DNA from: Streptomyces celluloflavus
GTDB lineage: Bacteria; Actinomycetota; Actinomycetes; Streptomycetales; Streptomycetaceae
Assembly: GCA_000720995.1 (NCBI GenBank)
Contig: JOEL01000006.1
Coordinates: 62,001-126,000, forward strand
Length of the DNA: 64,000 nucleotides
Direction: 5' to 3'
Shown: positions 1 through 64,000 of the stretch, piece after piece
Position numbering within the stretch: position 1 is the stretch's first letter
How the letters are laid out: every line of letters begins with the position of its first letter
Notes under the pieces: generated by a model
What the model saw: the letters and a program-made list of their open reading frames with translations, nothing else
Database searches by the model: none
What the model was told of the DNA's origin: nothing
Translations under genes and position numbers: made by a program

Positions 1-209
1 CCGACAGCGGTGACGGTGCCCGCGCCCTCGTGGCCGAGGACGGCCGGGGCGGGCTGGCGCAGGGTGCCGTTGGACAGCGACAGATCGGAGTGGCAGACAC
101 CGGCGGCGGCGAGGCGGACGCGGACCTGGCCGGGCCCCGGCTCCGGCAGCTCGATCTCGGCGATCCGGAGCGGGGCGTTGACGGCGGGCAGTACGGCGGC
201 ACGGACCAC
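1..209 (-). CDS. Zinc-type alcohol dehydrogenase, N-terminal part (cut by window edge)
   Basis: Only the first 69 codons are in the window; the 3' end lies to the left. The reading begins VRAAVLPAVNAPLRIAEIEL and continues with GVCHSDLS and LGHEGAGTV, the GroES-like N-terminal fold of medium-chain zinc alcohol dehydrogenases: the Cys and His of GVCHSD and the His-Glu of GHE are the catalytic zinc site. Expected role is NAD(P)-dependent alcohol/aldehyde interconversion in the cytoplasm. The GTG start is chosen because AGGAG sits nine bases upstream. It follows the aldehyde dehydrogenase on the same strand, so the pair may oxidise an alcohol to an acid, although a hairpin lies between them. Substrate cannot be told from this fragment. 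Confidence 0.88.
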   Translation of the reverse strand, partial: MVRAAVLPAVNAPLRIAEIELPEPGPGQVRVRLAAAGVCHSDLSLSNGTLRQPAPAVLGHEGAGTVTAV

Positions 210-256
210 GGAAGGGATCTCCTCTGGGTGGCGGAAGCGGAAGGGTGGCGAACGGG

Positions 257-304
257 GCGGAAGAGCCGGATGCGGGCGAGGCGGAAGAGCCGGGTGCGGG
301 CGGG
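257..304. repeat. 24-bp tandem direct repeat, two copies
   Basis: Two adjacent 24-bp units (257-280 and 281-304) differ at only two positions. They lie between the alcohol and aldehyde dehydrogenase genes, and the second copy runs into the terminator-like hairpin. Probably a local slippage duplication. Confidence 0.7.
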
Positions 305-329
305 GCGGGTGCGCCGCCCCGCCCGCACC
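293..329 (-). terminator. Hairpin after aldehyde dehydrogenase
   Basis: A perfect 16-bp GC-rich stem (293-308 with 314-329) and 5-nt loop begin six bases past the aldehyde dehydrogenase stop. There is no U-tract, as is usual in Streptomyces. It may terminate or attenuate read-through into the alcohol dehydrogenase. Confidence 0.6.
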
Positions 330-334
330 CCCGC

Positions 335-1729
335 TCAGAACTGGAGCGACTTGGTCTGGAGGTACTCGGTCAGACCGTGCCGGCCCAGCTCGCGGCCGAC
401 CCCGGACTGCTTGTAACCGCCGAACGGGGCGAGGGGGTTGAAGCCGCCGCCGTTGATGTCGACCTGTCCGGCGTCCAGCCGGCGGGCGAAGGCGACCGCC
501 GTTTCCTCGTCACCGGCCCAGACCGCGCCCGCGAGTCCGTAGACGGTGCCGTTGGCGATCCGGGCGGCGTCCTCCTCGTCCTCGTACCGCAGGAGCGACA
601 GCACCGGGCCGAAGATCTCCTCCTGGGCGATGGTCATCTCCGGGGTGACCTCCGCGAAGACGGTCGGGGTGACGTAGTAGCCCGCCTCAAGGGGCGCCTG
701 CGGGCCGCCCGCCACGATTTTCGCGCCCTCGGCGACGCCCTGCTCGATGTAGCCGCGCACCCGGTCCCGCTGCCGGGCGCTGACGAGCGGGCCGATGCGC
801 TCGCCGGGGACGTACTTGGCGGCGGCGGTGGCGGCGAGTTCGACGGCCTCGGCGTACCGGTCGGTGTGAACCAGCATCCGGGTCCACGCGCTGCACGTCT
901 GGCCGGAGTTGGCCATCACGTTGGCGACGCCGACGGCCACCGCCTTGGCGAGATCCGCGCCGGGCAGGATGACATTGGCGGATTTGCCGCCGAGTTCCAG
1001 GGCCACCCGCTTGACGGCGGCGCCCGCAATGGCGCCGATCTTCTTGCCGACGGCCGTCGAGCCGGTGAAGGAGACCAGGTCCACGCCCGGGTGCTCGGCG
1101 AGCGCCTGCCCGGCGACCGGGCCGAGGCCGGTGACGAGGTTGAAGGCACCGGCCGGGATCCCGGCCGCGTCCACGCACTCGGCGAACAGCTGGGCCACCA
1201 GCGGGGTGTTCTCGGCGGGCTTGAGCACGACCGTGCAGCCCGCCGCGAGCGCCGGGGCGACCTTGGCGACGATCTGGTGCAGCGGGTAGTTCCAGGGCGT
1301 GATCGCGCCCACCACGCCGACCGGCTCATGCAGCACGGTGGAGTTGCCGACCTGCTCCTCGAAGGGGTACGAGGCGGCCAGTTCCGCGTACGAGCCGCAG
1401 ACCACGACCGGCATGCCGACCTGCACCTTCGTACTGAACGCGGGGGGCGAGCCCAGTTCGGCGGTGACGGTCTCGGCCAGTTCCTCGCCGCGCGCCGCGA
1501 GCTGGTCGCGCAGTGCGGTCAGCCGGGCGGCGCGCTCGGCCGGCGCGGTGGCGGCCCAGCCCGGCAGGGCGGCGCGGGCGGCCCGTACGGCGGCGTCCAC
1601 GTCCTGCGCGGAACCGGCGGGGACGGTGGCGATGACCCGCCCGTCGGCCGGGTTGACGACATCGATCGCGCCGCTCCCCTCGGCGGGCCGCCAGCTTCCA
1701 TCGATGTACATCGCGTCGTGCTGCTTCAC
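335..1729 (-). CDS. NAD(P)-dependent aldehyde dehydrogenase family protein
   Basis: 464-residue aldehyde dehydrogenase, a normal family length, oxidising an aldehyde to its carboxylic acid in the cytoplasm. Landmarks are PWN (145-147), the cofactor-site motif FTGSTAVGKKIG (from 221), general base Glu245 in LELGGKSAN, and nucleophile Cys279 in GQTCSA. The GTG start at 1729 is preferred over a start 14 codons upstream because GGGAGG lies about eight bases before it and the protein then begins KQHDAMYIDG, the usual family N-terminus. It precedes an alcohol dehydrogenase on the same strand. A 6-bp dyad centred about 50 bp upstream may be its operator. Substrate is unknown. Confidence 0.93.
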   Translation of the reverse strand: MKQHDAMYIDGSWRPAEGSGAIDVVNPADGRVIATVPAGSAQDVDAAVRAARAALPGWAATAPAERAARLTALRDQLAARGEELAETVTAELGSPPAFSTKVQVGMPVVVCGSYAELAASYPFEEQVGNSTVLHEPVGVVGAITPWNYPLHQIVAKVAPALAAGCTVVLKPAENTPLVAQLFAECVDAAGIPAGAFNLVTGLGPVAGQALAEHPGVDLVSFTGSTAVGKKIGAIAGAAVKRVALELGGKSANVILPGADLAKAVAVGVANVMANSGQTCSAWTRMLVHTDRYAEAVELAATAAAKYVPGERIGPLVSARQRDRVRGYIEQGVAEGAKIVAGGPQAPLEAGYYVTPTVFAEVTPEMTIAQEEIFGPVLSLLRYEDEEDAARIANGTVYGLAGAVWAGDEETAVAFARRLDAGQVDINGGGFNPLAPFGGYKQSGVGRELGRHGLTEYLQTKSLQF

Positions 1730-1769
1730 GTCGTGGTCCTCCCGGGGCCGCTGTGGTCGTGCGACCCCC

Positions 1770-1788
1770 AAACTAGCACTGGTAGTTT
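1770..1788. promoter_or_regulatory. Inverted repeat AAACTA-N7-TAGTTT, candidate operator
   Basis: Perfect 6-bp arms around a 7-bp spacer, 41-59 bp upstream of the aldehyde dehydrogenase start, in an otherwise GC-rich region. Size and symmetry suit a dimeric TetR-like repressor. No such regulator is in this part of the window, so the assignment is inference. Confidence 0.5.
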
Positions 1789-2155
1789 TCCGTCGCCGGA
1801 AACCTCGGCGATTCCCTCGGCCCGCCCGGAGGCGGGATGCCGGACGCCTTCCGCACGGCCCGGCACCTCACCCGCCGGGCCCCGGCGACATCTCTCACCC
1901 TCCCCCGGGCGGCGGCGCCGTACCCACGAACCGCCGGCCTTCCCGCCGTTGGCCCCACGGCCACGTCTTCGCCCCGTCAGCTCGCGTGGCGGCTGGAGGA
2001 TGCCGAGGGCGGTGCACGGCCGTCCGCTTCCCCCGGGGCCGCCGCCCGGCGGCGGGTCGGCGGGCCGGTCCGGTGCGGGCGGCGCACAGTGGACGCGGCC
2101 GGCCGGGAGCGGGAGTGGGGCACGGTGATCCGGCCACGGCGGCCGGGAGTTTCCG

Positions 2156-2197
2156 TTGACGGACCCCGACAGCAATCCTAAGGTCCTGCATAGGATT
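2156..2197 (+). promoter_or_regulatory. hmgA promoter with overlapping dyad operator
   Basis: TTGACG (2156-2161) and TAAGGT (2179-2184) are separated by 17 bp, a good housekeeping-sigma promoter. A perfect dyad, AATCCTA-N10-TAGGATT (2174-2197), covers the -10 box and the expected start point, the position for steric repression. The downstream GntR/HutC regulator is an obvious candidate ligand-responsive repressor, but the dyad does not match the usual HutC core GT-N-TA-N-AC, so pairing is inference. Confidence 0.62.
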
Positions 2198-2219
2198 CCT
2201 TGAGCGTCGGGAGCGCGCG

Positions 2220-3554
2220 ATGACAGGCACGGGCAACGAGCAGGCGGGGAAGACGGCCGAAGGGCTGGCCTATTCCCTCGGATTCGGCAACGAGCACAGT
2301 TCGGAGGCGGTGCCCGGCGCACTGCCCGCGGGCCGCAACTCCCCGCAGCGCGCCCCGCTGGGCCTGTACGCGGAGCAGCTCAGCGGCAGCGCGTTCACCG
2401 AACCCCGCAGCCACAACCGCCGCTCCTGGCTCTACCGCATCCGCCCCTCGGCCGCGCACCCGCCGTTCGTCCGCGCCGATCAGGGCGCGCTCCGCTCGGC
2501 GCCGTTCACCGACTGCGTCCCCGACCCCAACCGGCTGCGCTGGAACCCGCTCCCCGAGCCGGCCGGTCCGGTCGACTTCCTGGACGGCCTGTGGACGCTG
2601 GGCGGCAACGGCGACGCCACCCAGCGCACCGGGATGGCCGTCCACCTCTACTACGCCAACGCCTCGATGTCCGAGCGGGTGTTCAGCGACGCGGACGGCG
2701 AGCTGCTGATCGTGCCGGAGCGCGGCGGGCTGCTGCTGCGCACCGAGTTCGGTCTGCTGCGGGCCCTGCCGGGCGAGGTGGCGCTGATTCCGCGCGGGGT
2801 GCGCTTCCGCGTCGAGCTGCTGGACGCGACCGCCCGCGGCTATGTCTGCGAGAACTACGGCCGGCCCTTCCAGCTCCCCGACCTCGGCCCGATCGGCGCC
2901 AACGGCCTGGCCAACGCCCGGGACTTCCGTGCCCCGGTCGCCGCCTACGAGGACATCGAGGGCCCGTTCGAGGTCGTCAACAAGTTCTGCGGGCACCTCT
3001 GGAAGGCGGTCTACGACCACTCACCGCTGGATGTCGTCGCCTGGCACGGCAACCACGTCCCGTACGTCTACGACCTGCACCGCTTCAACGTCATCGGGTC
3101 GATCAGCTACGACCACCCGGACCCGTCGATCTTCACCGTCCTCACCGCCCCGTCGGACACCCCGGGGCTGGCGGGCGTGGACTTCGTGGTCTTCGCGCCG
3201 CGCTGGCTGGTCGGCGAGGACACCTTCCGGCCGCCGTACTTCCACCGCAACGTGATGACCGAGTACATGGGGCTGATCGAGGGCGCCTACGACGCGAAGA
3301 CGGCCGGTCCGGGGGGTTTCGTGCCGGGCGGCGGTTCGCTGCACAACATGATGTCGGCGCACGGCCCCGACCGGGAGACCTTCGACCGCGCCAGTGCGGC
3401 GGAGCTGGCACCGCAGAAGATCACGGACGGTCTCGCCTTCATGTTCGAGACCCGCTGGCCGCTGACGCTCACCGAGCAGGCCCGTGACGCCGGACACCTG
3501 CAACGCGGCTACGACGACGTATGGCAGGGTCTCCAGCGCCACTTCCGCCCGTGA
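2220..3554 (+). CDS. hmgA: Homogentisate 1,2-dioxygenase
   Basis: 444-residue mononuclear iron dioxygenase that opens the ring of homogentisate to maleylacetoacetate in tyrosine/phenylalanine catabolism. It has the family N-terminus ([16 protein letters not shown]) and the iron-site region [16 protein letters not shown] followed by [12 protein letters not shown]; by alignment with the human enzyme, His342, Glu348 and His381 are the ligands. Length is typical. The ATG start has a GGGAG a few bases upstream and a clear promoter-operator. The regulator gene that follows overlaps no coding sequence but starts only 16 bp after the stop, so they are probably cotranscribed. Confidence 0.96.
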
Positions 3555-3570
3555 CTCCGGGGACCCCTCT

Positions 3571-4320
3571 GTGACGACCTTCGCTCCCGACTCGCTCGCC
3601 CTGAACCGCAAGCTGCCGCTGTGGTACCAGGTTTCGCAGTCACTGCGCGCCTCCATACTGGGCCGCTCCCCCGAGGCCCCGCTGCGGCTGCCCACCGAGG
3701 AGACGCTCGCCACGCACTACGGCGTGAGCGTGCTGACCATGCGCCAGGCCCTCAAGGAACTGGAGACCGAGGGGCTGATCAGCCGGCACCGGCGCCGCGG
3801 CACCTTCATCGAACCGGACGCGCGGCGCGGCGCTCCGGTGCGGCTGCTCGGTTCCGTGGACGCGATCGTGGCCCAGCAGTCCGGGATGAGCAGCGTCCTG
3901 CTGGCGCACGGGAGCTGCGCCCCGCCGGCCGAGCTGGCCGAGTACTTCCCGGACTGCCCGGAGGTCGCCTGCTTCCGCCGGCTGCGCAGCGACGAGAAGA
4001 CCGGCGAGCCGACCAACCACGCGTGCAACTACGTACGGTCCGACGTCGCCGCCCGTATCGACCTGGCGGATCTGGCGCGCTGGCCGATGACGAAGGTGCT
4101 GCGGGACGCGGTGGGCGTGCGGATCAGCCGGATCACCGACACCGTCGAGGCGCGGCTGGCCGATCCGGAGACCGCCCGGCTGCTCCAGGTCCCGCTGGTC
4201 AGCCCGATCCTGCACCACACGGGCATCACCTACGACGAGGAGGGCCGGGTGGTCGACGTGGCCCGTATCCACTACCGCGGCGACCGTTTCTCCTTCACGG
4301 TCACCCTGGACGCGCACTGA
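3571..4320 (+). CDS. GntR/HutC-family transcriptional regulator
   Basis: 249 residues. An N-terminal winged helix (LPTEETLATHYGVSVLTMRQ, then RRRGTFI) is followed by a C-terminal UTRA effector-binding domain with the expected two-layer pattern. HutC-type proteins normally repress catabolic operons and release DNA on binding a pathway small molecule. The GTG at 3571 is preferred over a start inside hmgA because it restores the usual short N-terminus and has GGGGA upstream. Placement directly after hmgA and before a convergent porter suggests control of aromatic amino acid catabolism; the effector may be homogentisate or a relative, but that is inference. Confidence 0.9.
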   Translation: MTTFAPDSLALNRKLPLWYQVSQSLRASILGRSPEAPLRLPTEETLATHYGVSVLTMRQALKELETEGLISRHRRRGTFIEPDARRGAPVRLLGSVDAIVAQQSGMSSVLLAHGSCAPPAELAEYFPDCPEVACFRRLRSDEKTGEPTNHACNYVRSDVAARIDLADLARWPMTKVLRDAVGVRISRITDTVEARLADPETARLLQVPLVSPILHHTGITYDEEGRVVDVARIHYRGDRFSFTVTLDAH

Positions 4321-4324
4321 GGAC

Positions 4325-4374
4325 GGCCGGCGCGGACGGCATACCGGACGGGGGGCCGGGCAGCCGCGCCGGCC
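4325..4374. terminator. Bidirectional terminator between convergent genes
   Basis: Perfect 11-bp GC-rich arms (4325-4335 and 4364-4374) with a 28-nt loop occupy the short gap between the convergent regulator and MFS genes. Confidence 0.55.
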
Positions 4375-4383
4375 CTCCCCGGT

Positions 4384-5745
4384 TCAGATGCGCTCCAGGC
4401 TCCGGCCCGTGCTGCGCGGCCCCAGCAGCACCACGTCCAGGCACAGCAGCACCATCAGCACCGCGGAACCGGCGAACACCGCGACCGCTCCGAAGCGGGC
4501 GAGGACCGACAGCGCGACGAACGGCAGCACCACCGAGGTGAGCCGGGAGAGCGAGTACGCGATACCGATCGCGCTGCTGCGCAGGCCGGTCGGGAAGATC
4601 TCGGTCTGGTAGACGTGGAAGGCGTTGGAGAAGACGTTGCTGCACAGCGTCAGCGCGAAACCGGAGCCGACGATGAGCCAGGGGGCGTCGGCGAGACCGA
4701 AGACGAGTCCGCAGGCGGCGATGGCGAGCGCCGCGGCGGCGATCAGCGTACGGCGCTCGATCCGGTCGATGAGCGGGACGGACAGCGCCGAGCCGATCGG
4801 ATAGCCGCAGAAGCCCAGCGCCGCGTAGAGCAGCGAATCGGTGACGGTGTGCCCCTTCGCCGTGAGCACCACCGGTGCCAGCGACCCGAAGCCGTAGTAG
4901 CCGACGGTCTGGAGCACCTGGAAGACGCACCACATGACGGTGCGCCGCCGGTGGTCGCCGCGGAGCAGCGCGCCGAGCGGCACCTTCCGCTCCGGCGGGG
5001 TCCCGGCCGCCGGAACCAGCGGCAGACTGCCGCCGGTCTCGTGCGCCACCCGCGCCTCGATGTCCGCCACGATCCGCTCGGCCTCACGGTCGCGCCCCTG
5101 CACCATCAGCCAGCGGGGCGACTCGGGTAACCGCCGTCGCATCAGCTGGAGGAAAGCGGCCCCCAGCCCGCCCGCCACCAGCAGCCAGCGCCAGCCGTCG
5201 ACGCCCAGCACCTGATGCGCGGCCACCAGCCGGGCGCCGAGCAGCGCGACGACCGGTACGCCGAGGAAGCCGAGGGTGTACGCCCAGGCGATGTAGCGGC
5301 CGCGTACCGCGCGCGGCAGGAACTCCGCGAGATAGGTGTCCACCAGGACGAGTTCGGCGCCGAGCCCGATGCCCGACAGGAAGCGCAGCGCGAGCAGCCA
5401 CGGCAGATCCGGGGCGAAGGCGCAGAGCAGCGAGCACCCGGCGTACGCGCCCAGGTTCACCAGGAACATCCGGCGCCGCCCCACCCGGTCGGCGAGCACC
5501 GACAGCACGTTCGCGCCGACGAACATGCCGAGGAACGCGGCGGCGATCACCCAGGCTTTGGCGGTGTGGCCGAGCTGCCACCGTTCGGCGAGGGCGGCCC
5601 CGAGCACCCCGCCGAGGAAGACCTCGTAGAGGTCGAAGAAGGAGCCGATGCCGACGATCAGGGTGATCTTGCGGTGCCACCGGGACGCCGGCAGCCGGTC
5701 GAGCCGGGCGGCGGTGAACGCGCCGGCGACAGCGGTGTCCGTCAA
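4384..5745 (-). CDS. MFS transporter, metabolite:proton symporter type
   Basis: 453-residue membrane protein with about 12 hydrophobic segments. It carries the MFS motif between helices 2 and 3 (LADRVGRRRM) and RLPESPRWL after helix 6, typical of sugar-porter and aromatic-acid:H+ symporter subfamilies. The TTG start at 5745 is chosen because GGGGGAGG lies six bases upstream and the protein then begins just before the first helix; a frame open to 6360 has no membrane character. It converges on hmgA and its regulator, so uptake of an aromatic acid or related carbon source is a reasonable guess, not shown by sequence. Confidence 0.88.
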   Translation of the reverse strand: MTDTAVAGAFTAARLDRLPASRWHRKITLIVGIGSFFDLYEVFLGGVLGAALAERWQLGHTAKAWVIAAAFLGMFVGANVLSVLADRVGRRRMFLVNLGAYAGCSLLCAFAPDLPWLLALRFLSGIGLGAELVLVDTYLAEFLPRAVRGRYIAWAYTLGFLGVPVVALLGARLVAAHQVLGVDGWRWLLVAGGLGAAFLQLMRRRLPESPRWLMVQGRDREAERIVADIEARVAHETGGSLPLVPAAGTPPERKVPLGALLRGDHRRRTVMWCVFQVLQTVGYYGFGSLAPVVLTAKGHTVTDSLLYAALGFCGYPIGSALSVPLIDRIERRTLIAAAALAIAACGLVFGLADAPWLIVGSGFALTLCSNVFSNAFHVYQTEIFPTGLRSSAIGIAYSLSRLTSVVLPFVALSVLARFGAVAVFAGSAVLMVLLCLDVVLLGPRSTGRSLERI

Positions 5746-5968
5746 GTCGGTCCTCCCCCTGGGCAGGTCCCGGCGCGCGGGGCGCGGTGGCGTGCGCACC
5801 GCGCTCGCCGGGCGTACGGCGAGGACCGTACTCCGCCAAGATCGGACCCGGTAGACCGCCGCCGGACGCCCGTCCCCGGACACCGGTGGCCGGTGCCGGG
5901 CCCGGCCGCGGTGTCCGGCCGGTGGATACGATGCCGGGGTCAACCGAACGGTCCGGGAGGGGCTCCGC

Positions 5969-7213
5969 GTGACGGCGAAGCAGGACGCGCCACGGCTGTC
6001 CGATCTGCTGCCGTGGTCCGTGGCGCCGCTGCGGCCCGGCCGTTCCTGGGTCATGGGGCCGGACCCGGCGGTACTGCGGGCCCGCTGGAACGCCCTGGTG
6101 GGCGCCGCGGACCCGGCGGCCCGCGAGCGGCTGTTCCGGCCGTCCCGGGCCCGGACCCTGCACTCCGCCGTCGGGCAGCTGCCCGGACAGCCGACGCCCA
6201 CCGGGCGGCTGTCCCGGGCGGCCGGACCGTGCCCCGAGCCGGTGCGGCTGCTGCACGGCCCCTTCGACCAGCAGTGGCTGCTGCCCGACCACCGGCTGCT
6301 CGACTCCGCACGGCCGGAGCTGTGGCGGGTGGCCGGGCCCCGGCAGCTGTTCGCGGTCACGTGGAGTCCCGCGTCGCAGCTCCCGGGCCCCGCGGTGGTG
6401 TGCTCCGCGGTGCTGCCGGACGGGCGTTCACCGGCCGGCCGCCCGGGGCGGATCCACCCGCTCTACCGGCGGCCGGGCGGCCGGGAGCCGAATCTCGCGC
6501 CGGGCCTGCGGGCGCTCCTCACCCGGCGGCTCGGCCGGCCGGCCGCGCCCACGGATGTCCTCGCCTGGATCACCGCGAGCGCCCGCCACTCCCCCGACGG
6601 CTGCGTGGTGCCGTTCACCGCCGACCCCGCGGTCTGGGACGCCGGGGTCGCGCTCGGCGAGCGGCTGCTGTGGCTGCACACCCGGGGCGCGTACGCACCC
6701 GGTGGCGGCCCCGGCGGCGAACGGCCGCGGCTGCCGGGCGGCCGCCGCCCGTACGTGCGGGCGCCGCTGCCCTCCCGCGGCCTGCCGGGGACCCTCGCGT
6801 ACGACCCGGCCGAGGAGGCGCTGCTGCTCGGCAGTGGCCGGATCTCACCGGTGCCGCCCGGCGCCTGGGAGTTCCACGCGGGCGGGGTCCGCGTCCTGTC
6901 GGCGTGGTTCGAGCAGCGCACCGCCGCGGGCCCGGAGCCGGCCGAGGACGGTTCGCTGGCCGCGCTGCGCCCCGCGGTGTGGCCGCAGGAGTGGACCTCG
7001 GAGCTGCTCGAACTGATCACGGTGCTGGCGCTGCTGGCCGAACTGGAGCCGCGCCGCGAGGAGCTGGCGCGCCGGACGGCGGACGGTCCCCGGATCGACG
7101 CGGCCGGGCTACGGGCCGCCGGCGTCCTCCCGCCGCCACCCACCGCGCGCCGCCCGGCGTCCGTGCTGGACCATCACGAGGAGGGTCCGGAGGGACAGTT
7201 CACCCTGCTGTGA
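5969..7213 (+). CDS. Type ISP restriction/modification specificity-domain protein (orphan)
   Basis: 414 residues resembling the C-terminal specificity/target-recognition region of type ISP restriction-modification enzymes, a family common as stand-alone genes in Streptomyces. Recognisable stretches include CPEPVRLLHGPFDQQWLLPD, LPDGRSPAGRPGRIHPLYRR, GGRRPYVRAPLP and AVWPQEWTSELLELITVL. No helicase, nuclease or N6-adenine methyltransferase motifs are present in it or beside it, so it is unlikely to restrict DNA alone. GTG start with GGGAGGGG upstream. It stands as a single-gene unit ending at a hairpin. Its real job is unknown. Confidence 0.72.
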   Translation: MTAKQDAPRLSDLLPWSVAPLRPGRSWVMGPDPAVLRARWNALVGAADPAARERLFRPSRARTLHSAVGQLPGQPTPTGRLSRAAGPCPEPVRLLHGPFDQQWLLPDHRLLDSARPELWRVAGPRQLFAVTWSPASQLPGPAVVCSAVLPDGRSPAGRPGRIHPLYRRPGGREPNLAPGLRALLTRRLGRPAAPTDVLAWITASARHSPDGCVVPFTADPAVWDAGVALGERLLWLHTRGAYAPGGGPGGERPRLPGGRRPYVRAPLPSRGLPGTLAYDPAEEALLLGSGRISPVPPGAWEFHAGGVRVLSAWFEQRTAAGPEPAEDGSLAALRPAVWPQEWTSELLELITVLALLAELEPRREELARRTADGPRIDAAGLRAAGVLPPPPTARRPASVLDHHEEGPEGQFTLL

Positions 7214-7272
7214 GGGGCCGGCGGCCCGGGGCGGCACGGCGCCGGGCGCGGCACGGCCGGAAACGCAGGAAA

Positions 7273-7299
7273 ACCACCCGTCGCAACAGGACGGGTGGT
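7273..7299. terminator. Bidirectional intrinsic terminator
   Basis: A perfect 10-bp stem (7273-7282 with 7290-7299) and 7-nt loop lie between the type-ISP gene and the convergent small gene. Read on the minus strand the stem is followed by a short T-run, as in a classical intrinsic terminator. Confidence 0.75.
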
Positions 7300-7482
7300 G
7301 CGGGTGGGGCGCCGACCGGGTGGGACGGGCGGCGGATCGGGCCGTGCGCCGTACGACGGGCCGGGATTCCTGCCCCGGCGAACACACCGGCGCGCTGCCG
7401 ACGCCCCGGGCCTGACGGGCGGTCGGATCGCAGCGCTGCGCCGGGACGGTGTGATCGCCCGGGGTGCCGCGTCAGGGACGCG

Positions 7483-7740
7483 TCAGCTGTGCCCGCCGAG
7501 CAGTGATCGCCGCAGCCTGCGCAGCGGGGCGAACAACAGCACCTTGGCACCGCGGCTCGTCGTGCGTGAGCGGTCACGCGTGGTGAGCTCCCGCATCAGT
7601 GACGTCGCGCCCTCCGCCTCCCGCTGCGGGACGGCGGGACCGCCCAGCACCGCGAGATGGCGGTCCAGCCGCGCGCTGGACGCACTGCTTCCGCAGCTGA
7701 CGGCAGGGACTCGCGCCCTGCGCATTGCTATCTGTTCCAT
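7483..7740 (-). CDS. Small basic conserved actinobacterial protein
   Basis: 85 residues, very basic, ending KVLLFAPLRRLRRSLLGGHS and containing SSARLDRHLAVLGGPAVP and LMRELTTRDRSRTTSRGAK. I recall similar short hypothetical proteins in Streptomyces but no known function; the basic C-terminus could bind nucleic acid or membrane. ATG at 7740 is chosen because GGGGAGAG stands five bases upstream. It is a single gene ending before the bidirectional terminator. Confidence 0.62.
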   Translation of the reverse strand: MEQIAMRRARVPAVSCGSSASSARLDRHLAVLGGPAVPQREAEGATSLMRELTTRDRSRTTSRGAKVLLFAPLRRLRRSLLGGHS

Positions 7741-7929
7741 GACTCTCCCCACCCTTACGAGGGCACCCGGCCCCGGGCAGGGTAACCCTATCTCTCCCGG
7801 AGGACACGTGCGCAGACCGGTCAAGGGCATCACCTGCCCCACGCCGGCGTTGACGAATACCTATGAAACGCCGCGTACAGGGCTGTGACCAGGCAGAGTT
7901 GATGCCCCGTCGGGCAGGGCGCGGGCGGC

Positions 7930-7977
7930 GGGACGCACGAGGAGAGCCCGCCCCCTGCGGACCCTCCTCGCCGTCCC
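7930..7977 (-). terminator. Terminator after SGNH lipase
   Basis: Imperfect stem of about 13 bp (7930-7944 pairing with 7964-7977, one bulge) beginning 14 bases past the lipase stop on its strand. Confidence 0.55.
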
Positions 7978-7990
7978 GAGGTGCGACGGC

Positions 7991-8797
7991 TTACGCGGCG
8001 GAGGAGAGCGCGGGCAGGTAGCCCTTGGCCTGGCCGGCGGCGGTGGGGTGGTAGGACTCGTCGACGGGCAGGGTCACGCTGTGCAGCCAGGGGTCGCCCG
8101 AGCACAGCTCATGCCCGGAGAACTTGGTGTTGACGTCGGCGAAGCTGAAACCGTGGTCGGCGGCGCGCTTGGCGGAGACGCCGTTGATCTGGTCGGCCGC
8201 CCCGTTGATGGCGCTGCGGGACTTCTCGGAGAGGCCGGCGAGGCAGCTGCCGCCGATCTTGTAGAAGTGCGGATAGCCCAGGACGACGACGTGCGCGGCC
8301 GGGGCCTTCTGGCTGATGGCGTTGTACACGCCGTCGAGCTGGGCGGGCAGCGTGTTCTTGACGTAGCTGACGGCCTGGGCGACCCGCGCCAGACAGGTGC
8401 TCTCGGAGTTGAGCGCACAGGTGGACATGGTGTCGGCGAACCCGGCGTCGTTGCCGCCGATGGTGATGCTCACCAGACCGGTGGAGGAGTTGAGCGGCGC
8501 CAGCTGACCGCCGAGGACATCACCCGTACGGGCGCCGGAGCAGGCGGTCGACTGGTAGGAGGACGGTGAGTTCGCGGCGGCCCACAGGGCCGAATACGCC
8601 TTGGTGCTGCGTTTGCAGGAGCCGCTGGAGCTGTCGTAGCTGCCGGCCCCCACACCCGCCGAATAGGAGTCTCCGAGGGCTACATAGCCGGTGGGGGCGG
8701 CTTGTTGGGCGGACGCGGCCGTCACCGGACCGGTGAGGACGAGCGCGGCGGCGGCGAAGAAGGCGGACGTCATGGCCGCAAGTCGGGGCAGTCTCAT
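7991..8797 (-). CDS. Secreted SGNH-family lipase/esterase
   Basis: 268-residue secreted ester hydrolase. A Sec signal peptide (MRLPR, a hydrophobic core, AASA cleavage after residue 30) precedes the SGNH domain: block I GDSYSAG with nucleophile Ser44, block III GGND with the oxyanion Asn, and block V DESYHP with the catalytic Asp/His. Several Cys residues probably form disulfides outside the cell. Size and motifs match Streptomyces extracellular lipases such as the S. coelicolor SCO1725 type. The ATG at 8797 has GGGAGG five bases upstream. A palindrome matching the Crp consensus lies about 110 bp upstream, so catabolite-type control is possible. Confidence 0.92.
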   Translation of the reverse strand: MRLPRLAAMTSAFFAAAALVLTGPVTAASAQQAAPTGYVALGDSYSAGVGAGSYDSSSGSCKRSTKAYSALWAAANSPSSYQSTACSGARTGDVLGGQLAPLNSSTGLVSITIGGNDAGFADTMSTCALNSESTCLARVAQAVSYVKNTLPAQLDGVYNAISQKAPAAHVVVLGYPHFYKIGGSCLAGLSEKSRSAINGAADQINGVSAKRAADHGFSFADVNTKFSGHELCSGDPWLHSVTLPVDESYHPTAAGQAKGYLPALSSAA

Positions 8798-9176
8798 GGA
8801 ACCTCCCATAGCAGGAACTCGGCCCCACATGTAGTAGCAGCGGCGCCACGCAACGGGAAGTGTCCATGCCAAAGATCAACGAGAGTTCACGGCACATCTG
8901 CGGACCTGTGAAGATCTTCACCGCCGGACCATTGCGTGCGGTGACATGTCTATGGCATTGCCTCAGAATCCTTGCCGCGCACCCGATGCCACCCCACGAA
9001 CCATGTGACGGGTGGTCAGCACAGCCCTCCGTACCGCCCGCCGCGTACACCCCGGGCGGCGCGTCGCCCGGGGCCCTCCGCCGCGGCGCCACTGCCCGGA
9101 TTCGCGTCTTGACGGGGGTCGGGCGCTGCGCGACATTGAGGCCCGGCATCCGGCGCTTACAGGGGGCAAGCGGCCA
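8798..9176. other. Divergent intergenic region
   Basis: 379 bp between the divergent lipase and membrane-protein genes. It holds the Crp-like palindrome listed separately; otherwise I see no gene. Confidence 0.6.
8908..8921. promoter_or_regulatory. Crp-like palindrome GTGAAGATCTTCAC
   Basis: A perfect 14-bp palindrome that fits GTGA-N6-TCAC, the Crp/Fnr-family half-site arrangement also used by Streptomyces Crp. It lies in the divergent region upstream of both the secreted lipase and the exopolysaccharide operon. Binding is inferred from sequence only. Confidence 0.5.
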
Positions 9177-9662
9177 ATGCAGACCACAGCCATCAACGAC
9201 AGCGGCTCACGCGACGGGCCGCCACCCGGTCACCGGCCACCCGGTGACCGGCACTCCGACGTAGGGCGGTCCGACCGGCACCCGCCCGGCGGCCGCCGGT
9301 GGACCGGAGCGGTACCGCTCTGCGCGGGCGCGGCGGTCGGCGTCGGCGCGGTGGGGGCCGTACTGGCGCTCGCCGACCTCGCCTCACCGCTGCGCGCGCC
9401 GTTCACGCTCTTCTTCCTCCTGCTGGCACCGGCCACCGCGATCGGCGCGGCGCTGGGCCGGCTGGATCCGCTCGGCCGCGCGGTCGTCGCGGGAGCGGGC
9501 GCGCTCGCCGCCGATCTGCTGGTGGCCGAGGCCATGCTCGCGCTGCATCTGTGGTCGGTACGCGGCGGAGTGGTGGCGGTGGCGGTCCTCAGCGCCGCCG
9601 CGCTGCTGCTGACGGCCCTGCACCGGTGGCCCGGCCGGGCCCGCCGGAGCCGGACACCCTGA
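9177..9662 (+). CDS. Small integral membrane protein of exopolysaccharide operon
   Basis: 161 residues. A hydrophilic, Pro/Arg-rich N-terminus of about 45 residues is followed by about four hydrophobic segments (for example from LFFLLLAPATAIGAALG and ALLLTALHRW) and a basic tail. I do not recognise a family. The ATG at 9177 has AGGGGG upstream and removes a long implausible extension. The next gene starts one base after its stop, so they are cotranscribed; a role as membrane partner of the polysaccharide machinery is inferred from position. Confidence 0.7.
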   Translation: MQTTAINDSGSRDGPPPGHRPPGDRHSDVGRSDRHPPGGRRWTGAVPLCAGAAVGVGAVGAVLALADLASPLRAPFTLFFLLLAPATAIGAALGRLDPLGRAVVAGAGALAADLLVAEAMLALHLWSVRGGVVAVAVLSAAALLLTALHRWPGRARRSRTP

Positions 9663-9663
9663 C

Positions 9664-10758
9664 GTGGACATCGCCGTATACCGCCCCGGCGAGCTGACCG
9701 CGGCCGACCGGGCCGCCTGGACCGCCGTCCAGTCCCAGGCGCGGGCGCTGGGGTCGCCGCAGCTGGCGAACCCCTTTCTCGCCCCCGAGTTCGCGCTGGC
9801 CGTCGGGCGGTGCCGGCGCGGTGTGCGGCTGGCGGTGATCCGGGAGGACGGCGCCCCGGCGGCGTTCCTGCCCTTCCAGCGCTCGGCACTGGGCGTGGGG
9901 CGCGCCATCGGCCTCGGTATCTCCGACGCCCAGGGGCTGGTGCACCGGCCCGGCTTCCCGTGGGACGCCCAGGAGCTGCTGCGCGCCTGCGGGCTGTCGG
10001 TGCTGGAGTTCGACCACCTGGTGGACGGCCAGAAGCCCTTCGACCGCGGGGCGCTGATCGCGCATCCCTCCCCCGTCATCGACGTGGACCGGGGCTTCGC
10101 CGCGTACCTGGAGCAACTGCGCGGCCGGTCGCCGAAGTTCATCCGCACCACCCTCGCCAAGGAGCGCCGGCTCGGCCGTGACCTCGGCCCGGTGCGGTAT
10201 GTCCACGACGAGCGCGATCCGGCGGTACTGCGCACCCTCATCGGCTGGAAGTCCGCGCAGTACCGCAGGACGGGACGCCGCGACCGGTTCGCGCACCCCT
10301 GGATCGTCCGGCTGGTGGAGCAGCTCTTCCACACCCGTACCGAGGCGTTCGCCGGTCTGCTGTCGGTGCTGTACGCCGGGGAGCGGCCGGTCGCGGCGCA
10401 CTTCGGGCTGCGCTCGGAGTCCGTACTGGCCTGCTGGTTCCCCGCGTACGACCCGCGGTACGCGAAGTTCTCGCCGGGCCTGGTGCTGCATCTGCGGATG
10501 GCCGAGGCGGCGGCCGCGGCCTCGATGGCCTACCTCGATCTGGGGCGCGGCGAGAAGGGCTACAAGAACTCCTTCAAGACCCGGGAACTCCCGGTGTCCG
10601 AGGGCTGGGTGGCGCGGCGCCATCCGGTGGCGCTGGGGCACCGGGCGCGGCGCGCTCCGGTACGGGCGCTGCGCGACACCGTGCGGGCCCGGCCGGAGCT
10701 CTTCGAGCCGGCCGATCGCCTGCTCAAACGGATGGGCCAGTTCCGATCGGGCCGCTGA
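9664..10758 (+). CDS. GNAT/FemAB-like acyltransferase (BcsL/CelD type)
   Basis: 364 residues with the double-GNAT fold signature of the CelD/BcsL acetyltransferase group: RSPKFIRTTLAKERRLGRDLG, then VLYAGERPVAAHFGLRSE, and LDLGRGEKGYKNSFKTRE near the C-terminus. Such enzymes occur in cellulose and exopolysaccharide loci and in peptidoglycan-like aminoacyl transfer, and are thought to acylate a sugar or lipid-linked intermediate at the cytoplasmic face. GTG start one base after the upstream stop, with GGAG before it. It is followed by a 398-bp gap and then glycosyltransferases, so it may end the first transcript of the locus. Confidence 0.82.
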   Translation: MDIAVYRPGELTAADRAAWTAVQSQARALGSPQLANPFLAPEFALAVGRCRRGVRLAVIREDGAPAAFLPFQRSALGVGRAIGLGISDAQGLVHRPGFPWDAQELLRACGLSVLEFDHLVDGQKPFDRGALIAHPSPVIDVDRGFAAYLEQLRGRSPKFIRTTLAKERRLGRDLGPVRYVHDERDPAVLRTLIGWKSAQYRRTGRRDRFAHPWIVRLVEQLFHTRTEAFAGLLSVLYAGERPVAAHFGLRSESVLACWFPAYDPRYAKFSPGLVLHLRMAEAAAAASMAYLDLGRGEKGYKNSFKTRELPVSEGWVARRHPVALGHRARRAPVRALRDTVRARPELFEPADRLLKRMGQFRSGR

Positions 10759-11156
10759 GCCGCGCATCGGCGCGTACCGGCCAATAACCCGGAAAGAGAT
10801 TTGGAGTCCGTCATCTTGCCTTAGAGTCGCCGTTATCCATATCGTCATGCATTCACTCATTCACTCGCATCGGGCGATCATTACCAAGCGCTCTCGGGGA
10901 GAGCCGAAGCCAGCACGCTGAATATCCGGTGCGAGGCACGGCGGGGGGTCTTGGTGCACCCGGAATTCGCTTATTGATCGCCGTTCACCGATGACCGGGA
11001 CACGCGCCGCGCAACCGGTGACACGCTTGCCGGCCAGCTCTGTTCGCATGGCGGCCCAGGCCGTCCCGAATGGGGTGCGAACCCCCCTTTCGAACCGGAT
11101 ACACAGCAGGACCGCCCGGGGGTGGGCGGCCCACCGGACGGGAGGGAATTCAACCC
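10759..11156. other. Long leader/promoter region before glycosyltransferase operon
   Basis: 398 bp without a gene and more AT-rich than its surroundings. It contains a tandem 8-bp repeat CATTCACT (10850-10865) and a short perfect hairpin GCTCTC-GGG-GAGAGC (10890-10904). The length suggests a structured 5' leader or regulatory region, but I cannot match it to a known riboswitch class. Confidence 0.4.
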
Positions 11157-11972
11157 ATGAGCTCGTTCCTTCGCCCCGTAGGCGCGGTTCGACCGCCGCA
11201 GGCGCTGCTGCCCGGACATGCCGTCTACCGGCCCGTCTCCTCCTATCTCGCCATCGCGCCGCCGGTCAGCGTCGTCATACCGGCGATGAATGAGGCGGAG
11301 AATCTCCCGTACGTCTTCACGACCCTGCCGGACTGGATTCACGAAGTGATCCTGGTCGACGGGAATTCGACCGATGACACGGTCCGGGTCGCCCGTGAGC
11401 TGTGGCCCTCCGTCGTCGTCGTGCGGCAGCGCGGCAAAGGCAAGGGCGATGCGCTGATCGCCGGATTCGCGGCCTGCACCGGCGACATCATCGTGATGAT
11501 CGACGCCGATGGATCGGCCGACGGCCGCGAGATCGTCAGCTATGTGTCGGCGCTGGTCTCCGGGGCCGATGTCGCCAAGGGCTCGCGCTTCGCCAACGGC
11601 GGCGGTACGGACGATATGACGCCGGTCCGCAGGCTCGGCAACCGGGTGCTGACCACCGTCGTCAACGTCAAGTTCGGCGCCCGCTACACCGATCTCTGCT
11701 ACGGCTACAACGCGTTCTGGCGGCGCTGTCTGGCCCAGATCTCGCTGGACTGCGCCGGGTTCGAGGTCGAGACGCTGCTGAACATCCGGGTGGTCAAGGC
11801 CGGGCTGCGGGTGCAGGAGATCCCCAGCCACGAGTACCACCGCATCCACGGCGCCAGCAATCTGCGGGCGGTGCACGACGGTTTACGGGTCCTGCGGGTG
11901 ATCCTGCGGGAGCGCGGCACCCGATGGAGACGGACCGCCCGGCGCGGGCCGAACACCGGAGACGCGCGGTGA
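11157..11972 (+). CDS. GT2 glycosyltransferase, dolichol-phosphate-mannose-synthase-like
   Basis: 271 residues. The GT-A nucleotide-sugar domain begins VSVVIPAMNEAENLPYVF, with LVDGNSTDDT and the acidic metal motif DADGSADG; KGKGDALIAGF is typical of polyprenyl-phosphate glycosyltransferases. No C-terminal membrane domain, so it acts at the cytoplasmic membrane face on a lipid or polymer acceptor. ATG at 11157 with GGAGGG upstream. Codon 243 is TTA (11883-11885), making translation dependent on the bldA tRNA in Streptomyces. The stop overlaps the next start (GTGA), showing translational coupling. Confidence 0.88.
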   Translation: MSSFLRPVGAVRPPQALLPGHAVYRPVSSYLAIAPPVSVVIPAMNEAENLPYVFTTLPDWIHEVILVDGNSTDDTVRVARELWPSVVVVRQRGKGKGDALIAGFAACTGDIIVMIDADGSADGREIVSYVSALVSGADVAKGSRFANGGGTDDMTPVRRLGNRVLTTVVNVKFGARYTDLCYGYNAFWRRCLAQISLDCAGFEVETLLNIRVVKAGLRVQEIPSHEYHRIHGASNLRAVHDGLRVLRVILRERGTRWRRTARRGPNTGDAR

Positions 11973-13129
11973 CCGGCCCGGCCGTACCGGACGGCGGCGG
12001 ACCGGGCCGTACCGGGGCGGACCGCACCGGGGCCGGTATCCGGATCTCCGTCGTGATCTGCGTCCACACCGAGGACCGCTGGGACGAGATGCTCGCCGCC
12101 GTGGCCTCGGTGCGCGGACAGTCCCGGCCCGCCCACGAAGTGCTGCTCGTGGTCGACCACCACGCTCCCCTGCTGGACCGGCTGCGCCGGCACTTCGGGA
12201 CCGCGGGCGCCCCGGCGTCCCCGGGCCCGCCGACTCCCCTGCGGATCATGGCCAATTCAGGTCCCCGGGGACTGTCCGCCGGGCGCAACACCGGTATCGC
12301 GGCGGCGCGCGGCGAGGTGATCGCCTTCCTCGACGACGACGCGGTGGCCGAGCGGGACTGGCTGCGGTACTTCGCCGAGGGGTACGCGGATCCGGCGGTG
12401 CTGGCGGTCGGCGGGCGCACCGAACCGGTCTGGGCGTCGGGCCGCCGGCCCGCCTGGTTCCCCGCCGAGTTCGACTGGGTGGTGGGCTGTACGTACCGGG
12501 GTCTGCCGCCGGGCAGGGTGCGGGTCCGCAACGTACTGGGCGGCAACGCCTCGTTCCGCAGGCCGGTGTTCGAGACCGTCGGCGGTTTCGCGAACGGTAT
12601 CGGCCGGGCCGCCGGCCGGCGGCCACTGGGCGGCGAGGAAACGGAGTTGTGCATCCGGCTCGCCCGCGCCCTGCCGGACGCGGTGCTGCTGATCGACGAC
12701 CGGTCGGTGATCCACCACCGGGTACCGGCCGCCCGGCAGCGCTTCGGCTACTTCGCCGGCCGGGCGTACGCGGAGGGCCTGTCCAAGGCGCTGGTGGCGC
12801 GGCGCGTCGGGACCCGGGCCGGGCTGGCGGCCGAACGGCGCCAGCTGACCCGGGTGCTGCCCGCGGGGGTGCTGCGCGGGGTGCGGGACGCGCTGCTGGG
12901 CCGGGCGGGCGGTGCCGGGCGGGCGGGCGCGATCGTGGCGGGCACGGCGGCCGCGGCGGGCGGCTATCTGGTGGGGACGGTACGGGTACGCCTCGGGGGC
13001 GCGCCGACGGCTTCCGACGGTCCGGGCGGCCTGGGCGATCCGGGCGGCGCCCCGGAGTCCGCCACCGCCGCCACGGCCACCCCTGCCACGGGCGTCGCGG
13101 CCTCCGGGTGCGCGGGGGCGACCGTATGA
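11969..13129 (+). CDS. GT2 family glycosyltransferase
   Basis: 386 residues. The catalytic domain starts ISVVICVHTEDRWDEM, with LSAGRNTGIAAARGEVIAFL, the DDD metal motif at FLDDDAV, and GGEETELCIRLA near the end of the fold. A hydrophobic stretch and a long Ala/Gly/Pro-rich, low-complexity tail follow, possibly a membrane anchor plus disordered segment. It would transfer a sugar from a nucleotide donor in polymer assembly. GTG start overlaps the upstream stop by four bases, and its own stop overlaps the next ATG. Confidence 0.86.
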   Translation: MTGPAVPDGGGPGRTGADRTGAGIRISVVICVHTEDRWDEMLAAVASVRGQSRPAHEVLLVVDHHAPLLDRLRRHFGTAGAPASPGPPTPLRIMANSGPRGLSAGRNTGIAAARGEVIAFLDDDAVAERDWLRYFAEGYADPAVLAVGGRTEPVWASGRRPAWFPAEFDWVVGCTYRGLPPGRVRVRNVLGGNASFRRPVFETVGGFANGIGRAAGRRPLGGEETELCIRLARALPDAVLLIDDRSVIHHRVPAARQRFGYFAGRAYAEGLSKALVARRVGTRAGLAAERRQLTRVLPAGVLRGVRDALLGRAGGAGRAGAIVAGTAAAAGGYLVGTVRVRLGGAPTASDGPGGLGDPGGAPESATAATATPATGVAASGCAGATV

Positions 13130-13950
13130 GCGGCCCGTCCCCCGTACCGGTCCTGATGTATCACGCGGTGACCGAGACGCCCGCGCCCGCCGTACGGGAA
13201 CTGTCCGTGACGCCCCGGGCGTTCACCGGGCAGCTCGCGGTGCTGGCCGATCGTGGTTTCACCCCGCTGACGACGGCCGCGCTCGCGGCGGCCTGGCGGG
13301 GCGGCGGCCCGCTGCCCGCCAAACCGGTGCTGATCACCTTCGACGACGGATACGAGGGCGTGCACCGGTATGCGCTGCCCGCCCTCGTCCGGCACGGTTT
13401 CCCGGCCACCCTCTTCGTCACCACGGGCTGGCTGCGCGGCCCGTACGGCACCGGGGGCGGCCCGGACACCATGCTCGACTGGGACCAGGTGCGCCGGCTG
13501 GCCGCGGCCGGTGTGGAGATCGGCGGACACAGCCACCGCCATCCGCCGCTGGACGGACTCACCGACGACCGGCTGCGGCGGGAGGTGCTGCGCTGCAAGG
13601 CGATCGTCACCGCCGAGACCGGCGCGGCCCCGGAATCCTTCGCGTACCCCTACGGCCACTCCAGCCGGCGGGTGCGGCAGCTGGTCCGGGGGCTCGGCTT
13701 CCGGCAGGCGCTCGCCGTGCGCAACGCCCTCGCGGACCGCCGCCAGGGACCGTACGCACTGGCCCGGCTGACGGTGCGGCGCGGCACCGGCCCCGAGGAG
13801 TTCGCGCGGCTCGTGGAAGGCCGCGGTATCAGCCGCGCGTTCGCCCGGGACCGGGCGCTCACCAAGGGGTACGCGGTGGTGCGCCGGACCCGGCAGGCGG
13901 CCCGGCTGCTGAGACCGGACGGGCGACGAGACCCGGAGGATGACAACTGA
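13126..13950 (+). CDS. Polysaccharide deacetylase (NodB domain)
   Basis: 274 residues with a carbohydrate-esterase-4/NodB domain: PVLMYHAVTE, then the metal-binding TFDDGYE, the HSHRHP histidines, and FAYPYGHSS. Family members remove N- or O-acetyl groups from polysaccharide or peptidoglycan; N-acetylglucosamine-containing substrates are usual. No convincing signal peptide, so either cytoplasmic, anchored through partners or exported in another way. ATG overlaps the upstream stop. The locus therefore combines two glycosyltransferases, an acyltransferase and a deacetylase, which points to a modified surface polysaccharide. Confidence 0.87.
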   Translation: MSGPSPVPVLMYHAVTETPAPAVRELSVTPRAFTGQLAVLADRGFTPLTTAALAAAWRGGGPLPAKPVLITFDDGYEGVHRYALPALVRHGFPATLFVTTGWLRGPYGTGGGPDTMLDWDQVRRLAAAGVEIGGHSHRHPPLDGLTDDRLRREVLRCKAIVTAETGAAPESFAYPYGHSSRRVRQLVRGLGFRQALAVRNALADRRQGPYALARLTVRRGTGPEEFARLVEGRGISRAFARDRALTKGYAVVRRTRQAARLLRPDGRRDPEDDN

Positions 13951-14030
13951 CCGTCCACTCCCGGCAGTTGAGACCCGGCGGCCGCGACGGACCGGGTCCG
14001 CCGGCGGCGGGAGGAAGGACGCCCGAGCCC

Positions 14031-17000
14031 GTGCCCGACACGACCGCCCGGACCGCGGAGCGCACCGGACCGAAACCGCGGGAAGGAGACCGCCCGCCGC
14101 CCCCGGCGGGGCGGGGCGGCGGCGGGCCGCTGTTCCGCAACGCCTACGCGCTGATGCTCAACACCGGTGTCTCGGGGCTGCTCGGACTGGGGTTCTGGCT
14201 GGTCGCGGCCCGTTACTACACGGAGGCCGCGGTCGGCCAGGGTTCGGCGGCGATCGCCGCGATGAAGCTCCTGGCGGGGCTGACGGCGGTGACACTGACC
14301 GGCGCGCTGGCCCGTTTCCTCCCCGTCGCCGGGAGCGCCACCGGTCGGCTGGTCCGCCGTACGTACGCGGGCGGTTCGGCCGTGGTGGCCGTCGCCGCGA
14401 CCGTCTTTCTGCTCACCCTCGACCTGTGGGGCCCCTCCTACGGTTTTCTGCACGGCCCGCTGAACGGCCTCGGCTTCGTCCTGGCCGTCGCCGCCTGGTC
14501 ACTGCTCACCCTCCAGGACGGGGTACTGACGGGGCTGCGCAGCGCGCTGTGGGTACCGGCCGGCAACCTCGCGTTCTCGGCGGTGAAACTGGGGCTGCTG
14601 GTGGTGTGCGCCGCCGCGCTGCCCACCGCCGGGGTCTTCGTCTCCTGGGTGGCGGCCATCGCGGTGTCCGTCCTGCCGCTCGGCTGGCTGGTGTTCCGGC
14701 GGCTGATCCCCCGGCACGTCCGGGCGACGGGCCGGACAGCCCGGCCGCCGTCCCTCCGGGAGATGGGCCGCTTCCTGGCGGGCGACTACACCGGGTCGCT
14801 GTTCTCGCTCGCGGTCGTCTATCTCGTACCGGTGCTGGTCGCCTCGCAGGTCAGCGCGGTGGACAACGCGTACTTCTACATCACCACCACCATCGGCGGC
14901 ACGGTGAACCTGCTCGCCGTCAACATGGGCGCCTCGCTGACCGTCGAAGGGGCGCACGATCCGGCGCGGCTCGCCCAGCACACCCGGGCCGCACTGCGGC
15001 GGATGGCCCGCATCATGATCCCGGTCTGCTGCCTGCTGTTCGTCCTCGCGCCGTACGTCCTCGGCGTCTTCGGGTCCGGCTACGCGGACGCGGCGACACC
15101 GCTGCTGCGCTGGTACGCGGTGGGGGCGGCGCTGCGCGTGGTGCTGGAGGTGTACTTCGCGGTACTGCGCGCACAGAGCCGCACCTCGGGACTGGCGTAC
15201 CTCCAGGGGCTGTTGTGCGTCCTGGTGCTGGGGCTGACGCTGCTCCTGCTGCCGCGGATGGGGCTGACGGGGGCCGGCGTCGCCGAGATCTCCAGCCTCA
15301 CGGTGATCGTCTCCATCGCCGCCCGCCGACTCCACCGGGTACTGCGCGGCCACCCGTCCCCCCTCCTCACCCGGGTCCCGGCGGACAGCCTCGCCCCGGA
15401 CGGCGATCTCGCGGACCTGGCCGTCCACGGCGACCGCGGCGACGCCGTCGGGACGTACCGGAGGGGCCGCACCACGGAGGCGGATGGGGATACGGATGAC
15501 GATGCGGGTGCGGTCACCGGTGTGCACACGGGCACGGGGGCAGGGACTGGCGCAGATACGGACGCCGTGCGGCCGCCGCGGCGCCGGGCGGTTCCGTCCT
15601 GGGCCGAGACCGCCGCCACCCCGCCCGCCCCCGGTCCCGCCCGCCACCGCGGCCCCGCCCCCGTCCCCCTCTCCGTCCGCCTCCGGCGCCGTCCCGATCT
15701 CGCGGTCTGGGGGCTGCTGGCCGTCGCGCTCACGCTGTTCTGGCTGCCGCTGCGCGGTATGGGCGACGCCGACCTGGACCGGATGAACGGGCTCGGCCTG
15801 GTCTCCGTACTGCCCCCGGCGACGCTGGCCGGCGCCGCCCTGCTCGTCACGGCGTACGGCTGCGCCCTATGGCTGGCCCGGCCACGACGGGTCCTGCTGG
15901 CCGCCGTACTGCTGCTGACCGTGGTGGCACTGCACGCGCTGCCCGCCGTTCTGGAGACCGAACCGCGCTTCGCGACGGCCTGGCAGCATCTGGGTTTCCT
16001 GGACCAGCTCGGCAGAACCGGCGCCGCGGCGCCGGATCTGGACGCCCGCTGGAGCTGGCCGGGGTTCTTCGCCATGGCGCAGTTCCTCGCCCAGGCGTGC
16101 GGGGTCACCGACTTCACCGAGGTGCTCCGCTGGTGGCCGCTGACCCTTGAACTCCTCTACCTGGCCCCGCTGTTCCTGCTGCTGAAGGCGGTACGCGCGA
16201 GCTGGCGGGCGAAGTGGTGCGCGGCCTGGCTGTTCGCGTTGTGCGGCTGGGTGGGCCAGGACTATTTCTCCCCGCAGGGTTTCACCTATCTCCTGTACCT
16301 CGCGTTCACGGCGATCCTGCTGGTGTGGTTCCGCGCGCCGCACCCGCCGCCCGGTACGCCGCACCGGTTGCCCCGCAGGCCGCACCGGTTGTCCGGTGGG
16401 CGGCAGCCCGGCGAGGCGGCGGTGACACCGGCCGGGCGGGGCCAGCGCGCGGTGCTGCTGGCCGTGCTGATCGGGCTGTTCGCGGCGTCGGCGGCGGGTC
16501 ATCAGCTCACCCCGTTCGTGATGCTCGGCGTGCTGACCGTGCTGGTCCTGGCCCGCCGCTCCTGCTTGCGCGGGCTGCCGCTGCTGCTCGGCGTCATGGT
16601 GGCGGCCTGGCTGGGCTTCCTGGCCGAGCCGTACTGGTCGGGCCACCTCCACGAGCTGTTCGGGGGGCTGGGCGGCATCGGCGGCAACGTCGCCTCCTCC
16701 GTCACGGACCGGATAGGCGGCGGCGACGCCACCCACAAACTCGTGCTGTACGCCCGGGTGGCGCTGGCCGGCGGGGTGCTCGCGCTGGCCTGCTGGGGAA
16801 TGCTGCGCCGACGGCTCGCGGGCTTCACCGAACGTGCACTGCCGGTGCTGGCCGGCGTCCCGTTCCTGGCCTTCGGGATGCAGTCCTACGGCGGCGAGAT
16901 GGCCCTGCGCGTCTTCCTGTTCGCGCTGCCCGGCGCCTGTGTGCTGGCGGCGCTGGCGCTCTTCCCGCACGGTACGGACGCCCGCCGGAGCCTGGGCCCG

Positions 17001-17714
17001 CTCGCCGCGCTGCTGACGGGCCTGATCCTCACCACCGGCTTCCTCGTCGCCCGCTGGGGCAACGAACAGTTCGAACGGATCCGGCCGGGCGAGGTGGCCG
17101 CGATGGCGTACGTCTACGCCCATGACCGCCCCACGGCGCGGCTGCTGTGGTTCAGCGACGATCCCGTCAACAGCGTCACCCCCGCGATGCCCTGGGGCGC
17201 CAAGGACATGGCCCGGGTGCGGTACCAGCCGGTCCTGGCCCCCCGCGACCCGGCCCGCCTCGACCCGGTCGTCACGGCGCTGCGGGACGCCGGACCGCAG
17301 TCGTACCTCGTCGTCAACCACGGCCAGTCGGAGGCGCTGCGGCTGAACGCGGGCTACGGCGACCACTGGGAGCGGCGGCTGCGCACGTCCCTGGACCGGC
17401 GGCCCGAGCTGCGCCGGGTGCTCTCCAACGAGCACGCGGCGGTGTACGAGCTGATGCGCCGGCCGCCCGGTGAGGTCCCGCGGCCGCGTCCCGGTCCGGC
17501 CGGGCCGCGGGTGACCTGGACGCCGTGGACGGTGGCCGGCGCGGCGGCCGCGGTGCCGCTGATCCTGCTGCTGACCGCCCGGGAGGTGCTCCGGGTGGCG
17601 GCCGCGCCGGGCACCCGCCGGCGGCGGTGGCTGCGCGGCTCGTTCTGGTGCGCGATGCCGCTGCTGGCGGTGTTTCTGGCGTCGCTGGTGCAGCGGTTCC
17701 TGACGCTGTCGTGA
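14031..17714 (+). CDS. Wzx-like flippase fused to a polymerase/GT-C-like membrane protein
   Basis: 1227 residues in one frame. Residues about 35-440 are a MATE/Wzx-type polysaccharide flippase with some twelve helices (NAYALMLNTGVSGLLGLGFW to LTLLLLPRMGLTGAGVAEI). A low-complexity Asp/Thr/Gly/Pro linker of roughly 110 residues joins this to a second polytopic domain of about 600 residues with a soluble segment (IRPGEVAAMAYVYAHDRP...) and two terminal helices, resembling polymerases or GT-C proteins. The fusion would couple export of a lipid-linked oligosaccharide to its polymerisation. GTG at 14031 is chosen for the GAGGAAGGA upstream; a TTG 21 codons earlier is possible. Confidence 0.8.
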   Translation: MPDTTARTAERTGPKPREGDRPPPPAGRGGGGPLFRNAYALMLNTGVSGLLGLGFWLVAARYYTEAAVGQGSAAIAAMKLLAGLTAVTLTGALARFLPVAGSATGRLVRRTYAGGSAVVAVAATVFLLTLDLWGPSYGFLHGPLNGLGFVLAVAAWSLLTLQDGVLTGLRSALWVPAGNLAFSAVKLGLLVVCAAALPTAGVFVSWVAAIAVSVLPLGWLVFRRLIPRHVRATGRTARPPSLREMGRFLAGDYTGSLFSLAVVYLVPVLVASQVSAVDNAYFYITTTIGGTVNLLAVNMGASLTVEGAHDPARLAQHTRAALRRMARIMIPVCCLLFVLAPYVLGVFGSGYADAATPLLRWYAVGAALRVVLEVYFAVLRAQSRTSGLAYLQGLLCVLVLGLTLLLLPRMGLTGAGVAEISSLTVIVSIAARRLHRVLRGHPSPLLTRVPADSLAPDGDLADLAVHGDRGDAVGTYRRGRTTEADGDTDDDAGAVTGVHTGTGAGTGADTDAVRPPRRRAVPSWAETAATPPAPGPARHRGPAPVPLSVRLRRRPDLAVWGLLAVALTLFWLPLRGMGDADLDRMNGLGLVSVLPPATLAGAALLVTAYGCALWLARPRRVLLAAVLLLTVVALHALPAVLETEPRFATAWQHLGFLDQLGRTGAAAPDLDARWSWPGFFAMAQFLAQACGVTDFTEVLRWWPLTLELLYLAPLFLLLKAVRASWRAKWCAAWLFALCGWVGQDYFSPQGFTYLLYLAFTAILLVWFRAPHPPPGTPHRLPRRPHRLSGGRQPGEAAVTPAGRGQRAVLLAVLIGLFAASAAGHQLTPFVMLGVLTVLVLARRSCLRGLPLLLGVMVAAWLGFLAEPYWSGHLHELFGGLGGIGGNVASSVTDRIGGGDATHKLVLYARVALAGGVLALACWGMLRRRLAGFTERALPVLAGVPFLAFGMQSYGGEMALRVFLFALPGACVLAALALFPHGTDARRSLGPLAALLTGLILTTGFLVARWGNEQFERIRPGEVAAMAYVYAHDRPTARLLWFSDDPVNSVTPAMPWGAKDMARVRYQPVLAPRDPARLDPVVTALRDAGPQSYLVVNHGQSEALRLNAGYGDHWERRLRTSLDRRPELRRVLSNEHAAVYELMRRPPGEVPRPRPGPAGPRVTWTPWTVAGAAAAVPLILLLTAREVLRVAAAPGTRRRRWLRGSFWCAMPLLAVFLASLVQRFLTLS

Positions 17715-17858
17715 ACCACCGCACCGGCGACGCCGTGCACTGCCGCCGCGAACCGTGCCGGGCAGACGGTCGGTGGCGGGTGGCCGTGCGTCTGCCCTCC
17801 TGGGTCTGTGGCCGTGGGTCCGGCCCGGCCGCCGTCCCGCCGCGCGCCGGCTTCCGCC

Positions 17859-19184
17859 TCAGCGCCGCGCGATCCAGCGCACCCCGTAGCCCGCCAGCGG
17901 CACGGCCCGCCCGTCGACCGTCGCCGTGATGCGGCGGTCCGTGGTGTTGACGACCAGCGTCGTGCGGTCATCGGCGAGGGCACGGACCCGCGCGCGGTCG
18001 TCCGCCGCGATCGCGGGTTGGCGCGGCCGGGTGCCGGGCGGGAAGGCGCGGGCGAACCCCGACAGCAGATCCATCATCGGCAACTCCCCTCCCCCGTCCG
18101 CCAGTTCGGTGCTGCGCCAGAGGCAGCCGGGACAGTCGGCGCCCTCGTTCTGCGGGTTCCAGTAGAAGCCGCTGGTGGCACCGCCGGCCGCCATCTCGAT
18201 GAGGGCCGCCGCCTGCACGGCGGTGCGTTCGCGCTCGCTCCAGCCGCTCCGGTCGCCGGCGGTCTCGACGTACCACTCGGCCCACCACAGCGGCAGCCCG
18301 GTCTCCTCGCGCAGCCGGCGCCCCACATCGGCGAACTTCCGGGTGGCGGCGAACGGATCCGGTGCGTAGCGGTCATCCGTGCTGTAACTGGAGCCGTCGA
18401 CGACGACGAAGTCCGCGCCCGCCTTGTGCCGGTTCCAGTACCGGAAGGCGTCCAGGGTGCGCTGATCGACGCTGCCCCAGGGGCCTTTCCACGCGGAGGG
18501 GTGGGTCTCGTCGCCCAGGACATGGCTGTCCATCACCAGATAGGGCCCGCCCACCTGATTGGCCGGGTTCGCCCTTTTCAGTTCCCGGTGGACGAGGTTG
18601 TACAGGCGGGTGTATCCCTCGCTGTTCCAGCGTCCGCGGGAATCGTCGAAGAAACCCTTGAATTCGTTCCAGACGACGAAGTGGCGCACGTCCGGATAGC
18701 GGCGGGCGATCTTTCCGGCGAGCGCCGCGAAGTCCGCGTAGTGCTCCGGCGCGGGGGCCTTCTCCAGCGCGCTCCAGTCGGTGTGGCCGGCCGCCCCGCG
18801 CTTCATCCAGTCCGGCGAGCAGCACAGGGTCAGCACGGGGGTGCCGCCGGTGCGGCGGATCAGCGCGATACGGCGGTCCAGATCGGTGAAGTCGTAACGT
18901 CCGGGGCTCGGTTCGGGGTTCCGCGCGCCCCAGCCCATGATGTGCTGGTTCTGCGGCATCGGGTCGGCGGACAGCAGCCGGGCGGCCCGCCCGGTGGCCC
19001 GGTCCGTGCCCCGGTCCGCGCTGTACTGGGTGTGGGTGAAACCCCAGCCGACGGCGGCCTTCGCCGCACCGGACGGCGGTGGCGGCACGTCCGGCGACCG
19101 ACTGCATCCCGTCAGCAGCACCGCCAGCAGCACCGCCGGGACCATCACCCCGGCTACTGTCACCAGGGCGGCCCAGCGGCGCAC
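17859..19184 (-). CDS. Lipoprotein glycoside hydrolase, GH39-like (xylosidase/cellulase type)
   Basis: 441 residues. A lipoprotein signal (MRRWAALVTV..., lipobox LLTGC) anchors it to the outer membrane face. The TIM-barrel shows GWGFTHTQYSADRG, FVVWNEFKGFF (likely acid/base Glu after Asn) and LPLWWAEWYVE (likely nucleophile Glu), the pattern of clan GH-A, closest to GH39. It probably trims or degrades a polysaccharide made by the convergent operon. The GTG at 19184 is chosen because GGGGGAG lies seven bases upstream and places the signal peptide at the N-terminus; a TTG 39 codons upstream would bury it. Confidence 0.85.
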   Translation of the reverse strand: MRRWAALVTVAGVMVPAVLLAVLLTGCSRSPDVPPPPSGAAKAAVGWGFTHTQYSADRGTDRATGRAARLLSADPMPQNQHIMGWGARNPEPSPGRYDFTDLDRRIALIRRTGGTPVLTLCCSPDWMKRGAAGHTDWSALEKAPAPEHYADFAALAGKIARRYPDVRHFVVWNEFKGFFDDSRGRWNSEGYTRLYNLVHRELKRANPANQVGGPYLVMDSHVLGDETHPSAWKGPWGSVDQRTLDAFRYWNRHKAGADFVVVDGSSYSTDDRYAPDPFAATRKFADVGRRLREETGLPLWWAEWYVETAGDRSGWSERERTAVQAAALIEMAAGGATSGFYWNPQNEGADCPGCLWRSTELADGGGELPMMDLLSGFARAFPPGTRPRQPAIAADDRARVRALADDRTTLVVNTTDRRITATVDGRAVPLAGYGVRWIARR

Positions 19185-19441
19185 CGCCCAACTCCCCCGC
19201 CTCGCGCGGGCTCCCTCCCCTCCCGCACCACCCGGACGTCCCCGACGTACCCCACCTTCACGTCCCTGACGTGCCCCACCATGGCGTCGCACAACAGGCA
19301 ACAGTAGCCAGCCGGCCGGCCGCCCGGTACACCTGATTTCCTCGTCACGGGTGGATTCCGGGACAGGGCGAACGCCGGAATGCCGCGGGTGCGCGGGATA
19401 TTCCGTGTACGCGGCGGGGCCGGGTGGCAGATCATGGCCGC

Positions 19442-20554
19442 ATGAGTGCCGATCACGTCCAGCCGACCGCCGCCGAGGAGTCCCTCCCGATCCGTCTGAC
19501 CCTGGACGACAGCGATTCCCCTTCCGATGTCATCGACGCGCTCTTTCTGGGGCGGTTCGCCAACGGCGAGCAGCCGTACTGCCGTACCCGGTCCCTGGAG
19601 CGGGTACGGACCGGCCTGACGCTGCTGCCCCCCGGCGCCCGCGTCCTGCGCTCCGCGCGCGGCGACAGCCGCAGTGCCACCCTCGCGGAGGGCGACGGCT
19701 TCACGCTCCTGATCTCCCGCTGGAACCGCGGCGCCGATGTGACGGTCACCGCCGTCAGCGACGAACTGGCCGAGAAGGTGCTGGCCCACTCCGCGGACGG
19801 CGCGGAGGACGAACCGGAGCCGCGGCCGGAGAACGTCTCCATGGGCTTCTGGTACTTCTCGCCGCGCCGCGGCCCGCACCGTACGTCCCGGCAGATCTCG
19901 GCCGGCACCTGGGAGGAGGTCCGGCCCAACTACACCGCGCCGGTGGCCGACGCGATGGACCGGCTGATGAAGGTCGCCCCGGAGGAGATCGCCGGCCGGC
20001 TCCTGCTGCTGCACGGCCCGCCCGGTACGGGCAAGACCTCCGCGCTGCGGACCCTCGCCCGCTCGTGGCGGGACTGGTGCCAGGTGGACTGCGTACTGGA
20101 CCCGGAACGGCTCTTCAACGACGTCGGATACCTGATGGACATCGCCATCGGCGAGGAGGACGACAGCGGCAAGGACCGCTGGCGGCTGCTGCTCCTGGAG
20201 GACTGCGACGAACTGATCCGCGGCGAGGCCAAGCACACCGCCGGGCAGGCGCTGTCCCGGCTGCTCAATCTGACGGACGGACTGCTGGGCCAGGGCCGCA
20301 ACGTCCTGGTGGGCGTCACCACCAACGAGGACCTGGAACGGCTGCACCCCGCCGTGGTCCGGCCGGGCCGCTGCCTCGCCCGTATCGAGGTCGGCCCGCT
20401 CAGCCGCCCGGAAGCGGTGAACTGGCTGGGCACGGAGGAGGGCATCGGACGCGAGGGAGCCTCCCTCGCCGAGCTGTACGCCCTGCGCCGCGGCACCCGC
20501 CCCGCGTCCGTCCCGTCCCCGTCCCCGGACTCCGACGCCGGGCTGTATCTGTAG
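19442..20554 (+). CDS. AAA ATPase with DUF5925 domain
   Basis: 370 residues. An N-terminal actinobacterial domain (LDDSDSPSDVIDALFLGRF...) precedes an AAA module: Walker A GPPGTGKTS, Walker B LLLLEDCDEL, sensor-1 region GVTTNEDLERL and arginine-finger-like VVRPGRCLARIE. This architecture, catalogued as DUF5925, is conserved among Streptomyces; the substrate is unknown, and AAA proteins of this shape remodel or unfold partners using ATP. ATG at 19442 gives the family N-terminus MSADHVQP; a GTG six codons upstream (19424) is an alternative. Two strong hairpins follow the gene. Confidence 0.86.
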   Translation: MSADHVQPTAAEESLPIRLTLDDSDSPSDVIDALFLGRFANGEQPYCRTRSLERVRTGLTLLPPGARVLRSARGDSRSATLAEGDGFTLLISRWNRGADVTVTAVSDELAEKVLAHSADGAEDEPEPRPENVSMGFWYFSPRRGPHRTSRQISAGTWEEVRPNYTAPVADAMDRLMKVAPEEIAGRLLLLHGPPGTGKTSALRTLARSWRDWCQVDCVLDPERLFNDVGYLMDIAIGEEDDSGKDRWRLLLLEDCDELIRGEAKHTAGQALSRLLNLTDGLLGQGRNVLVGVTTNEDLERLHPAVVRPGRCLARIEVGPLSRPEAVNWLGTEEGIGREGASLAELYALRRGTRPASVPSPSPDSDAGLYL

Positions 20555-20624
20555 GGGAACAGGTGGTGCCCGGGGACAGCCTCCTATGACGCAGGGGCGA
20601 GCGGCGCACGCACCGGGGCGCCCA

Positions 20625-20677
20625 CGCCTTGTCCACGCGTCGCCTCGGAGACATCGAGGCAGCGCGTGGACAAGGCG
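20625..20677. repeat. Long perfect inverted repeat (15-bp arms plus inner 6-bp arms)
   Basis: CGCCTTGTCCACGCG (20625-20639) is exactly repeated in inverted orientation at 20663-20677, and inside it GCCTCG/CGAGGC (20642-20647, 20655-20660) pair again. It sits 70 bp after the AAA ATPase. Could be a terminator or a mobile palindromic unit. Confidence 0.7.
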
Positions 20678-20754
20678 GGCGAACCGCCCACCACCCGCCA
20701 CGACGGGCACCACTCCGACGCCGTCACCCATGGGCCGCCGAGGACGGCGACGGC

Positions 20755-20796
20755 ACGAAGCCCCGGAACCGCCTCGGCGAGGTTCCGGGGCTTCGT
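20755..20796. terminator. Strong bidirectional terminator
   Basis: A perfect 16-bp stem (20755-20770 with 20781-20796) and 10-nt loop between the AAA gene and the convergent MarR gene, ending six bases from the MarR stop. Confidence 0.75.
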
Positions 20797-20801
20797 CGTG
20801 C

Positions 20802-21287
20802 TCAGCGCGCGGCAGTGGGCGCCGGGAGCCGTCGCGACATGTTCATCTCCTCGACGGTGGCGACCAGCGGGGCCAGCTCGGGGTTCTTGGCGGCCTCGTC
20901 CAGCGCCTCCCGGAGGGCGGCCTCGTTGGTCGGCCTGGCCGCTTCCAGGAGCTTTAGGCCGGGCCCGGTCACGTCGGTGTAGATGCCGCGGCGGTCGGTC
21001 GCGCAGAGGTAGCGCGAGAGCAGGCCGCGGTCCTCCAGCCGGGTGACGAGGCGGGTGGTGGCGCTCTGGCTGAGCACCACCGCGTCGGCGACCTGCTTCA
21101 TCTGCAGGTGCCCGCCCTCGCCGTCGTGCTGGCGGCTGAGCACGTCGAGCAGCGAGTACTCGCGCACGCTCAGGTCGTGCTCGGCCTGGAGGGTGCGCTC
21201 GATCTGCGCCTCGATCCGGCCGGCCAGGAGGTAGAGGGCGGCCCAGCCGTTGGCGAGGGCGGTCAGCGCGGGGTCCGTGGCGGTCAT
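20802..21287 (-). CDS. MarR-family transcriptional regulator
   Basis: 161 residues. The winged helix is clear: LSVREYSLLDVLSRQ, then MKQVADAVVLSQSATTRLVTRLEDRGLLSRYLC with the DRRG wing (TDRRGIYTDVT). MarR proteins are dimers that usually repress neighbouring detoxification genes and are released by phenolics, drugs or oxidation. ATG at 21287 has AGGAG eight bases upstream. It is divergent from the VOC/MFS genes, and its upstream region carries the same TTGC...CCAGCG element found before two downstream transcription units, suggesting autoregulation and control of the island to 27.7 kb. Confidence 0.9.
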   Translation of the reverse strand: MTATDPALTALANGWAALYLLAGRIEAQIERTLQAEHDLSVREYSLLDVLSRQHDGEGGHLQMKQVADAVVLSQSATTRLVTRLEDRGLLSRYLCATDRRGIYTDVTGPGLKLLEAARPTNEAALREALDEAAKNPELAPLVATVEEMNMSRRLPAPTAAR

Positions 21288-21327
21288 GGGCGTGGCTCCT
21301 TCGGGTGCGACGCCCTCAAGGATAAGC

Positions 21328-21380
21328 CCTTGCACAAATATCGGCCAGCGCACGTATCCCGCTCACGCAAGTATTACCCT
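21328..21380. promoter_or_regulatory. MarR-island element A
   Basis: Contains CCTTGCAC (21328-21335), CCAGCGCACG (21345-21354) and GCAAGTATTACC, the building blocks of elements B and C but with a longer TTGC-to-CCAGCG spacing. It lies in the divergent MarR/VOC region. Confidence 0.45.
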
Positions 21381-21504
21381 CCGCGACGCCGGGGTGCGCG
21401 GCCCGCCGCCGTCCGGAGAATCGGTTCCACCCGGCCCCCAGGAATCCGCCCCGCACCCGCGGAGCGACCGCCGCCGCGCAGGGATCGGAACGAAGGGAAT
21501 CGTC

Positions 21505-21996
21505 ATGACCGTTTCCAGCACCCCGATGAACCTCACCCGGGCGGCCCACGTCGGGATCTCGGTGTCGGACCCGGACGCCTCGATCGCGTTCTACCAAGCC
21601 CTCACCGGGCGCGAGCCCGTCGCCTCGGGAACCATGCACAGCGTGCCGTTCGGCGCGTCGCAGGGCCTGTTCACCGCGGAGCTGCGCTACGCCACGATCA
21701 ACCTCGACAACAGCCTCGGCATCGACCTCATCGAGTTCCGCAACCCGCCGGGCGAGCCGACCAGGGGCGCCGCCAACCGTCCGGGCTCGATGCACCTGTG
21801 CCTGCGGGTGGACGGCTTCGACGCGGTGTACCGGCGGATGAAGGAGGCCGGCTACGCCTTCCTCGGCGACGATTACACGTTCATCGCGGGCGAGGTGACA
21901 CCCGAGGCGGCACTCGGCACCAAGGTCGCCTACTTCAACGACCCGGACGGCACCAACCTGGAGATCATCCAGCCCGAGGGCGGCTTCGCCGGCTGA
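21505..21996 (+). CDS. VOC-superfamily (glyoxalase-like) protein
   Basis: 163 residues with two beta-alpha-beta-beta-beta modules. Likely metal ligands are His in AAHVGISVSD, His in SMHLCLRVD and Glu in NLEIIQPEG. VOC enzymes include glyoxalases, dioxygenases and antibiotic-binding proteins; the LTGREP and NNSLGIDLIEFRNP-like pattern does not fix a substrate. ATG at 21505 has AAGGGA upstream. Between the MarR gene and an MFS exporter, so removal of a reactive carbonyl or drug-like compound is plausible. A terminator-like hairpin follows. Confidence 0.82.
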   Translation: MTVSSTPMNLTRAAHVGISVSDPDASIAFYQALTGREPVASGTMHSVPFGASQGLFTAELRYATINLDNSLGIDLIEFRNPPGEPTRGAANRPGSMHLCLRVDGFDAVYRRMKEAGYAFLGDDYTFIAGEVTPEAALGTKVAYFNDPDGTNLEIIQPEGGFAG

Positions 21997-22009
21997 GGTG
22001 CCCGACCAG

Positions 22010-22053
22010 CGCGGGCGGGGCCCGGACCGACACGATCCCGGGCCCCACCCGCG
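22010..22053 (+). terminator. Terminator after VOC gene
   Basis: 16-bp stem with one mismatch (22010-22025 pairing with 22038-22053), 12-nt loop, 14 bases past the VOC stop. Confidence 0.6.
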
Positions 22054-22103
22054 TTCACACGTCCGCCGCCACCACCCACCGTCAGCGACAGACGAATGCC
22101 CGC

Positions 22104-22135
22104 ACTTGCGCTTAGCCAGCGCATGCAACTATTGT
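22104..22135 (+). promoter_or_regulatory. MFS promoter with MarR-island element B
   Basis: TTGCGC (22106-22111) and TATTGT (22130-22135) spaced 18 bp form a promoter. TGCGCT-TAGCC-AGCGCA (22107-22123) is a perfect dyad lying over the -35 and spacer, followed by TGCAA. A bound MarR dimer would block RNA polymerase. Confidence 0.6.
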
Positions 22136-22181
22136 CGGAGCACGTAAGGCGCACCCGCAATCGTATGGAGGGCAGCACACC

Positions 22182-23375
22182 ATGCCTCTCGCGCTCCTAG
22201 CCCTGGCCATCGGGGCCTTCGGGATCGGCACGACCGAGTTCGTGGTCATGGGCCTGCTGCCCGAGATCGCCGGCGACTACGGGGTGTCCATCCCCTCCGC
22301 CGGACTCCTGGTCACCGGTTACGCGATCGGCGTCGTCATCGGCGCCCCGCTGATGACGGTGCTCGGCACCCGGATCGGCCGCAAGACGATGCTGATGATC
22401 CTCATGGGCCTGTTCGTGGCGGGGAACCTGCTCTCCGCCGTGGCACCGACCATGGGCGTGATGCTCGTCGGCCGCATCGTGGCCTCCCTCGCCCACGGCG
22501 CGTTCTTCGGCATCGGCTCGGTGGTCGCCGCCGACCTCGTGGCCCCCGACAAGAAGGCCGGCGCCATCGCCACGATGTTCACCGGCCTCACCATCGCCAA
22601 CATCGTCGGCGTTCCGCTGGGAACCTTCATCGGCCAGGCCGTCGGCTGGCGCGTCACCTTCGCCGTCGTCGCCGCGCTCGGCGTGGTCGGACTGCTCGGC
22701 ATCGCCAAGCTCGTCCCCGCCCTGCCCCGCCCCGAGGGCGCCCACCTGCGCCGCGAGCTCACGGCGTTCCGCAACCCCCAGGTCCTGCTCGCCATGGCGA
22801 TGACCGTCCTCGGCTTCGGCGGTGTCTTCGCGGCGATCACCTACATCGCGCCGATGATGACCCACGTCGCCGGCTACTCGGACGGCGCCGTCACCTGGCT
22901 GCTGGTCCTGTTCGGCGTCGGGATGTTCCTCGGCAACCTGCTCGGCGGCAAGTTCGCCGACCGCAAGCTGATGCCGATGCTCTACGCCTCCCTCGGCGGA
23001 CTCGCCGTCGTCCTGGCCCTGTTCACCCTGACCGCACACAACAAGATCCTCGCCGCGGTCTCCATCCTGCTCGTCGGGGCGCTCGGCTTCGCCACCGTCC
23101 CGCCGCTGCAGAAGCGGGTCCTCGACCAGGCGCACGGCGCGCCCACCCTGGCCTCCGCCGTCAACATCGGCGCCTTCAACCTCGGCAACGCCCTCGCCGC
23201 CTGGCTCGGCGGCCAGGTGATCGCGGCCGGCCTCGGCTACACCGCCCCGAACTGGGTCGGCGCGCTGCTCGCCGGAGCCGCGCTCCTGCTGGCCGTCCGG
23301 TCCGCCGTCCTGGAGCGCCGCACCCCCGTACGGGAGGGCGCCGTCACCGCCGCTCCCGTCCCCGTCCACCACTGA
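22182..23375 (+). CDS. MFS drug/metabolite exporter (DHA1, AraJ/YdhP-like)
   Basis: 397 residues, twelve predicted helices. It begins with the DHA1 signature GAFGIGTTEFVVMGLLPEIA, has motif A variant LGTRIGRKTM between helices 2 and 3, and the export motif VGVPLGTFIGQAVGWR in helix 5. This subgroup exports drugs or sugars/metabolites by proton antiport. ATG start with GGAGGG upstream. It has its own promoter with a dyad matching those near the MarR gene and AKR gene, so it is probably derepressed together with them. Three further genes follow closely on the strand. Confidence 0.9.
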   Translation: MPLALLALAIGAFGIGTTEFVVMGLLPEIAGDYGVSIPSAGLLVTGYAIGVVIGAPLMTVLGTRIGRKTMLMILMGLFVAGNLLSAVAPTMGVMLVGRIVASLAHGAFFGIGSVVAADLVAPDKKAGAIATMFTGLTIANIVGVPLGTFIGQAVGWRVTFAVVAALGVVGLLGIAKLVPALPRPEGAHLRRELTAFRNPQVLLAMAMTVLGFGGVFAAITYIAPMMTHVAGYSDGAVTWLLVLFGVGMFLGNLLGGKFADRKLMPMLYASLGGLAVVLALFTLTAHNKILAAVSILLVGALGFATVPPLQKRVLDQAHGAPTLASAVNIGAFNLGNALAAWLGGQVIAAGLGYTAPNWVGALLAGAALLLAVRSAVLERRTPVREGAVTAAPVPVHH

Positions 23376-23426
23376 CCGTCCCCCTCTCCGTTCCCCCTCC
23401 CCGTTCCTTCCAGGAGAAGCGCCACC

Positions 23427-23846
23427 ATGAGCACCACCCTCACCCCGCTGACCACCGCCGACGCCGAGACCCTCGTCGCCGCCGCCCGCCGCGCCGCCCG
23501 GGCGGCCGGGGTCGCGGTCAGCGTCACCGTCCTGGACGCGGGCGGCCACCTGCTCGCCTTCCTCCGCGACGACAGCGCCGTGCTGATCTCCGGGGAGACC
23601 AGCACCCGCAAGGCGTACACCGCTCTCCAGCTGAGCGCCCCCACCGCCGACCTGGTCGACCTCGTCAAGCCGGACGGACCGTTCCACACCCTGTCCACCG
23701 CGCTCGACCGGCCGCTCCTCTTCATCGCCGGTGGCGTCCCGATCCACCGCGACGGCAAGCTCGTCGGTGCCATCGGCCTCGGCGGCGGCGCCCCCGAGCA
23801 GGACCACTCCTTCGCCACCGCCGCGCTGACGGAACTCGCCCGGTGA
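23427..23846 (+). CDS. GlcG/HbpS-family heme-binding-like protein
   Basis: 139 residues, GlcG/HbpS fold: VTVLDAGGHLLAFLRDD, TSTRKAYTALQL, FHTLSTALDRPLLFIAGGVPI and LVGAIGLGGGAPEQDHSFA. HbpS is an octameric heme-binding redox sensor partner in Streptomyces, while GlcG-type relatives sit in catabolic operons with unclear function. No signal peptide, so cytoplasmic. AGGAG before ATG. Its stop overlaps the next gene's GTG (GTGA), so the two are coupled. Confidence 0.85.
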   Translation: MSTTLTPLTTADAETLVAAARRAARAAGVAVSVTVLDAGGHLLAFLRDDSAVLISGETSTRKAYTALQLSAPTADLVDLVKPDGPFHTLSTALDRPLLFIAGGVPIHRDGKLVGAIGLGGGAPEQDHSFATAALTELAR

Positions 23847-24190
23847 CCCGCACGCCGCAGGAGGTCTTCGCCGACCACGGGCAGCGCCTGGGCACCGGGG
23901 ACCTCGGCCACATCGCCGGGAACTACACCGAGGACACCGTCCTCATCACCCCCGAGGGCGCGCACCACGGCCGCGACGGGGTCCGGCGGGTCATCGGCCG
24001 CCTCCTGGCCGATCTCCCGGACGCCGACTGGCAGCTGGACCCGCAGTTCGCGGGCGGGGTGCTGTTCCTCCGGTGGACCGCCGCCACCGCCACTCACCAG
24101 GTCACCGACGGCACCGACACCTTCGTCTTCCGCGACGGACTCATCAGCGCCCAGACCGTCCGCTACACCCTCACCGACCTTCCCCGCTGA
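23843..24190 (+). CDS. SnoaL/NTF2-like protein
   Basis: 115 residues with the cone-shaped SnoaL/NTF2 pattern: an N-terminal helix, GNYTEDTVLITPEGAHHGRDGVRRVI, a hydrophobic strand LFLRWTAATATHQVTDG, and FVFRDGLISAQTVRYT. Such small proteins act as isomerases, cyclases or ligand binders; no specific catalytic set is evident. GTG start overlaps the preceding stop. It belongs to the same transcript as the GlcG-like and aldo/keto reductase genes. Confidence 0.8.
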   Translation: MTRTPQEVFADHGQRLGTGDLGHIAGNYTEDTVLITPEGAHHGRDGVRRVIGRLLADLPDADWQLDPQFAGGVLFLRWTAATATHQVTDGTDTFVFRDGLISAQTVRYTLTDLPR

Positions 24191-24205
24191 AAGGAAGCAC
24201 GCACC

Positions 24206-25036
24206 ATGAACAACTCCACCGTCCCCACCGTGAAGCTCAACAACGGCGTCGAGATCCCCCAGCTCGGCTTCGGCGTCTTCCAGGTCCCCGACGACGAGAC
24301 CACCGCCGCCGTCACCTCCGCCCTGGAGGCCGGCTACCGCAGCATCGACACCGCCGCGATCTACGGCAACGAGACCGGCGTCGGCCGTGCCCTGGCCGCC
24401 TCCGGCCTGCCGCGCGAGGACCTGTTCGTCACCACCAAGCTGTGGAACGCCGACCAGGGCTACGACGCCACCCTGCGCGCCTTCGACGCCAGCCTCGCCA
24501 AGCTCGGCCTCGAATACCTCGACCTCTACCTGATCCACTGGCCCACCCCGGCCCGCGACCTCTACCTGGACTCCTGGCGCGCCGTCGAACGCCTCGCCTC
24601 CGAGGGCCGCATCCGCGCCGCAGGCGTCTCCAACTTCCAGCCCGCCCACCTCCAGCGCCTGCTGGACGACAGCCGGCTGGTGCCCGCCGTGAACCAGATC
24701 GAGCTGCACCCCGGCCTCCAGCAGGCCGAGCTGCGCGCTTTCCACGCCGAGCACGGCATCGCCACCGAGGCGTGGAGCCCGCTCGCCCAGGGCGCCGTCC
24801 TGGACGACCCGGCGATCACCGCGATCGCCGCCCGCACCGGCAAGTCCGCCGCCCAGGTGGTCCTGCGCTGGCATCTCCAGCTCGGCAACATCGTCATCCC
24901 GAAGTCCGTCACCCCGGCGCGCATCCGCCAGAACCTGGACGTCTTCGGCTTCCAGCTGACCGACGAGGACATGGCCGCCATCGCCGCCACCGACCGCGGC
25001 CTGCGTACCGGCCCGCACCCGGACCAGCTCAACTGA
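24206..25036 (+). CDS. Aldo/keto reductase (2,5-diketo-D-gluconate reductase-like)
   Basis: 276-residue NADPH-dependent carbonyl reductase. The catalytic tetrad is visible: Asp and Tyr in SIDTAAIYGNETGVG, Lys in VTTKLWN and His in LIHWP. C-terminal VIPKSVTPARIRQN is the cofactor-binding signature. It reduces aldehydes or ketones in the cytoplasm; subfamily AKR5-like, substrate not predictable. AAGGAAG before ATG and only 15 bp after the SnoaL-like stop. A very strong hairpin follows, so it likely ends the first transcript of the island. Confidence 0.92.
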   Translation: MNNSTVPTVKLNNGVEIPQLGFGVFQVPDDETTAAVTSALEAGYRSIDTAAIYGNETGVGRALAASGLPREDLFVTTKLWNADQGYDATLRAFDASLAKLGLEYLDLYLIHWPTPARDLYLDSWRAVERLASEGRIRAAGVSNFQPAHLQRLLDDSRLVPAVNQIELHPGLQQAELRAFHAEHGIATEAWSPLAQGAVLDDPAITAIAARTGKSAAQVVLRWHLQLGNIVIPKSVTPARIRQNLDVFGFQLTDEDMAAIAATDRGLRTGPHPDQLN

Positions 25037-25053
25037 CCGACCCCGCACCCCCG

Positions 25054-25101
25054 GAAGCCCGCTGCGGGCCGGCCCTTCCCGGCCGGCCCGCAGCGGGCTT
25101 C
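25054..25101 (+). terminator. Very strong hairpin terminator
   Basis: A perfect 21-bp stem (25054-25074 with 25081-25101) with a 6-nt loop 18 bases past the aldo/keto reductase stop and 35 bases before the next start. Unusually long and perfect. Confidence 0.8.
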
Positions 25102-25135
25102 GCCCGTTCCCCCCACTCCGAGGACCGATTCACCC

Positions 25136-26122
25136 ATGGCACCCCGTCACCCCGCCCTCGCCCGCCTCGCCCCCGGCGAGGGCCGGCTCACCCTCGGCCT
25201 GGAACTCCCCCTCGACAACGACTGGGGCCCCTCCCGGCAGGCCACCGACCGTACGGCCGGCCGCCCCCACGGCGTCCCGGACCTCGCCGACCACGCGCGC
25301 CTCGCCCGGCTCGCCGACCGGCTCGGCTTCGCCGGCCTCTGGGTGCGCGACGTCCCGCTCTTCGACCCCGTCCGCTTCGGGGACGCCGGGACGGTCTTCG
25401 AGACCTTCACCCACCTCGGCCACCTCGCCGCCGTCACCGAGCACGCCGTCCTCGGCACCGCGGCCGTCGTCCTGCCGCTGCGCGAACCGCTGCTCGTCGC
25501 CAAGGCCGCCGCCACCGTCGACGCGCTCTCCGGCGGCCGGATGCTGCTCGGCCTCGCCAGCGGCGACCGTCCCGTCGGGTACCCGCTCTTCGGACGGGAC
25601 TTCGAGGCCCGCGGCGCCGCCTTCCGCGAGGGACTGCACACCCTGCGCGCCGCCTGGCGTCCGGGCCCGCTGGAACTGCCCGGGGCCGGGCTCGGCTCGG
25701 ACTTCCAGCTGGAGGTCCTGCCGAAACCGGCGGAGGCGGCGGGCATCCCGATCGCCGTCGCCGGCGGCGCCCAGCAGACGCCCGAGTGGATCGCCGAGCA
25801 CGCCGACGCCTCGCTCAACTACCCCCGCGACCTGGGCGCGCTGCGCCTGCGGACCCGCCGGTGGCGCGAGCTCGCCGGGGAGAAGCCGTACGTGACCCCG
25901 ATGGTGCTCACCCTCCAGGAGGACCCGGACGCCCCGGCCCGTCCGATCCGGCTCGGCCTCAGCACCGGCCGCAACGCCCTGATCGAGCACCTGGAGACCA
26001 TGGCGCGGTCCGGGGTCTCGCACGTCTCCTTCAATCTGCGGCCCAACGACCGGCCGGTGGAGGAGCTGCTGCTGGAGCTCGCGGAATACGTCCTGCCGCG
26101 TTTCCCCACATCCGTCGCATAG
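25136..26122 (+). CDS. Luciferase-like (LLM class) flavin-dependent oxidoreductase
   Basis: 328 residues with the bacterial luciferase TIM barrel: DHARLARLADRLGFAGLWVRDVPL, HLAAVTEHAVLGTAAVVLPLREPLLVAKAAATVDALSGGRMLLGLASG. It would use reduced FMN or F420 to oxidise a small substrate. The ATG lies just beyond the strong hairpin with GAGGA about nine bases upstream, and no obvious separate promoter is seen, so expression may depend on read-through. The MarR-type element C follows directly after it. Confidence 0.87.
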   Translation: MAPRHPALARLAPGEGRLTLGLELPLDNDWGPSRQATDRTAGRPHGVPDLADHARLARLADRLGFAGLWVRDVPLFDPVRFGDAGTVFETFTHLGHLAAVTEHAVLGTAAVVLPLREPLLVAKAAATVDALSGGRMLLGLASGDRPVGYPLFGRDFEARGAAFREGLHTLRAAWRPGPLELPGAGLGSDFQLEVLPKPAEAAGIPIAVAGGAQQTPEWIAEHADASLNYPRDLGALRLRTRRWRELAGEKPYVTPMVLTLQEDPDAPARPIRLGLSTGRNALIEHLETMARSGVSHVSFNLRPNDRPVEELLLELAEYVLPRFPTSVA

Positions 26123-26125
26123 AAC

Positions 26126-26170
26126 CCTTGCATTAACCAGCGTCTGCAATTATTGTAAAAGCATGCAAGG
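26126..26170 (+). promoter_or_regulatory. Promoter with MarR-island element C
   Basis: TTGCAT (26128-26133) and TATTGT (26151-26156) spaced 17 bp, with CCAGCG between them, aligning closely with element B over about 60 bp. Outer arms CCTTGC (26126-26131) and GCAAGG (26165-26170) form a wider dyad. Confidence 0.6.
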
Positions 26171-26232
26171 TGCGCTCGCATCTATCGAGTGGCCCTTGCA
26201 CCCCCCACTCTCCGTTTCGAAAAGGCATCACC

Positions 26233-27243
26233 ATGTCCCTCAAGGAACTCCTCCCCGGCAAGCTCGGCTACGGCACCGCCCCGCTCGGCAACATGTTCCG
26301 CGCGATCCCCGACCAGGAGGCCGCCGCCACCGTCGAGGCCGCCTGGCAGCAGGGCGTCCGCTACTACGACAGCGCCCCCTTCTACGGCGCCGGTCTCGCC
26401 GAGGAGCGCCTCGGCGAGGTCCTCTCCGCCAAGCCCCGCGACGAGTACGTGCTCTCCACCAAGGTCGGCCGCGTCATCCTTGAGGAGCTGGAGGAGGGTG
26501 CCCGCGAACTCGGCGAGAAGGGCGGCCTGTTCGAGCACGGCAACCCCCACAAGATGCTGCACGTCTGGACCGCCGAGGCCACCGAGCGCTCCATCGAGGA
26601 CAGCCTCAAGCGCCTGCGCACCGACCGCCTGGACATCGTCTGGGTCCACGACATCGCCCAGGACTTCCACGGCGACCAGTGGCTGGCCAAGTTCGAGGAG
26701 GCCCGCACCGGCGCCTTCCGGGTCCTGTCCCGCCTGCGCGACGAGGGCGTCATCGGGGCCTGGGGCCTCGGCGTCAACAAGACCGAGCCGATCGAGCTCA
26801 CCCTGTCCCTCGACGAGCCCCGCCCGGACGGCTTCCTCCTCGCCGGCCGCTACACCCTCCTCGACCACGGGCACGCCCTCCAGCGCCTGCTGCCGATGGC
26901 GCAGGAGCAGGGCGTCGGCATGGTCGTCGGCGGCCCCTACAGCTCCGGCATCCTCGCCGGCGGCACCCACTTCGAGTACCAGGAAGCCCCTGCGCACATC
27001 ATCGAGCGCGTCACCCGGCTCAAGGACCTGGCCGCGAAGCACGGCGTGAGCGTCAAGGCCGCCGCCCTGCAGTTCTCCCTCGCCCACCCGGTCACCGCCG
27101 CGGTCGTCGCCGGCGCCACCAAGCCCAGCCGCATCGCCGAGGACCAGGCGGCGCTCAACGAGACCGTCCCCGCCGCGTTCTGGCAGGAGCTGCGCGCCGC
27201 CGGCCTCGTCAGCCTGGCCGCCCCGCTGCCGTACGGCGTCTGA
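26233..27243 (+). CDS. Aldo/keto reductase (D-threo-aldose dehydrogenase-like)
   Basis: 336-residue aldo/keto reductase. YYDSAPFYGAGLAEERLG carries the Asp/Tyr pair, LSTKVGR the Lys and VWVHDI the His. C-terminal VVAGATKPSRIAED binds NAD(P). Closest in pattern to L-fucose/D-threo-aldose 1-dehydrogenase and pyridoxal-type reductases, though the real substrate is open. ATG at 26233 with AAAAGG upstream is preferred to a start 21 codons earlier, which lies too close to the promoter element. It shares the MarR-type element with the exporter gene. Confidence 0.9.
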   Translation: MSLKELLPGKLGYGTAPLGNMFRAIPDQEAAATVEAAWQQGVRYYDSAPFYGAGLAEERLGEVLSAKPRDEYVLSTKVGRVILEELEEGARELGEKGGLFEHGNPHKMLHVWTAEATERSIEDSLKRLRTDRLDIVWVHDIAQDFHGDQWLAKFEEARTGAFRVLSRLRDEGVIGAWGLGVNKTEPIELTLSLDEPRPDGFLLAGRYTLLDHGHALQRLLPMAQEQGVGMVVGGPYSSGILAGGTHFEYQEAPAHIIERVTRLKDLAAKHGVSVKAAALQFSLAHPVTAAVVAGATKPSRIAEDQAALNETVPAAFWQELRAAGLVSLAAPLPYGV

Positions 27244-27273
27244 ACCACCCCCGACCCGTCAGGAAATCCGATC

Positions 27274-27693
27274 ATGGCCTCCACCTCCGTCAGCCGCATC
27301 GTCCCCGCCTCCCCCGACAAGGCGTGGAACCTCATCGGCGGCTTCGACTCCCTCCCCGACCGGCTCCCGTACATACCCGAGAGCACCGCCCTCGAAGGCG
27401 GCCGCGTCCGCCGCCTGCGCAACCCCGAGGGCGGGATCATCATCGAGCGCCTCGTCGCCTTCAACGAGGCCGAGCGCCACTACAGCTACGCCATCCTGGA
27501 AGCCCCGTTCCCCGTCAACGGCTACGTCTCCACGATCCGCGTCCACGCCGTCCCCGGCCAGGAGAACGCCGCCGAGGTCCAGTGGTCCGGCCGCTTCAAC
27601 CCTGACGGCGCCACCGAGGACGAGGCCGTGGCCCTCTTCACCGCCATCTACCGCGACGGCCTCGGCGCCCTCCACACCACCCTCGCCGCCTGA
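27274..27693 (+). CDS. SRPBCC-family (polyketide cyclase-like) protein
   Basis: 139 residues with the helix-grip START/Bet v1 pattern: VSRIVPASPDKAWNLIGGFDSLPDRLPYIPESTALEGG, HYSYAILEAPFPVNGYVSTIRV and AEVQWSGRFNPDGATEDEAVALF. These proteins bind hydrophobic ligands and sometimes act as cyclases or hydrolases. It follows the aldo/keto reductase by 30 bp and precedes a hairpin, so it is the last gene of the island. Confidence 0.85.
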   Translation: MASTSVSRIVPASPDKAWNLIGGFDSLPDRLPYIPESTALEGGRVRRLRNPEGGIIIERLVAFNEAERHYSYAILEAPFPVNGYVSTIRVHAVPGQENAAEVQWSGRFNPDGATEDEAVALFTAIYRDGLGALHTTLAA

Positions 27694-27710
27694 GACCCCT
27701 TCCTCCTGCG

Positions 27711-27740
27711 AGCCCGGGTACGCCCCCGCGCACCCGGGCT
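27711..27740 (+). terminator. Terminator at end of MarR island
   Basis: Perfect 9-bp stem AGCCCGGGT/ACCCGGGCT (27711-27719, 27732-27740) with a 12-nt loop, 18 bases past the SRPBCC stop. Confidence 0.65.
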
Positions 27741-27902
27741 GCCGACTGGTTCCGGGCCCCGGCGGTCGTTCTCGGGCGGCTTGGGGGCGCACGGGACGTA
27801 CCAACTGACCGCCGTACGCGGCGACGCGATCGGCGGCCTGCTGCGGCCCGTCGTCCTGTCCGGCCGCCTCGACCGGCCCGGCCCGGCCCGGGAGAGCCAA
27901 CC

Positions 27903-28004
27903 ATGAGCCGGGACCGCATCCCGCCCGGGTGGCACCGCCTGAGTGGCCAAAAATGCGACGGGTTAGCATATGAGCGCCGCCTAGCTCGAAAGATAAATCT
28001 GTGA
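27903..28004 (+). CDS. Possible 33-residue leader ORF overlapping GAPDH start
   Basis: ATG with GGGAGAG six bases upstream opens 33 codons whose stop overlaps the GAPDH start in a GTGA arrangement. It contains Cys18 and a TTA codon (codon 21). The protein (begins MSRDRIPPGWHRL) matches nothing I know. The GAPDH gene itself has only a weak ribosome site, so translational coupling through this ORF is possible; equally the stretch could simply be promoter DNA. Confidence 0.3.
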   Translation: MSRDRIPPGWHRLSGQKCDGLAYERRLARKINL

Positions 28005-29449
28005 CTGTTGTCAACGAAGACTCATTCACCAACTGGAAGAACCGCGAGGAGATCGCGGAGTCGATGATCCCGATCATCGGGAAGCTGCACCGTGAGCGGG
28101 ACGTCACGGTCCTGCTGCACAGCCGCTCCCTGGTGAACAAGTCGGTGGTCAGCATCCTCAAGTGCCACCGATTCGCCCGGCAGATCGCCGGTGAGGAGCT
28201 CTCGGTCACCGAGACGCTGCCGTTCCTCCAGGCCCTCACCACGCTCGACCTGGGCCCGTCCCAGATCGACATCGGCATGCTCGCCGCGACGTACAAGGCC
28301 GACGACCGCGGTCTGTCGGTGGCGGAGTTCACCGCCGGGGCCGTCTCCGGTGCCACCGGCGCCAACAAGACCGAGCGCCGCGAGCCGCGCGATGTCGTCC
28401 TCTACGGGTTCGGCCGCATCGGCCGCCTCCTCGCCCGCCTGCTCATCGAGAAGGCCGGCTCCGGCAACGGCCTGCGGCTGCGCGCCATCGTCGTCCGCAA
28501 GGGCGCCGGTCAGGACCTCGTCAAGCGCGCCTCGCTGCTGCGCCGGGACTCCATCCACGGCCAGTTCCAGGGCACGATCACCGTCGACGAGGCCAGCGGC
28601 ACGATCATCGCCAACGGCAACGAGATCAAGGTGATCTACTCCGACGATCCGACGTCGGTGGACTACCCGGCGTACGGCATCAAGGACGCCATCCTCATCG
28701 ACAACACCGGCAAGTGGCGCGACCGCGAGGGCCTGTCGAAGCATCTGGGCCCCGGTATCGCCAAGGTCGTCCTGACCGCACCGGGCAAGGGCGACGTCCC
28801 CAATGTCGTCCACGGCGTCAACCACGACATGATCAAGCCGGACGAGCAGATCCTGTCCTGCGCGTCCTGCACCACCAACGCGATCGTCCCGCCGCTGAAG
28901 GCGATGGCGGACGAGTACGGCGTCCTGCGCGGCCACGTGGAGACCGTCCACTCGTTCACCAACGACCAGAACCTGCTGGACAATTACCACAATTCCGACC
29001 GCCGCGGCCGCTCGGCGCCGCTCAACATGGTCATCACCGAGACCGGTGCCGCCTCCGCCGTCGCCAAGGCGCTGCCCGACCTCGACGCACCGATCACCGG
29101 CAGCTCGATCCGCGTCCCGGTGCCGGACGTCTCCATCGCGATCCTCAGCCTGCGGCTCGGCCGCGAGACCACCCGCGAGGAGGTCCTCGACTACCTCCGC
29201 AATGTGTCGCTGACCTCGCCGCTCAAGCGCCAGATCGACTTCATCAGCGCCCCCGACGCGGTCTCCAGCGACTTCATCGGCTCGCGCCACGCCTCCATCG
29301 TCGACGCCGGCGCCACCAAGGTCGACGGCGACAACGCGATCCTCTACCTCTGGTACGACAACGAGTTCGGCTACTCCTGCCAGGTCATCCGCGTCGTCCA
29401 GCACGTCTCCGGGGTGGAGTACCCGACCTACCCGACCCCGGTGGTCTGA
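28001..29449 (+). CDS. gap: Glyceraldehyde-3-phosphate dehydrogenase, long actinobacterial form
   Basis: 482 residues. About 125 N-terminal residues with no counterpart in ordinary GAPDH (NREEIAESMIPIIGKLHRER...) precede a full catalytic region: NAD-binding YGFGRIGRLLARLL, active-site SCASCTTNA with Cys290, the inorganic-phosphate region and WYDNEFGYSCQV. It interconverts glyceraldehyde 3-phosphate and 1,3-bisphosphoglycerate. This long form is a known second GAPDH type in Streptomyces and probably serves a gluconeogenic or specialised role. GTG start with only a weak GAAAG upstream. A hairpin follows the stop. Confidence 0.93.
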   Translation: MTVVNEDSFTNWKNREEIAESMIPIIGKLHRERDVTVLLHSRSLVNKSVVSILKCHRFARQIAGEELSVTETLPFLQALTTLDLGPSQIDIGMLAATYKADDRGLSVAEFTAGAVSGATGANKTERREPRDVVLYGFGRIGRLLARLLIEKAGSGNGLRLRAIVVRKGAGQDLVKRASLLRRDSIHGQFQGTITVDEASGTIIANGNEIKVIYSDDPTSVDYPAYGIKDAILIDNTGKWRDREGLSKHLGPGIAKVVLTAPGKGDVPNVVHGVNHDMIKPDEQILSCASCTTNAIVPPLKAMADEYGVLRGHVETVHSFTNDQNLLDNYHNSDRRGRSAPLNMVITETGAASAVAKALPDLDAPITGSSIRVPVPDVSIAILSLRLGRETTREEVLDYLRNVSLTSPLKRQIDFISAPDAVSSDFIGSRHASIVDAGATKVDGDNAILYLWYDNEFGYSCQVIRVVQHVSGVEYPTYPTPVV

Positions 29450-29814
29450 CCCGTACCGGCGAACCGTCCGGCCGCCGGCACTCACCGGCGACCGGACCCC
29501 GGCAGCCCGCGCCCCTCGACCGCCCCGCCAGGGGCACCACGGGCGGCGCGGCAGCCGGCGCCGCGCGGCGACTCGGTCCACGCCCCCCGGACGCGGTGCC
29601 GCAGCTCAGCGCTCGCTGGCCCGGGGCTTGAGCCGCACCGAAGCAGCCGCTCCGCCTCGTCCTCCACCGCCCTCGTCCGGCCCCGCCCGGGTCAGCGGTG
29701 CCGCCAGGTGCTGGCGGTCGATTCCGGCTGCGGCGCCAGGTGTTTCAGCCGACGGTACGAGCCATGGCCGGAGTCCCTGCTCGGCCAGTCCCAGCTCGGT
29801 AATTCCCCGCTCGG
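29450..29814. other. Gene-free stretch
   Basis: 365 bp between GAPDH and the alpha/beta hydrolase gene. Apart from the GAPDH terminator I see no supported gene; open frames here lack ribosome sites and recognisable protein patterns. Confidence 0.55.
29466..29497 (+). terminator. Terminator after GAPDH
   Basis: 13-bp stem with one mismatch (29466-29478 with 29485-29497) and 6-nt loop, 16 bases past the stop. Confidence 0.6.
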
Positions 29815-30519
29815 TCAGTCGCGGGACGCCGCCCCGTCGAGGAGACGGGCGAGCTCGGCCGGTTTGGTGAACATCGGCCAGTGGCCGGAGTCGATGTCGG
29901 CGAACTCGACGTGCTTGACCCGGCTCAGTTCCGGCGCCTCGCCGGCGGTGATCCATTCGCGCGCCTGCTCCGGGGTGAACTCCGGGCAGACGACCAGGAC
30001 CGGAACGTCGTAGCGGCGCCGGTCCGTCAGCCGGACCACGCCTCTGGCCACCTGCTCGGGGACGGGGACGGCACCGGCTGCGATGCGCCGGCGGAGTTCC
30101 TCGTCGAGGTCGGCGCTGTCCGCACCCTCGAACGGGCCCCAGCCGGGGAACGGCATGGCGCCGTCGCGTATGTCGAAGAAGTCGGCGTACCGCTGGCCGT
30201 CCTCGTGGGGGAAGCCGCCGATCAGCGCCAGTTCGGCCACCCGTTCCGGGCGCGCGTCAGCGGCCAGCCAGCCGAGGGTGCAGGCGGCTGAGTGCGCCAC
30301 GAGCATGGGCTTCTCCGCCGTCGCGTCGACGGCGGCGAGGACTGCCGCCACCTGCTCGTCGAGCGTGGCGGACGAGCGTCCGTCGCCCTGGCCCGGCAGG
30401 GTCACCGGCCGCGGGCGATGCCCGAGCGCCTCAAGGGCTGGTGTCACCTCGTCCCAGGCAGTGCCGTCCAGCCACAGGCCGCCGATGAGCAGGATTTCCA
30501 CAGTGAGATCCACTTCCAT
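29815..30519 (-). CDS. Alpha/beta-fold hydrolase
   Basis: 234 residues. LIGGLWLDGTAWDEV near the start carries the oxyanion turn; LVAHSAACTLGWLAA holds the nucleophile elbow, here H-S-A-A rather than the usual GxSxG; a C-terminal His lies in DIDSGHWPMF. Substrate unknown; esterase or lactonase activity is the safest guess. Start uncertain: ATG at 30519 is listed, but GTG at 30501 (giving VEILLIGG) has a better-spaced GGA. It is divergent from a WYL regulator, 135 bp apart, which probably controls it. Confidence 0.83.
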   Translation of the reverse strand: MEVDLTVEILLIGGLWLDGTAWDEVTPALEALGHRPRPVTLPGQGDGRSSATLDEQVAAVLAAVDATAEKPMLVAHSAACTLGWLAADARPERVAELALIGGFPHEDGQRYADFFDIRDGAMPFPGWGPFEGADSADLDEELRRRIAAGAVPVPEQVARGVVRLTDRRRYDVPVLVVCPEFTPEQAREWITAGEAPELSRVKHVEFADIDSGHWPMFTKPAELARLLDGAASRD

Positions 30520-30654
30520 ATCGAGGGTGGGGCAGAAACGGCCGAGAGCGTCGTGCGGTGGACGCGGCCTGCCCGACCGGGCGTGCACCCATGCTAGGAG
30601 CGATTCCGGACGATCTGCTTCCTGATTACCTGCCAGCTGCCTACGCTGTCCGAC

Positions 30655-31644
30655 GTGCAGACCGGAACGAGCCCCACAGCGCGCGCACTGCGCACCCTCG
30701 AGATCCTGCGGACCCGCCCCGGCACGACGGCCGAGCAACTCGCGGAGAAGCTCGGGGTGACCGATCGCGCCGCACGTCGCTACGTCGCGATCCTGCGGGA
30801 GGCCGGCATCCCCGTGGACTCGGTGCGCGGCCCGCACGGCGGCTACCAGTTGCGGCGCGGGACCCGCCTGCCTCCGGTGACCTTCACCCAGAGCGAAGCG
30901 CTCGGCCTGGTCATGGCGGTGCTCGACGGCAGGCCCGCCGCCACCGATCCCGGGGACCTCGTCGGCTCCGCCCTCGGCAAGGTCATCCACGCGCTGCCCG
31001 AGGGGATCGGGCGTCAGGCGGCCGCGCTGCGCGAGCATGCCGCCGCCGCGCCCGATCCGGGTGCGGCCTACGCCGACCCCGCCGTCACGAGCGCCCTGGT
31101 GGACGTGATCGCGTACTGGCGGCGCGTGGTGATCACCTACCGGAGCGAGGCCGGCAACCAGTGGCAGGAGGAGGTGGACCCGTGGGCGGTCGTCGTACGC
31201 CGGGCGCGCTGGTACCTGCTCTGCCATTCCCATCGTGCGAACGCCGTGCGCACCTACCGGATCGATCGCGTACTGGCGGCCGAGGAGACCGCGGTCGGGT
31301 TCCGGCTGCCGGAGGGCCTCGACCCGGTCGCGGTGCTGGAGGAGAACCTGGGCACCGGATGGGCCTATCCCACGCGAGTGCTCTTCGACGCACCCGTGGA
31401 GCGGGTCGCTCCATGGGCCGGGCCGTCGATGGGACAGCTCGAACCGGTGGGGGTGACGGGAGAACGCTGCGTCCTCGTCGGCAGCACCCGCAACCCGGCG
31501 ATGTACGCGCAGGAGTGGCTGGCAGCGGTCCCGTTCGTCTTCCATGTCGAGGGCGGAACGGAGCTCCGGGACGCGGTCGCCACCCTGGCGTCCCGTCTCG
31601 GCACGGCCGTATCCGGACCGGCCTCGGGGGCGGGACAGGGGTGA
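30655..31644 (+). CDS. YafY-type HTH/WYL-domain transcriptional regulator
   Basis: 329 residues. N-terminal HTH_11 domain (ALRTLEILRTRPGTTAEQLAEKLGVTDRAARRYVAIL) with a wing PHGGYQL, then a WYL domain in the form RARWYLLCHSHRANAVRTYRIDRVLAA, and a C-terminal WCX extension. WYL domains sense ligands, often nucleic acids or nucleotides, and these proteins usually regulate a divergent neighbour; here that is the alpha/beta hydrolase. GTG start; no strong ribosome site is apparent, so the message may have a very short leader. Confidence 0.9.
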   Translation: MQTGTSPTARALRTLEILRTRPGTTAEQLAEKLGVTDRAARRYVAILREAGIPVDSVRGPHGGYQLRRGTRLPPVTFTQSEALGLVMAVLDGRPAATDPGDLVGSALGKVIHALPEGIGRQAAALREHAAAAPDPGAAYADPAVTSALVDVIAYWRRVVITYRSEAGNQWQEEVDPWAVVVRRARWYLLCHSHRANAVRTYRIDRVLAAEETAVGFRLPEGLDPVAVLEENLGTGWAYPTRVLFDAPVERVAPWAGPSMGQLEPVGVTGERCVLVGSTRNPAMYAQEWLAAVPFVFHVEGGTELRDAVATLASRLGTAVSGPASGAGQG

Positions 31645-31697
31645 CTCCGGGGCGCCGATGACGAGTCCCCGGCAGCGGCCGGCCTCGGCCGGGCCCT

Positions 31698-31800
31698 TCA
31701 GTCTTCGCCCTTCACCTCGTCGTACGGGCGCCGGCATCCCTCGCAGTACACCTCCAGTGCGTCAACGCGCTGACCCGCGGTCGTCTTGAAGCTGCCCGGA
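31698..31800 (-). pseudogene. C-terminal fragment of a Cys-containing protein
   Basis: The minus frame reads GQRVDALEVYCEGCRRPYDE and ends with KGED before a TGA. The CxxC ending resembles short zinc-ribbon-like hypothetical proteins I associate with Streptomyces genomes, but the N-terminal part is absent. It is joined to the MazG fragment, so both are remnants. Confidence 0.4.
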
Positions 31801-31825
31801 AGTCGGCGATGCTCGCGATGCGCGG

Positions 31826-31936
31826 CTCCTCCTGGATCTTCAGCAGTTGCAGAAGGATGCGCTGTTCGCGAGGGAGCGTGGAGTGGTCCTCCAGGCGGCC
31901 GGCAAGGCGGGCGATCGTCTGCCAGGTATCAGTCAC
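31826..31936 (-). pseudogene. MazG-like protein, N-terminal fragment
   Basis: GTG start followed by 37 residues, MTDTWQTIARLAGRLEDHST and LPREQRILLQLLKIQEE, that match the beginning of Streptomyces MazG-like nucleotide pyrophosphohydrolases. Right after KIQEE, where the family continues into its acidic metal site, the sequence switches to unrelated DNA. Without the catalytic helices it cannot work. The fusion junction with the fragment at 31698-31800 indicates a deletion. Confidence 0.6.
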
Positions 31937-32042
31937 GTGTGTCTCGATTCCGTTTTGTGCGGTCGGGGTTCAAGTGCTCAGGGGGAACGTGAGCGTCATC
32001 GGGGAGCGGCCGGTCGTTTGGCTGCGTGAGGCCACCGGCTGC

Positions 32043-32270
32043 CTACCGGTCCTCGGCGAGGGCCACGAGCTCAGCGAACAAGCCGCCGACATGGGCCAGT
32101 TCTTCGTACCCGCCCTGCTCGATAACGCGCCCCTCGTGCACAACAAGGATTCGGTCGGCGAGACGGGTGTCTTCGAGCTGGTGTGTCACCACGATTGATT
32201 GTCATGTGCTCGGCGGCGATCCGTTTGGTCTCCAGGAAGATCTGGTGCTCGCCCCGCGGGTCAAGGGTTG
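32043..32270 (-). pseudogene. ABC transporter ATPase, C-terminal fragment with frameshift
   Basis: On the minus strand LDPRGEHQIFLETKRIAAEH (after Walker B/D-loop) is followed, in another frame, by IVVTHQLEDTRLADRILVVH with the H-loop His and a normal C-terminus ending AELVALAEDR. The frames are separated by a tandem 4-bp duplication (AATCAATC, about 32192-32199); removing one copy restores MTIVVTHQ. Walker A and the signature motif are missing upstream. So it is both truncated and frameshifted. Confidence 0.7.
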
Positions 32271-32517
32271 TCCATAGCCGTCAAGTATCCGTCCGCGTCG
32301 GATGGCACGGCTGCCCCAAGGCACGTTCGGCACAACCCCGGTCAGCGGGTGGAAAATTGGTTGAGCCTCGTATGGCCATGTGACAGGCTCGCCAGCCTTG
32401 ACCGTGATCACCAAGTTGCACGACGACGGGGTGGACATCGATGCATCCCTGGTGACACGTCCGCTCTCCACGCGGCGATGACATCCGGGGTTTCGGTGAA
32501 CAGCACGTGGAGGACTG
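32271..32517. other. Unassigned remnant DNA
   Basis: About 250 bp of lower-GC sequence between the ABC fragment and the VOC gene. Short frames on both strands resemble no family I can name. Probably part of the same degraded region. Confidence 0.4.
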
Positions 32518-32952
32518 ATGGCATCCATCAAGCAGTTGCAAGTCACCTTCGACTGCGCAGAACCTGAGCGCGTCGCTCGCTTCTGGTGCGAGGTGTTGGG
32601 GTACGTCGTACCGCCGCCACCGGAGGGGTTCACCACGTGGGACGATTTCAAGCGCTCGCAGCCGCCTGAGCAGCGGGATTCATGGTTCACCTGCAGTGAT
32701 CCCTCAGGTGTGGGCCCGCGACTGTACTTCCAGCGCGTCCCCGAGGGGAAGACCGCCAAGAACCGGCTGCATCTCGATGTGCGGGTCGGCACCGGGCTCG
32801 TGGGTGAAGAGCGCCTCGCCACACTCCAGGCCGAGTGCGCACGACTGGTCGCGCTCGGCGCCGTACACGTGCAAACGCTGCTCGCCGATGGCACCAACGA
32901 GTCGTGCATCCCGATGCAGGACATCGAGGGCAACGAGTTCTGTATCGACTGA
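32518..32952 (+). CDS. VOC/glyoxalase-like protein
   Basis: 144 residues, glyoxalase-like (Glyoxalase_6) pattern: QLQVTFDCAEPERVARFWCEVLGY, then RLYFQRVPEGKTAKNRLHLDVRV and MQDIEGNEFCID. Function unknown; this group is common in actinobacteria. It looks intact, with GGAGG five bases before the ATG, although it is surrounded by gene fragments. Codon usage is a little less GC-biased than the neighbours, consistent with transfer. Confidence 0.85.
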   Translation: MASIKQLQVTFDCAEPERVARFWCEVLGYVVPPPPEGFTTWDDFKRSQPPEQRDSWFTCSDPSGVGPRLYFQRVPEGKTAKNRLHLDVRVGTGLVGEERLATLQAECARLVALGAVHVQTLLADGTNESCIPMQDIEGNEFCID

Positions 32953-33026
32953 GAGCCGCGAACGCGTCCTCGTTCTGTCCCCATGGGCCCCGGACGAAGA
33001 ACCGTCCCCGACCTATCAGGGCGTGC

Positions 33027-33220
33027 GCGGTTCGGACGAGGCGACGCAGCCGGCCGTTGAGCTGTTCGAACACGCCGTCCTTCTGCAGGCGGGCGAAGCA
33101 GCCGTACACGGTCTGGTGCGGCGGGTAGTCGTGTGGGAGGTAGCGCCAGGGGATGCCGGTGCGGTCGACGTACAGGATCGCGTCGGGCAGGTCACGCAGG
33201 TCGTGCTCGGGTGGGCGGCC
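33027..33220 (-). pseudogene. IS5-family transposase fragment
   Basis: The minus frame gives PEHDLRDLPDAILYVDRTGI, PWRYLPHDYPPHQTVYGCFA and RLQKDGVFEQLNGRLRRLVR, the conserved N-terminal region of a Streptomyces IS5-type transposase. The start, the DDE catalytic core and terminal repeats are missing. It marks a past insertion in this degraded region. Confidence 0.75.
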
Positions 33221-33316
33221 GAAGGGCTTGCATCTGCCGCCCGAAGTGCCGGACAAGCGCTGCTGCTGAAGGTGAGCGAAGCCACTCGCGCGATGCCCCG
33301 TGACACAATTCCGCGC

Positions 33317-33829
33317 ATGAACGATTCGGCCACGTCGGCCATGGCCCGGGAGGTGCGTCGACGATGGCGTGACCGGGAGGCGCCCGACGGGGACTTCATC
33401 GTGTTCGCCGACGGCTCGCTCACTGTGATGGATCTGCTGCGTATGCAGCCGCCCGACCGGCTCGACGATCCGCGGGCCGAGAGCTGGCACTGGACCGAGG
33501 CCCTGCGCGCCACCGAATGGAGTACCGACAACTGGGTGGAGGTCGACTCCGCGCTCGCCACGCACACCTACGAGGGAAGCCGCGCCTGGGCGGGAGAGTC
33601 CGCCCAGCACGGATCCATCGGCTGGGTCGCGCTGACCCGGGACGACGACGAGAGCACCCTGGAATGGCTCGCCGTCTCCGCCTGGTCCAATCCGTTCCAC
33701 CAAGTCACCCTGGACGGCGCCGCGGTGACCGCGGGCAGCACCTCCGGCCGGATCTGGACCTTCCCTCGGAACGCGCCCCAGAAAGTAAGGATCACCAATG
33801 ATCCGGCCTACCCGGGCCGTCGCCGCTGA
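33317..33829 (+). CDS. Uncharacterised protein
   Basis: 170 residues, soluble, Trp-rich and acidic (SWHWTEALRATEWSTDNWVE, WVALTRDDDESTLEWLAVSAWSNPFHQV). I recognise no domain. The pattern of a short query-like domain with many Trp is reminiscent of small actinobacterial hypothetical proteins. ATG at 33317 is listed; another ATG eight codons upstream is possible. No ribosome site is evident, but CACAAT seven bases before the ATG could be a -10 box for a leaderless message. Confidence 0.55.
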   Translation: MNDSATSAMAREVRRRWRDREAPDGDFIVFADGSLTVMDLLRMQPPDRLDDPRAESWHWTEALRATEWSTDNWVEVDSALATHTYEGSRAWAGESAQHGSIGWVALTRDDDESTLEWLAVSAWSNPFHQVTLDGAAVTAGSTSGRIWTFPRNAPQKVRITNDPAYPGRRR

Positions 33830-34212
33830 GCGCACCGCCTTCCCCACGATGACCGTCCTCGTGCTGTGTCGATGTGCCGTCAGGCAGCCACCCGGGGGCG
33901 GCCTCGCCCCAGCCTCGTAGCAGTCCGTAACACCAACAGCGCCAACGCCTCCGCGATCGGGCCGGCACAGTGTGTTCGGACGATGTCACCCTTGGGGCCA
34001 AGGTCATGAAGCACATCGACTCGGCCAACAAGGCGGTCGTCGACTCGACACTGCCGCACGCGACAGAGGACCTGGTGTCGGCGTACACGGGTAGGTGCTC
34101 AGCCGCGTCCTGCTGAACGTGCTCACCTGCCGCTTCGGCGGGAGCCTTCACTCACCGTGCGGTTGCCCGACGGTGAGTGGCGCGGATCAGTGCGGGGCCG
34201 CCGGGGGCGGTC
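33830..34212. other. Gene-free stretch with possible coding remnant
   Basis: 383 bp. A plus-strand frame at about 33985-34093 reads AKVMKHIDSANKAVVDSTLP and continues to SAYTG with protein-like composition but has no start, ribosome site or recognised family; probably a remnant. Nothing else is supported. Confidence 0.4.
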
Positions 34213-34878
34213 TCATCCGCGCTTCAGCCACCCCTCGCGCACCCCGAGTGCGAGCAGTTTCTCCGTGCAGTCCCACAGGTCGTGGGAGCCCTCGTCGATG
34301 ACGGAGGTGCGCTCGCGCACCCTTGTGTGGGTGACGCCCGGGGCGCGCCAGGTGCCGCCGTGGTTCCCGGCGTTCAGCAGCAGGGGCTGGAGCCGGTCCA
34401 TCGCCTTGGCGAACCTGGCCTCGGGGGTCCGGCGCTCCTCGAACTCGTTCCACAGGCCGTGGAACTCCGCCTCCTGGTCGGTGGGCAGCAGTGCGAACAG
34501 CCGCTTGGCGGCGGCGCCCTCGCGCTGTGCCTGGTCCTTGCGGGCCGCGTCGTCGAACAGGCAGGTGTCACCCGCGTAGATCTCGACGAGATCGTGCACC
34601 AGGACGAGCTTCAGCGTGCGTTCCACCTCGATCGGCTCGTTGGCGTACTCCGCGAGGACGAGCACCATCAGCGCCAGATGCCAGGAGTGCTCGGCGTCGT
34701 TCTCCCGCCGGTTCGCGGACAGCAGGGGGCTCAGCCGCAGGACGGCCTTCAGCCGGTCGGTCTCGGCGATGAAGGCGATCTGCCGGGCGAGGCGTCCGGG
34801 GATGTCGAGCGGCAGCCCTTCGGCGTCCAGCAGTGGCTTCGCGGTGCCACGGGCGGGGGCGGGGGGTGATGCGGTCAT
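34213..34878 (-). CDS. HD-domain phosphohydrolase (YfbR/HDDC2-like)
   Basis: 221 residues with an HD metal-dependent phosphohydrolase domain: NDAEHSWHLALMVLVLAEYA (first His), LKLVLVHDLVEIYAGDT (His-Asp) and a downstream Asp, the layout of YfbR/HDDC2 5'-deoxynucleotidases. Expected to hydrolyse (deoxy)nucleoside monophosphates. ATG at 34878 has AGGAAGGA upstream and removes an unlikely 44-residue extension. It follows a nucleoside hydrolase gene on the same strand by about 155 bp, so the pair may work in nucleotide salvage. Confidence 0.87.
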   Translation of the reverse strand: MTASPPAPARGTAKPLLDAEGLPLDIPGRLARQIAFIAETDRLKAVLRLSPLLSANRRENDAEHSWHLALMVLVLAEYANEPIEVERTLKLVLVHDLVEIYAGDTCLFDDAARKDQAQREGAAAKRLFALLPTDQEAEFHGLWNEFEERRTPEARFAKAMDRLQPLLLNAGNHGGTWRAPGVTHTRVRERTSVIDEGSHDLWDCTEKLLALGVREGWLKRG

Positions 34879-35034
34879 GTCGTTCCTTCCTGGGGCCGGC
34901 GGCTTTCTCGGGGGGAGGAGTTGACGGGCTTCGCGGAGGGGTCCCGGCGGGCGCGGGCCGAGCGCCGGGCCGGTCGTACGGCGTACCGGCCGGCGGCCCG
35001 TACTGGGCACGCACGTGGGTGGCCCGGGGCGCGG

Positions 35035-35976
35035 TCAGACCTGGAGCAGTTCGAGCAGCCGGCCGCGGTCGAGCCGCTCGACGATCGTGACGGCGGGCCG
35101 GTCCCGCAGTGTGTCGCGCCAGTCGACGGCGGTGGCGCCGTGGCGGGCACTGCCCGGGGCGTATTCCGCGTAGACGCGGTGCTCGACCGCCCCGGTGATC
35201 ACGGCGGGATCGAGGGCCACCGCCATGGCCAGCGGATCGGCGCGGACGTACTCGCCGCGCCCCGCGTACGCCGGGTCGGTGGCGAACCGGTTCGCCATGA
35301 TGCGCCGCAGGGTCGTGGCGGACCGGCTCGTACCCTCGAAGAAGGACGTGAACTCGTCCGGTGTGAAGGCGTGGGCCAGCGTTGTCTCCCACGAGAGCAG
35401 CACGAGTCCGGGGAAGCTGGCGAAGACCAGGTCGGCCGCGGCCGGGTCGGCCCCGGTGTTGAACTCGGCGCTGATCGTGAGGTTGCCGCGGCCGTGGATG
35501 GCGCCGCCCATCACCACCACCCGGTCGAGCAGTTGGGGCAGCCGCGGTTCGAGCCTGAGGGCGAGGGCGACATTGGTGAGGGGGCCGAGGGCGACGAGCG
35601 TGATCCGGCCGGGGTGGCGGCGGGCCGTCTCGACCAGCGCGAGCGCCGCCGGCGTGCCCTGCTCCCCGGCCTGCTCGACGGGCCACCGGCCGAGTTCGCC
35701 GAGCCCGTCCGAGCCGTGGATGTCGGGAGCCTCGCTCCGCGGCCCCGCGAGGGGCCCCGCGGCGCCCCGGTACACCGGGGTCCTGGCCGCGTCGTCGCCG
35801 TACGCGCCGAGCAGCCACCGTGCGTTCGCCGTAACGGTGTCGATACCGACGTTGCCCGCGACCGTGCAGACGGCGGCCACCGGGACGTGCGGGCGCTTCG
35901 GCGACGGGGTCAGCGCCATGGCGAGGGCGTGGGCGTCGTCCAGCCCGGGATCGGTGTCTATGACCAGCATGCTCAC
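35035..35976 (-). CDS. Nucleoside hydrolase (IU-type)
   Basis: 313-residue N-ribohydrolase that cleaves nucleosides to base plus ribose. The calcium-binding signature DTDPGLDDAHAL stands at the N-terminus; VALGPLTNVALAL, VVMGGAIHGRGNLTISAEFN and DPLAMAVALDP match the family. GTG at 35976 is chosen over the ATG two codons later because GGGAG lies exactly seven bases before it. Followed by the HD-domain gene on the same strand. Confidence 0.9.
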   Translation of the reverse strand: MSMLVIDTDPGLDDAHALAMALTPSPKRPHVPVAAVCTVAGNVGIDTVTANARWLLGAYGDDAARTPVYRGAAGPLAGPRSEAPDIHGSDGLGELGRWPVEQAGEQGTPAALALVETARRHPGRITLVALGPLTNVALALRLEPRLPQLLDRVVVMGGAIHGRGNLTISAEFNTGADPAAADLVFASFPGLVLLSWETTLAHAFTPDEFTSFFEGTSRSATTLRRIMANRFATDPAYAGRGEYVRADPLAMAVALDPAVITGAVEHRVYAEYAPGSARHGATAVDWRDTLRDRPAVTIVERLDRGRLLELLQV

Positions 35977-36353
35977 TGGGGAACTCCCTGCATGAGACGG
36001 AACAGAGCACTTGCTTGCGCGGTTTTCGGCGGGCCGCCCGCCGCGGTGCCGTCGCACCGAGCGGCCGCGGCGAGACCGCGACGTCCTCAAGGGGCGCGGG
36101 GAACCGCACGACCCGCTACGGCCAACCCGCGGACAGCGCACCCCACTTCCGGCGGACCCGCTCCAGGGGGCTTCTGACGGATCTCCGTGGCGGAAGGAGC
36201 GGTGCCCGGTGCGTGCGATCGCAAGGCGCCGGGAGGTCTTCACAGCGGAGCCATGGGGACATTCCGGCAACGCCGCGTGGGGGTACCTCCCGGCGGCAGC
36301 CGGGCGAGGGCGTGCCAGGCGCCGCGACGCCGCGGGGATCCGTCAGAAGCCCC
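35977..36353. other. Intergenic stretch holding a MITE-like element
   Basis: 377 bp between the nucleoside hydrolase start and the P450 stop. About half is the element at 36165-36355; no gene is supported in the rest. Confidence 0.55.
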
Positions 36354-36355
36354 CT
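36165..36355. mobile_element. 191-bp element with 19-bp perfect terminal inverted repeats (MITE-like)
   Basis: AGGGGGCTTCTGACGGATC (36165-36183) recurs exactly inverted at 36337-36355. The 153-bp interior has no credible gene, which is how a non-autonomous MITE looks. The right end overlaps the P450 stop codon. I see no clear target duplication at the flanks, so an alternative is a long-range structural repeat. Confidence 0.5.
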
Positions 36356-37583
36356 AGGCACGGTCCGGCGACGGCCGCCGCCCGGGGCACTCGGCCGGGG
36401 CGGGGACGGGTACGCGGGCCGTCGGCGCGGGGCGCACCAGGCGTCCGCGGAGCGTCCGGTACCGCAGGGTGGGCAGCTCGGGCTCCCGCTCGACGTGGTC
36501 CGCGTGGAACTCCGCGCCCGTCCTCTTCAGCGCCTCCAGGAGGGCCTCGACCACCGAGCGCGCCAGCGGCGCACCGGGGCAGTAGTGCTCTCCCGCCCCG
36601 AAGCTGAGCGAGCGCGAGGCGGCACCGCGGTCCTGTATGCGCAGGGGGGCCGGGTAGTGCTCGGGATCCAGATTGGCCGCGGCGAGGCAGAGGTTGACCC
36701 GGTCGCCCTCGTCGAGCCGGTACGGGCCGACGGAGACCGGCCCCCGCGCGTACCGGCTGGCGAACCGGAAGGGGGTGGCGAGCCGGAACACCTCCTCCCT
36801 GAGCCGGGGCACGGAAGTATGGCCGAGCAGGTCGCGGGGGATCCGCTCCCCCGCGACGCACAGGGCGGTGACGGTGGGATCGTGGGCCCCGGTGACCACC
36901 TGGGTGAGCAGCGCGGTGGCGGTCTCCGGGCCGAAGTCCGGGTCGTCCCACAGCTCCGCGACACCCGCCACGAACGGTGTCGGGCGCGCCGTCCGTGCCG
37001 CGCGCAGCCACTCGCGCAGCCCGTCGACCGAGGCGAGCGCCCGGTCGATCCGCTCCATGTCGAGGCGGGGCGTGGCCAGTTCGTCCATCACGGACCGGCT
37101 CAGCTCGATGAGGATCGCGGCGCCGGCGCGACCGGTCAGGGCGGCGACGACCTCCCAGGCCAGCGGACGCGCCACCTCGTCCAGCCAGTCGAAGGACTCC
37201 TCGCCCACGGCGGCGAGGCGTTCGTCGGCCACCCGGGCGCACCTGGCCCGCAGTTGCGGCGTCACCGCTCCGCGCAGCAGATGCAGGGAGACCGTGCGGA
37301 TGCGCTTGTGGTAGTCGGAGTCGGAGAAGACGGGCCAGTGGGCGAAGAACTCCTTGAGTCTGGACCGCCGTCTGCGGTCCTCCTCCGGGAGCGCGGCGAG
37401 CCGCTGGTCGGTGGAGCGCCGGGACCAGAACTCCCGGCTGGTCAGGATGTGCCGTACGTCGTCGGCACGGAAGGCGTAGAGGCCGCCGTTCTCGGCCGCC
37501 TCCTGGAAGGGGCAGGCCGCGGCCGCCTCGGCGAGCGCCGCGGCCGGGTCCTCGCGGCTGAAGTCGCCGAATACGTCAAGCAT
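36354..37583 (-). CDS. Cytochrome P450
   Basis: 409-residue soluble bacterial P450. Heme-thiolate loop LSFGAGEHYCPGAPLAR with Cys335; ExxR as REEVFR; I-helix VVTGAHDPTVT in place of the common AGxET, which keeps the Thr. It hydroxylates or otherwise oxidises a small molecule with electrons from a ferredoxin system not seen here. ATG overlaps the MOSC-gene stop by eight bases, so the two are translationally coupled. Its TAG stop lies within the inverted repeat of the 191-bp element, suggesting the 3' end was reset by insertion. Likely tailoring enzyme of the cluster to its right. Confidence 0.92.
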   Translation of the reverse strand: MLDVFGDFSREDPAAALAEAAAACPFQEAAENGGLYAFRADDVRHILTSREFWSRRSTDQRLAALPEEDRRRRSRLKEFFAHWPVFSDSDYHKRIRTVSLHLLRGAVTPQLRARCARVADERLAAVGEESFDWLDEVARPLAWEVVAALTGRAGAAILIELSRSVMDELATPRLDMERIDRALASVDGLREWLRAARTARPTPFVAGVAELWDDPDFGPETATALLTQVVTGAHDPTVTALCVAGERIPRDLLGHTSVPRLREEVFRLATPFRFASRYARGPVSVGPYRLDEGDRVNLCLAAANLDPEHYPAPLRIQDRGAASRSLSFGAGEHYCPGAPLARSVVEALLEALKRTGAEFHADHVEREPELPTLRYRTLRGRLVRPAPTARVPVPAPAECPGRRPSPDRA

Positions 37584-38334
37584 GGACGGCTCCGCCGGGC
37601 CGGGCCGGGGCCGGCGGAGCCGCCGGCCCGGCGTCCGGCGCGGTGGCGGCCGGGACCGAGGGTGAGGCCACAGCGGCGTTCGGTGCGGTGGCGCGGGACC
37701 TGGTCCGGTTCGAGACGTGGAACATCATCGCGGCGCGGTCCCAGTCGGGTTCCTCGTCGGCCATGGCGGTGATGCGCCGCAGCACGTCCTGCTCGTCGAG
37801 GATGGCGCCGACCGCCTCCGCCACCGTCACGTGCTTGGCGGGCCGCCACACCACCTCGACCGGGTCCCCGGCGGCGACGCGTCCCTCTTCGAGCACCCGG
37901 AGGTAGACCCCGGGGCGGCGGGCGCCGTTGAAGCGTTTGGCCCACCCCTTCTCCTGCATCCAGCCGCCGAATGTGCCGCAGGCCATACGTGGTGCCATGA
38001 CTTGCAGCAGCACCTCGCCCACCTGCCATTTCTCGGCGAGTACGGCTCCGCTCGCATCGAATCCGACGAGGTCGAGGTTCTCCCCGAACGCACCGTTGCG
38101 CAGGGGGTTCTGCAGGCGGTCCGACCACCAGTCGAGGTCCTCCCGCGCATAGGCGTAGACCGCCTGGAGTGCCCCGCCGTGGAAATCGGCGGCCTGCTCG
38201 TCGCCTTCGAGACCGAGTCTGCCGACGTTGACGCTTCCGTCGACGGGGAGTTTCCTGATTGCCGACCTGCCGCGGCGCGGAGCGAATTCAGCCGCAACGA
38301 TCGGACCCGTGTTGACAGAAATCACATTACCCAT
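37576..38334 (-). CDS. MOSC-domain protein (YiiM-like)
   Basis: 252 residues. MOSC core: VNVGRLGLEGDEQAADFHGG, AVYAYAREDLDWWSDRL, GAFGENLDLVGFD, VLLQVMAPRMACGTFGGWM (with the conserved Cys that ligates molybdenum in related proteins) and VYLRVLEEGRVAAGDPVEV. YiiM/YuaD types use molybdenum cofactor to reduce N-hydroxylated compounds. A Pro/Ala tail of about 45 residues is appended. ATG at 38334 is listed; an ATG ten codons earlier exists, and neither has a strong ribosome site. Coupled to the P450; the molybdenum link fits the nitrate reductase gene further right. Confidence 0.85.
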   Translation of the reverse strand: MGNVISVNTGPIVAAEFAPRRGRSAIRKLPVDGSVNVGRLGLEGDEQAADFHGGALQAVYAYAREDLDWWSDRLQNPLRNGAFGENLDLVGFDASGAVLAEKWQVGEVLLQVMAPRMACGTFGGWMQEKGWAKRFNGARRPGVYLRVLEEGRVAAGDPVEVVWRPAKHVTVAEAVGAILDEQDVLRRITAMADEEPDWDRAAMMFHVSNRTRSRATAPNAAVASPSVPAATAPDAGPAAPPAPARPGGAVHA

Positions 38335-38583
38335 GTGAATTACGCTAAGCGGTATCCTGTACACCCATCAACAGTTGCCTGGAAAATATGTCAGGTATCC
38401 GATCCCCAATCCCGCCCGGAAATCGCCGCGTTCGAAGCGGCGGGCAGTATTCCGCCGCAAACGCCCGGCGTGCTCCAGCGGTCCCGGAGCGAAATCCCGG
38501 ACCGCTGGCACGAATGCGCGCCGCGGGGAAGGAGGAAACCGGTGCCGGCCGTCACGCTCCCGTCGGGAAGAACGCGCCCGGAG

Positions 38584-39300
38584 TTACCGCACGCCCCGGG
38601 CGCGTGCCATCACGAAGAAGGCGGGGACATTCACGTGCCGCCCCTCCGCGGTGACCGTCCCCTGGTAGTCGAGGGGGGCCGTGGAGACGATGTCGAAGCC
38701 GGCCGCCGCCAGTTTGCGCTGGAGGGCGTCGTCCTCCCGGGCGACCGGCAGCGGGACCCGGTCGAAGACGAACCCGAACTTCTCCGCGGGACCGCCCCTG
38801 CCCTTCAGCTGTCCGAGGATGAAGTCCCTGCTGGCCGGGGCGAGTTCGTAGAAGAAGGCGCCGCCGCTGGAGCCGGCCAGGTGCGCCAGGGACGTGACCG
38901 CGCGGTCCAGTTCGTCGGGGGTGAAGGCGTGCAGGACGGTGCGGACGTACAGCGAGGCGTCACCGATCCGTTCGTGCAGCGCCGCGGCCTGCTCGGGCTG
39001 GAGCAGATCGAGCTGCTCGTACTCGACACCGGGGGCACCGTGGTTCTTCCGCGCCCGCTCCACGGCGCTCGGGGCCACGTCCACGCCGATCACCCGGTCG
39101 AAGTGCGTGGCGATGGCCGCTGTCTGCGCGCCGTCCCCGCAGCCGACGTCGATGACGGGCTTGGCGGGGTCGAGCACGCTGCCGAACAGGTGTATGTGGG
39201 CATGGGCCACGTAGGTGGGGTCCACATCCCACGGTGATGCGCCGGGCGTCGGGGGAAGGTCGGTCCAGAAGCGATCCCACATGGCCTCGAAGCGGCTCAT
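38584..39300 (-). CDS. SAM-dependent methyltransferase (class I)
   Basis: 238 residues. SAM-binding motif I VIDVGCGDGAQTAAIA, motif II region DRVIGVDVAPSAVERARK and YEQLDLL for motif III. Substrate not predictable; an O- or N-methylation of the cluster product is reasonable. ATG at 39300 has GAGAGGAAG upstream. About 250 bp separate it from the MOSC gene, which may share its transcript or have a separate promoter. Confidence 0.87.
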   Translation of the reverse strand: MSRFEAMWDRFWTDLPPTPGASPWDVDPTYVAHAHIHLFGSVLDPAKPVIDVGCGDGAQTAAIATHFDRVIGVDVAPSAVERARKNHGAPGVEYEQLDLLQPEQAAALHERIGDASLYVRTVLHAFTPDELDRAVTSLAHLAGSSGGAFFYELAPASRDFILGQLKGRGGPAEKFGFVFDRVPLPVAREDDALQRKLAAAGFDIVSTAPLDYQGTVTAEGRHVNVPAFFVMARARGVR

Positions 39301-39722
39301 ACGTGCTTCCTCTCCCTGGTTTTCGGCAGTTTCCGCTCCCGCACCGCGCATTCGACCCCGCCCATGGCGGCCGTGCATGCGCGGGAGACGGGAATTATCT
39401 TTCGATCATTCGCCGTCCCGGTCGGTTCTGTAAAGGGAAGGGCGCGCGATGTGTCAGGTCCGGCAGTCGGGCGGCGAATTTCCCGCACCGGCGTGAAGGG
39501 CAGACGCGGCATTTTCGTCCGTGGCATACCAAAGGCGTCCGCGCATTCCTGTAGCGCGGGCCGGCACATGTTCTCCGGCGGGGAAGTCACCGTATGCGGA
39601 ACGCGTACGGAAATTGCGGGCCGGGCGAAGAAAGCCCCGGCCCGCAACGGCGGTCCCCGTCGTTCGCGGAGGCTGTGGCCGACGACGGCCGGACATGTCA
39701 CGGCGCCGTGAAGGCGGACCGC
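39301..39722. other. Gene-free stretch
   Basis: 422 bp upstream of the methyltransferase gene and downstream of rdgB. Holds the rdgB terminator and an AT-richer patch (39390-39405, ATTATC on the plus strand = GATAAT on minus) that could be the methyltransferase -10 box. No gene seen. Confidence 0.5.
39614..39647 (-). terminator. Terminator after rdgB
   Basis: Perfect 12-bp stem TTGCGGGCCGGG/CCCGGCCCGCAA (39614-39625, 39636-39647) with 10-nt loop, 76 bases past the rdgB stop. Confidence 0.7.
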
Positions 39723-40337
39723 TCAGCCCGGCGTCACCTCCACCAGTTCCCGGATGTACGGCACGAGTTCACGGAAGGCGGCGCCCCGGTGGCTGATGCG
39801 GTTCTTCCGCTCCGGCTCCAGTTGCGCGGCGGTCACCCTCTCGCCCAGCGGCTGGAAGACCGGGTCGTAGCCGAACCCGCCCGTGCCCTCGGGGGAGGTG
39901 CGCAGCACACCGGGCAGCTCCCCGAAGGTCACCCGCTCCGTGCCGTCGGGCAGGGCGAGCGCGGCGGCGCAGAGGTAGCGGGCGGTGCGGTGCGGGCCGT
40001 CGATGTCTTGCAGCTGCGCCAGGAGCAGGCGCAGATTGGCCTCGTCGTCGCCGTGCCGGCCGGCCCAGCGGGCGGAGAAGATGCCGGGCGCCCCGGAGAG
40101 GACGTCGACGCCGAGGCCGGAGTCGTCGGCGATGGCGGGCAGCCCGGTGGCACGGGCCAGGGCATGGGCCTTGAGCAGGGCGTTCTCGGCATAGGTGACC
40201 CCGGTCTCCGGCACATCGGGGATGTCGGGGTAGGCGTTGGCACCCACCAGGTCGTATGAGGGCGCCGCCTCACTCAGGATCGTCTTCAGCTCGACGAGTT
40301 TGCCCGAGTTGCGGGTGGCGAGGATCAACGTGTTCAT
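39723..40337 (-). CDS. rdgB: Non-canonical purine NTP pyrophosphatase (RdgB/HAM1)
   Basis: 204 residues; hydrolyses ITP, dITP and XTP to monophosphates, keeping deaminated purines out of nucleic acids. ILATRNSGKLVELKTIL at the start, DDSGLGVDVLSGAPGIFSAR for the metal/substrate site and GGFGYDPVFQP near the end are diagnostic. Elsewhere in actinobacteria rdgB usually follows rph; here it follows a transposase-like gene, with its ATG overlapping that gene's stop, so it is translationally coupled to a biosynthetic-cluster gene. Deaminating nitrite chemistry, which converts adenine/guanine to hypoxanthine/xanthine, would give it a protective meaning. Confidence 0.94.
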   Translation of the reverse strand: MNTLILATRNSGKLVELKTILSEAAPSYDLVGANAYPDIPDVPETGVTYAENALLKAHALARATGLPAIADDSGLGVDVLSGAPGIFSARWAGRHGDDEANLRLLLAQLQDIDGPHRTARYLCAAALALPDGTERVTFGELPGVLRTSPEGTGGFGYDPVFQPLGERVTAAQLEPERKNRISHRGAAFRELVPYIRELVEVTPG

Positions 40338-41671
40338 GGGTCAATCATCCAGTCCGGCCGGGGGCGTTGGGGTGATATCGCGGGCGTTCCGGAGCGCGGT
40401 GCGGGCGCTTCCTTTCCGGCGGCGGGAGGGGCCGGCGGGGCCGGGGCGGGACCGTCCGGCCGAAAGCCGCGGGCCGGGCAGGTGAGCCCGCCCGGCCGGG
40501 AAGCGCACAACGGGCCGAAGCCGAGCCATGCCGCGGTGTAGGCGGCGGACGCCAGCGTCACATGGCGGTGCCACCCGGCGAGCGATCTGCCGCTGAAGTC
40601 GCGCAGCCCGACGGCCTCGACGGCCCAGGCCGCCTCCCGGTCGACGCAGCGGGCCAGATCGGCGTACTCCACGAGCCGCTGCAAGGGGGTGTCGACCATG
40701 TCCGTCAGCCACAGGCGTTCGGGGGGCCGGTCCGGGTCGTCCCATTCGCCGACCAGCAGCCGCCGCGCGCCCGCCACGGCCTCCTCCGCCAGCCGGACCG
40801 GCACCGCGGCCGCGAGGGAGCGGCCGGCCGGCCGCGCGCCGCCCGGGGCGGTGTGCCGCACGGGCTGCCGGACGCTCCGGGCGGCCTCCAGGATGACCTG
40901 TGCGGAGAAGGAGCCGCGCCGGTATCCGGGCATGCACCGGTCGGCCACCGCGAGCCGGGTGGCGAGCGCCGCCTGGGCGAGCACCGGGGTGGCGTCCCGG
41001 GTGAACCGCGCCAGGGTGGCCCGGGTCGCGCCGCCGGGCACGTTCATCACCACCGGTCTGCCGCGGACCCCGGCGTCGCGGGGTGTGGTGAGGGCGGCGG
41101 TCGCCGCCCAGCCCTGCGGGGTGCTCCCGGCCGCGTCCGGCGACGGCTCCCCGGTCCCGGGCGCGCCCTCCCCCGGCAGGAACAGCAGCCAGTTGACCGG
41201 TACGGTCAGCTCCGGGGACGCCAGCCACACGCCGTACGCGAGTTGCCCCTGGAACGTCCTCCGCCGCCGTGGGTCGAACATCTCGTCGACGCCCACGGAC
41301 TGCTTGCCGGTCCTCGGGATGGCCATCGGGTGGACGACGAGCGCGCGGGCCAGCTCGGTCTTCTCCGCCCAGGCGGCCAGAGCCGCGCGGATGGGGCGCC
41401 AGTCCCAGGTCGAGTCGGCGATGAAGTGGTGCAGGCTCTGCGCCGCCGCCGGGTCGCCCGTGACCGCGGCGACGTTCCTGATCGACTTGCGGCCCTGGGC
41501 CGCGAGCAGGCCGTGCAGGTACTGCCGGGCCCTGAGTCGCTGGTCCTTGCGTCTCAGGGAGGAGAACAGCTCGGCGCAGAAGCCCTCCGGCACCTCGCGG
41601 ATGCCGTCCGTACAGGCCGGAACAGCGCACGGGCGGCCGACGGGCCCCGGCACGGCACCTCTGCCGGTCAC
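40334..41671 (-). CDS. IS701-family DDE transposase homologue, probably domesticated
   Basis: 445 residues. FCAELFSSLRRKDQRLRARQ, YLHGLLAAQGRKSIRNVAAV and SLHHFIADSTWDWRPIRAAL match the DDE_5/IS701 proteins often found as single genes in Streptomyces biosynthetic clusters. No terminal inverted repeats are evident at its sides, and it is joined by ATGA overlap to rdgB, so it behaves as a resident gene. The C-terminus is Pro/Ala-rich and eroded. Whether DDE catalysis survives is unclear. GTG at 41671 is listed; the N-terminal 25 residues are uncertain and a later GTG is possible. Confidence 0.75.
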   Translation of the reverse strand: MTGRGAVPGPVGRPCAVPACTDGIREVPEGFCAELFSSLRRKDQRLRARQYLHGLLAAQGRKSIRNVAAVTGDPAAAQSLHHFIADSTWDWRPIRAALAAWAEKTELARALVVHPMAIPRTGKQSVGVDEMFDPRRRRTFQGQLAYGVWLASPELTVPVNWLLFLPGEGAPGTGEPSPDAAGSTPQGWAATAALTTPRDAGVRGRPVVMNVPGGATRATLARFTRDATPVLAQAALATRLAVADRCMPGYRRGSFSAQVILEAARSVRQPVRHTAPGGARPAGRSLAAAVPVRLAEEAVAGARRLLVGEWDDPDRPPERLWLTDMVDTPLQRLVEYADLARCVDREAAWAVEAVGLRDFSGRSLAGWHRHVTLASAAYTAAWLGFGPLCASRPGGLTCPARGFRPDGPAPAPPAPPAAGKEAPAPRSGTPAISPQRPRPDWMIDP

Positions 41672-41878
41672 CGCGGGACACCCCGCCGGCCCGGGGTCAC
41701 CGGGCGGGTGCCCGGGCCCGCACCGGAATGTGCGTGGGCTTCCATCGAGAGCCTCTCCCTTCTGTCTGGTGCGGCCGGCGGCCGGGCGGGGCCGCCGGGC
41801 CGCCCGGTGCGGGGGACGGTGCCCGCGGGCCGGCGCACGGCCGGAGTGCGGGCCGCGCTCCGGTCCGGACGGGATCCG

Positions 41879-42658
41879 TCAGGCCCCGGCCATATGGGTT
41901 CCTCCGTCGACGTGGACGATCTCCCCGGTGGTCCTGGGGAACCAGTCCGACAGCAGGGCCACCACGGCGCGGGCGGCGGGTTCGGGGTCCTCCAGGTCCC
42001 AGCCGAGCGGCGCACGCGCCGTACTGGCCTCGGCCAACGCCTGGAAGCCGGGGATGGACTTGGCGGCGGTGGACCGGATGGGCCCCGCGGCCACCAGGTT
42101 GCAGCGGATACCCCGGCCGCCCAGTTCCCGGGCGAGGTAACGGGACGTCGCTTCCAGGGCCGCCTTGCTGACGCCCATCCAGTCGTAGTAGGGCCATGCC
42201 TGCTGGGCGTCGGAGTCCATGCCCACCACCGCGCCGCCGCGCCGTTCCAGCAGTCCGGCGACGGCGACCGTCAGCGACTTGAGCGAGAAGGCCGAGATCT
42301 CCACCGAGGTGGCGACCGAACTCCACGCCGTGTTCAGGAAGTTGCCGCCGAGTGCGTCCTGGGGTGCGTACGCGATGGAGTGCACCACGCCGTCGAGGGC
42401 CGGGTCGGGCCCCAGGTGCTCGGCGACCCGGTCGGCCAGCGAGTCCAGCTGCCCCTGGTCGCACACGTCCAGGTCCACCAGGGGAGCCGGCTCGGGGAGC
42501 CGCTTGGCGATCAGCTCGACGAGGCTGCGCCGTCCGTAGGCGGTCAGCACCACTCGCGCGCCCTCGCGCTGGGCGAGGCGGGCCACGTGAAAGGCGATGG
42601 ACTTCTCCGTGAGCAACCCTGTGACCAGGATGTTCTTTCCGCTGAGTATGCCGCTCAC
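41879..42658 (-). CDS. fabI: Enoyl-ACP reductase (FabI/InhA type)
   Basis: 259-residue short-chain dehydrogenase of the FabI branch, reducing trans-2-enoyl-ACP with NAD(P)H. The family start GILSGKNILVTGLLTEKSIAFHVARLA, VVHSIAYAP and the catalytic Tyr-x6-Lys (YDWMGVSKAALE) are present; ends VDGGTHMAGA. In the cluster it may saturate an extended aryl chain bound to ACP. Because the host needs its own enoyl reductase for fatty acids, a duplicate could also be a resistance copy if the product hits FabI/InhA. It starts four bases after the PhzE stop. Confidence 0.9.
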   Translation of the reverse strand: MSGILSGKNILVTGLLTEKSIAFHVARLAQREGARVVLTAYGRRSLVELIAKRLPEPAPLVDLDVCDQGQLDSLADRVAEHLGPDPALDGVVHSIAYAPQDALGGNFLNTAWSSVATSVEISAFSLKSLTVAVAGLLERRGGAVVGMDSDAQQAWPYYDWMGVSKAALEATSRYLARELGGRGIRCNLVAAGPIRSTAAKSIPGFQALAEASTARAPLGWDLEDPEPAARAVVALLSDWFPRTTGEIVHVDGGTHMAGA

Positions 42659-42662
42659 GTCG

Positions 42663-44624
42663 TCACATCTCCTTGGTCCGCGTACCGCCGGCCGCCGCGG
42701 CGGCCGGCGGGGCCGTGCGGCCGACGGTTCCGGTCCGCCGGCCCGGGGCGAGTCCGGCCAGCAGGCCCGCGACGATGGGCGGGCCGTTGCGGGTGAGGAC
42801 GGACTCCGCGTGGAACTGCACGGAGGCGAAGTGCGGCGCCCGCAGGGCGTGCACCTCGCCCGTGCGGCGGTCCCTGCTGACCTCGACCCGTGCCGCGTGG
42901 GGTCCCTCGACCACGTCGCGGGTGCTGTGGGCGACGAAGCTGTTGTAGAAACCGACGTGCTCCCGGCGGCCGAAGAGGTCGATCTCGCGCTGGAGCCCTT
43001 GGTTGGGTACCTCCTTGCGGACGACGTCGAGGCCGAGCAGCCTGCTGAGCACCTGGTGGCTCAGGCACACCGCGAGGAACGGCCACCGCCCGTCGAGGAG
43101 TGCGCGGATCGCGCCCTCCAAGTGCGCGATCTTCGGATCGGACGTGGCGCACGGGTCGCCGGGCCCCGGCCCCATGACGACGACGTCGTGGCCGGCGAAG
43201 GTGTACGGCTCGTCGAACCGGCGGGCCGTCACCTCCATGCCCATACTGCGCAGTTGCATCTCGATCATGGAGGTGAAGGTGTCCTCGGCATCGACCACGA
43301 GGACCCGCTGCCCGGCGAGCCGGTCCCGCGGCACGTCCGGCGCCACCTCGCCGTCCGCCAGCCAGAACCCGGCCAGCGCGTCGTTGCGGCTGCGCAGCGC
43401 CGCCCGCACCTCGGGATGGTCGCGGAACCCGGTGGGCGCGCGCCCCTCCAGGGCGGCGATGAGCCCGGCGGCCTTCGCCCGGGTCTCGGCCACCTCGGCG
43501 GCCGGCCGGGAATGGCGTACGAGGGTGGCGCCGACCCCGATGGCGACCCGGCCCGCGCGGTCGATGTCGGCGGTGCGGATCAGGATGGCGGAGTCCAGCG
43601 TCCGGCCGCCGCGCTCATCGCGGCCGATGAGCGCGGCGACACCGCTGTAGTAGCCGCGCCCCTCCGGCTCGTACCGGGCGATGACCCGGCAGGCGCTCTC
43701 CAGCGGACTGCCGGTGACGGTGGGCGCGAACAGCGTCTCGCGCAGGATGTCCTGCGGCTCGCGCCGGGTGCGGCCCTCGATGAAGTACTCGGTGTGCGCG
43801 AGCCGGGACATCTCCCGCAGATAGGGGCCGTCGACCCCGACGCCGTCGGAACAGACCCGGCTCATCATCTTCAGTTCCTCGTCGACCACCATGTACAGCT
43901 CGTCGGTCTCCTTGCGGTCGGCGAGGAAGTCCAGTACGCCGGGCAGGGTGGGGCCGCCGTCCGGGTAGCGGTAGGTGCCGCTGATCGGGTTCATCACCGC
44001 GGTTCCGCCGTGCAGGCTCACATGGCGTTCGGGCGAAGCACCGACGAAGGTGCGGTCGCCGGTGTGGATGAGGAAGACCCAGTACGCGGACGACTCGCGC
44101 TCCAGCAGGCGCCGGAAGAAGGAGAGCGCGCTGTGCAGGCCGTAGTCGCCGATCTCGGTGACGAAGGACCGCCTGATGACGAAGTTGGCCCCGAGCCCGG
44201 TGCCGATCTCGTCCGCGATCACCCGCTCCACGGTGTCCGCGTAGGCGTCGTCGGACACGTCGAAGTCCCCGCCGACAAGCCGGATTCCGGTGTCCGGGAC
44301 GCGGCGCAGGACCTCGGCGAGCGGCACCGCGGCCTGCTCCCGCACGGTCAGCGCGAGGAGCGGCGCGCCGTCGTCGGCGCAGGTGAAGCCGCGCTCGGCG
44401 ATCTGCCGGAAGGGCACGACCGCCAGCACCTCGTGGTACGGACCGGGCCGGTCCGGCGTGCGCGGCAGGGGCAGCTCGGCGAGCGAGGCGCACTCGCCCA
44501 CCTCGCCGAGGACCACGTCGACCAGGCCGCTCGCGCCGCTGACGGGGCGGTGCAGCAGGGCGCAGGGCCCGGGAGCGGCCGACAGGACGCGGCCGAGGGC
44601 GTCGGCCGGCGGTGCCCCGGTCAT
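42663..44624 (-). CDS. phzE: 2-Amino-2-deoxyisochorismate synthase (PhzE-like, TrpE-TrpG fusion)
   Basis: 653 residues. The N-terminal chorismate-binding domain ([40 protein letters not shown]-like region, [13 protein letters not shown]) is fused to a class I glutamine amidotransferase with triad Cys in LAVCLSHQ and His-Glu in [10 protein letters not shown]. PhzE-type enzymes aminate chorismate at C2 and keep the enolpyruvyl group, giving ADIC; the adjacent PhzD argues for this rather than anthranilate synthase. ATG has GGAGG seven bases upstream and overlaps the PhzD stop. Confidence 0.9.
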
Positions 44625-45244
44625 CCGAGCGCCTCCTTCGTGGTGAGGACCACGGCGCAGGTGCGGGAGGCGTGGTCGAGGGTCCTGCGGTGGTCGTCCT
44701 CGCTGAAGTCGGCGACGGCGTCGGCCACCAGGAAGGGCTGGATGTCGTGGGTGTACGCCTCCAGCGCGCTGGTCAGCACGCCGACGTGCGCGTACACCCC
44801 GCACACCACGAGCTGGTCGCGTCCGTGCCGGCGCATCCGCTCCAGCAGGTCGCTCTTGAAGAAGGCGCTGTAGCGCCACTTGGTGAACACCCAGTCGTCC
44901 TCGGCGGGGGTGAGGGGTTCGACGATCTCGCGGTCGGCGCGGCCGGCCCGCATCCCCTGGCCCCAGAAGTCGGCCAGCAGGCCGCGCTGCTCAGGTGTCA
45001 TATCGCCGGGCTGTGCCGTGTAGGCGATCGGCATACCGGCGCCGCGGCAGTGGGCGAGCAGGGCGCCGGTGTTGCGGACGAGTTCGGCGCGCAGGGCGTC
45101 GGGCAGTGGCCGCAGGAAGAACCGCTGCATGTCGTGGACGAGCAGGACGGCCCGCGCGGGATCGATCGTCCACCGCGGCACAGGGGCGGGCAGGTCCCCG
45201 CTGGCCGGCATCGGGTAGGGCTCGATGGGCGGGATGCTGGGCAT
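44621..45244 (-). CDS. phzD: Isochorismatase-family hydrolase PhzD
   Basis: 207 residues. Asp38 in [11 protein letters not shown] and Lys122 in [10 protein letters not shown] fall at exactly the catalytic residue numbers of PhzD, and GVYAHVGVL lacks the usual isochorismatase Cys, as PhzD does. It cleaves the enolpyruvyl ether of ADIC to trans-2,3-dihydro-3-hydroxyanthranilate plus pyruvate. ATG at 45244 has GAGAGGAG upstream. Stop overlaps the PhzE start (ATGA), so the two are made together. Confidence 0.93.
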
Positions 45245-45353
45245 GGCGCTCCTCTCGGGGGTGGGGGGGGAGGGGACGGCGGCGCGGTGGACGTGCCGGG
45301 GCGGCCGGCCGGGACGGGCCCGCGGACGGCGCGCCGGACCGCCGGCGGAGCGT

Positions 45354-46124
45354 TCAGGCACCGAGGGTGGCTCCGCCGTCGACCGTCAGCTCGTGCAGGG
45401 TGATGTGCGACGCCTCGTCGGAGAGCAGGAAGAGCACGGCGTCGGCGATGTTCTCGGGCCGGGCGATCCGGCCCAGCGGGATGCCGAGCCGGTACGCCCC
45501 GGGGTTGCCCCGGAGTGTGGCCTCGCGGCCGGACTCGTCGTGCCACATCGAGGTGAGCATCGGGGTGTCGGTCGATCCGGGGGCGACCACGTTGCAGCGG
45601 ATGCCGTGCCCGGACAGTTCGATGCCGAGGGACTTGGTGAGCTGGACGGCGGCGGCCTTGGAGGCGGCGTAGGCGGCCATCTCGGCGCGCGGGGTGCGCG
45701 CCGCGTTGGAGGCCACGGTCACGATCGAGCCCGTGCCGCGCGGGATCATCCGCTCGGCCACCGCCCGGCACAGGTGGAAGACACCGGTGGTGTTGACCGC
45801 CAGGGTGTGGGCCCACTCCCGGTCGCCGAAGCCGACGACCGGACCCAGGTGCAGCACTCCGGCGGCGTTGACCAGGAAGTCGACCGCGCCCAGGCGCCGT
45901 TCGACCTCACCGACCAGGGTGTGCACGGCGGCGGCGTCGCTGACATCGGTGGGGAACGTGGTCACCCGCGAGGTGTCCGCGGTGCCCTCGGCCGCCCACT
46001 GCTCCAGTCGCGCCGCGTCGAGGTCGACCGCCGCGACGCGCACGCCGCGCTTGGCCAGGGCCGCGGCGACGGCGCCGCCGATCCCCCCGGCCGCTCCGGT
46101 GACGATGGCTGTCTTGTCCTGCAT
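45354..46124 (-). CDS. SDR dehydrogenase, EntA/DhbA-like (predicted 3-hydroxyanthranilate-forming)
   Basis: 256-residue short-chain dehydrogenase: [12 protein letters not shown] cofactor loop, NAAG, catalytic Ser in VTVASNAA and Tyr-x3-Lys in [28 protein letters not shown] and [17 protein letters not shown] match 2,3-dihydro-2,3-dihydroxybenzoate dehydrogenases. Placed next to PhzE/PhzD it most likely oxidises the dihydro-hydroxyanthranilate to aromatic 3-hydroxyanthranilate, a logic known from clusters that make this building block from chorismate. GAAAGGA upstream of ATG. Confidence 0.86.
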
Positions 46125-46260
46125 GGCCTTCCTTTCCGTGTCCTGTTCCGTCGCCCGTCGTGGGTCGTGGGTCGTGGTGGGACTGTGCCGTTCCGTCGGC
46201 CGCCGGCGCGGTCCCGTTCCGTCCGCCGTCGTGCGTCAGGGCCGCTCCCCGGTTCGCGCG

Positions 46261-47439
46261 TCAGGGCCGCCAGGCCGTCACGACGGACATCGCCTGGGCC
46301 GGGTTCAGCCGCGGGTCGCACACGCTGGTGTACGGGCCGGCCTCCCCGGCCCGCTCCAGGGCCGCCGCGTTCGCCACGCACTCCACGACGTCGTCGGGGG
46401 TGGTCTCCAGATGCAGTCCGCCGGCGACGCCGCCGGCCGCGCCCACGGCCTCCTGGAAGTCATGGATCTCCTGCCGGATCGTCTCGGTGTACCTCCTCTT
46501 GCGGCCGTCGCGCGCCGAGAAGGTGTTGCCGTGCATGGGGTCGGTGAGCCAGACCACCGGGTGGCCCTCGGCGCGGACGGCGGCAACGAGCGGGGGCAGC
46601 ACCCGGGCGGCCCGGTCCGCGCCGGTGCGGGCGATCAGGGTGAGCCGGCCCGGCTGCCGCATCGGGTCGAGCCGTTCGCACAGCGCCAGCAGTTCGTCGG
46701 TACCGGTGGTCGGGCCGACCTTGCAGGCCACCGGGTTGACCACTTCGGCCAGCATCGCCACGTGCGGGCCGTCGGCCTGGCGGGTGCGCTCCCCGATCCA
46801 CGGCAGATGTGTGGAGGCGAGCAGCAGCCGGCCGTCCTCGGTGCGGCGCAGCATGGGTATCTCGTAGTCGAGCAGCAGGGCCTCGTGGCTGGTCCACACC
46901 ACGGGCTCGCCGGGGGTGCGCCGGTTCTGCTCACCCCATCCGAGGTGGCCCATGATGTCGGCGGCGGCCATGTATCCGGTGAGCAGCCGCAGCGGGTCGG
47001 GGCGGCGGCTCTCCGGCAGCGGCTCCGGTGCGTTGACCATGTGGCCCCGGAACACCGGGAGTTCGCAGCCGTCCACCGTCTCGGTGGGGTTCGAGCGCGG
47101 CTTGCCGAACTGGCCGGCCATCCGGCCGATCCGCACCACGGGCCTGCCGGTGATCAGCTTGAGCGAGCCCGCCAGCATCTCCAGTACGGCGGACTTGCGG
47201 GCGACGTGGCCCGGTGTGCACTCGGCCGGGTCCTCGGCGCAGTCGCCGGCCTGGATCACCTGCGCCTCCCCCGCCGCCACACGGGCCAGCAGGGAGCGCA
47301 GGAGCGCGACGTCCGCGGCCCGTACCAGGGCGGGGCGCTGGGCGATCTCCCTGCGCACACGGGTCAGCTGGGCCGGTTCCTCCCAGGGCGGCTGTTGCCT
47401 GGCCTCCTCGTAGCGGAGGTCGAGCAGGGTGATGTCCAC
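46261..47439 (-). CDS. 3-Deoxy-7-phosphoheptulonate (DAHP) synthase, class II (PhzC-type)
   Basis: 392 residues. Class II DAHP synthase blocks: [51 protein letters not shown] and [10 protein letters not shown]. It condenses phosphoenolpyruvate and erythrose 4-phosphate, the first step to chorismate. A cluster copy, shorter than housekeeping plant-type enzymes, usually escapes feedback control and boosts precursor. The GTG at 47439 is chosen for AGAGGAAG six bases upstream. The stop lies in one of two copies of a 13-bp direct repeat GCGTCAGGGCCGC (about 46233 and 46258). Confidence 0.94.
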
Positions 47440-47492
47440 CGTCTTCCTCTCCCCTTGCGGGCCTGGTGCGCGTGCGGCTGGACGGAGGGGTG

Positions 47493-48245
47493 TCACGGGA
47501 CGAGTCCGCCGTCGACGCCGAATACCTGTCCGGTGATGTAGGAGGCGCGGTCGGAGACGAGGAAGGCGACCAGGCTCGCGACGTCCTCCGGGACCCCGAA
47601 CCGGGCGAGCGGTATCCGGCTCCTTATCCGGTCGCATGCCGTGTCGTCGAGGTCCGCCGTCATGTCCGTGGTGATGAAGCCCGGGGCCACGACGTTGGCG
47701 CGTACGCCGTAGCGTCCGCACTCCTTGGCCAGGGCCCGGGTGAAGCCGATGATCCCGGCCTTGGACGCCGAGTAGTTGGTCTGGCCGGCGTTGCCGTGCA
47801 CACCCGCGACGGAGGAGAGGGTGACGATGCTGCCCGCCTTGCGGCGCATCATGGAGAAGATCACGGCGCGGCAGATCGCGTAGGTGCCGTCCAGGTTGGT
47901 GGAGAGCACGTCGTGCCACTCGTCGTCGTCCATCAGGGCGAGCGGGCGGTCGCGGGCGATGCCCGCGGCGCTGACGAGGGTCCGTACGGGGCCGAGCCGC
48001 TGCTCGGTCTCCGCCACGAACTCCCGGGCGCTGCCCGGCTCGCACAGGTCGGCGGCGCGGCTGTGCACACGGGCGCCGGCCGCCGCCGCCAGTTCCGCCG
48101 TCTCCTTGGCGGCGGCCTCGTTCGAGCGGTAGCAGAAGGCGATGTCGTGGCCCTCGTGGGCGAGCCGTGCCACGACGGCCCGCCCGATGCCCCGGGAGCC
48201 GCCGGTGACCAGTGCCACCGGCCGGCCGTCGGCCGGCGCGCTCAT
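47493..48245 (-). CDS. fabG: 3-Oxoacyl-ACP reductase (FabG-like)
   Basis: 250-residue SDR with [15 protein letters not shown] variant SAAGIAR, Ser in [17 protein letters not shown] and [11 protein letters not shown]-terminal [11 protein letters not shown]: a textbook FabG that reduces beta-ketoacyl-ACP with NADPH. Its start overlaps the ACP stop by four bases (ATGA), so the ACP is probably its substrate carrier. Together with the ketosynthase and FabI it implies at least one extension and reduction cycle. Confidence 0.92.
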
Positions 48246-48523
48246 GCCGCCGCGAGCTTCCGCCGGACCAGCTCGCGGACGCTCAGCAGGGTGGTGACGG
48301 TCTTGAACTCGTCGTCCGAGAGGACGACGCCGTAGCGGTCCTCCAGCCGGGTGGTGATCTCCAGTGCGGTGAGGGAGTCGACACCGAGGTCCTCCGCGAA
48401 GTGCGCGTCGTCGGTGACCTCCTCGGGCGGCAGCTCGAAGGTGACGGCCATCAGGCTGCGCAGTTCTTCCAGGTCGACGGAGTCGGGGGTGCTGTGGGAC
48501 ACGGTGCTGTTCCTTTCGGTCAT
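48242..48523 (-). CDS. Acyl carrier protein
   Basis: 93 residues. The 4'-phosphopantetheine site is Ser50 in EDLGVDSLTALE; acidic helices II and III follow (EITTRLEDRYGVVLSDDEF). Carries the growing acyl or aroyl chain for the cluster ketosynthases and reductases. GGAA before ATG. Coupled by overlap to FabG. Confidence 0.92.
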   Translation of the reverse strand: MTERNSTVSHSTPDSVDLEELRSLMAVTFELPPEEVTDDAHFAEDLGVDSLTALEITTRLEDRYGVVLSDDEFKTVTTLLSVRELVRRKLAAA

Positions 48524-48556
48524 TCGCCTCGCCCGAGGTCGCTCGGGCCGCTCGGA

Positions 48557-49582
48557 TCAGGGGGATCGCTCGGGTCGTTCAGGTCGTCCGGACCGCTCGG
48601 ACCACTCGGCCGGGGAGGCGGGGGAATCGGAGGTGGTGGCCGGCGGCAGCAGGGTCAGCGCGGCGGAGACGTCCGCGGCGCAAACCGTGGCGAGCGCCGC
48701 GCCCCCGCCGCCGGCGTCGAAGTGGGCAACCGCCGCCGCGCACTGCAGGACACCGAGAGCGCCGCCGCACTCCCCCAGTCCGTCCGCCAGGGCCACCGGC
48801 CGTACCGAGGTGCCCAGGTGTGCGGGGCGCGTCTCGCGGGCCCCGGTCAGCCAGAGCCCGATGCCGGGGGCCGCGGAGCCGGCGGCCGTGCGCAGCACCT
48901 CGTCGTGGTCCCGGCCGCGGTGCAGGCCGTGCCAGTGTGCGCGGACGCGGCCCGCGCGGTCCGCGGCGTGCGCGGCGGACTCCAGGACGACGGTGGCGGC
49001 GCCGTCGACGGTGCGGGTGCCCAGCAGCTTGTGCACGACGTCGTTGGCCGGTTCGACGCCGGTGACGACAACGGTGTCGGCTCGGTCGGCGGCGATCAGG
49101 TTGCGGCCCCAGTACAGCGCGTCGAGGCCGCTCGTCGCCCCGTTGCACAGGGTCACCGCGGGGCCGTGCAGGCCGTGGCCGGCCGCGATCCAGCCGGCGA
49201 TGGCGCTGGTGGAGGTGTGCGGCAGGCCCATCGCGGAGATTGCCCGCGAGGTCTGCCGCGCCGCGATGTCCACGTACGCGCAGACGCTGTCGTAGTTCCC
49301 GGTGTTGGAGCTGACGACCACCGCGGTGCGGGTACCGTCCAGCGCCGGACCGCCGGCGCCGAGCAGTCCCGCGTCCCGCAGGGCCGGTTCCACCGAGCGG
49401 AGGGCGAGCCGGGTCGCCCGGTCCTTGTGCCGCAGGTCACGGCCCTTGAGCCCGGTCTCCGGGTCGAAGCCCGCGCCGCCGGCGGGGGCGCCCAGCAGGT
49501 CGCCGGGTCCCGTGAGGCCGGGGACCGCGAGTCCGGCCCCGGTCACCACCACGGCGGTGCGCGCCCTCGGTTCGCCGCTCAT
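48557..49582 (-). CDS. Ketosynthase-like protein lacking catalytic histidines (chain-length-factor-like)
   Basis: 341 residues with the thiolase fold of beta-ketoacyl synthases. A Cys is retained at the nucleophile position (Cys146 in AVTLCNGATSGLDAL), but the usual HGTGT segment is absent and the second His site reads GECGGALGVL instead of GHxxGAAG. It should therefore not condense on its own and probably pairs with the downstream full ketosynthase, as chain-length factors do; classical ones replace the Cys by Gln, which this does not. ATG has GGGAGGG upstream. Confidence 0.8.
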   Translation of the reverse strand: MSGEPRARTAVVVTGAGLAVPGLTGPGDLLGAPAGGAGFDPETGLKGRDLRHKDRATRLALRSVEPALRDAGLLGAGGPALDGTRTAVVVSSNTGNYDSVCAYVDIAARQTSRAISAMGLPHTSTSAIAGWIAAGHGLHGPAVTLCNGATSGLDALYWGRNLIAADRADTVVVTGVEPANDVVHKLLGTRTVDGAATVVLESAAHAADRAGRVRAHWHGLHRGRDHDEVLRTAAGSAAPGIGLWLTGARETRPAHLGTSVRPVALADGLGECGGALGVLQCAAAVAHFDAGGGGAALATVCAADVSAALTLLPPATTSDSPASPAEWSERSGRPERPERSP

Positions 49583-49679
49583 CGGCGGACCCTCCCTTCT
49601 GCCGCCCTCACGAGTGGGGTCGTGTCCTCTCGGTCCCGGTCGAAGCGCCTCTGGCTGCATAGGGGCTGGCTCAGGGAAC

Positions 49680-50801
49680 TCATGCCTTCTCCACCACCGC
49701 CACGGCGTTGATCCCGCCGAATCCGAACGCGTTGACCTGGGCGAGGCCGATCGACGCGGGCCGGCTCGCGTCCCGCACCAGGCGCAGCCCGGCGGCCTCG
49801 TCGATCGGCTCCCGCAGGCCGATCACCGGCGGTACGGCGCCGTACCGCATGCTCAGTACGGCGGTCAGCAGGCTGAGCAGCCCGGAGCCGCCGAGGGTGT
49901 GCCCCACCCCGGACTTGACGGCGGTCATCAGCGGACCCGGGCCTTCGGCGAAGACCTCGGACATGACGGCCGCCTCGGTCTCGTCATTGCGGGCGGTGCC
50001 GGTGCCGTGCAGCATGACCAGTTCGATGTCGCGGGGTGTCACACCGGCCCGCCGGTGGGCCTCGCGCACGGCCGCGGTGATGCCCTCGGGGTCGGGGGCG
50101 GTGGGATGGGCCGCGTCGCAGTTGAGTCCGACCGAGCGCAGTCTGGCCACCGCCCGGCCCGTGCCCGCGCGGCGCAGCACGGCGGCGACGGCGCCCTCGC
50201 CCATGACCATGCCCCGGTGCCCGCGGTCGAAGGGCCGGGCCGCGTCGGGCACCAGAGTCTGGGCACGGTCCATGGCCGCGAAGGTGGATTCGGCGATGGA
50301 GTCGGTGCCCGCCACCACGACGGTGTCGGCCTGCCCCAGTTCGATCATGTCGGCGGCCAGGCCGAGCGCGTAGAGGGAGGCGGCGCAGGCGTTGGCGAAG
50401 GTGTAGGAGGTCGTGGCGGCGAAGCGCTCGCGCAGCGCCATCCCGAAGTCCAGCCGCTCCACGGGCACCTTGGGCCCGCCCCGCCACCACAGTTCCACGC
50501 TGCGCTGTTCGCGCAGGGTCGTGCCCACCAGTACCGGTACCTCGTCGAGGTCCTCGTCGAGTCCGGCGTCCGCCAGCGCCTGCGCCACGGCCGACAGGAG
50601 CCAGCCGGTGGCCCGCAGCGGCCGGTCCCCGCCGGGGCCCCGGTCGTCGACCTCGTAGGCGTGGTGCGCCCGGTAGTTGGCCGTGTCGAAGACCCGGACG
50701 GGCGCCAGCCCGTCGCGTCCCGCGCACAGCGCGTCGTAGGTGGTGCGGGCGTCGCCGCCGACGCAGCTGACGATGCCGATCCCCGCTATGTCCCAGCTCA
50801 T
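49680..50801 (-). CDS. Beta-ketoacyl-ACP synthase (type II KS)
   Basis: 373 residues with the complete condensing set: Cys139 in FANACAASLYAL, His265 in LHGTGTARND, Lys296 and His301 in AVKSGVGHTLGGSG, and the terminal NAFGFGGINA. It performs decarboxylative Claisen condensation between an acyl-ACP and malonyl-ACP. ATG overlaps the stop of the ACP-adenylation gene (ATGA), implying that the loaded aroyl unit is handed directly to this KS. Confidence 0.92.
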   Translation of the reverse strand: MSWDIAGIGIVSCVGGDARTTYDALCAGRDGLAPVRVFDTANYRAHHAYEVDDRGPGGDRPLRATGWLLSAVAQALADAGLDEDLDEVPVLVGTTLREQRSVELWWRGGPKVPVERLDFGMALRERFAATTSYTFANACAASLYALGLAADMIELGQADTVVVAGTDSIAESTFAAMDRAQTLVPDAARPFDRGHRGMVMGEGAVAAVLRRAGTGRAVARLRSVGLNCDAAHPTAPDPEGITAAVREAHRRAGVTPRDIELVMLHGTGTARNDETEAAVMSEVFAEGPGPLMTAVKSGVGHTLGGSGLLSLLTAVLSMRYGAVPPVIGLREPIDEAAGLRLVRDASRPASIGLAQVNAFGFGGINAVAVVEKA

Positions 50802-52633
50802 GTCCGGGCCACCCGTCCGCGCAGGATGTGCGCCGCCACCTTGCCGCTGCCGGTGACGGGCAGTTCGGTGAAGAGCGCCACCCGCGAGGGCCGTTTGTGG
50901 GCGGGCAGCTGGCGCCGTGCGGCGGCGATCACCTGCCGGCGCACCCGTACGGGGTCGCTCCCTTCGGCGGGCTGCACACAGGCGACCGCCTCCTCCAGGC
51001 CCTCGGGGTCGCGGCCGGAGACGACCGCGCAGGCCGCGACGCCGTCGACCCCGCGCACCACGGTCTCGATCTCGGCCGGGACCACCTTGTAGCCGCCGAT
51101 GTTGAGGATGTCGTCGGCGCGGCACAGATAGTCGAACGAACCGTCCTCGGCCTTGCGCACCAGGTCGCCGGTGTAGGCGCCGCCGTCGGCGAACGCGGCA
51201 CGGTCGGCCTCCTGGCGCCCGACGTAGCCGAGCGCCACGGTCGGTCCGGCGATGTGGAGCCTACCTTCCTGTCCGTCGGGCAGTTCGCGGCCCGTGTCGT
51301 CGCGGACCGTGGCGCGGACCCCGGGGGCGGGTCGTCCGAGCGATCCGGTGGTCGTTCCGTCGGCGGGCGTGAGGAGGACGACGTGCATGAGTTCGGTGGC
51401 GCCGAAGCAGTTCACCAGGGCGGCCCCGAAGGCGGCGCGGATGCGCTCGGCCAGGGGGCGCGGGCAGTTCTCGCCCGCCGTTGTGCACAGGCGCACCGTG
51501 TCGTGGCCGGCCTCGGCGAACCCGGGCAGCGCCAGCAGCGCCGCGTACAGCCGGGGCACGGAGCAGAAGACGCTGGGCCGGTACCGGTCGAGCGCGGCCG
51601 CCACGACGTACGGGTCCACCGCCCCGCGGATCAGGGCCGCGCTCGCGCCGGCCGCGAGGACGCACAGCACCGCGTTGCCGAAGCCGTAGCCGAAGGACAG
51701 CCGGGCCGTCGTCAGCAGCACGTCGTCGGGGCGCAGGTCCAGTGCCCTGCCGAAGCCCTCGACCATCGCCACCAGAGCGCCCGCCGAGTGGCGCACGCCC
51801 TTGGGCGCTCCGGTGCTGCCCGAGGTGTACTGCACGAGTGCCTCGTCGCCGGCGGGCCAGCGGAAGGGGGCGGCCGGTCCCTCGGACGGCGCCGGGCCGT
51901 CCGCGGTGCGGCTCTTGGCGAGTTCCCGGCGGAGGTCCTCGCCGTCGGTACGCGCGCAGGCGGCCAGCACGGTGTGCAGGGCCGCCCGCTTGGCGTCGCC
52001 GCCGTCCACGTGGACCACCCGGGCGCCGCAGTCGTCCACCGCGAAGGCGATGGCACGGTCGTCGAGGAGCGGGCTCACCACGACGGGTACCGATCCGTTC
52101 CACCAGTGTCCGAGGACGGCGGCCACGGACGCGACGGAGTCCTCCGTGACCACCACGCCCCGCTCGCCGGGCCGCACGCCGAGCCGGTACAGCGTGCCGG
52201 CGTAGGAGCGGGCCGCCTCGTACAGGGCGGCGTACGAGACACGGCCGACGTCGGGATCGGTGCAGGCGGTCGCTCCCCCGCCGTCCGCCGCGACACGGTG
52301 GTGCACCAGCCGGCCGACCAGATCGCAGGCGTCGTGCGCGTGGTCCGCTCGGTGCGCGTCGCCGGCCTCGGGTGCGGCAGGCGCGCCCGCTTCGCGGGAG
52401 CCGAGCGCGGCGAGCGCGTCCGAGACGGATCCGATGGCGGCCGCGGTCCGCGGCGCGAAGGCGGTGCCGAAGCCCTCCTGAATGCGCGTGATGGCCTCGA
52501 CCTTTTCCAGTGAGGTCATCCCGAGTTCATCGACCCAGCGGTCGGTCTCGCCGACTTCGGACGGTTCCAATTCCATCACCTGTGCCACGATCTCGCGCAG
52601 CAAATCACGTGCGATGGTTCTTTGCGCGGTCAC
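50798..52633 (-). CDS. ACP-adenylation didomain protein (aryl acid loading)
   Basis: 611 residues. Residues 1-85 form a carrier domain with Ser41 in DELGMTSLEKVEAI; a linker leads to an adenylate-forming domain with YTSGSTGAPKGVRHS, FGATE, YTGDLVRK, RADDILNIGGYKVVPAEIE and the C-terminal Lys in VTGSGKVAAH. The benzoate-CoA-ligase-like pattern suits activation of an aromatic acid, here probably 3-hydroxyanthranilate, and self-loading onto its own carrier. GTG at 52633 with AAGGGAA upstream. First gene of the minus-strand operon, facing the second ligase across 198 bp. Confidence 0.9.
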   Translation of the reverse strand: MTAQRTIARDLLREIVAQVMELEPSEVGETDRWVDELGMTSLEKVEAITRIQEGFGTAFAPRTAAAIGSVSDALAALGSREAGAPAAPEAGDAHRADHAHDACDLVGRLVHHRVAADGGGATACTDPDVGRVSYAALYEAARSYAGTLYRLGVRPGERGVVVTEDSVASVAAVLGHWWNGSVPVVVSPLLDDRAIAFAVDDCGARVVHVDGGDAKRAALHTVLAACARTDGEDLRRELAKSRTADGPAPSEGPAAPFRWPAGDEALVQYTSGSTGAPKGVRHSAGALVAMVEGFGRALDLRPDDVLLTTARLSFGYGFGNAVLCVLAAGASAALIRGAVDPYVVAAALDRYRPSVFCSVPRLYAALLALPGFAEAGHDTVRLCTTAGENCPRPLAERIRAAFGAALVNCFGATELMHVVLLTPADGTTTGSLGRPAPGVRATVRDDTGRELPDGQEGRLHIAGPTVALGYVGRQEADRAAFADGGAYTGDLVRKAEDGSFDYLCRADDILNIGGYKVVPAEIETVVRGVDGVAACAVVSGRDPEGLEEAVACVQPAEGSDPVRVRRQVIAAARRQLPAHKRPSRVALFTELPVTGSGKVAAHILRGRVART

Positions 52634-52831
52634 TGGTGGATTCCCTTTCTGTCGGTGCCGCGACACTATCCCGGCGCCCTGCGCCCCGGTACCGCGCAAT
52701 CGAGTAGGGAGCAGCGGCAATCCATCTACTTATTCGAGTAGTTCCGGCGGCAACAGTCCACGGTTTACCGTCGTCGCAGACGTGACACACCCCTCGGGGC
52801 CCCGCACCGCATCAACCAAGGCCAGGTGGAC
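52634..52831. promoter_or_regulatory. Divergent cluster promoter with TCGAGTA repeats (candidate SARP site)
   Basis: TCGAGTA occurs at 52700-52706 and 52734-52740; the second is part of a palindrome CTACTTATTCGAGTAG (52726-52741). TCGAG-type heptamers are the usual SARP recognition repeats, although the 34-bp distance (about three helical turns) is longer than the common 11 or 22. The region separates the two main operons of the cluster, so one bound activator could serve both. Confidence 0.5.
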
Positions 52832-54520
52832 ATGCCGCTCACGACGGACACCATGCTCAACCAGGAAGCCCGCACGCGGATTTACGAGGACGAGTCCGTG
52901 GGCGGTGGAAATGCGTGGCAAAAAGCACTGGAACTGAGCCCGCACCCTGATAAGACGTGTCTGCTGGCGGATCGTCCGGTGATCAATTGCGACGGCATTC
53001 TGCAATCGGAATTCAATCTGCGGCAACTCGATGAACTCGCGGAGTCCTGGGCGTCGTTCTACTGGGACCGCGGGGTGCGCCACCGGGACCGCGTGGCCGT
53101 CTGGATCGACGACTCCTTCGACGACCAGCTCCAGCTGGCCGCGCTCGCCCGGCTCGGCGCCATTCCGCTGCTCATCAACGGCCGGATGCTCCCGGAGCCG
53201 GCGCTGAGCCTGATGGCCCGCACGAATCCCGTGGGTCTGTACACCGACGCGGCCCATCTCGCCCTGCTGGAGGGCCGGCACGAGAAGCTGCCGGAGCTGC
53301 GCTGGACCATCACCCCCGAGGACGGACTCGGGCTGGGGCGGCGGATGCTGGCCGAGCGGGCGCGGCACCGGCACAGCGACGACGACCCGGTCTTCCTGTG
53401 CCACTCGTCGGGCACCACCGGCACCCCGAAGCCGGTCATCTGGGCGCACAAGCAGAGCCTGGCCGGCCCCGGCTGGCGGCTGTCGGTCCCCGAGGACCCG
53501 GCGGTCCTGATGTCGGCGGCCCCGCAGTCCCACTCGTCCGCGATCGCGTACACCTTCTACTCGCTGCTGTGCGGCCTGCCGCTGATCGCGTTCTCCGACC
53601 AGTCGGGCCCCGGGGTGGCGCGGGGCGTCCGCGAGCACCGGCCGACCCGCATCCTGGCGTTCAACCAGACCTACTCGGAGCTGGCCGCCATGGAGCTGGA
53701 CCCGGACGACTTCACGTCGGTGCGCGAATGGCAGAACACCGGTGACTCGGCGCACGACGCGCACATCCGCAAGCTGATCCGCCACGGCCACCACCTCGCC
53801 GACGGCGAGCGCCTGCCCGGTTCGGTCTTCAGCGACGGCCTGGGCTCCTCCGAGCTGGGCTGGGCGACGCTGCGCCGCTACATCGACCGGGACACTCCGC
53901 CCCGGCCGCGCTTCATGGGCAACCCGGTGCCGGCCGGTGAGGTGGCCGTGCTCCGCCAGGACGGCAGCAGGGCCGCGGACGGCGAGGTCGGCATGTTCGG
54001 GCTGCGCAGCCGCTCCGTGGTGCCCGGCTACTGGAACGACGCCGACACCTACTACCGCAGCAGGCTGGTCGGGTACTGGCTCTCCGGCGATCTCGCCTAC
54101 CACGAGGGGGACGACTTCTTCCTCGTCGACCGGGCGGCGGACGCGATCCACTCCCCCGACGGGCCGGGCTACTCGGTGCTGATGGAGGAGATACTCCTGA
54201 TGCACCTGCCCGAGGTGGCCGACTGCGCGGTCGCGGCGGGACACCGCGGCGACACCGCCCGCCCGGTCGCCGTGGTCAGGACCACCGAGGACGCCGACCC
54301 CGCTGATCTGCTCCGGCGTGCCAACTCCGCGCTGCGCGACGCCGGCCAGCCGGCCCTCGCCCTGCTGGAGGTGGCCGCCTCCCCGGCGGACATCCCCACC
54401 GGCCCCACCGGCAAGGTGCTCAAGCGCGCGCTGCGGGAGAAGTACGCGGACCTCGACACGTACCTCGCGACCGCCACCGGGCGCTTCGCCACCGACGGAG
54501 AGGCGGCACCGCTGCGATGA
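52832..54520 (+). CDS. AMP-dependent acyl-CoA-ligase-like enzyme (candidate diazotase)
   Basis: 562 residues of the adenylate-forming superfamily. P-loop HSSGTTGTPKPVIWAHK, SGDLAYHEGD and catalytic C-terminal Lys in TGPTGKVLKRALREK are kept, but core motifs drift: GSSE replaces the aromatic-TE motif and DRAADAIHSPDGPGYSVL replaces the usual RxDDxIxxxGxxI hinge. An ordinary carrier or CoA ligase is possible. Because the gene leads an operon with a thioesterase and nitrate reductase, a role like the CreM/AvaA6 ATP-dependent diazotases, which are acyl-CoA-ligase homologues that join nitrite to an arylamine, is attractive. ATG at 52832 listed; GTG two codons earlier is possible. Confidence 0.78.
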   Translation: MPLTTDTMLNQEARTRIYEDESVGGGNAWQKALELSPHPDKTCLLADRPVINCDGILQSEFNLRQLDELAESWASFYWDRGVRHRDRVAVWIDDSFDDQLQLAALARLGAIPLLINGRMLPEPALSLMARTNPVGLYTDAAHLALLEGRHEKLPELRWTITPEDGLGLGRRMLAERARHRHSDDDPVFLCHSSGTTGTPKPVIWAHKQSLAGPGWRLSVPEDPAVLMSAAPQSHSSAIAYTFYSLLCGLPLIAFSDQSGPGVARGVREHRPTRILAFNQTYSELAAMELDPDDFTSVREWQNTGDSAHDAHIRKLIRHGHHLADGERLPGSVFSDGLGSSELGWATLRRYIDRDTPPRPRFMGNPVPAGEVAVLRQDGSRAADGEVGMFGLRSRSVVPGYWNDADTYYRSRLVGYWLSGDLAYHEGDDFFLVDRAADAIHSPDGPGYSVLMEEILLMHLPEVADCAVAAGHRGDTARPVAVVRTTEDADPADLLRRANSALRDAGQPALALLEVAASPADIPTGPTGKVLKRALREKYADLDTYLATATGRFATDGEAAPLR

Positions 54521-54978
54521 CGCAGTCCTCCCTTCCCGAGACGGCCGCGGCCGGCGACCTGGCGGCGTGGATCACCCGCCCCGGCGGGGCCGAGACACTG
54601 GCCGCGCGCATGGGCATCGAACTCCTCGAAGCGACCCCGCAGCGCCTGGTCGGCACCATGCCGGTGGCGGGCAACAAGCAGCTGTACGGCATGCTGCATG
54701 GCGGCGCGTCCGTCGTGCTGGCCGAGACCCTCGGCTCCATCGGCGCGGCGATGCACGCGGGCGGCGGACACATCGCCCTCGGTGTCGACGTCAACGCCAC
54801 CCACCACCGGCCGGTGCGCAGCGGCATCGTGACCGGTGTGGCCACGGCCCTCAACCTGACCCCGACCATCGCCTCGTACGAGGTGATCATCACCGACGAG
54901 GCCGGCCGGCGCCTGTGCACCGCCCGGATCACCGTCGCCCCGAACACGGCGGAGGTGATCCGCCGCGCACGGTCGTGA
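54517..54978 (+). CDS. Hotdog-fold thioesterase (PaaI/MenI type)
   Basis: 153 residues. Hotdog core NKQLYGMLHGGASVVLAETLGSIGAAM with the MLHGG loop, then GVDVNATHHRPVRSGIVTGVA. It hydrolyses aroyl- or acyl-thioesters (1,4-dihydroxy-2-naphthoyl- or phenylacetyl-type substrates in relatives). ATG overlaps the ligase stop (ATGA). In the cluster it could release the product from the ACP or proofread carriers. Confidence 0.88.
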   Translation: MTQSSLPETAAAGDLAAWITRPGGAETLAARMGIELLEATPQRLVGTMPVAGNKQLYGMLHGGASVVLAETLGSIGAAMHAGGGHIALGVDVNATHHRPVRSGIVTGVATALNLTPTIASYEVIITDEAGRRLCTARITVAPNTAEVIRRARS

Positions 54979-54993
54979 CCCGGCCGCGCTCGC

Positions 54994-55058
54994 CCGCTCC
55001 CGCACTCCCGTACCCCGTGTTCCCGTGCCCCCGTACTCCCGCACCCCGTGCTCCCGTC
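54994..55058. repeat. C-rich microsatellite-like repeat (CCCGTN-type)
   Basis: The gap between the thioesterase and nitrate reductase genes is a run of degenerate six-base units around CCCGTA/CCCGTG/CCCGCA. It probably arose by slippage and may affect spacing or read-through. Confidence 0.5.
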
Positions 55059-55074
55059 GGCCGAGGACTCCCCC

Positions 55075-57164
<2,090 letters not shown>

Positions 57165-57168
<4 letters not shown>

Positions 57169-58538
57169 GCGGCATCGTCGTCATCGGCACCGGGCCGGCC
57201 GGACACCGCCTGGTCACCCGGCTGCGCCGGCACGACGGCACGGCGGCGGTACGAGTCATCGGTGCGGAACGGCGGCCCGCCTACAACCGTGTGCTGCTCA
57301 CCGACGTCCTGGCCGGACGGCTGCGGCCGGGGCAGCTGGAGCTGCCCGCCCATGACGGCGGGGTACGGGTGCACCAGGGGGTGACCGCGCTCGGCATCGA
57401 CCGCCGCGGCAGGCTCGTCCACACCGACGACGGCCGCGTCCACGGCTACGACCGGCTGGTCCTGGCCACCGGCGCGCGTCCGGTGCTGCCCGTGCTGCGC
57501 GGTCTGCTCCGTCCGGACGGCGGCATGGCCGAGGGCGCCGCCGCGGTGCGCACCCTCGCGGATGCCGCGCGGCTGCCGGGGGAGGGTCCGGCGGTGGTCC
57601 TGGGCGGCGGTGTGCTGGGCGTGGAAACCGCCCTGGCCCTGCGCCGCTCGGGCCGTGACGTGGTCCTCGTCCACCGCAACCGCCGCCTGATGAACCGCCA
57701 GTTGGACGACCGGAGCGCGGATCTGCTCGCCGGGCAGGTGCGGAGCGAGGGTGTGGTGGTCGAGTGCGGCAGGAGGGTGCGGGCGTTCGCACCGGGCAGG
57801 GTCCTCCTCGACGACGGCCGTACGGTGCCCTGCGCCGCTCTGCTGGTCTGCGCGGGCGTACGTCCGGTGACCGGGCTGGCCCGGACCGCGGGGCTCGCGG
57901 TGCGCCGCGGTGTGGTGGTGGACGGTCTGCTGCGCACCAGTGACCCCCGCATCCACGCGATCGGGGACTGCGCCGAGTACGACGGCACGGTGGCGGGCCG
58001 CGTCACGGCCGCGTGGGACCAGGCGGACACCCTCGCCGCCCTGCTGACCGGCGGCACGGGGCACTACCGCGGTACCCCGCCGGCCACCAGACTGCGCGGG
58101 CCCCGGCCCGAACTCGCCGTCATCGGCCGCCCGGACGCCTCCGGCGCGGAGACCGTCCTGCTCTCCGACAGCGAGAGGTACGCCCGGCTGGTCCTCGACG
58201 CCGGGGGGAGGCTGCTGGGCGGCATCCTGTTCGGGCTCCCGGAGGCCGCGGCGGCCGCGGGACAGCACTACGCCCACGGTCTCCCGCTGCCGCCGGCCAG
58301 GCTCGCCTTCCTGCTGGGCACCCGCCCGGTGCGCACGGCGCCGGCCCGTCCGGCCGACGATCTGGTGGTGTGCCACTGCAACATCGTCACCCGCGGGCAG
58401 CTGGCCGCCGCCTGGCGCAGCGGCAGCACCAGCGCGGCCCAACTCGTCGCCGCCACCCGGGCCACCACCGGATGCGGCGGCTGTCTGGCCGAGATCACGG
58501 AGTTCTCGCGGGAGCTGGCCGGGGACGGGGCGGCGTGA
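57165..58538 (+). CDS. FAD/NAD(P)-dependent reductase with BFD-like [2Fe-2S] domain (nitrate reductase partner)
   Basis: 457 residues. VVIGTGPAGHRLVTRL binds FAD, VVLGGGVLGVETALAL binds NAD(P)H, and HAIGDCAEYDG is the second FAD contact. The C-terminus has four Cys in DDLVVCHCNIVTRGQ and TTGCGGCLAEI, the BFD-like [2Fe-2S] domain seen in NirB and NasB. It passes electrons from NAD(P)H to the nitrate reductase. ATG at 57165 overlaps the upstream stop; an ATG two codons earlier is possible. Coupled by GTGA overlap to the next reductase. Confidence 0.87.
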
Positions 58539-59743
58539 TCCGGACACTCGTCGTGGTGGGTTTCGGCATGGCCGCCCACCGGCTGCTGGACCGGCTGTGC
58601 GCGGAGGATTCCGGCCACTCCTGGCGGGTGGTCGTGCTCTCCGAGGAGCCGCGGCCGGCGTACAACCGGATCGCGCTCTCCTCCTACCTGGCGGGGTGCG
58701 AGGCCGGTGCCCTGTCGCTGCCGTCCGGCGCGATCCTGGGCAGCCCCCGGGTGGATGTACAGCTCGGCCGTGCCGCGGTCCGTCTCGACCGCGCGCGGCG
58801 CACGGTGACCGCGGACGACGGCACGGCGTACCGCTACGACGCCCTGGTCCTCGCCACCGGGGCACGGGCGTCCGTGCCTCCCGTCCCCGGCCACGACCTG
58901 CCCGGATGCTTCACTTACCGCTCGCTGGCCGACGCGGAAGCCATCAGAGCGGCCGCGGCGTTCTCGCCCGGCGGTGGTGCGGTGGTCGTCGGCGGCGGTC
59001 TGCTGGGGCTGGAGGCGGCGGACGGACTGCGGCGGCTCGGACTCGGACCGCACGTGGTGGAACGGGCCCCGCATCTGATGCCCGCCCAGCTCGACGCCGA
59101 CGGCGCGAGGCTGGTGGAACGGCTGGTCGGCGCGGCCGGGCTGCGGGCGTACTGCGGTCGTCCGCTGCTGGCCGTCGAGCCGTACCGGCGGGGCCTCCTG
59201 CGGGTCCGGCTGGCCGATGCGACGGTGCTCGACGCGGCCCTCGTCGTCTTCTCGTCCGGGGTGCGGCCCCGCGACGAACTGGCCGCGGCGGCGGGCCTGG
59301 CCACCGCCGAGCGGGGCGGCTGCCTGGTCGACGCGGCCTGCCGCACCGAGGACCCGCGCATCTTCGCGATCGGGGACTGCGCGGCCGTGGAGGGCCGCAG
59401 CTACGGTCTGGTCACCCCCGGCTACCGGATGGCCGACGCCGTGGCCGGGCAACTGCTGGGCCGCCCGGAGGTGTTCACGTACAGCGGGCCGGTGACACGG
59501 CTGAAACTGCCCGGTGTCGACGTGGCCGGTTTCGGTGACACCCATGCCCTGACGCCCGGAGCCCTCCAGATCAGCTACCGCAAACGGCAAGCGGGCCACC
59601 ATATTTACGCCAAGATTGTCCTGGACAAAGCGGCCGAGACGCTGCTCGGCGGCATTCTCGTCGGTGGAGCGGCGGCCCGGTCACCGCTGCCCGCATTACT
59701 CGGGCAGAAGTTGCCCTCACCTGTGGAGGAACTCCTTCCGTGA
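58535..59743 (+). CDS. NirB-N-terminal-like FAD/NAD(P) oxidoreductase without siroheme domain
   Basis: 402 residues matching only the flavin module of nitrite reductase large subunit: VVVGFGMAAHRLLDRL, PRPAYNRIALSSYLAG, VVVGGGLLGLEAADGL and FAIGDCAAVEG. NirB normally continues with Fe-S and siroheme domains for another 400 residues; this ends at SPVEELLP. It may be a second electron carrier for the nitrate reductase. Codon 388 is TTA (59696-59698), so full-length translation should need bldA tRNA. GTG start overlaps the upstream stop. Confidence 0.85.
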   Translation: MIRTLVVVGFGMAAHRLLDRLCAEDSGHSWRVVVLSEEPRPAYNRIALSSYLAGCEAGALSLPSGAILGSPRVDVQLGRAAVRLDRARRTVTADDGTAYRYDALVLATGARASVPPVPGHDLPGCFTYRSLADAEAIRAAAAFSPGGGAVVVGGGLLGLEAADGLRRLGLGPHVVERAPHLMPAQLDADGARLVERLVGAAGLRAYCGRPLLAVEPYRRGLLRVRLADATVLDAALVVFSSGVRPRDELAAAAGLATAERGGCLVDAACRTEDPRIFAIGDCAAVEGRSYGLVTPGYRMADAVAGQLLGRPEVFTYSGPVTRLKLPGVDVAGFGDTHALTPGALQISYRKRQAGHHIYAKIVLDKAAETLLGGILVGGAAARSPLPALLGQKLPSPVEELLP

Positions 59744-59833
59744 GACGGTTTCCCCTCCGGTCTGCGATCGAACCACCGAGCCTGTGAAACCAAGATCAGT
59801 TGCTTCGACCGGCTGCAATCAAGCCGATATGGC

Positions 59834-59839
59834 TATACT
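59834..59839 (+). promoter_or_regulatory. -10 box TATACT of SARP gene
   Basis: TATACT stands 34 bases before the SARP ATG in an AT-richer patch. No good -35 hexamer lies at 17 bp, so another activator may assist. Confidence 0.45.
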
Positions 59840-59873
59840 GCTTTGTCGCTCATCGGATCACCAAGGGAGCAGT

Positions 59874-60686
59874 ATGCAACTGGAATGGTTCGGAACAGGC
59901 CCCTTCTTCGGTCTTCTCGGCACCCCGGAAATCCTCGCGGCAGGCCGGCGGATAAACATCGCGGGAGTGCGGCAGCAGACGCTCGTCGCCATGCTCTCGC
60001 TGTATGCCGGGAACACCGTCGGGGCGAGCTGGCTGATCGAGGGCGTCTGGGGCGGCCGTCCACCCGCGACGGCGGACGCCCAGTTACGCATCTGTGTCTC
60101 GCGGCTGCGCCGCCAGCTGGCCGAGGCCGGAATACCGGGCCTGATCAGCACCGACAGCCGCGGTTACCGCCTGGCCGTACCACGGGACCGGGTCGACGCG
60201 CACCGCTTCACCGATCTGCTGGCGACGTCGCGGAAGGCCGAGGCCGAAGGGGACTGCGTGGAAGCCGTGCGGCTGCTGCGCACCGCCCTCGGCCTGTGGC
60301 GCGGCCCCGCCGCGGGAGGTCTGACGAGCCCGCTGGTACGGGCCGCGGCAGAGCGTCTCGACGAGGAGCGGATGGGAACGTTCGAGCACTGCTTCGGCCT
60401 GGAACTCAGGCTCGGCCGGCACCATCAAATCCTGCCGGAACTGATGGCCCACGCCAACGAGTCCCCGTTCCGGGAACGGCTTCAGTTCCAGCTCATCACG
60501 GCCCTTTACCGTTCCGGCCGTCAGGTGGACGCTCTGCGCGCATACCGGGAGATCAGGAGAAAATTCGCGGAGGAAATCGGAATCGAGCCCTCGCAGTTCC
60601 TGCGCACCCTGGAGAGAAAGATTCTGGCGCAGAGCCCGGAATTGAACAGCAGAACTTACGTCCAGGACACCATGATTCCGGCGTAA
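59874..60686 (+). CDS. SARP-family transcriptional activator (AfsR/DnrI-like)
   Basis: 270 residues: OmpR-like winged helix (GVRQQTLVAMLSLYAGNTVG, AQLRICVSRLRRQL, STDSRGYRLAV) plus bacterial transcriptional activation domain (VDAHRFTDLL..., RSGRQVDALRAYREIRRKFA, GIEPSQFLRTLERKIL). SARPs bind heptameric repeats near -35 and switch on antibiotic clusters. Codon 71 is TTA (60084-60086), tying it to bldA and development. ATG at 59874 has AAGGGAG upstream. Likely activator of the divergent promoter at 52.7 kb. Confidence 0.92.
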   Translation: MQLEWFGTGPFFGLLGTPEILAAGRRINIAGVRQQTLVAMLSLYAGNTVGASWLIEGVWGGRPPATADAQLRICVSRLRRQLAEAGIPGLISTDSRGYRLAVPRDRVDAHRFTDLLATSRKAEAEGDCVEAVRLLRTALGLWRGPAAGGLTSPLVRAAAERLDEERMGTFEHCFGLELRLGRHHQILPELMAHANESPFRERLQFQLITALYRSGRQVDALRAYREIRRKFAEEIGIEPSQFLRTLERKILAQSPELNSRTYVQDTMIPA

Positions 60687-60729
60687 TTGCGGCGTCGCGG
60701 ACATTCCCGTGCGCAGCCGAAGGCGCGAC

Positions 60730-60765
60730 CGCCGGTGGTGCCCGGTGCCCCGGGGACCACCGGCG
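60730..60765. terminator. Bidirectional terminator between SARP and exporter genes
   Basis: Perfect 10-bp arms CGCCGGTGGT/ACCACCGGCG (60730-60739, 60756-60765) between convergent genes. Confidence 0.65.
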
Positions 60766-60778
60766 CGCACACAGCGGC

Positions 60779-62278
60779 TCATCCCGCGGCCGCCCGGCGC
60801 GACAACCGCATCAGCCCCCACACGGTGGCGGCCACCGCGAGCGTCAGCACCACCGCCAGCACGGTCGACAGCTCCATCGCCTCGGCGTAGCCGCCGGCTC
60901 CGTGCCGGGAGCCCAGCGCGGCGTAGAAGATCGCGCCGATCACGGCGACCCCGGTCGCCGAGGCGAACTGCTGAGCCGTCGTCAGGATGCCGGATGCCGC
61001 TCCGGCCTGCTGCGGCCGCACCAGAGCGAGGGTGGCGCCGTTGAGCGCCGGGAGCACGAGGCCGTTGCCGGTGCCGACGATCGTCAGCGCCACGATGACG
61101 AGGTACAGCGGGACGTCGCCGGACGACACCCGGAGCGCCACGATCAGCAGGCACAGGCCCGCGGCGATGAGCGCCGTGCCGAGCAGGACCACCGGCAGTC
61201 CGTGGCGCGCGATGAGCCGCTTGCCCACCATCGAGGCCACCCCGAACATCACGCCCATCGGCGCGAAGGTCAGGCCCGCCCCCACCGCGCTCCGGCCCAG
61301 CCCCGCCTGGAGCAGCAGCGTGAGGGTGAACATGAAGCTGCCGAAGTAGAGATAGAAGGCGAAGCCGGCGAGCAGTCCGATGCGGAACGGCGGGCTGTGG
61401 AAGAGGGAGAGTTCGAGGGTCGGCGTACCGCCCCGGCGCGTCAGCCGGCGCTGCCACCCCACGGTCGCGGCTCCGGCCGGGACCGCCGCGATCATGCAGA
61501 GCCAGGTCCACGGCGGCCAGTGCTCGTCGCGCCCGAGCGACAGCGGGATCACGAGCAGCGCGAGCGACAGGGCGATGCCCAGCACGCCGAGCGGATCGGC
61601 CGAGCTGCGGCGCCCGGACGCGGGGGCGTCGGCGGAGCGGCCCGGCAGCACCCGGAGCGCGATCAGCGCGGCCACCAGGCCGATGGGGCCGTTGATCAGG
61701 AAGATGACGCGCCAGCCGAGCCCGAAGACGTCGGCCTCCAGCAGGACCCCGCCGAGCACCTGCCCGGCGATGGAGCCGATGCCGGCCGTCGCGCCGTACC
61801 AGGCGATGGCACCCGGTCGCGCGGCGGCGGGGAAGACCGCGGTGACCGTGGCCAGGACCTGGGGCACCATCGCGGCCCCGGCCAGCCCCTGGAGCAGCCG
61901 GAACACGATGAGCTGGGCCGGGTCCGCGGCCAACCCGCACAGCACCGAGGCGACGGCGAAGCCGAGCGTGCCGATGACGAACATGCGCCGGTGGCCGAGC
62001 AGGTCGCCGAGCCGGCCACCGGTGATCATGCCGCTCGCGTAGGCGAAGGCGTACCCGCCGACGATCAGTTCCAGGGCGGCCTGTCCGGCGTGCAGGCTCT
62101 CGGAGAGCGAGGGCGCCGCGACATTGGCGACGAAGAAGTCGAACTGGGCCATGAAGACCGCGACGAGCAGCACGGCGAGCATGCGTCCGGTCCTCGGGGG
62201 TGAGGCGGAGGCATCGGCGGCCGGTGCTGCCGGGGGCGGCGCCGCACCCGGGAGTGCGGCGGGGTTCTCCGTGGTCAT
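60779..62278 (-). CDS. MFS exporter, DHA2 (EmrB/QacA, 14 helices)
   Basis: 499 residues with about fourteen hydrophobic segments. After a Pro/Ala-rich cytoplasmic N-terminus, LVAVFMAQFDFFVANVAAPSL and GGRLGDLLGHRRMFV (motif A) identify the drug:H+ antiporter-2 family; VFRLLQGLAGAAMVPQ is helix 4. Likely exports the cluster product and confers self-protection. ATG at 62278 with TGGGA upstream. Divergent from an Rrf2 regulator across 116 bp, which probably represses it. Confidence 0.91.
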   Translation of the reverse strand: MTTENPAALPGAAPPPAAPAADASASPPRTGRMLAVLLVAVFMAQFDFFVANVAAPSLSESLHAGQAALELIVGGYAFAYASGMITGGRLGDLLGHRRMFVIGTLGFAVASVLCGLAADPAQLIVFRLLQGLAGAAMVPQVLATVTAVFPAAARPGAIAWYGATAGIGSIAGQVLGGVLLEADVFGLGWRVIFLINGPIGLVAALIALRVLPGRSADAPASGRRSSADPLGVLGIALSLALLVIPLSLGRDEHWPPWTWLCMIAAVPAGAATVGWQRRLTRRGGTPTLELSLFHSPPFRIGLLAGFAFYLYFGSFMFTLTLLLQAGLGRSAVGAGLTFAPMGVMFGVASMVGKRLIARHGLPVVLLGTALIAAGLCLLIVALRVSSGDVPLYLVIVALTIVGTGNGLVLPALNGATLALVRPQQAGAASGILTTAQQFASATGVAVIGAIFYAALGSRHGAGGYAEAMELSTVLAVVLTLAVAATVWGLMRLSRRAAAG

Positions 62279-62348
62279 GGGTTCCCATCTCATCGACTAC
62301 AGCGCACAGTCAGAGCATTGCGAGGTCGCCGCGACGAAGATTGACGCT

Positions 62349-62364
62349 ATCATGGATGGATGAT
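62349..62364. promoter_or_regulatory. Dyad ATCAT-N6-ATGAT, candidate Rrf2 operator
   Basis: Perfect 5-bp arms in the 116-bp region between the divergent exporter and Rrf2 genes, just after TTGACG (62341-62346). Suits a small dimeric winged-helix repressor; assignment is positional. Confidence 0.4.
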
Positions 62365-62394
62365 GTCCACTATCTCGCCCCTTAGGATCGAGGC

Positions 62395-62850
62395 ATGAAG
62401 CTGTCTCAGGGAGTCGAGTGGAGCGTTCACTGCGCGGTCACCCTGGCGCAGACCTCGCCGGGTGTCTCGGTGTCGCGCCGGACCCTCGCCGAGCGCTACG
62501 ACCTGCCCGAGGCATACCTGGCCAAACACCTCAAGGCCATGGTCTCCGCCGGTCTGCTGCACGCCACCACGGGGCCCAGGGGCGGGTTCCGGCTGGCGCG
62601 CGCCTCCGAAGAGATCACCATGCTGGACGTGGTGGAGGCCATCGACGGCAGCGGACCGCAGTTCGTGTGCCAGGAGATCCGGCAGCGGGGCACCGCCGCG
62701 CTGCCGCCCGAGCAGTGCCGGGAACGCTGCGGCGTCGCCCTCGCCCTGGACTCCGCCGCCGAGGCATGGCGCTCCTCGCTGCGCACGGTCACGATCGCCG
62801 ACATCGTGGCCCGGCTCCCCGCCGGAGCACGCGCGCAGCTCCCGGCATAG
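62395..62850 (+). CDS. Rrf2-family transcriptional regulator
   Basis: 151 residues. Winged helix: SVSRRTLAERYDLPEAYLAKHLKAMVSAGLLHATTGPRGGFRLA. Three Cys (92, 108, 112) lie in FVCQEIRQRGTAALPPEQCRERC, where IscR and NsrR bind an iron-sulfur cluster, but the spacing (15 and 3 intervening residues) differs from their C-x5-C-x5-C. It may sense oxidation, nitrosative stress or a ligand. Probably represses the divergent exporter. Confidence 0.88.
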   Translation: MKLSQGVEWSVHCAVTLAQTSPGVSVSRRTLAERYDLPEAYLAKHLKAMVSAGLLHATTGPRGGFRLARASEEITMLDVVEAIDGSGPQFVCQEIRQRGTAALPPEQCRERCGVALALDSAAEAWRSSLRTVTIADIVARLPAGARAQLPA

Positions 62851-62854
62851 GGCC

Positions 62855-62871
62855 GACCGCGTACCGCGGTC
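62855..62871. terminator. Short hairpin between convergent genes
   Basis: GACCGCG-TAC-CGCGGTC, 7-bp stem, four bases past the Rrf2 stop and 23 from the convergent LuxR stop. Confidence 0.4.
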
Positions 62872-62893
62872 CACCTCCACGCGCCCGCTCCGC

Positions 62894-64000
62894 TCAGTGG
62901 AGCACACGGGCCAGTTTGACGCGGGAGTCCACATCGAGCTTCCGGTAGATCTGGCGCAGGTGGTAGTTGACGGTATGCGGGGAGCGCGAGACGCGGTTGG
63001 CCACCTGCTGGTTGGTCAGGCCCTCCGCCACCAGACGCGCGATGCCGTACTCGATCTCCGTCAGCTCGGACCGGGGCCGCGATCCGCTCGGCCGGCCCGG
63101 CCGCCTGCCCGGGCCCGTCGCGGTCGCGGATGCGGGAACGGGTGCCGGCACGGCCTTCCCGGCCCCCCGCGGACCGTCGCCCCCGGCCTTCCTGAGCAGC
63201 GATTCGACCCGGGTGACCGAGGCGAGCGCGCCGATGGCGCGATACCCCTCCAGCGCCGTCCCCAGATGCCGCCGGGCCGCGAGCCCGTCCCGCCGTTCCA
63301 GGAGCATCGTCCCCAGATCCTCGCTGGCCGCCGCGGCGGCCCAGGGAACACTGTGCTGAAGGGCCGCGTACTCCAAGGCGTCGGCGTCCTGGTGCAGCAG
63401 CCCCCAGGCGTGCCCGGCCGCCGCGGCGAGCCCCTGGTGCCCGGCGTTCTGGTCCGCGAGCCGCGCCGCCCGCCGGGTGACCGCCGCGGCCAGCGACTTC
63501 TCACCCGCGGCCCGGCACAGACGCACCAGATGCGCGGCTCCCCCGGCATCGAGCAGGAAGACGGACGCCTTGGTGAGCAGATCGGGGAAACGTTTTACCA
63601 GCAGCCCGACCGCCCCGGCCGCGTCCATACCGGCCGTGGTCACCCTGAAGTCGGCCCAGTCATGGCGCGCGGGCCGCAACGCACCGGGCTGGGCGACGAT
63701 TTCCGAGCGGGCCCGCCAGATCTGGTCCGCGGCCTCGGACCAGTGGCCCTGGGCGAGCGTCATCAGGGACAGCAGGGAGAGCCCATGCGCGGCGGCCAGG
63801 TGCGCGTCGACGCGCTGCGCCCTCGCCACCCCCGCGCGTATCTCCGCCTCGGCCTTCTCGGTACGGCCCGTACCCATGAGCAGCTGGCCGCGGGCGATCG
63901 ACGACTCGGCCAACGCCCAGGGGTGGTCGAGCCGTTCGGCCAGTTCCCGCGTACGGGCGAGGTGCACCTCGCCCTCCGTGAAGCGGCCGAGATGGATCAG
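62894..64000 (-). CDS. LuxR-family (LAL-type) regulator, C-terminal part, cut by window edge
   Basis: At least 368 residues are in the window; the frame is open to the right edge, so the start is outside. Helical, TPR-like repeats (ARTRELAERLDHPWALAESSI, ADQIWRARSEIVAQPG) precede a C-terminal LuxR HTH: LTEIEYGIARLVAEGLTNQQ, VANRVSRSPHTVNYHLRQIYRKLDV. Large ATP-binding LuxR (LAL) regulators have this layout with an N-terminal ATPase, not visible here. A pathway regulator of the cluster is likely. Confidence 0.88.
   Translation of the reverse strand: MIHLGRFTEGEVHLARTRELAERLDHPWALAESSIARGQLLMGTGRTEKAEAEIRAGVARAQRVDAHLAAAHGLSLLSLMTLAQGHWSEAADQIWRARSEIVAQPGALRPARHDWADFRVTTAGMDAAGAVGLLVKRFPDLLTKASVFLLDAGGAAHLVRLCRAAGEKSLAAAVTRRAARLADQNAGHQGLAAAAGHAWGLLHQDADALEYAALQHSVPWAAAAASEDLGTMLLERRDGLAARRHLGTALEGYRAIGALASVTRVESLLRKAGGDGPRGAGKAVPAPVPASATATGPGRRPGRPSGSRPRSELTEIEYGIARLVAEGLTNQQVANRVSRSPHTVNYHLRQIYRKLDVDSRVKLARVLH

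What the first reader, a model, noticed from the sequence alone, without database searches (positions are those of the whole stretch)
36354..62278. Candidate cluster for a 3-hydroxyanthranilate-derived diazo (o-diazoquinone) or other N-N product
Seen: PhzC-type DAHP synthase, PhzE, PhzD and an EntA/DhbA-like SDR side by side, an ACP-adenylation loader, KS, KS-like protein, ACP, FabG and FabI on one arm; a second adenylate-forming enzyme, thioesterase and full nitrate reductase set on the other. Known: PhzE plus PhzD give dihydro-3-hydroxyanthranilate; acyl-CoA-ligase homologues CreM and AvaA6 diazotise arylamines with nitrite and ATP; cremeomycin is an o-diazoquinone from an ortho-aminophenol. 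Inference: 3-hydroxyanthranilate has the same ortho amine-phenol pair, so diazotisation would give an o-diazoquinone; if a ketide side chain sits ortho to the amine, ring closure to a cinnoline is another outcome. I do not recall a described cluster with this exact gene set.
Basis: partly seen in the sequence, partly recalled or inferred. Interest (0 to 1): 0.88.

Follow-up and report, generated by a model that had tools for sequence, protein, structure and literature searches.

The report
Diazo-forming gene cluster with purine-cleaning genes
A soil-bacterium (Streptomyces) gene cluster appears to build a small aromatic acid, lengthen it, and turn its amine into a reactive nitrogen-nitrogen group with nitrite, next to an unusual set of genes that look made for cleaning up damaged DNA and RNA building blocks.

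Summary
[quoted passage not shown] solved chains incl. Tri17 at 278-500 bits, next 62). A 3-HAA-primed PKS with a diazotase is well supported; the product is not shown.

Three corrections. (1) The nitrate reductase set is not core: intact only in the window among 8 clusters compared, decayed in S. typhae and G023, not seen in the other five. The host also has CreD/CreE-type (ANS) nitrite genes elsewhere. (2) The closest known clusters are ava/cma (same PKS-diazotase logic, other starter) and pzm (3-HAA plus CreM homologue, no PKS reported). (3) The conserved block starts at 34213: HD nucleotidase, nucleoside hydrolase, P450, YiiM-like MOSC, methyltransferase and a second Ham1. At the thresholds used the P450 (2 of 392 sampled genus genomes) and hydrolase (2 of 295) occur only with this cluster, under purifying selection. 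I read this arm as purine-nucleotide sanitation against nitrosated or N-hydroxylated bases (inference).

New variant of a known kind; the purine arm is the unexpected part.

The parts
34213..34878 (-). HD-domain nucleotidase (YfbR-like, HD_3); left edge of the conserved block
   Evidence: Pfam HD_3 171 bits; 91% identical in S. typhae, 84% in G023, dN/dS 0.2
35035..35976 (-). inosine-uridine-type nucleoside hydrolase
   Evidence: PF01156 245 bits; found in 2 of 295 genus genomes at E<=1e-45, both in this cluster
36354..37583 (-). cytochrome P450 with heme Cys motif FGAGEHYCPG but no (A/G)Gx(D/E)T(T/S) I-helix motif
   Evidence: found in 2 of 392 genus genomes at E<=1e-70, both in this cluster
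37576..38334 (-). MOSC-domain protein, YiiM-like (hydroxylaminopurine reductase family)
   Evidence: PF03473 106 bits; NF008577 88 bits, below its 294-bit cut-off
38584..39300 (-). SAM methyltransferase, substrate unknown
   Evidence: PF13649 44.5 bits; dN/dS 0.11-0.18
39723..40337 (-). second Ham1/RdgB (dITP/XTP pyrophosphatase) copy
   Evidence: PF01725 198 bits; TIGR00042 156 bits over its 145 cut-off; another copy elsewhere in all 8 genomes searched, second copy only in the 3 with the arm
40334..41671 (-). IS701-family transposase-like protein, at the same place in 3 of 3 arm-bearing clusters; role unclear
   Evidence: NF033540 227 bits (cut-off 150); 81% and 66% identity in typhae and G023
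41879..42658 (-). FabI/InhA-type enoyl-ACP reductase, second copy in the genome
   Evidence: NF005908 397 bits (cut-off 299); other copy at C4, 68% identical
42663..44624 (-). PhzE (2-amino-2-deoxyisochorismate synthase)
   Evidence: 725 bits to solved chain 3r74, next 84 (PhzE identity of 3r74 recalled)
44621..45244 (-). PhzD (isochorismatase-type hydrolase giving dihydro-3-hydroxyanthranilate)
   Evidence: 302 bits to solved PhzD 1nf9
45354..46124 (-). DhbA/EntA-type dehydrogenase, proposed to aromatise to 3-HAA
   Evidence: TIGR04316 337 bits over its 300 cut-off
46261..47439 (-). class-II DAHP synthase
   Evidence: PF01474 402 bits
47493..48245 (-). FabG-type ketoreductase
   Evidence: TIGR01830 297.9 bits over 297.75
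48242..48523 (-). free acyl carrier protein (extender ACP by analogy with AvaA2)
   Evidence: PF00550 54 bits; DSL serine motif
48557..49582 (-). KS-like chain-length factor; active-site Cys absent (NGATSG in its place)
   Evidence: PF00109; best solved match 4ddo_A 45 bits, 6kxd_B 29 bits
49680..50801 (-). ketosynthase with Cys-His-His motifs, HR type II PKS type
   Evidence: best solved match 6kxd_A, 175 bits; motifs ACAAS, HGTGT, GHT
50798..52633 (-). starter ACP fused to an aryl-acid adenylation domain
   Evidence: PP-binding + AMP-binding; benzoate-CoA ligase 2v7b 241 bits
52826..54520 (+). ATP-dependent diazotase-family enzyme
   Evidence: NF058622 370 bits, equivalog cut-off 975 not reached; 9xb8 500, 8ztz 305, Tri17 278 bits, next 62; motif GDSAHDAHI
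54517..54978 (+). hot-dog (4HBT/EntH-like) thioesterase, proposed chain release
   Evidence: TIGR00369 88 bits over its 36.6 cut-off
55048..57168 (+). assimilatory nitrate reductase catalytic subunit NasC; not conserved in the cluster family
   Evidence: NF047855 729 bits, below its 1100 cut-off; remnants in typhae
57165..58538 (+). NasB-type FAD reductase with BFD [2Fe-2S] domain
   Evidence: Pyr_redox_2 + Fer2_BFD
58535..59743 (+). NirB-type FAD reductase without siroheme domain
   Evidence: TIGR02374 373 bits over its N-terminal part only
59877..60686 (+). SARP regulator (homologous part; true start not settled)
   Evidence: BTAD 150 bits; conserved in typhae and G023
60779..62293 (-). EmrB-type MFS exporter
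   Evidence: TIGR00711 174 bits, below its 230 cut-off; homologue (54-91%) in all 7 other clusters
62395..62850 (+). Rrf2-family regulator
   Evidence: TIGR00738 85 bits over its 73 cut-off; NsrR model only 25 bits
62894..64000 (-). LuxR-family regulator, runs past the window to about 64807
   Evidence: GerE domain

Best explanation
This is a biosynthetic gene cluster for an N-N bonded (diazo-derived) aryl-ketide. Proposed order: DAHP synthase raises shikimate flux; PhzE and PhzD turn chorismate into dihydro-3-hydroxyanthranilate; the DhbA-type SDR aromatises it to 3-hydroxyanthranilate (3-HAA); the ACP-adenylation didomain loads 3-HAA on its own ACP; KS/CLF with the free ACP extend it with malonyl units; FabG, a fatty-acid-synthase dehydratase and perhaps FabI reduce the chain; the 4HBT thioesterase releases the acid; the diazotase activates nitrite with ATP and diazotises the ring amine, which the ortho phenol stabilises as an o-diazoquinone, or which closes onto the ortho side chain (indazole or cinnoline). 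Nitrite comes from the in-cluster nitrate reductase and/or the ANS genes elsewhere in the genome. The left arm (Ham1, HD nucleotidase, nucleoside hydrolase, YiiM-like MOSC) probably removes deaminated or N-hydroxylated purine nucleotides. Shown here: gene families, order, conservation, co-occurrence. Inferred: every reaction, the order, the product and the role of the arm.
For: Diazotase-family placement: AvaA6 model 370 bits, next-best model 128; the top four of 85 solved sequences are 9xb8, 8ztz and two Tri17 entries at 278-500 bits, then a drop to 62 (Tri17 identity from passages of PMC11705231); GDxxHxxHI in 31 of 36 family rows, and GDxxHxxH in all 36, against 0 of 11 other ANL ligases tested. 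3-HAA route. PKS. ACP-A, KS, CLF, ACP, FabG, diazotase, 4HBT and an MFS exporter at one locus in 8 of 8 clusters. Diazotase-family genes go with the nitrite lyase CreD across the sampled genus: 25 of 34 genomes with one have CreD, 26 of 164 without (from; relatedness not corrected). Arm.
Against: The AvaA6 equivalog cut-off (975) is not met, so substrate and even diazotisation are by homology; Tri17 of the same family N-nitrosates a hydrazone. The activities of 9xb8 and 8ztz are unknown to me (one search found no paper). AV19 keeps the core but no PhzE or PhzD in the 45 kb fetched and only 51-57% homologues elsewhere; in G060 and G005 the nearest PhzE/PhzD lie at another locus; so 3-HAA as the starter is secure only for the window, typhae, G023, S. 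thermodiastaticus and G145. No dehydratase gene was recognised in the block. No AvaB or AvaA7 homologue was recognised, but I had no sequence of either to search with. S. typhae has internal deletions in its cluster FabG and a decayed nas set, so conservation there may be of a dying cluster.
Confidence: 0.68

Rival explanations
1. Diazotisation-dependent deamination, as in ava/cma: the amine is diazotised only to be removed, giving a 3-hydroxyphenyl-ketide acid without N-N bond.
For: Same HR type II PKS plus diazotase logic as ava/cma (PMC10777205); three SDRs are present.
Against: All three SDRs have other clear assignments (FabI, DhbA, FabG); the paper compares AvaA7 kinetics with NADPH-dependent sugar epimerases as its family, and no such extended SDR was found among the ORFs scanned. 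I could not search with the AvaA7 sequence.
Confidence: 0.15
2. The 52826-54520 enzyme is an N-nitrosating or azide/triazene-type enzyme on a non-aryl-amine nitrogen, or couples the diazonium to a second unit (hydrazone, as proposed for penzonemycin).
For: Tri17, same family, N-nitrosates a hydrazone and accepts many amines (PMC11705231 passages); penzonemycins carry a hydrazone on a 3-HAA core (PMC9323291).
Against: No hydrazine-forming gene was recognised among the ORFs scanned; the ortho-aminophenol made by the same cluster is an adequate substrate.
Confidence: 0.15
3. The left arm makes or modifies a purine (P450 N-hydroxylation, methylation, then nucleotide to base by Ham1, HD nucleotidase and nucleoside hydrolase), either a second product or a part joined to the aryl-ketide, rather than cleaning up damage.
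For: Pyrophosphatase and nucleosidase genes serve 8-azaguanine biosynthesis (PMC7109123 passages); the arm has its own P450 and methyltransferase and was found only with this cluster.
Against: No purine-ring-altering gene (GTP cyclohydrolase type) was recognised among the ORFs scanned; the cluster Ham1 is close to the other RdgB-type copies (68-74%).
Confidence: 0.3
4. FabI is a resistance copy of the target, so the product inhibits enoyl-ACP reductase, rather than a chain-reducing enzyme.
For: Second, diverged FabI next to PhzE; other copy elsewhere, 68%; kept in 5 of 8 clusters and lowest dN/dS of the genes tested (0.13 and 0.10).
Against: An ER is a natural HR-PKS partner; no target data.
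Confidence: 0.3

Closest known systems
ava (avenalumic acid, Streptomyces sp. RI-77) and cma (p-coumaric acid, Kutzneria albida) clusters
   Same: Aryl-acid ligase, two ACPs, KS, CLF, KR (FabG in ava), then ATP-dependent diazotase on an ortho-aminophenol acid (PMC10777205)
   Different: Starter 3,4-AHBA from AvaH/AvaI, here 3-HAA from PhzE/PhzD/SDR; starter ACP here fused to the ligase; here a thioesterase gene beside the diazotase and a FabI; nitrite there by ANS genes in the cluster; no AvaA7-type gene recognised here; diazotase far below the AvaA6 equivalog cut-off
pzm cluster (penzonemycins, Streptomyces sp. SCSIO 40020)
   Same: DAHP synthase, PhzE-, PhzD- and SDR-type genes to 3-HAA plus a CreM homologue (PMC9323291)
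   Different: pzm is proposed to use N-acylation and an acetolactate synthase product, has ANS genes, and no PKS is mentioned in the parts read; loci like it exist separately in G005, G060, G023 and typhae genomes with AMP-ligases only 26-29% identical to the window's
Triacsin N-nitrosylase Tri17 (8tf7, 9bq0)
   Same: Same diazotase/nitrosylase family, 278 bits, shared motif
   Different: Native substrate a hydrazone; the tree puts the window clade in the other half
cremeomycin CreM
   Same: ATP plus nitrite diazotisation in an o-diazoquinone pathway (review passages; structure of cremeomycin recalled)
   Different: No PKS (recalled); CreM sequence not available here, so not compared directly
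8-azaguanine ptn cluster
   Same: Pyrophosphatase and nucleosidase genes beside N-N chemistry (PMC7109123 passages)
   Different: Uses a putative NO synthase and GTP cyclohydrolase; no diazotase mentioned in the passages seen

Membership tests
ATP-dependent diazotase/N-nitrosylase family (AvaA6, CmaA6, Tri17, CreM) | Sequence closer to this family than to acyl-CoA ligases | tested here: met
   370 vs 128 bits; 278-500 vs 62 bits; tree
ATP-dependent diazotase/N-nitrosylase family (AvaA6, CmaA6, Tri17, CreM) | 3-aminoavenalumate diazotase equivalog score (NF058622 >= 975) | tested here: not met
   370 bits: same family, not AvaA6 itself
ATP-dependent diazotase/N-nitrosylase family (AvaA6, CmaA6, Tri17, CreM) | Turns ATP, nitrite and an amine into a diazo or N-nitroso product | not testable with these tools
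   needs enzyme assay
Phenazine-type 3-HAA route | PhzE rather than TrpE/ICS; PhzD rather than isochorismatase | tested here: met
   (identity of 3r74 and 3r77 as Phz proteins recalled); TrpE models far below cut-off
Highly reducing type II PKS | KS with catalytic Cys plus Cys-less CLF, discrete ACP and KR | tested here: met
   CLF match to 6kxd_B weak
ava/cma-type cluster | 3,4-AHBA synthase pair in the cluster | tested here: not met
   none among the ORFs scanned; PhzE/PhzD instead
ava/cma-type cluster | AvaA7-type NADPH denitrification enzyme | tested here: inconclusive
   no extended SDR among the ORFs scanned; AvaA7 sequence not available
pzm-type cluster | ANS genes, N-acetyltransferase and acetolactate synthase in the cluster | tested here: not met
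   ANS genes are at C5, not in the cluster; no NAT or acetolactate synthase among the ORFs scanned
Assimilatory nitrate reductase | NasC equivalog cut-off 1100 | tested here: not met
   729 bits, best of the 25 models listed; 69% identical to a NasC of G023 in the same NasC-NasB-NirB order
ANS nitrite pathway (CreE/CreD) | CreD over NF052556 cut-off beside a CreE-type gene, anywhere in the genome | tested here: met
   G000:C5:22607-25971, CreD 751 bits joined, outside the cluster; no NCBIfam model matched the CreE-type query, which is named by its place beside CreD
YiiM 6-hydroxyaminopurine reductase | NF008577 cut-off 294 | tested here: not met
   88 bits, better of 2 models: YiiM-like MOSC only
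RdgB/Ham1 pyrophosphatase | TIGR00042 cut-off 145.35 | tested here: met
   155.7 bits

The most novel reading that the evidence does not exclude
Nitrous-acid chemistry inside a cell deaminates and N-modifies purines, and this cluster carries its own nucleotide-pool cleaning line for it: Ham1 hydrolyses (d)ITP/XTP or hydroxylaminopurine triphosphates, the HD nucleotidase and nucleoside hydrolase take the monophosphate to the free base, and the YiiM-like MOSC protein reduces N-hydroxylated bases. It would be the first self-protection module known to me against the by-products of a diazotase pathway. The bolder form is that the arm's P450 and methyltransferase make an N-oxidised purine that is joined to the diazonium of the 3-HAA ketide.
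Probability: 0.3. Interest if true: 0.78.

Novelty: new variant of a known kind. Interest (0 to 1): 0.62.

Why it matters
Diazo and other N-N natural products are rare, reactive and medicinally useful. This cluster family joins a starter and a release enzyme not described with diazotase PKSs in the papers I saw, so it predicts a new ortho-diazo, indazole or cinnoline scaffold and gives a clean assay for the diazotase. The decay of the nitrate reductase set in two close relatives bears on a question raised for ava-like clusters, 72 of 134 of which lack the ANS genes (PMC10777205): the nitrite source seems exchangeable. If the purine arm protects against nitrosative damage, it shows how producers survive making nitrous acid.

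Tried and rejected
Nitrate reductase as the obligatory nitrite source: rejected as a fixed feature after finding only DNA-level remnants between the thioesterase and the SARP gene in S. typhae (pieces of NasC and of the two reductases, 80-89% DNA identity) and in G023 (NirB tail, 73%), and none at E<=1e-8 in the fetched stretches of S. thermodiastaticus, AV19, G145, G060 and G005. It stays a plausible source in the window itself.

Idea that in G005 and G060 the separate PhzE/PhzD/CreE/CreD locus must feed this diazotase because no second diazotase was found at E<=1e-60: dropped after one search showed that those loci carry their own distant AMP-ligase (27 and 29% to the window's) and a gene that by eye is an arylamine N-acetyltransferase, so they look like pzm clusters.

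Transposase at 40334 as a recent insertion: rejected, since it sits at the same place in typhae and G023 and its dS (0.17, 0.62) is like that of its neighbours, though its protein is the least conserved of the arm (81%, 66%); why it is kept is unexplained.

AsnB-like gene beside the core in G060, G145 and G005 (read by eye): a 64-71% homologue lies 4-6 kb right of the window, but beyond the conserved block and not in the fetched typhae or G023 stretches; left out.

Identity of solved chains 9xb8 and 8ztz: no paper found. Literature on 3-HAA with HR type II PKS, cinnoline or indazole biosynthesis, and nitrate reductase in diazo clusters: nothing matching in the listings seen. Product reports for the three named strains: of 34 papers 10 were listed, none by title and abstract about this cluster; one reports another (RiPP) cluster of S. 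thermodiastaticus JCM 4840. Structure prediction was not run, because sequence placement was already clear for the family and a model could not decide the substrate.

The motif GDxxHxxH does not by itself mark every diazotase: the AMP-ligases of the pzm-like loci lack it, and I do not know whether CreM or Pzm18 has it.

Full report
WHERE. The window is G000:C6:62001-126000 of an 8.68 Mb genome in 193 contigs. Its nearest named relatives in this cluster are Streptomyces; the 'genus' searches are of its own genus.

WHAT IS THERE. The 3-HAA route is firm: PhzE scores 725 bits against solved chain 3r74 (labelled 'anthranilate/para-aminobenzoate synthases component I'; that it is PhzE is recalled) and 84 against the next; PhzD scores 302 against 1nf9 (phzD), 283 against 3r77 (labelled probable isochorismatase, a PhzD by recall) and 191 against vibriobactin isochorismatase; the SDR passes the DhbA cut-off (337 over 300). 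The KS has Cys-His-His motifs; the KS-like partner lacks the Cys. The KS is closest to 6kxd_A (175 bits; that 6kxd is the ishigamide KS-CLF Iga11-Iga12 is recalled); the KS-like protein matches solved KS chains only weakly (4ddo_A 45 bits, 6kxd_B 29 bits). The starter ligase is a fused ACP-adenylation protein nearest to benzoate-CoA ligases.

THE SECOND LIGASE. It scores 370 bits with NF058622 (3-aminoavenalumate diazotase) against 128 for the next model, but the equivalog cut-off is 975, so it is a family member and not AvaA6. Of 85 solved sequences matched (60 shown), the first four are 9xb8 (500 bits), 8ztz (305) and two Tri17 entries (278 each); the fifth has 62. Tri17 is identified by the review PMC11705231 (passages); the functions of 9xb8 and 8ztz are not known to me. 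A tree of 38 rows, 37 different, puts the window with its PKS-bearing relatives in one clade of 9 rows (97/97), sister to the 9xb8 clade, and Tri17 and 8ztz in the other half. GDxxHxxHI is in 31 of 36 family rows, and the shorter GDxxHxxH in all 36 (the five exceptions end in M, L or V); it is in 0 of 11 other ANL ligases tested. The motif is my own observation, without a stated function, and the AMP-ligases of the pzm-like loci lack it.

RELATIVES. A protein search of 199 genus genomes, the window's own included, found 35 with a family member at E<=1e-60; a contig scan gave S. typhae p1417 (93%), S. thermodiastaticus JCM 4840 (80%) and Streptomyces sp. AV19 (79%). I compared 8 clusters: window, typhae, G023, thermodiastaticus, AV19, G145, G060, G005 (40-56 kb each outside the window). 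ACP-A, KS, CLF, ACP, FabG, diazotase, 4HBT and an MFS exporter are at one locus in all 8. PhzE and PhzD are in the cluster in 5 of 8 (not AV19, G060, G005). FabI is in 5 of 8 (not G145, G060, G005). The left arm is in 3 of 3 of the nearest clade (window, typhae, G023) and, at E<=1e-8, in none of the fetched stretches of the other five, apart from a 37% transposase homologue in G145. I fetched five more distant relatives too (G142, G092, G002, G158, G080), which carry other clusters; I read them by eye as built on a fused aminodeoxychorismate-synthase-like protein, and G002 also has 3-HAA genes. The surroundings of the remaining family members were not examined.

NITRITE. The cassette NasC, NasB-type and NirB-type FAD reductase lies between thioesterase and SARP. 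In S. typhae the same gap holds pieces of them, in G023 a NirB tail; the other five have none. The same three genes in the same order, with a transporter that looks NarK-like by eye, form a separate locus in G023, 69% identical for NasC. Most simply, the cassette was present in the ancestor of the nearest clade and has been lost twice. It is intact in 1 of the 8 clusters. CreD and a CreE-type gene are elsewhere in the window's genome (G000:C5:22607-25971); CreE-type is named by its place beside CreD, since no NCBIfam model matched it. CreD over cut-off is present in 7 of these 8 genomes (all but S. thermodiastaticus) against 51 of 199 sampled genus genomes (the window's own gene is split there and not counted). 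Over the 198 other genomes, 25 of 34 with a diazotase-family gene and 26 of 164 without have CreD (Fisher p 9e-11); relatedness is not corrected, and in several genomes the two are parts of one other cluster. The window genome's ANS locus has its own ligases, so its nitrite may serve another product. AV19 has a CreE-type gene in its cluster.

THE LEFT ARM. HD nucleotidase, nucleoside hydrolase, P450, MOSC, methyltransferase, Ham1 and an IS701-like gene run in the same order in typhae and G023. The P450 was found in 2 of 392 genus genomes at E<=1e-70, the nucleoside hydrolase in 2 of 295 at E<=1e-45: the window and G023 each time (only a few first-look candidates per genome are scored there, and typhae was reached by another route). 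dN/dS of the arm enzymes is 0.18-0.36 (typhae) and 0.11-0.32 (G023), in the range of the core (the typhae FabG value is spoiled by its deletions). The Ham1 is an extra copy: all 8 genomes have one elsewhere, only the 3 arm-bearing ones have a second. YiiM is described as a hydroxylaminopurine resistance protein (title and abstract start of PMC5818509, listing) and YiiM/YcbX as reducing hydroxylaminopurine to adenine (abstract start of PMC3831636, listing); that yeast HAM1 is named for hydroxylaminopurine sensitivity is recalled. The MOSC protein scores only 88 bits with that model (cut-off 294), so YiiM-like is a resemblance. Together the four activities fit cleaning of deaminated or N-hydroxylated purines; that nitrous acid deaminates purines is established, the rest is inference. 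A biosynthetic purine role is the main rival, since the ptn cluster for 8-azaguanine holds a pyrophosphatase-domain protein and a nucleosidase (passages of PMC7109123).

COMPARISON. PMC10777205 (part 1 of the text, the Discussion and passages) gives ava and cma: 3,4-AHBA on a starter ACP, extender ACP, KS-CLF, KR, dehydratase from fatty acid synthesis, an unknown thioesterase, then diazotase and NADPH denitrification. The window has the same logic with another starter, a fused starter ACP and a thioesterase gene next to the diazotase. PMC9323291 (parts 1 and 2 of 5) gives pzm: 3-HAA genes and a CreM homologue, with no PKS mentioned there. The review does not contain 'nitrate reductase' (0 times) but mentions nitrate and nitrite reductases as a possible nitrogen source for alanosine (passage). 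In the listings I saw no cluster with this gene set; these are searches of open-licence papers only.

VERDICT. A new variant of the diazotase-PKS kind. The finding's chemistry is plausible and its core well supported; the stress on nitrate reductase is not; the purine arm, outside the finding, is the most surprising part.

Noticed in passing
L009/L084 (S. typhae), cluster FabG: Two internal deletions (about 89 and 136 bp) shorten the ketoreductase ORF; with the decayed nas genes this suggests the cluster is eroding in that strain.
   Followed up: partly
G000:C5:22607-31346: Separate nitrous-acid locus: CreD, a CreE-type gene, BBE-type oxidase and two AMP-ligases; a second possible N-N cluster in the same genome.
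   Followed up: partly
window 52634-52825: The intergenic region between the divergent ACP-A and diazotase genes holds the word TCGAGTAG twice, a possible regulator site.
   Followed up: no
window 40334-41671: IS701-family transposase-like gene kept in place in three clusters with dN/dS 0.33-0.62; related genes (38-42%) also lie near the pzm-like loci of G060 and G023.
   Followed up: partly
G005:C1:3550-3561 kb, G060:C5:434-460 kb, G023:C1:7303-7319 kb, G199:C27:12-56 kb: pzm-like loci (3-HAA genes, CreE-type/CreD, distant AMP-ligase; in G199 spread over some 40 kb) occur in 4 of the 8 genomes that hold this cluster.
   Followed up: partly
G142, G092, G158, G080 (L051-L054, L057-L060): A different, recurring cluster with a 45-48% identical diazotase beside a fused aminodeoxychorismate-synthase-like gene, a dehydrogenase and an NRPS-like gene (by eye); CreD lies within 20 kb of the diazotase in all four.
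   Followed up: no
window 22182-29449: Run of MFS, aldo-keto reductase, luciferase-like monooxygenase and GAPDH genes in a stretch of strongly negative GC skew, outside the conserved block.
   Followed up: no
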